Virus record (IMG/VR): IMGVR_UViG_3300006803_002084
Location: 1 to 23,365 of that record
Origin: a virus
DNA: 23,365 bases
Reading direction: 5' to 3' (one strand)
Below are positions 1-23,365 of this stretch, piece after piece (the stretch's first letter is position 1; the number at the start of each line of letters is the position of its first letter). Under the pieces are notes generated by a model. That model did no database searches. It worked only from the letters and a program-made list of their open reading frames with translations, and was not told where the DNA came from. The translations under genes were made by a program, and so were the position numbers.

Positions 1-2
1 CC

Positions 3-1280
3 GATGAAGACAGCGGCGAAGATGACGGTGACGCTGACGCTGGGGACGAAAGCGATGGTGGCTCCGACAGCGATGATGGAGATGTCGAAGAAGATGCCGA
101 TAGTGGCGATCTTGGCGACACCGAAGGGTCAGACAGCGACGCCAGTGGGGATACGGACGATGCCGAAGATGCAGACGGCGACTTAGTCGAGGTCAAAGCC
201 GTCACCGATGTGGATGGTGACGTAGAGCATGGCCAGGACACCTCGGACGAGGACGGCGATGGCGGTGGCGTGGGCGCTGGATCAGGTAAGTCACTGTTTG
301 ACTTCGATGATGATGCCTTCGCGTCTGTCGATCTGTCGTCCAGCATGGCAGCGCTGATTTCAACAGACGCGCAGGACGTCATGTCGCGGTCTGATTACAC
401 CGTCTTCACACGCGAGTTTGACCGGATCGAGCCGGTCAAGCCGCCGGAGAACATCAACGATCTTTGGATACCGGAGATGGAGGAAAAGACTGATCAGATG
501 GCAGGTCGGATGCAGAAGGACATCGAGCGCATCATGGCGTCTCAAAACCATGTCGTTCGTATCCCTGGGCACCGCAGTGGCAAGTTGCATGCGGCATCTC
601 TGTATCGTGTTCCGATGGGCGATCCGCGTGTCTTCACTCAGAAGCAGGAGCATACGTCGAAAAACACCGCCGTTTCGCTGTTGTTTGACAACTCCGGCTC
701 GATGTATGGCGAAAAGTTCTATCTCGCTGCCATCGCGACCTATGCGCTTGTGCGCACACTCGACCGGGTGAACATTCCAAACGAGGCCATTGGCTTCACA
801 ACAGGTGACTGGGGCGACATACCGAAAAAAGAGCGCTCTACCGTCATGGATGAAATGAAAACTGGAAGTGTCGGTTTTCACCGCACAGTTCCTCTGATTA
901 TGCCGATCTACAAGTCCTTCGACGAGCGCGTGAATACGGTGATCAAGAAGCGTTTCGCCTATATGATGAATGCTCAGCGAGGGCTGAATACAAACGTAGA
1001 CGGCGAGTCCCTTCAGATTGCAGCCGAGCGTCTGATGCGCCGTCAGGAGAAGCGCAAAGTCATTCTGGTTCTGTCTGATGGCGCCCCGTCTGGCGCAAGC
1101 AACGCAGGTCCGCACTTGCGCTCTGTTGTCGAGGATCTGGAGAAGATCGGCATCGAGTGTATCGGCATTGGTATCAAGGATCGCAACGTCTCCAAGTTCT
1201 ACAAGAACCATGTGATCTTGAGCAACCTGGATGATCTGCCAACACAGGTCATGTCCGAAATTAAAGCACTTCTGGGTTAA
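3..1280 (+). CDS. cobT: CobT-like VWA-domain protein (5' partial)
   Basis: The frame is open from the first bases of the window, so the start lies upstream; 425 residues are visible. The first ~90 residues are a run of Asp, Glu, Gly and Ser, like the acidic linker of CobT proteins. The C-terminal half is a von Willebrand A domain with a complete MIDAS motif DNSGS (bases 687-701), followed by the CobT-like strings GFTTG, a basic linker and LVLSDGAPSG. CobT pairs with the AAA+ ATPase CobS to drive cobalt insertion by CobN in aerobic cobalamin synthesis; a CobS-like gene follows directly at 1393. CobN is not in this window. Alternative: a MoxR/VWA chaperone pair with another client, since phage CobS/CobT relatives have no proven chelatase role. 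Family assignment is firm; the substrate is inferred. Confidence 0.85.
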   Translation, partial: DEDSGEDDGDADAGDESDGGSDSDDGDVEEDADSGDLGDTEGSDSDASGDTDDAEDADGDLVEVKAVTDVDGDVEHGQDTSDEDGDGGGVGAGSGKSLFDFDDDAFASVDLSSSMAALISTDAQDVMSRSDYTVFTREFDRIEPVKPPENINDLWIPEMEEKTDQMAGRMQKDIERIMASQNHVVRIPGHRSGKLHAASLYRVPMGDPRVFTQKQEHTSKNTAVSLLFDNSGSMYGEKFYLAAIATYALVRTLDRVNIPNEAIGFTTGDWGDIPKKERSTVMDEMKTGSVGFHRTVPLIMPIYKSFDERVNTVIKKRFAYMMNAQRGLNTNVDGESLQIAAERLMRRQEKRKVILVLSDGAPSGASNAGPHLRSVVEDLEKIGIECIGIGIKDRNVSKFYKNHVILSNLDDLPTQVMSEIKALLG

Positions 1281-1290
1281 GAAAATAAGT

Positions 1291-1313
1291 AATTGGGGAG
1301 TTACTTCCCAATT
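1291..1313. other. hairpin between cobT-like and cobS-like genes
   Basis: AATTGGGGA (1291-1299) can pair with TTCCCAATT (1305-1313), a 9-bp stem with one G-T pair and a 5-nt loop. No T-run follows on the plus strand, so it does not look like a standard intrinsic terminator. It might slow transcription or protect the upstream mRNA end. The rest of the 1281-1392 gap holds an AAGTAAGTAATG string (1328-1339) and the GAGGGA ribosome binding site of the next gene. Confidence 0.35.
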
Positions 1314-1392
1314 GCACCCCGCTCAAAAAGTAAGTAATGTGTGAAGTATAAAGCATGTCGCGAAACATGTTTGATCTTAGAGGGAAATCAAA

Positions 1393-2601
1393 ATGACTGA
1401 CCAAGCAAACGCCGCAACCGCGACGGACGATCGGGTATTGTGCCACATCGACAACGTGCGCGTTCACTCCGTGCAATCGCATATCAAGCGCAATCACCCA
1501 GACTGGACGATTGACCGCTATCAGCAGGAATATCCTGACGCATCGCTGCTCTCCGAGACGGCAAAGAACGCACTTGCCAAAAAGGAAAAAGAAATGCGCG
1601 AAGCCGTCGCAAATGCAAAAGCTGGTCAGGATACGCTTGTGTCCTCTGGTAAGTCTTTCACCTTTTCACAAGCGCCGTTTCATGACGTGTTCGATCTTGG
1701 CAATGCGCCCGCTGCGCGCAACGCAAAAGGCAATCCGATCAACATCAAGATGTTCACCGGTCACGACACCGACTCTCTGCTTTATATGCCGCAGGTCGAT
1801 CATGCGTATGTGTTCGACATTGACCTCGTCAAGAAGGTCATCATCGGCATGGAGCTGAACCTTCCGGTTTATCTCTGGGGCATGCACGGCACTGGTAAGA
1901 CGTCAGTGTTGCAGCAGGTCGCAGCGCGCACAAAGCGTCCGTTCTTGCGCGTTCAGCACACCATCAACATGCAGGAGAGCGAAATTCTCGGGCAGTGGAC
2001 AGTGCGTGACGGCGCGACCGAGTTTCAGCTTGGCCCATTGCCAACAGCAATGATCAATGGATGGGTGTATTGCGCAGATGAATATGACTTCGCGATGCCA
2101 TCTGTAACTGCCGTGTATCAGTCAGTTCTCGAAGGCGAGCCCTTGTTGATTAAAGATGCACCTCCTGCGTTGCGCAAGATCATTCCGCATCCTGAGTTCC
2201 GCATCTGCGCAACCGGCAACACAAACGGCATTGGTGACGAAACTGGCCTCTATCAAGGCACGTTGATCCAGAACGCTGCAAACTACTCACGCTTCCGCAT
2301 TGTGGACGAAGTCAAATATCTCGATCCGAAGATCGAGGAGACAATTCTCGTTGCTAAGACCGGTGTGCCGCGCAGTGACGCTGCGAAGGTTGTGAAGTTC
2401 GGCAACGAAATGCGCCGTATGTTCGCAGAGGGCAAAGTTGACATGCCTGTCTCGCCGCGCGAGTTGATCGGTGCTTGTATTATCGCCGGCTCCCTCGGCG
2501 GCAAGTTCTCAACCGGACTTGAGTTGTCTTACGCAAACCGCCTGTCGCGCGTGAACCGCCGGGCAGCTGTTGAATACATGAGCAGGATTTTTCCAGAGTG
2601 A
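1393..2601 (+). CDS. cobS: CobS-like AAA+ ATPase (MoxR family)
   Basis: 402 residues. Walker A GMHGTGKT is at residues 163-170, a Walker B-like CADEYD follows about 60 residues later, and the sensor-like stretch CATGNTNGIGDETGLYQGT closely matches the ATANTVGLGDTTGLYHGT region of bacterial CobS. The N-terminus (residues ~15-52) resembles the MucR/Ros-like segment of CobS, with a shared HIKRNHPDW...YQQEYPDASLLS pattern but incomplete zinc ligands. CobS is the ATPase motor of the class I aerobic cobaltochelatase. Start chosen at the ATG preceded by GAGGGA (1380-1385) at 7 nt. It follows the CobT-like gene, the usual partner, and overlaps the sigma-like gene by four bases (GTGA), so these genes are probably co-translated. 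Its real client in the phage is not shown by the sequence. Confidence 0.88.
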   Translation: MTDQANAATATDDRVLCHIDNVRVHSVQSHIKRNHPDWTIDRYQQEYPDASLLSETAKNALAKKEKEMREAVANAKAGQDTLVSSGKSFTFSQAPFHDVFDLGNAPAARNAKGNPINIKMFTGHDTDSLLYMPQVDHAYVFDIDLVKKVIIGMELNLPVYLWGMHGTGKTSVLQQVAARTKRPFLRVQHTINMQESEILGQWTVRDGATEFQLGPLPTAMINGWVYCADEYDFAMPSVTAVYQSVLEGEPLLIKDAPPALRKIIPHPEFRICATGNTNGIGDETGLYQGTLIQNAANYSRFRIVDEVKYLDPKIEETILVAKTGVPRSDAAKVVKFGNEMRRMFAEGKVDMPVSPRELIGACIIAGSLGGKFSTGLELSYANRLSRVNRRAAVEYMSRIFPE

Positions 2602-3242
2602 GCAATCATACCGATCCAGAAGCGAGCCGCCGCCTTGTGCTGTGGTTCGCTCACAAAGTTATGCGTAGATTGAGGAGCTTGGGTGCAAAAACTGCCCAGT
2701 TTTCTGACATCGAGCAGGAGCTATGGTGTGCTTGGTGTATCGCGCGTGACAATTTCGACCCAGAGCAAGGCGTCAAGTTTTCGACATACCTGATGCGCGG
2801 TATGAAATTGCACATTAACCGGCATGTTCTGAACCAGTTCGAAAAGGTTCACAGCGAAATCACCGCCTTGTCTTTGGATGCGCAAACCAAAGGATCTGAA
2901 GGCGATGATGCTGGTTCTCTTGGTGATATTATCGCTGACACCGACGCCGTCGATCCCGTCGAGCATATCGCCAAGTCTCAGCATCTCGATTTGGTGTGCA
3001 GTCGCCTAACACCACGGGCTCGGTCATTCGTTACGATGATCGCAAACCCGCCAGAGGAGATCCTTGAGGAGTTGAGACGTCTTGATGCAAAAGCGGAACA
3101 TGCCCGGTCAATGGACATTACCTATTCCGTGTCGCGCAGCTTGATGGCCTCTCATGTTTTTGGCGTCATGGGTGCAACGCGCACCGAGCGCACGAAAATC
3201 TTCAAGGAGATCGAGAAGGTCACTAAAAGGATGAACAAGTGA
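2598..3242 (+). CDS. phage sigma-70-like transcription factor
   Basis: 214 residues, GTG start inside the previous stop codon. Residues ~36-81 look like sigma region 2: FSDIEQELW...FDPEQGVKFSTYLMRGMKLHINRHVL parallels the DLIQEG...FDPERGVKFSTYA...IR pattern of sigma-70 proteins that melts and reads the -10 element. It is followed by the characteristic SLDAQ...GSLGDIIADTDAVDPVE segment. The C-terminal third (LTPRARSFVTMIANPPEEIL, then a helical SLMASHVFGVMG...IFKEIEKV part) fits a degenerate region 4, but I see no clear helix-turn-helix. It probably redirects host RNA polymerase to phage promoters, similar in role to T4 gp55. The recurring motif at 8148, 11607, 12505, 18745 and 22803 is a candidate target. 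No such motif precedes this gene itself. Confidence 0.7.
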   Translation: MSNHTDPEASRRLVLWFAHKVMRRLRSLGAKTAQFSDIEQELWCAWCIARDNFDPEQGVKFSTYLMRGMKLHINRHVLNQFEKVHSEITALSLDAQTKGSEGDDAGSLGDIIADTDAVDPVEHIAKSQHLDLVCSRLTPRARSFVTMIANPPEEILEELRRLDAKAEHARSMDITYSVSRSLMASHVFGVMGATRTERTKIFKEIEKVTKRMNK

Positions 3243-3772
3243 GCAGTATCATTCCAAACTACGCGCCGGGCTGTTTCGGATCAGCAATCGCGTTTCAAAA
3301 GGCGGAGCTGACCTGTAAATCATGTAGCTTCATGGGCAATTGCGGTCCTGTCGCGCTGCACAATGCGCAGTTACTTCGGGCAAAGTTTGGCATTGCGGAG
3401 CCTGCTTTCAAACCTGTCTTGAAAGCACCCGAGGTTGTCGAAGATCGTCCCGCCTTTCGCCTGCCGCAGCGCGTTCAGAATTTGTTGGACAAGCTGGACA
3501 ATGGCAACTTCGACGTTGTTGGCAAGTTACAGCGTGGCGAAAACCCGTTTGACAAGACGATGCCGACGTTGCGCGTGGCCTGTCACCTTCTGCTTCGGCT
3601 CAAACGTCCGATCGACCGCGAGACACTGACGATGGCCTATGTCTCGCATTTGAAATTGCAGCCCGAGACCGCGAGAATTTATGCGCGTGTCGCCATTTAC
3701 GCGCTTACACATGTGGGCGCTGTCATAAGTAATGATGGTCTTATCTCTCTGAAGGAGAATGCGAATGCTTAA
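3239..3772 (+). CDS. unknown protein with N-terminal four-cysteine cluster
   Basis: 177 residues, GTG start overlapping the sigma-like stop by four bases. I do not recognise the family. The N-terminus holds four cysteines, C12, C26, C29 and C35 (C-x13-C-x2-C-x5-C), which could bind zinc or an iron-sulfur cluster. A low-complexity linker rich in Pro, Val and Glu follows (residues ~54-74), then a helical C-terminal domain of about 100 residues. The coupling to a sigma-like gene raises the possibility of a transcription partner, but nothing in the sequence proves it. Confidence 0.7.
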   Translation: MSSIIPNYAPGCFGSAIAFQKAELTCKSCSFMGNCGPVALHNAQLLRAKFGIAEPAFKPVLKAPEVVEDRPAFRLPQRVQNLLDKLDNGNFDVVGKLQRGENPFDKTMPTLRVACHLLLRLKRPIDRETLTMAYVSHLKLQPETARIYARVAIYALTHVGAVISNDGLISLKENANA

Positions 3773-3959
3773 TCTTGTCGGAAAAGTTGGTGAGTTCTTC
3801 GCCTATTTCTTTGCGCTCTTGTTCGCCTTTTCTATTCTTCTGGCGTCACTCGCGACTTTAGGACTTGTTGCGATATTTGTGGTGATAATGCGGACGTGGC
3901 TTTATGTTTTAGCCGTCGTTCTCCTGATCGTCGTCGGTAATCAGATGGGGTATTTGTAA
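3765..3959 (+). CDS. small two-helix membrane protein
   Basis: 64 residues, nearly all hydrophobic: one long membrane segment at about residues 11-41 and a second at about 44-60, split by a single Arg-Thr-Trp turn. GAAGGAG (3751-3757) lies 7 nt before this ATG and only 1 nt before an in-frame ATG at 3759, so the 3765 start is preferred. It overlaps the preceding gene by eight bases, and its stop TAA overlaps the dnaE start (TAATG). It would sit in the host inner membrane. Function unknown; position alone does not link it to replication. Confidence 0.7.
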   Translation: MLNLVGKVGEFFAYFFALLFAFSILLASLATLGLVAIFVVIMRTWLYVLAVVLLIVVGNQMGYL

Positions 3960-6900
3960 TGAACCCCATTCTTGCAGCGCGCTCTGACTTCTCCATCGGC
4001 GAGAGCATTCTGACCATAGGCAAACTCGTCTCCGGTGCGAAAGCGATCGGAGCGGGTGTTGTTGGTCTTACAGATACAATGAGCGTCACCGCTTTGATTG
4101 ATTTCAGTAACGCCGCCAAGAAAGCTGGGCTGCGTCCGATTATTGGTTGTCGTCTGCGCCTGACAGATGATGCAACCTGGCGCCCAGCCAAGGGCGAGAA
4201 GAAAAAGCATATGCCGCGGGAATACTTCCTGACGGTCTATCCGCGCAACGACACAGGTGTGAAGATTGTTTTCCGCCTGTTGACGCTCGCCAGCAGTGAG
4301 CAGCGGTTCTATTACGTTCCCAAACTCAGCTTTGACGATTTCTTTGCCGAGTTGACCGATGATCTTGTGGTCGTGCTGGGTGATGGCGCATCTGTGCTTG
4401 AGCATCCCGACATTGAGAACATCGCCAAGCGCTGCCGCAAGCAGAGTGAACACGTCTACGCACCGCTTGTGCCGATCAACACGCCGTATTGGGGTCGTGT
4501 CAATCAGATCGCAACCGGTCTGTGCGCCACAACGCGCGTATTGCCGCTTGTGATCCGCCCTGCCCTCTACACCGAAGATGGTGCAGACGTGCAAGAGATT
4601 ATGACGGCGATTTCCGACAACGACAAGATCACCGATGGTTGGTTCAAGTCGCGCTACAACCGCGACATGCACTTGATGGGTCTGTCTGAAATGGTCGGTC
4701 ACGTCAAAACATCAGCGGCGCATTTGGAAGCGCGCGGCGTCACGGGCGCAGGGCAGCTCTGGCGCGACGGTCTGACGAACACAAAGGCGATTGTGGATAG
4801 CATCAGCTACGTTTGGGAGAAAGCGGCTGTGACGCTGCCCAAGATGGCGCCGGACGAGTTCGCTAAGCTGACAGCCGAATGTCAGAAGGGTTGGCGGCTG
4901 CGCTTCTCTGCGCCCGTCTTCGGACATCAGCCGACTGTCGAGGATCAGAAAAACCTGTATCTATCCCGCCTCAAATATGAGTTGGAGATCCTCAAGAAGC
5001 TGAACTTCTCCGGCTACTTTCTGCTGGTGCAGGACATCGTCGTTCACGCAAAGACAAGCGGCATTCTTGTTGGTCCGGGCCGTGGCTCCGTTGGTGGTTC
5101 GTTGGTTGCGTATCTGATGGGCATCACTGAATGCGACCCGATCCGCTTTGGTCTTCTGTTCGAGCGCTTCATCAACCCCGAGCGTCTCGATCTTCCAGAC
5201 GCTGACCTTGATTTCATGTCCTCACGGCGGCACGAGATTGTCGATTATCTGGTGCAGAAGTTCGGCCGCTCCCGCGTGGCAGGTGTGTCTAACTTTGGCA
5301 CGCTTGGTGCTGCATCTGCCATTCGTGATGTGGGCCGCGTTACGGGTCTGTCGGATCGTGAATATTCGGTTTCGAAGTTCGTGCCGAAGAAGCACGGCGC
5401 AAACGTATCTTTGCCGGAGTGTCGCGAGGTGGGTGAGATTGATAAATTCGCAAACACCTATCCAGAACACTGGAAGATCATGGAAGCGCTCGAGGGCACC
5501 ATTCGGAACTTCTCGCAGCACGCCGCCGGTATCGTCGTTGGTGGGTGTGATCTTGTTGAGCGCGCCGTGATCGAGGACCGCAAGGGAAGCCCTGTGGTGT
5601 GCTTTGACAAGCGCATGGTAGAAGACCAGGGTCTCGTCAAGGTTGACGTCCTGGGCCTCTCTACGCTCGACCTGATCAAGCTGTGCGTTGACTATATCAC
5701 CGAGCGCACCGGCACCACGCCCGACATCTCTGCAATTCCGCTCGATGATCCGAATGTTCTCAAGAATTTTGCCGAAGGTCGCACCAATGCAATCTTCCAG
5801 TTCGAGAGCGGCGGCATGCGCAAGTTGCTGAAGGATCTCGGCGCAGACGGCGGCATCACGTTTGAAGACATCACCGCTTGCACCGCGCTCTATCGTCCAG
5901 GTCCAATGGAGTCAGGCATGATGGACAGCTTCGCAAAGCGCAAACAGGGTCTTGAGAGCGTCGAATACGACCACCCCATCATGATCCCTGTTCTCGAGGA
6001 GACATTCGGCGTGATCGTCTATCAGGAGCAGGTCATGAAAATCTCGCAAGTGATTGCAGGATATACCGGCGCCGGTGCTGACAAACTTCGCAAAATCATG
6101 GGCAAGAAACTGCCAGAGGAGATGAAGAAGGAACGCGGCAACTTTGTTGATGGCTGCGTCGCGACAATTCAGTGCGCGCCGGAGTGGGCCGGAAAACTGT
6201 TTGACAAGATCGAAGGCTTCGCCGGATACGGCTTTAACAAAAGTCACTCCGTTGAATACACGCTGATCTCCTATCAGGCGATGTGGCTCAAGACCAATTT
6301 TCCTGTTGAGTTCTTCGCAGCGGCTTTGACCATTCTCGACAGCGACAAGCTGCCCGGTATCATTCGTGAGGCGAAGTCCTGCGGCGTCAACGTGGACGTG
6401 CCTGACATCAATCACTCTACGGGTCGGTTCGAGATTGCAACAGACACACGTCTTGTCATGCCGTTCCAGCGGATCAAGGGCATTTCTGACAAGACATGCG
6501 ATGCGATCCTGAAGGCACGGGTCACTGGTCGCTTTACGTCGATGGATGACTTTCTTGCACGGGTCGAGAAGCGCAGTTGCAACGTCCGTCACCGTGAGGT
6601 TCTCACTCTTGTTGGGGCGTTTGCATGGGTTGATCCTACTCAGCAGCCGCCAAATCATCCAAGTCGCATCAAGGATCAGATCGAACTTCTTCCGGGTCTG
6701 ATCGCGGCGCATGTGCCTATCAACCACAGCATGAACAACGACAAGACGACCAAAGAATATCTTGGCGAGTTGATTGATCGCTACCGCGCCAATCACGGTC
6801 CTGCATCTGCGACACCAGACGGTATGCCGGTCAAGCCGAGCTTCGGACGCAATGCGCGCTTTATGATCATCGCAGATTGCCCAAATGGTCAGGAAGACAC

Positions 6901-7303
6901 AGCAGGTCTTATGGGTCTGTCGCTCTCTGCAGGCGCCATTACAGAGGCGATCTACGAGTCCGGGCTCGATGTGCCCGACGCATACTGGACGGCACTTGTG
7001 AAGCGTCCCAAGCGCGGTGCGCAGCTGCTGCCGGAGGAGATCAACCTCTACAAGCCTTATCTTGACGAGGAGATTGAAATGCTGCGGCCGCCAGTGATCG
7101 TTTTGATGGGCACGACAACAGTCCGGACGTTCATGCCAGAGTTCCGCGGCAAAGCGTCAGACGCCGCCGGCACTGTCGTTTACAACCGTGATCTTGATGC
7201 AAATCTGGTGATCGGCTTCAATCCAGGCGAAATTTATCACGCGCCAGAAAAGCAGGAAAACATGAACAGAATTTTCCACAAAGTAGCGGAGTTGTTGGCA
7301 TGA
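3959..7303 (+). CDS. dnaE: DNA polymerase III alpha subunit with C-terminal UDG-like domain
   Basis: 1114 residues; the phage replicase. The N-terminal PHP domain (residues ~1-75) is degenerate: the usual HxH is ARSD and the later DH is DT, so metal-dependent proofreading from PHP is unlikely. The family C polymerase core has GPGRGSVGGSLVAYLMG, the catalytic pair D414 and D416 in PDADLDF, and the third aspartate D563 in LVKVDVLGL, spaced as in E. coli DnaE. YGFNKSHSVEYT and a helix-hairpin-helix-like FQRIKGISDKTCDAIL follow. Where bacterial DnaE has its OB and tau-binding parts, residues ~965-1114 instead resemble uracil-DNA glycosylase family 4: ADCPNGQEDTAG, then EEINLYKPYLDEEIEMLRPPVIVLMG and FNPGEIYHAP. 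The iron-sulfur cysteines are absent, and the motif-B histidine is replaced by Asn. No separate proofreading exonuclease is in the window. Confidence 0.93.
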   Translation: MNPILAARSDFSIGESILTIGKLVSGAKAIGAGVVGLTDTMSVTALIDFSNAAKKAGLRPIIGCRLRLTDDATWRPAKGEKKKHMPREYFLTVYPRNDTGVKIVFRLLTLASSEQRFYYVPKLSFDDFFAELTDDLVVVLGDGASVLEHPDIENIAKRCRKQSEHVYAPLVPINTPYWGRVNQIATGLCATTRVLPLVIRPALYTEDGADVQEIMTAISDNDKITDGWFKSRYNRDMHLMGLSEMVGHVKTSAAHLEARGVTGAGQLWRDGLTNTKAIVDSISYVWEKAAVTLPKMAPDEFAKLTAECQKGWRLRFSAPVFGHQPTVEDQKNLYLSRLKYELEILKKLNFSGYFLLVQDIVVHAKTSGILVGPGRGSVGGSLVAYLMGITECDPIRFGLLFERFINPERLDLPDADLDFMSSRRHEIVDYLVQKFGRSRVAGVSNFGTLGAASAIRDVGRVTGLSDREYSVSKFVPKKHGANVSLPECREVGEIDKFANTYPEHWKIMEALEGTIRNFSQHAAGIVVGGCDLVERAVIEDRKGSPVVCFDKRMVEDQGLVKVDVLGLSTLDLIKLCVDYITERTGTTPDISAIPLDDPNVLKNFAEGRTNAIFQFESGGMRKLLKDLGADGGITFEDITACTALYRPGPMESGMMDSFAKRKQGLESVEYDHPIMIPVLEETFGVIVYQEQVMKISQVIAGYTGAGADKLRKIMGKKLPEEMKKERGNFVDGCVATIQCAPEWAGKLFDKIEGFAGYGFNKSHSVEYTLISYQAMWLKTNFPVEFFAAALTILDSDKLPGIIREAKSCGVNVDVPDINHSTGRFEIATDTRLVMPFQRIKGISDKTCDAILKARVTGRFTSMDDFLARVEKRSCNVRHREVLTLVGAFAWVDPTQQPPNHPSRIKDQIELLPGLIAAHVPINHSMNNDKTTKEYLGELIDRYRANHGPASATPDGMPVKPSFGRNARFMIIADCPNGQEDTAGLMGLSLSAGAITEAIYESGLDVPDAYWTALVKRPKRGAQLLPEEINLYKPYLDEEIEMLRPPVIVLMGTTTVRTFMPEFRGKASDAAGTVVYNRDLDANLVIGFNPGEIYHAPEKQENMNRIFHKVAELLA

Positions 7304-7575
7304 AGAAACTCATAAAGAGGCTGGTCTGTGACTGGTTTCACGTCGGCGGAATAATTGAGCGTGATCATGAAGGTCGCATAAACTGGCGCTGCTTAAAATG
7401 CGGCCGCTGGGGAGATAATCCCGTTTCCAAAGAGACGGAGCGTCATGTCTTTGACTCTGCCATGCAGCCTAATCAGGTCATGGCTGATCTGATCTTTGGA
7501 TACCGGAGTGAAGAAAAATACAGCTGTAAACGTAGCACACCGACACCCACAACTTCACACTTTCCGGAGACATAA
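7300..7575 (+). CDS. small zinc-ribbon-like phage protein
   Basis: 91 residues, ATG overlapping the dnaE stop (ATGA). Residues C10, H14, C31 and C34 make a C-x3-H-x16-C-x2-C pattern within VCDWFHVGG...WRCLKCGRWG, typical of the small one-domain zinc proteins common in phages. The tail from residue ~70 is rich in Thr, Pro and Ser and may be disordered. Function unknown. The stop at 7573-7575 lies just before the next start, so the next gene's ribosome binding site (CCGGAGA, 7564-7570) is inside this reading frame. Confidence 0.6.
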   Translation: MKKLIKRLVCDWFHVGGIIERDHEGRINWRCLKCGRWGDNPVSKETERHVFDSAMQPNQVMADLIFGYRSEEKYSCKRSTPTPTTSHFPET

Positions 7576-7576
7576 A

Positions 7577-8143
7577 ATGACCGAACCCGTCAATCCCGTC
7601 CTGAGTGCCCTGCCCCAGTCAACCTACACGGTGCGCGACTTTGTAGATGCAGGTAAGCTCAAGTCCGACCTTGCGTATTCAACCAACGATCTGTCGGATG
7701 CGATGATGCGTCAGGCGTCTTTGTTCAGCCACTACGGCGTTCTTCTGGCGCAGGCATCGCATCAGGTGGACGTGGTCAAGATGCTGCTCGAAAACACCGA
7801 AGCCGCTGTTTACCGCAAGCTGCGCAAGGAGCTGACAGACGCCGGTGAGAAAGTCACCGAGCCAATGCTCGAGAAAGCCGTGTCGCGCAATGACCGTGTT
7901 GTCTCCATGAAGCGCGCACTGGCACAGGCAAAGCGCGTCGAGACCGTGACCAAGACCGCCGTAGAGGCATTTCGCCATCGCCGCGATATGCTGGTTCAGC
8001 AAGGCTTGATCAGTCGCGAAGAAATGAAGGGTCAGCTCGGTATCGCCGCGAAGAACGCGCATGAAGAGGCGCGTCAGCATCAGGCGATGGACGCAATGTC
8101 CCGGATTCAGGCCATACGCGCAGGTAAAGAGGAAGGTGAATAA
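7577..8143 (+). CDS. helical protein, possible UvsY-like recombination mediator
   Basis: 188 residues. Start chosen at the ATG 6 nt after CCGGAGA; an upstream in-frame start at 7496 would overlap the previous gene by 80 bases and lacks a site. The protein is almost wholly helical and charged, without Cys: residues ~25-75 and ~85-150 have the heptad-like spacing of coiled coils. Its layout (short acidic N-terminus, long helical middle with many Lys/Arg, YGVLLAQASHQVDVVKMLLE and AFRHRRDML segments) resembles UvsY-type proteins, which load recombinase onto ssDNA coated by gp32. It stands directly before the probable gp32 gene and close to the recombinase, which suits that role. Sequence similarity to T4 UvsY is not evident by eye, so the function is a hypothesis. 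Confidence 0.4.
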   Translation: MTEPVNPVLSALPQSTYTVRDFVDAGKLKSDLAYSTNDLSDAMMRQASLFSHYGVLLAQASHQVDVVKMLLENTEAAVYRKLRKELTDAGEKVTEPMLEKAVSRNDRVVSMKRALAQAKRVETVTKTAVEAFRHRRDMLVQQGLISREEMKGQLGIAAKNAHEEARQHQAMDAMSRIQAIRAGKEEGE

Positions 8144-8147
8144 AAGA

Positions 8148-8184
8148 GAGCGCATCCCAAGATTTTCGCGCTATAACGTAAGCA
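8148..8184 (+). promoter_or_regulatory. recurrent bipartite phage promoter, copy 1
   Basis: GAGCGCATCCC (8148-8158) is followed by GCGCTATAACGTAAGCA (8168-8184). The distance from CGCA to GCTATAA is 19 nt. The same two boxes, with 19-20 nt spacing, occur at 11607, 12505, 18745 and 22803. The second box resembles a -10 element; the first replaces a -35 and differs from the sigma-70 consensus. It drives the ssDNA-binding protein gene at 8380, giving an unusually long leader of nearly 200 nt. Confidence 0.7.
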
Positions 8185-8238
8185 AGCGCTGACGTTGAGC
8201 GCGACACACAAGCCGATGAAAACCCAGTGAAAAAGACA

Positions 8239-8269
8239 TGCAGGTCTAGCGAGAATATGCTATAAGTTA
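8239..8269 (+). promoter_or_regulatory. possible second promoter before the ssDNA-binding protein gene
   Basis: GCTATAA (8259-8265) followed by GTTATA matches the second box of the recurrent promoter, and TGCAGGTC (8239-8246) sits exactly 20 nt upstream where the first box would be, but matches it at only about half its positions. It may be a weaker or separately regulated start. The match could also reflect the palindrome that overlaps it (8259-8275). Confidence 0.35.
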
Positions 8270-8379
8270 TATAGCTATGTAGCTACATGGTCAGCACGAA
8301 AAGCACAAAGTCCAAAGTCGAAAATACAAAGTCCAAAGTCTCAAAACGCAAAACGCAAAACACAAAAGGAACGCCACAC
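8259..8379 (+). promoter_or_regulatory. structured then A-rich leader of the ssDNA-binding protein gene
   Basis: Two inverted repeats stand side by side: GCTATA/TATAGC (8259-8264 and 8270-8275) and the perfect 12-bp palindrome ATGTAGCTACAT (8277-8288). About 80 bases of A-rich, G-poor sequence follow, built of short repeats, ending at AAAAGGA (8364-8370) and the ATG at 8380. In phage T4, gp32 represses its own translation by binding an unstructured leader nucleated by an upstream folded element. This layout is similar, so an autogenous operator is plausible. Alternatively the stretch codes for a Lys/Ser/Thr-rich N-terminal extension starting at 8287. Confidence 0.4.
8305..8340 (+). repeat. 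15-nt direct repeat in the leader
   Basis: ACAAAGTCCAAAGTC occurs at 8305-8319 and again, identical, at 8326-8340, a 21-nt period. Each copy itself holds two AAAGTC-like half units. A further run of CAAAACG/CAAAACA units follows at about 8342-8366. Such regular single-stranded A-rich units could serve as binding sites for a cooperative ssDNA/RNA-binding protein. Confidence 0.7.
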
Positions 8380-9417
8380 ATGGCAATCAATCCAGCACTC
8401 ACCCGTATGCTCGGTCAGGCCGCAAACAAATACAAAGGCGGAGGCGGTAACAAAGCCGCAAAGCCAGGTGACGGTCGCACACAGATCCGTCTTCTCATTG
8501 ACCCTTCAAAGCCGCTCGAACAGTTCTGGCAGGACTCTGCCGTTCACTGGATCAAAGCCGACGTTAATGGCAAGCCTCTTGTTGTTGTTGGCGACTGTGA
8601 CACCGTCTTCCAGCAGCCCTCTGTTATTAAAGCTGCGATCCAGATGGCCATCGACAATGCCACCGACGAGGACAGCAAGGAACTCTTCGAAAGCTGGAAG
8701 GAAAAGAAGTCTGTCATTTTTCCGGTCATCATTCGTCCTGAGACCGACACGCCTGTTCTGATGGAGCTTACGCCGACCACTTTCGGTAAGATCATGGATT
8801 TGATCACGATGTATGCGACATCTTTGCAGGATCCAAGCGATCCAAACTCAGGCATCGACATTACCGATCTCAACGCCGGTATGGACATCATCATCACCAA
8901 GACTGGCAAGGGTCTTAACACCAGCTATGACGTCGCGATTGCGCCAGCAGGTTCCAAGCCAGTTCCGGCAGATGTATTCACCAAGATGCCTGATGCGTTG
9001 GAATACGTGAAGCGCGAGTTCTTCCGTGGCGAAGAACAGAAAGCCCTGAACGCAATTCAGCAGATCGCCGGTATCGCAGTGCCACGCTTGGCAAACACAG
9101 CAGCAACACCCACAGCAGCGTTGACAGCGCCGTCTGCGGTTGTTCCAGATGCTACTGTTGCTGCACCTGCACCTGTTGCTGCACCTGCACCTGTTGCAGC
9201 ACCTGTCGTCGCTGCTGTTGTCGAACCTGTCGCTGTCGCGCCCGTAGACAATGACATCGCAACACAGATCGCGGCACTTCAGGCGCAGCAGGCCGCGCTT
9301 GTGAAGTCGCAGACAACACCTGCGGCTGTTGCAGAAGCAGAACCTGAGACTGCATCACCGATGCTCTCTGAGAGTGATGCAGACGCCATCCTCGCGGAAC
9401 TTGACCAGCTCAAGTAA
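8380..9417 (+). CDS. probable gp32-like single-stranded DNA-binding protein
   Basis: 345 residues from the ATG at 8380, which has AAAAGGA nearby; an in-frame ATG at 8287 lacks a site and would add a Lys/Ser/Thr-rich extension. The order of parts fits gp32: a short basic Gly/Lys-rich start (KYKGGGGNKAAKPGDGR), a core with TQIRLLIDPSKPLEQFW and AVHWIKADVNGKPLVVVGDC as in phage OB-fold SSBs, a flexible linker, and an acidic C-terminal tail ending ESDADAILAELDQLK that would recruit partner proteins. The gp32 zinc cysteines are not present. The linker (residues ~235-300) is almost only Ala, Pro and Val. It would coat ssDNA in replication and recombination; nuclease, recombinase and SbcCD-like genes follow. 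Identification rests on layout and context more than on motifs. Confidence 0.6.
   Translation: MAINPALTRMLGQAANKYKGGGGNKAAKPGDGRTQIRLLIDPSKPLEQFWQDSAVHWIKADVNGKPLVVVGDCDTVFQQPSVIKAAIQMAIDNATDEDSKELFESWKEKKSVIFPVIIRPETDTPVLMELTPTTFGKIMDLITMYATSLQDPSDPNSGIDITDLNAGMDIIITKTGKGLNTSYDVAIAPAGSKPVPADVFTKMPDALEYVKREFFRGEEQKALNAIQQIAGIAVPRLANTAATPTAALTAPSAVVPDATVAAPAPVAAPAPVAAPVVAAVVEPVAVAPVDNDIATQIAALQAQQAALVKSQTTPAAVAEAEPETASPMLSESDADAILAELDQLK
9157..9204 (+). repeat. 18-nt tandem repeat coding an Ala-Pro linker
   Basis: GTTGCTGCACCTGCACCT occurs twice in tandem (9157-9174 and 9175-9192), followed by a partial third copy. It encodes repeated VAAPAP units in the linker of the ssDNA-binding protein. 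Such a repeat can vary in copy number by slippage and would change only linker length. Confidence 0.8.
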
Positions 9418-9464
9418 CGCAGGTCATTCGATGCAGGTTCCCCTCCCTGGCCTGTATTGAACTC

Positions 9465-9490
9465 GATCCGTTTTCGCGAACGGATCTTTA
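9465..9490 (+). terminator. first hairpin after the ssDNA-binding protein gene
   Basis: GATCCGTT (9465-9472) and AACGGATC (9479-9486) form a perfect 8-bp stem with the 6-nt loop TTCGCG, followed by only three Ts. It is a weak terminator by itself or an mRNA-stabilising end; a second, stronger hairpin follows immediately. Confidence 0.5.
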
Positions 9491-9534
9491 CGGAGTGAGT
9501 GATTGGTCCTTCGCCAGACGCTCACTCCGTTTTT
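9490..9534 (+). terminator. intrinsic terminator upstream of the 5' nuclease gene
   Basis: ACGGAGTGAGTG (9490-9501) pairs with CGCTCACTCCGT (9519-9530), a 12-bp stem with one G-T pair and a 17-nt loop, followed by a run of five Ts (9530-9534). This is a standard Rho-independent terminator. It separates the highly needed ssDNA-binding protein from the nuclease gene, whose ribosome binding site GAGG (9537-9540) begins almost at once, so read-through must supply the downstream genes unless another promoter exists. Confidence 0.8.
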
Positions 9535-9545
9535 ACGAGGTTCAT

Positions 9546-10490
9546 ATGAAAAAGCACCATCTTATCATCGACGGTAATTCGTTGGGTTATTTCGCCAATT
9601 CAGGCAAGAAATTGTCCATTGGTGAGCTGCAGGTTCAGGCGATCTACAATTTCCTGCGCACCTTGCGTCAAGTCTATGCGCTGCACCAGCATTACAACGT
9701 GATCATTCTATGGGATGGTCTGTCTTGGCGCCATCAGATCAGAAGTGACTACAAGGAGCATCGCGATGTGGTCGAAAAGCTATATCAGATCAAACAAGCA
9801 GCCGCCAAAGATGCGTATCGCAAGCAGGTTCCTTACATCAAGCAGGCGCTTGGTTATATCGGTGTTCCTCAGATTTCGGCGGCAAATATGGAAGCTGACG
9901 ACCTTGCGGCGATCTTCACAGACAAGTTCACAGCGCGGGGTGAAACTGTCAAACTTATGACCGGCGACAAGGACTGGTTGCAACTTGTTGGGCCGAATGT
10001 GACATGGCACGACTTCATCAACAAACGCACCGTCACGCACAAAAACTTTGAGGAGTTTACAGGTGTTGCGACGTCGCGCCAGTTTGTTGAGGTCAAGGCA
10101 CTCGCTGGTGACGACGGTGATCTAGGCAAAGGCTCGGGCGTAGGTGGCATCGGTGAGAAGGGCGCAAAAGACTTTCTCAATAAATATGGCAGCTTTACGG
10201 ACTTCATCAACATGGTGTGTCTTGAAAAGTCCATAGATTTCAACAAACTACCAAAGAAACTTAAAGCGCTGGTTGAAGATGAACAAAAGGCGCTGAAGTT
10301 TCAGGAAAACATCTTGTTGATGGACTTGCGCACAGCGGCGCGTCCCGCACCCACTGGCATGACGCTCGATAAGGGCGTCCCGTCACACCACAAAATGGAG
10401 CGGTTCTGCGAGACCCTGCTCTTCAAATCCATTCTGCAAGAGTTCGACGATTGGTTGCGTGTCTTTCCGGCATTCAATCCGACAACCTAA
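9546..10490 (+). CDS. 5'-3' exonuclease / RNase H-type flap nuclease
   Basis: 314 residues from the ATG with GAGG 5 nt upstream; an earlier in-frame start at 9495 lies inside the terminator stem and is rejected. The metal-binding motifs of the FEN/RNase H family are in order: LIIDGNS near the start, WDG...RSDYKEHR, NMEADDLA, LMTGDKDWLQL and the helix-hairpin-helix-type region ALAGDDGD...GVGGIGEKGA. Length matches T4 RNase H (about 305) and T5 exonuclease (about 290). The enzyme removes RNA primers and 5' flaps during lagging-strand synthesis and would work with the DnaE polymerase and the ssDNA-binding protein encoded just upstream. Confidence 0.92.
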   Translation: MKKHHLIIDGNSLGYFANSGKKLSIGELQVQAIYNFLRTLRQVYALHQHYNVIILWDGLSWRHQIRSDYKEHRDVVEKLYQIKQAAAKDAYRKQVPYIKQALGYIGVPQISAANMEADDLAAIFTDKFTARGETVKLMTGDKDWLQLVGPNVTWHDFINKRTVTHKNFEEFTGVATSRQFVEVKALAGDDGDLGKGSGVGGIGEKGAKDFLNKYGSFTDFINMVCLEKSIDFNKLPKKLKALVEDEQKALKFQENILLMDLRTAARPAPTGMTLDKGVPSHHKMERFCETLLFKSILQEFDDWLRVFPAFNPTT

Positions 10491-10513
10491 TCATTCACCA
10501 AGGAGTTAGCTAT

Positions 10514-11602
10514 ATGGCTAAAACATCATCACCGCAGGACATCGTAAATGCTCTGGCAGGCGTCGGTCTGACCAATGACGAAGAAGCAACGCCCACCAAG
10601 TTTCTCGATACCGGCTTTCCGGTTCTGAACCACGCATCGAACGCAGATTGGGCAGGTGGTTTCCCTGTCGGTCGTGTGATCGAAATTGCCGGGCCACCAT
10701 CAGCAGGTAAAACGGCAATCGCGACACGCGCTATGGCAGCTGCACAGAAAATGGGCGGTATCGCTGGTTTCATGGATCATGAGCGCTCGTTCTCGATCAA
10801 GTTGTCACCAAAGCTGGGGCTCGACAACTCACCGGGGCGTTTCATCTATAAGAAGCCAGAGACCTTCGAAGCATCCATCGCGACCTTCCACCTTGCTGTG
10901 TCAACCATTCGCGACAAGAAGCTGATTGATCCCAAAGCGCCGATCTGTTGGGTCTTTGACAGTCTGGCCGCCATGACGCCCTACTCTGTGATCTATGACG
11001 ACAAGGGCAAGCGTCGTGATCCCAATTCGATCAACATGCGCGACAAACTGGCACTTGCGACCGCAACCTCTGTTCACTTTCCTGGCGTCACTCAGGTGGC
11101 CGAGGATTACGGCGTGTGCTGTATCTTCCTGAACCAGATGCGCACGAACATCGGCGTGATGTTTGGTGACAATCGCAAGACCACCGGCGGCAATGCACCT
11201 GAGTTCTACTTCTCGCAGCGGATGTGGCTGTCTTCGAAGAAGATCAAAGTCGGCACGGATGTTATCGGCATGGAAGTCACCGGTCAGTTCGTTAAGAACA
11301 AGGTGGCGCGTCCTTACGGTGAGGCAAAGTGGCGCTTCATGTTTGAGAAAGACGGCACAGGTCGCTTTGATCGTGAGCGGTCATTGATCGACTTCCTCGA
11401 AGCCGAAGGTCATCTGACAAAAGGTCGTCCGGGCTACATCGAATGGGATGGCAAGCAGTATTCGCGTGACCAGCTGACCGATCTTATTCGTGATGAAGGT
11501 GACGCTGGTTTTGACAAGCTGAAAGCGCTTCTGCCGGCATCCTACACACCGCCGGTTGTTGCTCAGATCAGCATAGAAGACGAAGACGACACGGTGTCAT
11601 AA
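10514..11602 (+). CDS. uvsX: RecA/UvsX-type recombinase
   Basis: 362 residues from the ATG 8 nt after AAGGAG (10500-10505). Walker A is GPPSAGKT (residues 60-67), Walker B is in CWVFDSL, and the DNA-binding L2 region has MRTNIGVMFGDNRKTTGGNA, with KTTGGNA at residues 222-228, very close to bacterial RecA. The protein ends in an acidic tail (SIEDEDDTVS) like RecA and UvsX. It should form filaments on ssDNA and catalyse strand exchange, driving recombination-dependent replication and repair. It sits after the flap nuclease and before an SbcD-like gene, the usual T4-like company. The L2 match is closer to bacterial RecA than to T4 UvsX, so either symbol is defensible. Confidence 0.92.
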   Translation: MAKTSSPQDIVNALAGVGLTNDEEATPTKFLDTGFPVLNHASNADWAGGFPVGRVIEIAGPPSAGKTAIATRAMAAAQKMGGIAGFMDHERSFSIKLSPKLGLDNSPGRFIYKKPETFEASIATFHLAVSTIRDKKLIDPKAPICWVFDSLAAMTPYSVIYDDKGKRRDPNSINMRDKLALATATSVHFPGVTQVAEDYGVCCIFLNQMRTNIGVMFGDNRKTTGGNAPEFYFSQRMWLSSKKIKVGTDVIGMEVTGQFVKNKVARPYGEAKWRFMFEKDGTGRFDRERSLIDFLEAEGHLTKGRPGYIEWDGKQYSRDQLTDLIRDEGDAGFDKLKALLPASYTPPVVAQISIEDEDDTVS

Positions 11603-11606
11603 TTAT

Positions 11607-11648
11607 CCCGCACTCCCCATTTGTCTGCGCTATAATAAAGTGCAAGCA
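11607..11648 (+). promoter_or_regulatory. recurrent bipartite phage promoter, copy 2
   Basis: CCCGCACTCCCC (11607-11618) is the first box with one inserted base, and GCGCTATAATAAAG (11627-11640) is the second, followed by TGCAAGCA. CGCA to GCTATAA is 20 nt. This is the most divergent clear copy, and its second box contains a perfect TATAAT. It reads into the ASCH gene at 11665. Confidence 0.6.
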
Positions 11649-11664
11649 AATATGGTGTGGAATA

Positions 11665-12138
11665 ATGAAGACAATAAGCATTTGGCAGCCCTTCGCGACT
11701 TTGATTGTGGAGGGCTGCAAGACCGTCGAGACAAGAACATGGCCAGCGCCAGCATCAGTTATCGGTCAGCGCATCGGCATCGCATCGACAAAGAATATCC
11801 TTCCAGGTCAGCGTGACCAGTGGAACGATCCGGTCTTTCGCATTCACTATGAAATGACCGGTATGCCGAATTATCTGGAGTTGCCGTTTGGGTATCTTCT
11901 GGGCACGGCGGTTCTTGATGCTGTCGATGTTATGACCGAAGAAATGATGGAAGATGTCTCGGACACGGAGTTGAACTTCGGTTGGTGGGAACCAGGCAGC
12001 TACGCTTGGCGTCTGACTGATCCGATCAAACTGGAACACCCCATCCCCATTCGGGGTCAGCAGGGTATCTACGAGTGGAAGGGCAAACTCGATGGACATG
12101 CGCAGAAAAGCGAAGAAGCTGGCAAAGAGCCTGATTAA
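11665..12138 (+). CDS. ASCH-domain protein
   Basis: 157 residues. The start MKTISIWQPFATLIVEGCKTVETRTW is the signature of ASCH domains (pattern SIWQPxAxLIxxGxKxxExR, residues 4-24), and FGWWEPGSYAWRLTDP...PIPIRGQQGIYEW closes the PUA-like barrel. ASCH proteins are thought to bind RNA or modified nucleotides; some have nuclease or amidohydrolase activity on modified nucleosides. They are frequent in phages, with no proven role there. The ATG is 26-30 nt after promoter copy 2 with only a weak GGA. The C-terminus overlaps the next gene by 47 bases. Confidence 0.8.
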   Translation: MKTISIWQPFATLIVEGCKTVETRTWPAPASVIGQRIGIASTKNILPGQRDQWNDPVFRIHYEMTGMPNYLELPFGYLLGTAVLDAVDVMTEEMMEDVSDTELNFGWWEPGSYAWRLTDPIKLEHPIPIRGQQGIYEWKGKLDGHAQKSEEAGKEPD

Positions 12139-12499
12139 GGTAGGCAGGCGAACATACGGCGGCATATACGAGCTAGGTGGGCAGGACGTCTACCTGGCAT
12201 GGCGCAAGACAGCAGAGGTCTTTCGTGGCGGCGAGAAGACACTCTCGGACGCGGTCGAAAATCACAAAGCATCCTGGGCGATGGACAACGACACGCTGAT
12301 TGAACTGCGCGTCAAGGGCGTCAAGATTGTCGGTGTTTGGGTTATGGACACGGACGACAAGTTTCTCGCGCCTATCGACGCCTTCTTCGACCAGTCCCGC
12401 GCCAAGATGATGAACTTCGGCACACGCGGCGGCGCGCTTCAGCGCTATCTACCCCTTGAGCATTTCCACATTCGCGCGGGAACGACGAAGATTAAGTAA
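12092..12499 (+). CDS. unknown protein with basic N-terminus
   Basis: 135 residues. I do not recognise the family. The start has GGAAGGG (12077-12083) at 8 nt and overlaps the ASCH gene by 47 bases in another frame; a second ATG at 12098 would shorten the overlap by only two codons. The first ~20 residues are strongly basic (MDMRRKAKKLAKSLIKVGRR), suggesting nucleic-acid contact. The rest looks like a small mixed alpha/beta domain, with VKGVKIVGVWVMD as a likely strand pair. No metal or catalytic motif is seen. Confidence 0.6.
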   Translation: MDMRRKAKKLAKSLIKVGRRTYGGIYELGGQDVYLAWRKTAEVFRGGEKTLSDAVENHKASWAMDNDTLIELRVKGVKIVGVWVMDTDDKFLAPIDAFFDQSRAKMMNFGTRGGALQRYLPLEHFHIRAGTTKIK

Positions 12500-12504
12500 A
12501 AGCC

Positions 12505-12547
12505 GAGCGCATCCCGTGCTCAAAATTGCTATAAATAATAAGTAAGC
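12505..12547 (+). promoter_or_regulatory. recurrent bipartite phage promoter, copy 3
   Basis: GAGCGCATCCC (12505-12515) is identical to copy 1, and GCTATAAATAATAAGTAAGCA follows (GCTATAA at 12528-12534). The spacing of CGCA to GCTATAA is 20 nt. The GTAAGCA tail is the same as in copy 1. It directly precedes the SbcD-like gene, giving a leader of roughly 20-30 nt. Confidence 0.72.
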
Positions 12548-12567
12548 AATGAACAAGGCTGGATCAC

Positions 12568-13665
12568 ATGACATACGGCGTCGTATCAGACATTCACGCG
12601 CATGCGTGGAATACATTTTCAAAGACAAACCCGGACGGCGTCAACTCCCGACTGCGCATGATCCTTGACGAGCTGGTGCGCGCGGCGCGCACCGTCAAGA
12701 CAGCAGGTGGTAGCACACTTGTTGTCGCTGGTGACATCTTTCACTCACGCGGCACAATCGACCCCGAAGTTCTAAATCCTGTGCGCCAGACCTTCGAGAA
12801 CATTCTCGGGATGGGTCTGGATGTTGAGATTATTCCGGGCAATCACGATCTGAAAAGCCGTGACACGACCGAGCTTGGATCTTCTGTTCAGAACCTCGCG
12901 CAGATCAGCATCACAGGCGGGCAGCTGCGCGTTCATAACCAGCCGGTGATCGTGACGGTAAATGGTCACAATCTTGGCTTCGTGCCGTGGTGCTATTCAC
13001 ATGAGGAGCTGCATGAAGGTCTTGAGACGCTTCGGGCTATGGCGGCGAAGTCAAATGTCACAGATCAGGTGGACGTGTTCATTCATGCCGGTATCGACGG
13101 TGTTCTATCTGGCATGCCTGCGAGTGGTCTGACACCCGCTGACCTGTCGAAATACGGCTTCCGGCGTGTCTTTGCTGGTCACTATCACAATCACGCCGAC
13201 ATGGGCGATGGCGTCTATTCTATTGGCGCTACGACGCATCACAGTTGGCGTGACGTCAATGCGCGCGCCGGGTTCCTGACAGTCAATGATGTAGGCGGCG
13301 TGACATTCAATGACACGATGGCGCCGAAGTTTGAAGATGTCACCGGCTTTGACGAGATGGAAATGGAGCTGGCCTGCAAAGGCAACTATGTGCGCTTCAA
13401 CGGGCCCGCTATGACGCAGCAAGATATTGACCTTCTGCGTCAGCAGTTAACCGCATGGGGCGCGCTTGGCGTGTCAATCCAGGTGCCCAAAGCAACCTCT
13501 CAAGCCGCGACCGCAAGTCCCGTCAAAGGCAAGAACCTCGACACCGTTGTTGAGGAGTTTGTCGATACAAACGCCAGCATTCCAGCCAGCGTTGACAAGG
13601 CGGCCGTAAAGACGCGCGCCGCAGAGGTGCTGCGCTCGGTGAGTGAAGTGGTGGAGGAGGTTTGA
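12568..13665 (+). CDS. sbcD: SbcD/Mre11-type nuclease subunit (T4 gp47-like)
   Basis: 365 residues. The five metallophosphoesterase motifs are present in order: SDIHAH (D8, H10), VAGDIFH, IPGNHD, VFIHAGIDG and AGHYHNH. After the catalytic domain (about 260 residues) comes a capping region, and a C-terminal part rich in Ala, Val and Lys that may bind the partner ATPase. With the SbcC-like product encoded at 16801 it should form the gp46/gp47 complex, which resects DNA ends to start recombination. In T4 the two genes are neighbours; here nine genes lie between their starts. The ribosome binding site is weak (GGA before ATCACATG), perhaps balanced by its own promoter at 12505. Confidence 0.92.
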   Translation: MTYGVVSDIHAHAWNTFSKTNPDGVNSRLRMILDELVRAARTVKTAGGSTLVVAGDIFHSRGTIDPEVLNPVRQTFENILGMGLDVEIIPGNHDLKSRDTTELGSSVQNLAQISITGGQLRVHNQPVIVTVNGHNLGFVPWCYSHEELHEGLETLRAMAAKSNVTDQVDVFIHAGIDGVLSGMPASGLTPADLSKYGFRRVFAGHYHNHADMGDGVYSIGATTHHSWRDVNARAGFLTVNDVGGVTFNDTMAPKFEDVTGFDEMEMELACKGNYVRFNGPAMTQQDIDLLRQQLTAWGALGVSIQVPKATSQAATASPVKGKNLDTVVEEFVDTNASIPASVDKAAVKTRAAEVLRSVSEVVEEV

Positions 13666-13835
13666 TGCCCGTTCCTGTTCTCGCAAAGGAGCTGCACGAA
13701 ATCCTCAAATCCTTATTCTGGATCTGGTTCGTCTTCGTTTTGCAGACGGCTATACTAGATTACCAGATCGGCAATCTGAAGGACCGCATCGAGATTCTCG
13801 AAGCCATCGCTCTTACCCTCCCGACTACCGACTAA
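13665..13835 (+). CDS. 56-residue single-pass membrane protein
   Basis: An ATG overlaps the SbcD-like stop (TGATG), 4 nt after a strong GGAGGAGG (about 13652-13660), and opens 56 codons to TAA. Residues ~14-31 (LKSLFWIWFVFVLQTAIL) form one membrane helix, and the rest (LKDRIEILEAIA) is an amphipathic helix that may oligomerise. No family recognised. The ribosome binding site and coupling make it a more credible gene than its size suggests. Holin-like function cannot be argued from this alone. Confidence 0.6.
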   Translation: MPVPVLAKELHEILKSLFWIWFVFVLQTAILDYQIGNLKDRIEILEAIALTLPTTD

Positions 13836-13841
13836 CGATCT

Positions 13842-13850
13842 GATATAATT
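13842..13850 (+). promoter_or_regulatory. possible extended -10 promoter
   Basis: TGATATAATT reads as an extended -10 (TGnTATAAT) about 25 nt before the next start codon. No good -35 and no copy of the recurrent upstream box is seen at the expected distance, so it may be a host-sigma promoter or chance in an AT-rich gap. Confidence 0.3.
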
Positions 13851-13876
13851 AAAGAAATCAGACAGTGAGGAATAAA

Positions 13877-14236
13877 ATGTCAAAACTCTTTACGATCACG
13901 TTCACCACACAAAAGCGCGTCAAGAAGTTCGACGCGCGGGGCAAGATGGTATCGGAGACCAACTTGGACACACCGGTCACGCTCAGCGCTTTGCCGCTTG
14001 CGACGGCGATGTCTTACTCGGGGTGTGACAACTTCAAAATCAGCGATCATGTGCCGACGCACACAGGCGGTCGTATGTCCGGATCGAGCAAGCCGGGTTG
14101 GGGCAACGCAGCTACCAAGAAATACACGCCGCGCAGTGATGCTCAAGCGACACCAAAGCAAGTCGTTGCTGGCAAGTCCGCTCAGCAAAAGGCCGCAACA
14201 ACAGGCGATTTGTCCGCCGCAATCAATAAGGCCTGA
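13877..14236 (+). CDS. unknown small protein
   Basis: 119 residues from the ATG 6 nt after GAGG (13867-13870); an in-frame GTG at 13865 overlaps that site and is less likely. I do not recognise the family. The first ~60 residues look like a beta-rich fold (LFTITFTTQKRVKKFDARGKMV), with the only Cys in YSGCDNF. The second half is rich in Gly, Ser, Ala, Lys and Gln and probably disordered, ending with a short helix (GDLSAAINKA). It opens a run of small genes leading to the methyltransferase. Confidence 0.6.
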   Translation: MSKLFTITFTTQKRVKKFDARGKMVSETNLDTPVTLSALPLATAMSYSGCDNFKISDHVPTHTGGRMSGSSKPGWGNAATKKYTPRSDAQATPKQVVAGKSAQQKAATTGDLSAAINKA

Positions 14237-14241
14237 CTTAC

Positions 14242-14553
14242 ATGGTAGATCAAGAACTTATGACAGAGCTGGCTGACGGGACATTTGACCCGTCAGCAAA
14301 GCGCGAACCTTTGCAGTATCTCGTTGGTGTCTGCGAAATGGGAGCAGACGGTCGGATCAGGGGCACGCATCACGTATCCTCGACCGTCGCAACCTCGCTC
14401 AACGCAGCAAAGGCATGGGCAATCAATGATACCGCCTGTGACTGGGGTTACGACGCGGCCGATATAGAGAGTTTGCACGTCCTGTTCGTTATGACGACGC
14501 CAGTCGGCGTCAATATTGACTTCGTTGAATACGACGAAGGTGTTCAGACATGA
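14242..14553 (+). CDS. unknown small protein
   Basis: 103 residues, five bases after the previous stop, with only a weak AAGG upstream. Acidic overall, with a likely mixed alpha/beta fold (QYLVGVCEMGADGRIRGTHHV, then LHVLFVMTTPVGVNIDFVEYDE). No family, metal-binding or catalytic motif recognised. The stop overlaps the next ATG (ATGA), so it is probably translated together with its neighbours. Confidence 0.55.
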   Translation: MVDQELMTELADGTFDPSAKREPLQYLVGVCEMGADGRIRGTHHVSSTVATSLNAAKAWAINDTACDWGYDAADIESLHVLFVMTTPVGVNIDFVEYDEGVQT

Positions 14554-14825
14554 CCGAAGAGCAATATGCCGAGTTCTTCCACATCTGGAACATCATCTTC
14601 TCAACGCTCTGGCCCAAAGAGGAGCCGGATATGATGGTTTATCGGGTCGAGAACCTTCCCGAAGATCCAAACGTCAAGATTTTTGCATCGCACTTCACAG
14701 GTCCGGTGCCGCTCACACATACGCTGGTCGGTGAGCCCTTGATCAAGATCGTTTCGCGGGAGGTTGTCTGCGACCTTCTGAAAGAAAAATTCAACATTGT
14801 TTCTGACCTGATGGTGGCCGCATGA
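14550..14825 (+). CDS. unknown small acidic protein
   Basis: 91 residues, coupled to its neighbours by four-base overlaps on both sides. A Trp- and Phe-rich helical start (EEQYAEFFHIWNIIFSTLW) is followed by a likely beta segment and a C-terminal helix (REVVCDLLKEKFNIVSDLMV). The start could contact a membrane or a partner. No family recognised. Confidence 0.55.
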   Translation: MTEEQYAEFFHIWNIIFSTLWPKEEPDMMVYRVENLPEDPNVKIFASHFTGPVPLTHTLVGEPLIKIVSREVVCDLLKEKFNIVSDLMVAA

Positions 14826-16135
14826 ACATGCACAATCTTCCCGCGATGCAGCGCTCCATTCCTGATGTAATCTCGGAATATTTTGAGCGCCTCGAAAGCG
14901 TGGACAACATGATCGAAGACCTGGGCGTGGCGTCACGCGCGCTCGAGGTTGGCTCCGTCGTTGCTGGCACCTATGTCGGCTCGATCTGGGGTCGCTATGG
15001 CAGTGTCTCCGTTCACAAGCGCGACATTGAAAAGAACCTGCTAAAATCCGCCTGGAAGCACATCTATGACGGTCTGAACATCGCGATTATCGCACCGGTC
15101 AAGGACCGCAGCGCGTTTGAGCGCATGATGGAAGATCCACCTGAACTGACGATTGAAAACCTGCGTGACAAGTTTGGCGAATATATCAAAAATCCGCGTG
15201 AACATATCCTGCGCGGTCTGGCGGAGCAGTTCACCAATCTCGATCCGGCATACAAGAGCCATGACCGCGTCAAGATTGGCGTATCCGGGCTGCCAAAGCG
15301 CATCGTCGTTGGATATGTGACTGACGATTACGGTCTGTCGTATGACGGCAAGCGAAAGATGATGGACGTGATCAACGCCCTTTTCACCTATCTGAGCGAG
15401 CCGTTGATCGAGAACGCCGAGGTGGCAGATTGGGGTAAGAAAGCGTGGAGCAGCAAGAGCGCAGATCACCGCGGCATGACGCTCAAGCTGTTCAAGAATG
15501 GCAACGCGCATCTGCACTTCTCTGACCACCGGCTTGATGCGATCAACCGCGCATTGGCCGAGTTCTACGGCGACGTTCTGCCTGATAGTCCAGAGGAGAA
15601 CGTCAAGAAGCGCGCATCGACCGCAGTGTCAAAAGACCTGCAATTCTACCCTACGCCCGATCCCGTCACGCAGCGGATACTGTCAGACATCCACATAAAA
15701 TCTGACATGCTGATCCTTGAGCCGTCATGCGGCGAGGGCGCGATGATGATGGCGGTCAAGAAACAGAATCCAGAAGCCAAAATCGTAGGCATCGAATATG
15801 ACGCCGGTCGTGTTCAAAAGTGCCGCGACAAAGGGCTTGCTGTTGTTCAGGGCAACTTTCTGAATGTGCCACCGAAGGCGATGTATGACCTTGTCGTTAT
15901 GAATCCGCCGTTCGCTGGTCTGCACTGGAAGAAGCATCTGCTCCTTGCGATGCAGATGGTCAAATCAGACGGTCAGATCGCCTGTGTCTTGCCCGCCAGC
16001 GCGTATGTCGATGGGCATTTGGACGACATCAAAGACAAGGTTCGGTCGTTTCGCTGGACTGATCTGCCAACTGGATCGTTTCGCGACAGTGGCACCAACA
16101 TTGCAACCGGATTTGTGAGGTTCTGGACAAAATGA
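14822..16135 (+). CDS. DUF4942-type N6-adenine DNA methyltransferase
   Basis: 437 residues. The N-terminal ~270 residues match the layout of DUF4942 proteins. The C-terminal ~170 residues are a class I SAM-dependent methyltransferase: FYPTPDPV leads in, motif I is EPSCGEGA (residues 300-307), IEYD is the acidic SAM contact, GNFL precedes the catalytic NPPF (361-364). NPPF and this motif order indicate N6-adenine methylation of DNA. No partner endonuclease is nearby, so it is likely an orphan enzyme, protecting phage DNA from host restriction or marking it. The target cannot be read from the sequence. It is coupled to genes on both sides by ATGA overlaps. Confidence 0.82.
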   Translation: MNMHNLPAMQRSIPDVISEYFERLESVDNMIEDLGVASRALEVGSVVAGTYVGSIWGRYGSVSVHKRDIEKNLLKSAWKHIYDGLNIAIIAPVKDRSAFERMMEDPPELTIENLRDKFGEYIKNPREHILRGLAEQFTNLDPAYKSHDRVKIGVSGLPKRIVVGYVTDDYGLSYDGKRKMMDVINALFTYLSEPLIENAEVADWGKKAWSSKSADHRGMTLKLFKNGNAHLHFSDHRLDAINRALAEFYGDVLPDSPEENVKKRASTAVSKDLQFYPTPDPVTQRILSDIHIKSDMLILEPSCGEGAMMMAVKKQNPEAKIVGIEYDAGRVQKCRDKGLAVVQGNFLNVPPKAMYDLVVMNPPFAGLHWKKHLLLAMQMVKSDGQIACVLPASAYVDGHLDDIKDKVRSFRWTDLPTGSFRDSGTNIATGFVRFWTK

Positions 16136-16329
16136 AAGTGACAAGAAGTGCGTGGGTTTCAAACACCACAGAGACATTGCGTGAAATGTCTTGGAGATAC
16201 GAATGTCGCCGGTGGCAGGTTCTGTTCTGGCTCGGCGTTATGGCGAGCTTTACGCTTGGCATGATGTTCGCAATCGCGATCACAGATGGCTCGATCTTCT
16301 TCTTCACAGAAGGCATGTCTGACAAATGA
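16132..16329 (+). CDS. small single-pass membrane protein
   Basis: 65 residues, start overlapping the methyltransferase stop. A positively charged N-terminal part (residues 1-27) is followed by one membrane helix (about 29-52, VLFWLGVMASFTLGMMFAIAI) and a short Phe-rich, probably periplasmic tail. No family recognised. The stop overlaps the next start. Confidence 0.55.
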   Translation: MKVTRSAWVSNTTETLREMSWRYECRRWQVLFWLGVMASFTLGMMFAIAITDGSIFFFTEGMSDK

Positions 16330-16541
16330 ATTTGCTGGGATGGGCTCTTATCGTAATTCTAACGACCAGAGATGGTCCGGATTTGAAAAAGTTCAGCTTC
16401 GAAACCGAGGCAGGATGCACAGACGCAGCCGAGAAAATCAGATTTGTGGACAGTCGATCAAAGGGCGCAGGCTCCATTGTCGCCTTCTGTGTGTCTGACG
16501 GCAAAAAGAGAAAAACAGGATCAAGGGAGACAGACAGATGA
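16326..16541 (+). CDS. small protein with hydrophobic N-terminus and two cysteines
   Basis: 71 residues. A short hydrophobic start (MNLLGWALIVIL) could be a weak signal or anchor, but it lacks a clear cleavage site. Two cysteines (in EAGCTDA and VAFCVSD) could form a disulfide if exported, as in several small phage proteins with a Cys-x-x-Ala motif. The C-terminus is basic and polar. No function assigned. Confidence 0.5.
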   Translation: MNLLGWALIVILTTRDGPDLKKFSFETEAGCTDAAEKIRFVDSRSKGAGSIVAFCVSDGKKRKTGSRETDR

Positions 16542-16804
16542 TTGGCGCAAGATACGTTCATAAGAAAAGATCCAGCACCTATTCTATTATCGGCGTTGTA
16601 AAATCAATGTCCGCGATGATGGAAGACGGTGATTTTTTTGGGACTTTGCTTATCGACGAACAAAAACACGAAGACGTAATGGTGCAGATTTCAAATGGCA
16701 ATCACGATGGTCCGTGGTGGATCTATGAGAACCACGACGGCATGAAATTTGTGCGCCCAGCGTCCGAATTTACACCAGATCGCTTTGAGAGGATCGAGAC
16801 ATGA
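16538..16804 (+). CDS. small beta-barrel-like phage protein
   Basis: 88 residues, ATG 7 nt after AAGGGAGA (16523-16530). The pattern IGARYVHKKRSSTYSIIGV near the start and MKFVRPASEFTPDRFE near the end is common to small SH3-like phage proteins in which a conserved RHK...Y.VIG opens and WVRP..EF...RF closes the domain. Their role is unknown. It overlaps the SbcC-like start by four bases. Confidence 0.55.
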   Translation: MIGARYVHKKRSSTYSIIGVVKSMSAMMEDGDFFGTLLIDEQKHEDVMVQISNGNHDGPWWIYENHDGMKFVRPASEFTPDRFERIET

Positions 16805-18741
16805 AATTCACCGAACTTAAAATCACCAACTTCCTCGCACTCACAGAGGCGTCGTTACGACTTGACGACCGCGGACTGGTGCTTGTTGAAGGCAAGAACA
16901 CGATCAACCCGTCAGCCAAGTCAAACGGCGCCGGGAAGTCTTCGATCATGGACGCGCTCTGCTGGTGCTGGTTTGGCACGACAGCGCGCGGTGTAACCGG
17001 TGACGATGTGATCAACCGCACTGCAAAGAAGGGCACGTCTGTGTCCTCTACTGTGCTGGACAACAACATCACCTATACTGCAACGCGCCACCGCAAGCAC
17101 AAGACCGGCAAGAACAGCCTTCAGATCACGATGAACGACGGCTTGACTGACACTGACCTGACCAAAGGCACCGATAAGCTGACACAAGAGGTCGCTCGGA
17201 AGATCATCGGCGCGTCCCTCGATGTCTTTACAGGTTCGATCTACGCTGGTCAGGAGAAGATGCCTGACCTTCCAGCCATGACCGACAAAGCGCTGAAACT
17301 TCTGATCGAAGAGGCCGCCGGTATCACCTTACTCGAAGAGGCGTATCAAAAGGCGCGCGAGGGCTTCAACGCGATCAAAGCAAAGGTCGAAAAAGCGCAA
17401 GGCGTCGTTGATCAAACGGTGCAAAAGCTGGGCTGGGTAGATGGTCAGATCGTCAACACGACAAACCAGGTGGATGTCTGGGCCACAAACCACACCACAA
17501 AGGTCGCAGCGCTCAAGCAGCGCGCCGTCAGCGAGGTTCTGACACCTTTGAAGCAAGTGACTGCCGACATTGCCGCAGCGGCCACCACAGGCGATCTCAG
17601 CGCCGCTATCAGCGCCTGTGATCAGAAGATCAGTGCCGTCTCCGGTGAGCAGCAGCAAATGACGCAGCTTGAGGGCGCGGTGATCAGCGCACAGGGCAAT
17701 GTCAACAATGCAGACCGGCGCCAGTCAGCGACGGAGCGTGACATTCAACTGTGCAACAAGGCGCTGCAGGACGTCGATAAGAAGATCGGAACCCCCTGCT
17801 CGGAATGTGGTCGTCCGATCACAATCTCGGAGATTGCCGCAGCGCGCCAGGCGGCGCAGAATGCGCTCACAGCGGCAGAGGAAAAAGGTCTGCTTGAGGC
17901 CAAGGAGTGTCGAGAGGCGCGACACGCGCTGAAAGAAGCTATTGCGGCGCGCGATGCGTTCAAGGAGACGCTGACAGACCTGACGGCGGTTGGTGCCGAG
18001 CGTAACAGCCTGCATCTTCAAATGGCGCAGAGCAATCGTCTTGAAGCCCAGAAGGTGCGTTTGACGGAAGACGGTCATCGCATCAAGAAGGAGATCGTGG
18101 CGCTCTCGAGTGAGGAAAACCCACATCTTGCAACACTGGACCGGCTTGAGAAGGAGCATGTTTCGGCGCTCGAGAGCCACAAAGATGCGGAAAAGGAACG
18201 TGATCTTTTAATGACGCAGTTGGCGGTCGAGCAGGAAGTGGTGAAAATCTACGGACCTGCTGGTGTCCGGGCGCGTGTGTTGGATGACATCACACCGTAT
18301 CTGAACGCGCAGACAGCCAAATACCTCTCGGTTTTGACCGACGACTCCATCGACGCAACCTGGTCGACCGTGCAGATGGACAGCAGGGGCAATCCGAAAG
18401 AGCGTTTTGCCATTGATGTGACCTCTATGAAAGACGCCGGTAAGTTCGACGGGTTCTCAGGTGGTGAGAAGCGCAAGATCCGCGTTGCCTGTGCGTTGGC
18501 GCTGCAGGATTTGGTCTCGACACGCGCGACCAAGCCAATCGACCTGTTTCTCGCAGACGAAGTTGACGACGCCTTGGATGATGCCGGTCTCGAGCGCTTG
18601 ATCTCCGTGCTTGAAGAAAAGGTGAAAGATCGCGGCTCTGTGTTCGTGATTTCGCACAACCCTTTGCGTGACTGGATCAGCCAGGTCGTAACTGTTGAGA
18701 AGACAGCTAAGGGTAGCACAATCTACGAGACCGCTGCATAA
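16801..18741 (+). CDS. sbcC: SbcC/Rad50-type ATPase subunit (T4 gp46-like)
   Basis: 646 residues. An ABC-type head is split by long coiled coils. The N-terminal half has LVEGKN and Walker A SNGAGKSS (G43-S47), then a Q-loop region (YAGQEK). Coiled coils follow, with the zinc hook CSEC at residues 333-336 in the middle. The C-terminal half carries the signature FSGGEKRK (552-559), Walker B LFLADEVDD (582-590) and the H-loop VISHN. Size is close to T4 gp46 (560) and much below E. coli SbcC (1048), so the coils are short. It partners the SbcD-like nuclease at 12568 in end resection. Confidence 0.93.
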   Translation: MKFTELKITNFLALTEASLRLDDRGLVLVEGKNTINPSAKSNGAGKSSIMDALCWCWFGTTARGVTGDDVINRTAKKGTSVSSTVLDNNITYTATRHRKHKTGKNSLQITMNDGLTDTDLTKGTDKLTQEVARKIIGASLDVFTGSIYAGQEKMPDLPAMTDKALKLLIEEAAGITLLEEAYQKAREGFNAIKAKVEKAQGVVDQTVQKLGWVDGQIVNTTNQVDVWATNHTTKVAALKQRAVSEVLTPLKQVTADIAAAATTGDLSAAISACDQKISAVSGEQQQMTQLEGAVISAQGNVNNADRRQSATERDIQLCNKALQDVDKKIGTPCSECGRPITISEIAAARQAAQNALTAAEEKGLLEAKECREARHALKEAIAARDAFKETLTDLTAVGAERNSLHLQMAQSNRLEAQKVRLTEDGHRIKKEIVALSSEENPHLATLDRLEKEHVSALESHKDAEKERDLLMTQLAVEQEVVKIYGPAGVRARVLDDITPYLNAQTAKYLSVLTDDSIDATWSTVQMDSRGNPKERFAIDVTSMKDAGKFDGFSGGEKRKIRVACALALQDLVSTRATKPIDLFLADEVDDALDDAGLERLISVLEEKVKDRGSVFVISHNPLRDWISQVVTVEKTAKGSTIYETAA

Positions 18742-18744
18742 ATG

Positions 18745-18781
18745 TAGCGCAGCCCTTCCCTGTCGCGCTATAGTGTAAGTA
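18745..18781 (+). promoter_or_regulatory. recurrent bipartite phage promoter, copy 4
   Basis: TAGCGCAGCCC (18746-18755 region) and GCGCTATAGTGTAAGTA (18765-18781) repeat the two boxes, with CGCA to GCTATA 19 nt apart. It lies in the short gap after the SbcC-like gene and reads into the unknown gene at 18802 and the RuvC-like gene. Confidence 0.68.
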
Positions 18782-18801
18782 TGAAATGACTGAGGCGTGT
18801 G

Positions 18802-19410
18802 ATGAAGAAAATAGGAAATTTATGCAACGAGATTGTTCTGTCGGCGCCGACACATTCGACGGTCATATCCGGTGATGTGATAAGCAACGGCTCAATCTCC
18901 GCAAGTTCCATAAAGTCAGATACGATATTTACACATGAAAGCGAGGAGACGGGTATGTCTTTAACCAAAGAAGACAAGGAGGTTCTTGAAGATGTCGGCA
19001 ACCGGATTGTTCATAAGATGATCCACGATGATGCCATTTTCGAGTGTGATGGCATCACGAAGATTACCGTGAAGATGAAGGACGGCGAGTATCGTAAGAA
19101 GGCAATTCTGGCGGGCACAAAGTTCTATCTCGACAGTTCCTATGTCGGCAAACAGGAAAGCCTGATCTTTGTTCTGACGCCTCTGGAAGACTTGGGTGAC
19201 ATCGCCAAGGTCGAGATCGGAATGCGTGACGGCGACGGCTTCTTTCCGCTGATGGGCGGCCAGATCGCGAGCGCCTTTGGCCTCCGGTCTGTCGAGTCCC
19301 TTCATCGTGCCGTGTTGATGATCACGGATCTTGCGAAAGAGGAAAGAGAAGAAATGAAGATAGAGGACGAGGAAATCATGACAAACAATCCACTTTGGGG
19401 AGCGTTCTGA
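18802..19410 (+). CDS. unknown protein, two possible starts
   Basis: 202 residues if started at 18802 (GAGG at 18792-18795, 6 nt away), which follows promoter copy 4 by about 20 nt. A second in-frame ATG at 18955 has a stronger GAGGAG (18943-18948) at 6 nt and would give 151 residues. The extra N-terminal 51 residues are Ser/Ile/Thr-rich (VISGDVISNGSISASSIKS), unlike the rest. The core is charged, with strands (KITVKMKDGEYRKKAILAG, LIFVLTPLEDL) and an acidic end. No family recognised. Both forms may be made from one mRNA. The stop overlaps the RuvC-like start (TGATG). Confidence 0.6.
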   Translation: MKKIGNLCNEIVLSAPTHSTVISGDVISNGSISASSIKSDTIFTHESEETGMSLTKEDKEVLEDVGNRIVHKMIHDDAIFECDGITKITVKMKDGEYRKKAILAGTKFYLDSSYVGKQESLIFVLTPLEDLGDIAKVEIGMRDGDGFFPLMGGQIASAFGLRSVESLHRAVLMITDLAKEEREEMKIEDEEIMTNNPLWGAF

Positions 19411-19982
19411 TGGCGCTTATCCGCATAGCAGGCCTTGACGGATCGCTGAGAAACTTTGGCACCGCCCTTATGACGCTGGATACCGTGTCGATGGAGCTGA
19501 AGGTTGATGATCTGATCCTGACAAAGACGAAGAAGTCAGCGGCAAAACAGGTGCGCATTTCATCCGACTATATGGATGCTGCGTTGATCATCCGGGATAC
19601 GGTTGATCCCGCACTGCGCGCATTCAACCCGGCCGCTATCTTTGTTGAGGTGCCATCAGGTGGTCAGGACTATAAAGCCGTTATGGGCTTTGGGATTGTG
19701 ATCGGGCTTTATGCGTCCTTGCACATTCGCCCAACCGAAGTTTCACCGTCCGAGACCAAACAGGCGGCCGTTGGCACGAAGACAGCGTCCAAGGAAGAAA
19801 TGATCGAATGGGCTTTTGAGAAGTTCCCCGATGCTAAGTGGCTGACGCGCAAACTCAAAGGCAAGATTGTCCCGATCAAAGACAACGAACACCTCGCTGA
19901 CGCGGTCGCAATCGCACACGCCGGTATCCGTCTGCCCGTCTTTAAGCAAAGTCTGGCGATTATCAATTCAAGGGCTGCATAA
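19410..19982 (+). CDS. RuvC-like Holliday junction resolvase
   Basis: 190 residues from the ATG 7 nt after GGGGAG (19397-19402). The RNase H-fold acidic residues of RuvC are visible in order: D in IAGLDGSLRNFGTA, E in AIFVEVPSGGQ, and the C-terminal pair in KDNEHLADAVAIAHAG. The RuvC-like PSETKQAAVGTKTASKEEM segment lies between them (compare PSEVKQAVVG in bacterial RuvC). It should cut branched DNA before packaging, the job T4 gives to endonuclease VII. It is translationally coupled to the unknown gene upstream. Some phage RuvC-like proteins act on other branched structures, so the exact substrate is open. Confidence 0.82.
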   Translation: MALIRIAGLDGSLRNFGTALMTLDTVSMELKVDDLILTKTKKSAAKQVRISSDYMDAALIIRDTVDPALRAFNPAAIFVEVPSGGQDYKAVMGFGIVIGLYASLHIRPTEVSPSETKQAAVGTKTASKEEMIEWAFEKFPDAKWLTRKLKGKIVPIKDNEHLADAVAIAHAGIRLPVFKQSLAIINSRAA

Positions 19983-20001
19983 CCACATTTTGTGCTTGAA
20001 G

Positions 20002-20033
20002 ATAAGTAACCGCTGACATATTGTGGCAGGTCT
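20002..20033 (+). promoter_or_regulatory. possible promoter for the ribonucleotide reductase gene
   Basis: In the 94-base gap, TTGAAG is followed after 17 nt by TATTGT, an arrangement allowed for a housekeeping-type promoter. The recurrent two-box motif is not present. A short GCGCTAGAC near 20034 resembles its second box but lacks the first. The gap is too short for a cobalamin riboswitch, and no B12-box-like element is seen. Confidence 0.3.
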
Positions 20034-20076
20034 GCGCTAGACGCAAATCCATTCACCTTAAATAAACGAGAAAAAC

Positions 20077-22512
20077 ATGAACCAGATTACTGCGCGCGAC
20101 TATTTCCCAGGCATGGGTGCCGCTGTCGCCGACCGCACCGTAAACCGCCGCATTTTTACAGACAATCAACGCGCTTCGCTTCCGAAGGTGCTCAAACTCA
20201 ATCAGGATGACCTGCACTACAAAGCCTGGTCAAACGCAGCAGAACTGTCCGGTCATCCTTTCAAGGTTGATGATAAAGCGGCACATCAGAAATCAGAACC
20301 TGAAACACGGATGGAGCGCTGGGAAGAGGTCGCAAAGCGTGTCGCAGAGGGCAATACCTCTCTTGTCGAAGATGAGGCGCTTGGGCTGGCAGATCGCGAT
20401 GTGATGGAGAAGCATCTGCGTCAGGCATCCTTGTTGATGTCTGGTCGTCACCTTCAGCACGGCGACATTCGTCAGAAAGACCGCCCAATGGAGGTCTTCA
20501 CAAACTGTTCCAGTGCCGCGGCTGCATTCTTGAAATTCTACCTGCTTTTGAACGGCTCCGGCGTTGGTCGTTCTTATGACGATGCGATGATGAAGGTCGA
20601 CTGGCGCAAAATGCCAACCGTCTATGTGGCGATCGACGATGATTACAAAGACCGTCAGATCGCAGCGCTCGATGGCAACGGCATGATGGTGAAGGAAAGT
20701 GTCAACTCAATCGCCTGGTTCAAAAAGGCGATCAAGAGCGGAAAAATTGGCGCTACTGAAAAGGTCACAATCTTTGATGTTTCGGACAGCCGCTCTGGCT
20801 GGGCAAAAGGCATCGAAGTCATTGAGCGCATGGCATACGAAGGTCGCAGCGATGAAGTCCTGATCCTCGACTTCTCCGGTGTGCGTCCATACGGCAGCCC
20901 AATTCGCGGTATGCAGAACCGCCCCTCCTCCGGGCCCGGTCCGCTCATGGATGCGATCATGAGCCTTGCCGCTGTAAAGTTCCTTGATCTTGAGCCGTGG
21001 GAAGCGACGATGCACGTCGATCACTTCCTGTCCGCCTGTGTGATGGTGGGCGGTGCGCGCCGCGCGGCACGTATGGCAACGAAGTATTGGAAAGATGCAG
21101 GCATCTTCCGCTTCATCAATATCAAACAGTCGGCCGGTCTGTGGTCTTCAAACAACTCTGTGACCATTGACGAAGAGTTCCGCACCGCCTGTGTGCGCAT
21201 GCGTGGGCTCGTCAAGGCGTATCCGGTCACGCCGGTCGAGAGCATGCCCAAGATGGGTCTCTGCTCGCCCGTTGAAGCGCATGCGTGGACTGTTCTGAAC
21301 GCAATCGCAGAAGCGTCCTATCATCACGGCACTGGTGAGCCCGGCATTATCAATCAGGACAAGCTGACAGCAAAAGACGATGGCATCGAAGACTATCTCG
21401 ACGGTCTGTTTGCCGGGTCGCGCGACTATCAGGTGGACGACAGCACGCTTGACCTGATGAAAGAGTTGGCAGCCTCGATCCAGAACGTCAAATACACGAT
21501 GATCACCAACCCCTGCGGTGAGATTACGTTGCTGATGTTGGGCGCCTATTGTGTGATCGCCGATGTCGTGCCGTTTCACGCAACCAGTGACGATGATGCG
21601 GAAGAAGCGTTCCGTGTTGCCGTGCGCGCGCTGATCCGCACGAACACGATGGACAGTCTCTACAAGCGCGAGGTGAAGCGCACGAACCGGATCGGCGTTG
21701 GCATCACAGGTCTGCACGAATGGATCTATGCGCGCTTCAAGTTCGCCTGGAAGGACATCATCGACGAGGAGAAGTCGATGGAGATGTGGCAGATGTTGTC
21801 GCGCTTCAAACGTGCCATTGTTGACGAGGCGCGAACATTCTCTGAACTGATGGGTGTTGTTGTTCCGCATACAGACACGACAGAGAAACCCGCCGGCACA
21901 ACGTCGAAGCTGTTCGGTCTGTCCGAGGGCGCGCACTTACCGTCAATGCGTTTCTTTTTGCGCTGGGTCCAGTTCCGCAACGACGATCCTCTTGTGCAGG
22001 AATACGCAGACAAGGGCTATCCAGTGCGTAAACTGACCACCTATCCCGGCGTCAGTATTGTCGGCTTTCCCACCGCTCCCGCGATCTGTCAGATGGATGG
22101 CGGCGAATGGGTCACGACAGCATCAGAGGCGACCCCGACTGAGCAGTATCAGTATCTTCGCCTTCTGGAGAAATACTGGATTGTTGGTGTTGCAGAAGAC
22201 GGCGTCACGCCTCTTGCTGAAACAGGCAACCAGATCTCCTACACCCTGAAATACGATCCGAATGAGGTCTCCTACGAGGAGTTCTTCGAGACCATGATTG
22301 ACGGTCAGTTCAGCATCCGGTGCTGCTCTGTGATGCCAAAGTCAGACATGACGGCTTACGAGTATCAGCCGGAAGAACCGATCAGTGCAGAGGTCTACAA
22401 AGACCTGATGCAGAAGGTCGAGGGCGGTGTGAAGGAAGAAATTGACTTCGCACATGTGGATTGCGGCTCAGGTGGCTGTCCAATCGACTTCGAAGACCGC
22501 GCGGTAGCTTAA
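20077..22512 (+). CDS. nrdJ: class II (adenosylcobalamin-dependent) ribonucleotide reductase
   Basis: 811 residues; reduces ribonucleotides to deoxyribonucleotides using a radical made from adenosylcobalamin. It matches the monomeric type of Lactobacillus leichmannii RTPR (739 residues). FTNC supplies C144, NPCGE supplies the thiyl-radical cysteine C480 and glutamate E482, and GAYC supplies C492, the redox partner of C144. The C-terminal CGSGGC (C796 and C801) has the same C-x4-C spacing as the regenerating pair of RTPR. No separate small subunit or iron-binding NrdB is seen, as expected. The glutaredoxin after the terminator could reduce it. The CobT/CobS-like genes at the other end of the window may relate to its cofactor. 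Ribosome binding site weak (ACGAG). Confidence 0.92.
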   Translation: MNQITARDYFPGMGAAVADRTVNRRIFTDNQRASLPKVLKLNQDDLHYKAWSNAAELSGHPFKVDDKAAHQKSEPETRMERWEEVAKRVAEGNTSLVEDEALGLADRDVMEKHLRQASLLMSGRHLQHGDIRQKDRPMEVFTNCSSAAAAFLKFYLLLNGSGVGRSYDDAMMKVDWRKMPTVYVAIDDDYKDRQIAALDGNGMMVKESVNSIAWFKKAIKSGKIGATEKVTIFDVSDSRSGWAKGIEVIERMAYEGRSDEVLILDFSGVRPYGSPIRGMQNRPSSGPGPLMDAIMSLAAVKFLDLEPWEATMHVDHFLSACVMVGGARRAARMATKYWKDAGIFRFINIKQSAGLWSSNNSVTIDEEFRTACVRMRGLVKAYPVTPVESMPKMGLCSPVEAHAWTVLNAIAEASYHHGTGEPGIINQDKLTAKDDGIEDYLDGLFAGSRDYQVDDSTLDLMKELAASIQNVKYTMITNPCGEITLLMLGAYCVIADVVPFHATSDDDAEEAFRVAVRALIRTNTMDSLYKREVKRTNRIGVGITGLHEWIYARFKFAWKDIIDEEKSMEMWQMLSRFKRAIVDEARTFSELMGVVVPHTDTTEKPAGTTSKLFGLSEGAHLPSMRFFLRWVQFRNDDPLVQEYADKGYPVRKLTTYPGVSIVGFPTAPAICQMDGGEWVTTASEATPTEQYQYLRLLEKYWIVGVAEDGVTPLAETGNQISYTLKYDPNEVSYEEFFETMIDGQFSIRCCSVMPKSDMTAYEYQPEEPISAEVYKDLMQKVEGGVKEEIDFAHVDCGSGGCPIDFEDRAVA

Positions 22513-22520
22513 CGACAACA

Positions 22521-22545
22521 GGGCGGTCTTCGGACCGCCCCTTTC
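22521..22545 (+). terminator. terminator after the ribonucleotide reductase gene
   Basis: GGGCGGTC (22521-22528) and GACCGCCC (22533-22540) form a perfect 8-bp GC-rich stem closed by the very stable TTCG tetraloop, followed by CTTTC. The T-run is short, but the stem and loop are typical of intrinsic terminators. It lies between the reductase and the glutaredoxin gene, so glutaredoxin expression depends on read-through. Confidence 0.8.
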
Positions 22546-22561
22546 ACATGGAAAGTCAGAA

Positions 22562-22786
22562 ATGACCAAAAGATACGAAATCGTCAAGACCGGTAAGCCA
22601 TGCAGATATTGCGAACTGGCAGAGGCGCTGCTCATTCAGAAGAAGCTACCCTACCATGTATCACTGCTTGATACATGCGAGAAGCAACAGGCGTTCTTGA
22701 ACGCAGGCTTCAGCACCGTTCCACAGATTTACGAAAATGGCGATCACGTTGGTGGTTACGATGAACTCGCTGCGCGTCTTTCTTGA
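22562..22786 (+). CDS. glutaredoxin
   Basis: 74 residues, typical of small phage and NrdH-like glutaredoxins. The redox motif is CRYC (residues 14-17) after a short strand (YEIVKTGKP), the cis-proline is in STVPQIYENG, and HVGGYDELAARL forms the last helix with the GG that binds glutathione. It would reduce the C-terminal cysteine pair of the adjacent class II ribonucleotide reductase. ATG 6 nt after GGAAAG (22550-22555). A perfect 15-base palindrome (22778-22792) covers its stop codon. Confidence 0.9.
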   Translation: MTKRYEIVKTGKPCRYCELAEALLIQKKLPYHVSLLDTCEKQQAFLNAGFSTVPQIYENGDHVGGYDELAARLS

Positions 22787-22802
22787 AGAAAGCACGTAAC
22801 CC

Positions 22803-22840
22803 GAGCGCATTCCGATCACTAAAGCGCTATAAAGTAAGTA
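22803..22840 (+). promoter_or_regulatory. recurrent bipartite phage promoter, copy 5
   Basis: GAGCGCATTCC (22803-22813) and GCGCTATAAAGTAAGTA (22824-22840) are the best complete match to the consensus, with CGCA to GCTATAA 20 nt apart. It reads into the unknown gene at 22864 and the ThyX gene, with a leader of about 24 nt. Confidence 0.75.
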
Positions 22841-22863
22841 TAAACTGAACAATCGAGGGCAAA

Positions 22864-23187
22864 ATGTCTGACACAGAAAACATTAAAATCTTAGACTTCG
22901 GGAACAGCCGCATCCTGATCACGACCAGTATCATTGCAGGTGCGCCGGCGGTCTTTCTGACCGAGATGGCAGACGACGACGAGCGTGACCCGAAAGACCT
23001 GGATTGGCAGATCAAGGAAGGCGTCACGCTGCGCATGACCAGCCTTGAGCCAAGCCGTCAGCTTCTTGACGCAATGATCACATCCTTCAGCGACCTGAAG
23101 GTTCAGTTGAAATTGCAGGACATTGCCCAGTCCGAGCCCGCTCCGAAACCAAAGCGCAAGCGCGCCTCAAAAGCAAAGGTAGTATAA
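22864..23187 (+). CDS. unknown protein with basic C-terminal tail
   Basis: 107 residues, ATG 4 nt after GAGGG (22855-22859). Residues 1-80 look like a small alpha/beta domain (IKILDFGNSRILITTSIIAG, then a helix SRQLLDAMITSFSDLKVQL). The tail from residue ~88 is Pro, Lys and Arg rich (APKPKRKRASKAKVV) and probably contacts nucleic acid. No family recognised. Its stop overlaps the ThyX start (TAATG), so the two are coupled and share promoter copy 5. Confidence 0.6.
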   Translation: MSDTENIKILDFGNSRILITTSIIAGAPAVFLTEMADDDERDPKDLDWQIKEGVTLRMTSLEPSRQLLDAMITSFSDLKVQLKLQDIAQSEPAPKPKRKRASKAKVV

Positions 23188-23365
23188 TGAGCCTGATGGA
23201 TCACAACGTATTTACAGAACCAACGCGCACAGAGGACGGTGTCTGGTGCTTCATGGGGCTTGAGGTCGAGGTTATTCTCGCCTCTATGTTCAAAGGCGGT
23301 GCGCCGCTCTTCACGATCCGCATGCGCTACCCGCGCATTATTCACGGCGAGGTCATGACGCACCG
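23187..23365 (+). CDS. thyX: flavin-dependent thymidylate synthase ThyX (3' partial)
   Basis: 59 residues are visible and the frame runs off the window end. After a polar start, FTIRMRYPRIIHGEVMTHR matches the ThyX segment RxPRFIHxExMTHR that comes before the S-x-N-x-S-S-R part of the active site. The signature RHRxxSxNExSxR would lie beyond the end. ThyX makes dTMP from dUMP with FAD, NADPH and methylenetetrahydrofolate. With the class II ribonucleotide reductase and glutaredoxin it completes a small dNTP-supply group. ATG 7 nt after AAAGG (23175-23179). Confidence 0.85.
   Translation, partial: MSLMDHNVFTEPTRTEDGVWCFMGLEVEVILASMFKGGAPLFTIRMRYPRIIHGEVMTH

Follow-up and report, generated by a model that had tools for sequence, protein, structure and literature searches.

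A Conserved Promoter Class and a Probable Repressor Operator in the DNA-Metabolism Region of a Phage-Plasmid Lineage

Five copies of a two-box, promoter-like motif lie ahead of DNA-metabolism genes in the viral contig IMGVR_UViG_3300006803_002084, and they raise the question of which proteins read them and whether box, -10, and tail form one promoter. The window analyzed here is this complete IMG/VR contig of 23,365 bp, a fragment of a phage that leaves the remainder of the regulon out of view. Reading the sequence confirmed the coordinates of the five sites (8148, 11607, 12505, 18745, and 22803), their plus-strand orientation, and their intergenic position. The distance from CGCA to GCTATA, originally given as 19–20 nt, measured 19, 20, 20, 19, and 20 nt, respectively. 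The motif was present at every site, but its exact letters differ from site to site. The upstream box (box A) reads CGCATCCC, CGCACTCC, CGCATCCC, CGCAGCCC, and CGCATTCC, and the -10 region reads GCTATAAC, GCTATAAT, GCTATAAA, GCTATAGT, and GCTATAAA, respectively. The GTAAGTA/GTAAGCA tail, described as conserved in all copies, was found at four of the five sites and is missing at 11607, which has only GTGCAAGCA. Among the downstream genes proposed, ssb, ASCH, SbcD, and a RuvC-like resolvase were recovered, whereas the ThyX assignment was not, the gene being truncated at the right edge and giving no Pfam match. ThyX is encoded in Rhizobium phage X66 near the corresponding place. The positions of all features are collected in Table 1.

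Gene order and proteins place the window virus in the RHEph10/pLM21S1/B1VFA phage-plasmid lineage. Its closest annotated relatives are the Rhizobium phages B1VFA, V1VFA-S, X66, and RHEph10 (115–122 kb) and plasmids such as pLM21S1. These relatives have been called phage-plasmids (PMC4447125, PMC5537653, PMC12509600). The gene order found in the lineage is rep-XRE-cobT-cobS-sigma-PHROG_3616-dnaE-ssb-exo-recA-ASCH-sbcD-sbcC. The CobT- and CobS-like genes 5' of the polymerase (positions 1–2601) are kept in all relatives examined. Another contig, L025, comes from the same virus (its sigma protein is 99% identical) and reaches 7.4 kb upstream of the window. It carries a sixth copy of the promoter at L025:1071 (24.2 bits), ahead of the gene at 1136. 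Its replication initiator (L025:4149–5168) is of the RPA type (PF10134, 3e-84), unlike the RepC initiator of the RHEph10/pLM21S1/B1VFA phage-plasmids. Repeated CGACACTTCACCCATA-type direct repeats adjoin the initiator gene (L025:5205–5345) and have the look of plasmid iterons. These repeats support a phage-plasmid life style for the window virus, with a replicon unlike the RepC of its relatives. The plasmid life style is a trait of the family (PMC4447125, PMC12509600), and no lysogen of the window virus itself was seen. Mitomycin C failed to induce pLM21S1 (PMC4447125).

Table 1. Predicted promoter and operator features and candidate regulatory genes in the window
Feature	Position	Strand	Basis or remark
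Second partial dyad 5' of cobS	1286–1303		
Putative operator dyad without box-A promoter, 5' of cobS	1331–1348	.	Operator found 5' of cobS in every relative tested
Phage sigma factor; region 2 clear, region 4 not recognizable	2598–3242	+	Pfam, structure model
PHROG_3616 protein; four invariant Cys and C-terminal winged helix; candidate box-A activator	3239–3772	+	
Box A (CGCATCCC), putative ssb promoter	8151–8158	+	Motif models, orthologous positions
-10 GCTATAA, putative ssb promoter	8170–8176	+	Motif models
Weak putative operator dyad TAAGCAA-GCGC-TGACGTT, ssb	8179–8196	.	Held-out PWM, 8.2 bits
Box A (CGCACTCC), putative ASCH-protein promoter	11609–11616	+	Motif models, orthologous positions
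-10 GCTATAA, putative ASCH promoter	11629–11635	+	Motif models
Box A (CGCATCCC), putative SbcD-like nuclease promoter	12508–12515	+	Motif models, orthologous positions
-10 GCTATAA, putative SbcD promoter	12528–12534	+	Motif models
Putative operator dyad TAAGTAA-GCAA-TGAACAA, SbcD; left arm good, right degenerate	12539–12556	.	7.9 bits
Box A (CGCAGCCC), unknown gene plus RuvC-like resolvase	18748–18755	+	Motif models, orthologous positions
-10 GCTATAG, unknown gene plus RuvC-like resolvase	18767–18773	+	Motif models
Putative operator dyad TAAGTAT-GAAA-TGACTGA, resolvase promoter	18776–18793	.	17.9 bits
Putative operator dyad TAAGTAA-CCGC-TGACATA without box-A promoter, 5' of ribonucleotide reductase	20003–20020	.	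20.2 bits
Box A (CGCATTCC), gene after glutaredoxin	22806–22813	+	Motif models, orthologous positions
-10 GCTATAA, gene after glutaredoxin	22826–22832	+	Motif models
Weak putative operator dyad AAAGTAA-GTAT-AAACTGA, overlapping the -10 end	22831–22848	.	8.2 bits

A held-out test was used to evaluate the five sites. A two-block PWM was built from 14 B1VFA intergenic sites only, and the window was scored on both strands. The sites from 8148 to 22803 reached 23.6, 25.8, 21.6, 15.1, and 29.2 bits, respectively. They were the top five in the window on both strands, with the next best match at 11.1 bits. Shuffled windows gave 0.2 matches of at least 15 bits each and a mean maximum of 12.8. A first motif model, whose training set combined sites of the window and of B1VFA, was run over the whole B1VFA genome. 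It returned 35 matches, comprising 27 intergenic plus, 1 intergenic minus, 6 coding plus, and 1 coding minus. The motif is thus enriched between genes across B1VFA, as the original prediction had proposed to check. The structural module of B1VFA (~49–84 kb) contained no intergenic plus-strand promoter match with this first model.

The promoters are also conserved by position. B1VFA, pLM21S1, and X66 each carry box-A promoters of at least 15 bits at the same five genes, which are ssb, ASCH, SbcD, the gene after SbcC, and the gene after glutaredoxin. Between the window virus and B1VFA, the RecA-like proteins are 63% identical and the sigma proteins only 36.5%, so this conservation is not leftover DNA identity. 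Held-out scoring, shuffles, and orthologous positions together ruled out a chance origin of the five sites. Members of the RHEph10 clade scored poorly with the B1VFA model because their -10 has drifted (GCTATTC, GTTAGT), and GCATCCC/GCGTCCC boxes are still visible there. In a collection scan with box plus operator, most of the single matches listed were expected by chance according to a rough calculation, and multi-match contigs alone are meaningful, so the scan carries no weight in what follows. The stretch between the ssb promoter and ssb (8255–8290) holds AGCTAT/ATAGCT repeats (GCTATAAGTTATATAGCTATGTAGCTAC). Similar TAGCTA repeats occur at the same place in B1VFA, X66, and pLM21S1 and are possibly an ssb-specific control element.

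Box A, with the consensus yGCRnTCC, lies at about -34 to -27, 13–14 bp before TATAA, and stands in place of a -35. Its distance to the -10 is sharply fixed in B1VFA (TCC-N11..13-GCTATAA). The Caulobacter RpoD consensus consists of a TTGaCgS -35 and a GCtANAWC -10, and GCTATAA fits this alphaproteobacterial housekeeping -10, while box A is unlike TTGaCgS (PMC8144410). The view that the upstream box is not a sigma-70 -35 holds for the box, while the -10 by itself is an ordinary host-type element. The Pseudomonas nickieviruses nickie and hairong show CCC-N13-TATAAT at fixed spacing, with 10 and 9 plus-strand sites versus 2 and 1 on the minus strand, respectively. With a stricter pattern over 49 kb of nickie, every match was intergenic. 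Their -10 is the gamma-type, TATAAT-like element of their own host, and the geometry is as in the window virus. The nickievirus CCC box may correspond to box A on the basis of this geometry and the CCC core. The -10 regions of nickie and hairong often lie within short GCGC-flanked inverted repeats, e.g., GAGCGCTATCATTAGCGCTC, perhaps another operator. Compared across these genomes, the -10 follows the host and the box the phage. Host sigma-70 assisted by a phage activator bound at -30 would produce this pattern.

Host factors alone could also suffice, with box A serving as a host activator site or as an atypical -35 of the host and phage proteins dispensable. Early phage promoters often run on host factors alone, and the -10 here is host-like. 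However, box A departs from the host -35 consensus and finds counterparts in phages of other hosts, and it was missing from the related SSU5 and Cupriavidus elements in fixed-spacing searches. We consider a host-only arrangement quite improbable.

The sigma factor encoded in the window is another potential reader. Promoter choice is known to be redirected by phage sigma factors, as with SPO1 and T4 gp55. Region 2 of the protein was clear by Pfam (6e-9), and its model matched the structure of sigma domain 2 with Z 8.9 and rmsd 1.5 over 71 residues. Such a sigma could read the whole promoter, its C-terminal domain taking GCRnTCC as the -35, perhaps with PHROG_3616 as a second subunit. Every alphaproteobacterial member examined has a sigma gene with region 2 within the same operon. 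The C-terminal domain is predicted, with moderate confidence, to be helical, and its helices are superposable on a sigma-4-like second domain. Against this, the protein gave no Sigma70_r4 Pfam match, nor did any of four whole records. The -10 is of the host housekeeping type and varies with host class. The nickieviruses share the box geometry, yet the whole nickie record gave no sigma70_r2/phrog_351 match and 49 kb of hairong gave no sigma. Conversely, BUCTxx99 has the sigma and PHROG_3616, but no clear box was seen. From these distributions, the phage sigma appears neither necessary nor sufficient for the box, and we judge it unlikely to be the reader of the whole promoter.

A host sigma with a phage activator at box A requires a candidate for the activator, and the leading one is PHROG_3616, encoded directly 3' of the sigma gene. 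This protein carries the Cys pattern C-X13-C-X2-C-X5-C and a winged helix with pLDDT of about 85–94. The two structure models, for sigma and PHROG_3616, drew on eight sequences each and were of moderate confidence, with means of 70.5 and 73.5. The N-terminal Cys pattern (3239–3345) recalls the WhiB iron-sulfur motif. Family identity could not be taken from the fold, as the matches were winged helices in general (Fur/PerR, Z about 8–9). The T4 MotA activation domain was among the Foldseek matches at rank 50 only. PHROG_3616 was found wherever the box occurs, and nickie and hairong encode it at full length. SSU5, which lacks the box and the sigma, has only the cysteine part as a short separate gene. 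The protein also occurs in Cupriavidus and BUCTxx99 without a clear box, so it is not sufficient and stands only as the leading activator candidate. That PHROG_3616 is a new kind of sigma-70-redirecting activator, recognizing a -30 box across several host classes, in phages as well as in phage-plasmids, is a tentative and rather doubtful proposal. If PHROG_3616 does act as the activator, the lytic program might depend on redox through a metal or iron-sulfur center.

The tail proved to belong to a separate element, the 18-bp dyad T[AC]AGT[AC]A-N4-T[GT]ACT[GT]A, whose left arm is GTAAGTA. In an unbiased count of all 7-Nk-7 inverted repeats in family genomes, T[AC]AGT[AC]A or its 1- or 2-base shift, with a spacer of exactly 4, was the commonest half-site in most genomes. 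B1VFA contains 30 strict dyads with spacer 4, compared with 0–2 for each other spacer from 0 to 10. Allowing matches at 12 or more of 14 positions gave 44 dyads with spacer 4. Nearly all of the alphaproteobacterial and Cupriavidus relatives examined show enrichment of the dyad, with a half-site that varies by clade. TAAGTAA is used in B1VFA, X66, pLM21S1, and Shinella, TAAGTCA in Methylobacterium oryzae, and TCAGTCA in Methylobacterium AMS5, RHEph10, and even a betaproteobacterial Cupriavidus plasmid. The TAAGTAA/TAGGTAA dyads of SSU5 are only loosely similar.

Window dyads were scored with a PWM trained without the window's virus, and eight sites reached at least 8 bits, against 0.5 expected. 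The right arm is degenerate at three window sites. The ASCH promoter at 11607 has no operator, and none of good quality was found at the ASCH gene of B1VFA, LM21, or X66 either. Dyads also lie 5' of cobS and ribonucleotide reductase, where no box-A promoter was found in any genome tested, and the reductase gene of relatives likewise has the operator upstream. An operator-like TCAATAA-GGCC-TGACTTA (14223–14240, 18.0 bits) lies right before the ORF at 14242 and overlaps the end of the previous gene. It may be a chance match, as one shuffle scored 18.6. Counted from the G of GCTATAA, the dyad begins 5–16 nt downstream, depending on the copy. Dyads also precede late genes that have no box A. RHEph10 (L024, 10021–10078) and Y2_11 (L037, 18660–18717) have a further dyad upstream of box A that overlaps the box on this side, which places the promoter between two operators in the RHEph10 clade. 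The structural genes of B1VFA (L027, 56–84 kb) have the dyad without box A, and several of these dyads are followed by a CAAT/TAT-like sequence, which suggests a separate late promoter class.

A single promoter including the tail was ruled out, as the arms of the dyad keep a constant spacing while its distance from the -10 varies, and some dyads have no promoter beside them. The idea of a phage-specific regulon is supported by the enrichment in B1VFA and the orthologous conservation, and only the fusion of box, -10, and tail into one promoter had to be abandoned. Variable placement, also without box A, fits a repressor better than a core element of a promoter. A 5'-leader RNA hairpin, acting on mRNA stability or translation, would account for the frequent position of the dyad between the -10 and the ribosome-binding site and for a possible 7-bp stem with a 4-nt loop. 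However, the dyad is also found in untranscribed positions, namely over TTGAC before the XRE gene and 5' of box A in RHEph10 and Y2_11. In addition, the window arms pair badly (TAAGTAT/TGACTGA), and the spacer is fixed at 4. A hairpin function is very unlikely on this evidence. The 18-bp dyad is most likely the operator of the lysogeny repressor of this phage-plasmid family.

The candidate for this repressor is an XRE/Cro-C1-like protein. Its gene, of about 130–180 codons, adjoins the replication genes 5' of cobT in all annotated members (11 loci). The copy of the window virus lies outside the window (L025:5625–6038), and its XRE domain scores below the Pfam cutoff. An XRE HMM gave no match in 49 kb of SSU5. 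A dyad was found 90–205 bp upstream of the XRE gene in all 10 genomes with enough upstream sequence to be tested, a score that 5–7% of random 220-nt stretches reach. In most genomes, this dyad contains or overlaps TTGAC, a host-type -35. Its presence in 10/10 genomes, mostly over TTGAC, makes autoregulation of the XRE gene likely, and the XRE protein is the most likely candidate for the dyad binder.

Taken together, we propose that the five sites are phage-specific promoters, probably of a middle-type (delayed early) class, a timing that we infer. The host housekeeping sigma would read the -10 GCTATAA. A phage-encoded activator, for which PHROG_3616 is the candidate, would bind the yGCRnTCC box centered near -30 in place of a -35. 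The start regions other than that at 11607, four in all, contain an operator dyad in full or degenerate form. During the plasmid (lysogenic) state, a repressor on dyads genome-wide would silence the lytic genes, with the XRE/Cro-C1-type protein, whose gene lies between rep and cobT, as the most likely repressor. We consider this combination of host sigma, phage activator, and XRE-type repressor to be reasonably likely.

The literature searched on the RHEph10/pLM21S1/B1VFA phage-plasmids yielded no promoter or operator description, and nothing published was found on how lytic genes are silenced and switched on in this alphaproteobacterial lineage. Our findings offer a concrete, testable control scheme that applies to many genomes and specifies both the DNA sites and the candidate proteins. 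The promoter/operator signature can be used to locate operons in uncultured relatives. The scheme may also represent a nonhomologous parallel to sigma appropriation in T4.

T4 middle promoters (MotA/AsiA sigma appropriation) likewise combine a host sigma-70 -10 with a phage box near -30 that replaces the -35. They also drive DNA-replication genes, with the MotA box 12±1 bp from the -10 in T4 versus 13–14 bp here (PMC2988021). The T4 box TGCTTtA is unrelated to the yGCRnTCC of the window virus, and many promoters of the window lineage are additionally covered by a repressor-type operator, unlike T4 middle promoters. No MotA/AsiA match (PF09158/PF09010) was obtained in four records, in a search run without a positive control. 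As in SPO1/T4-type phage sigma systems, the window encodes a sigma-70 region 2 protein, but the box distribution does not follow the sigma gene. Repressor-type sites scattered between the genes of a temperate phage are known from the C1 operators of phage P1. The operators/stoperators of cluster A mycobacteriophages (L5, Bxb1) also number in the tens, are scattered between genes, and vary in sequence by clade (PMC6550527). The L5 sites are asymmetric and mostly not promoter-associated, whereas those of the window lineage are symmetric 7-4-7 dyads often near promoter starts. The promoter class and operator set are real, conserved, and undescribed in the literature searched. Their types of parts are already known, and the novelty lies in their combination, the box, and the likely factors.
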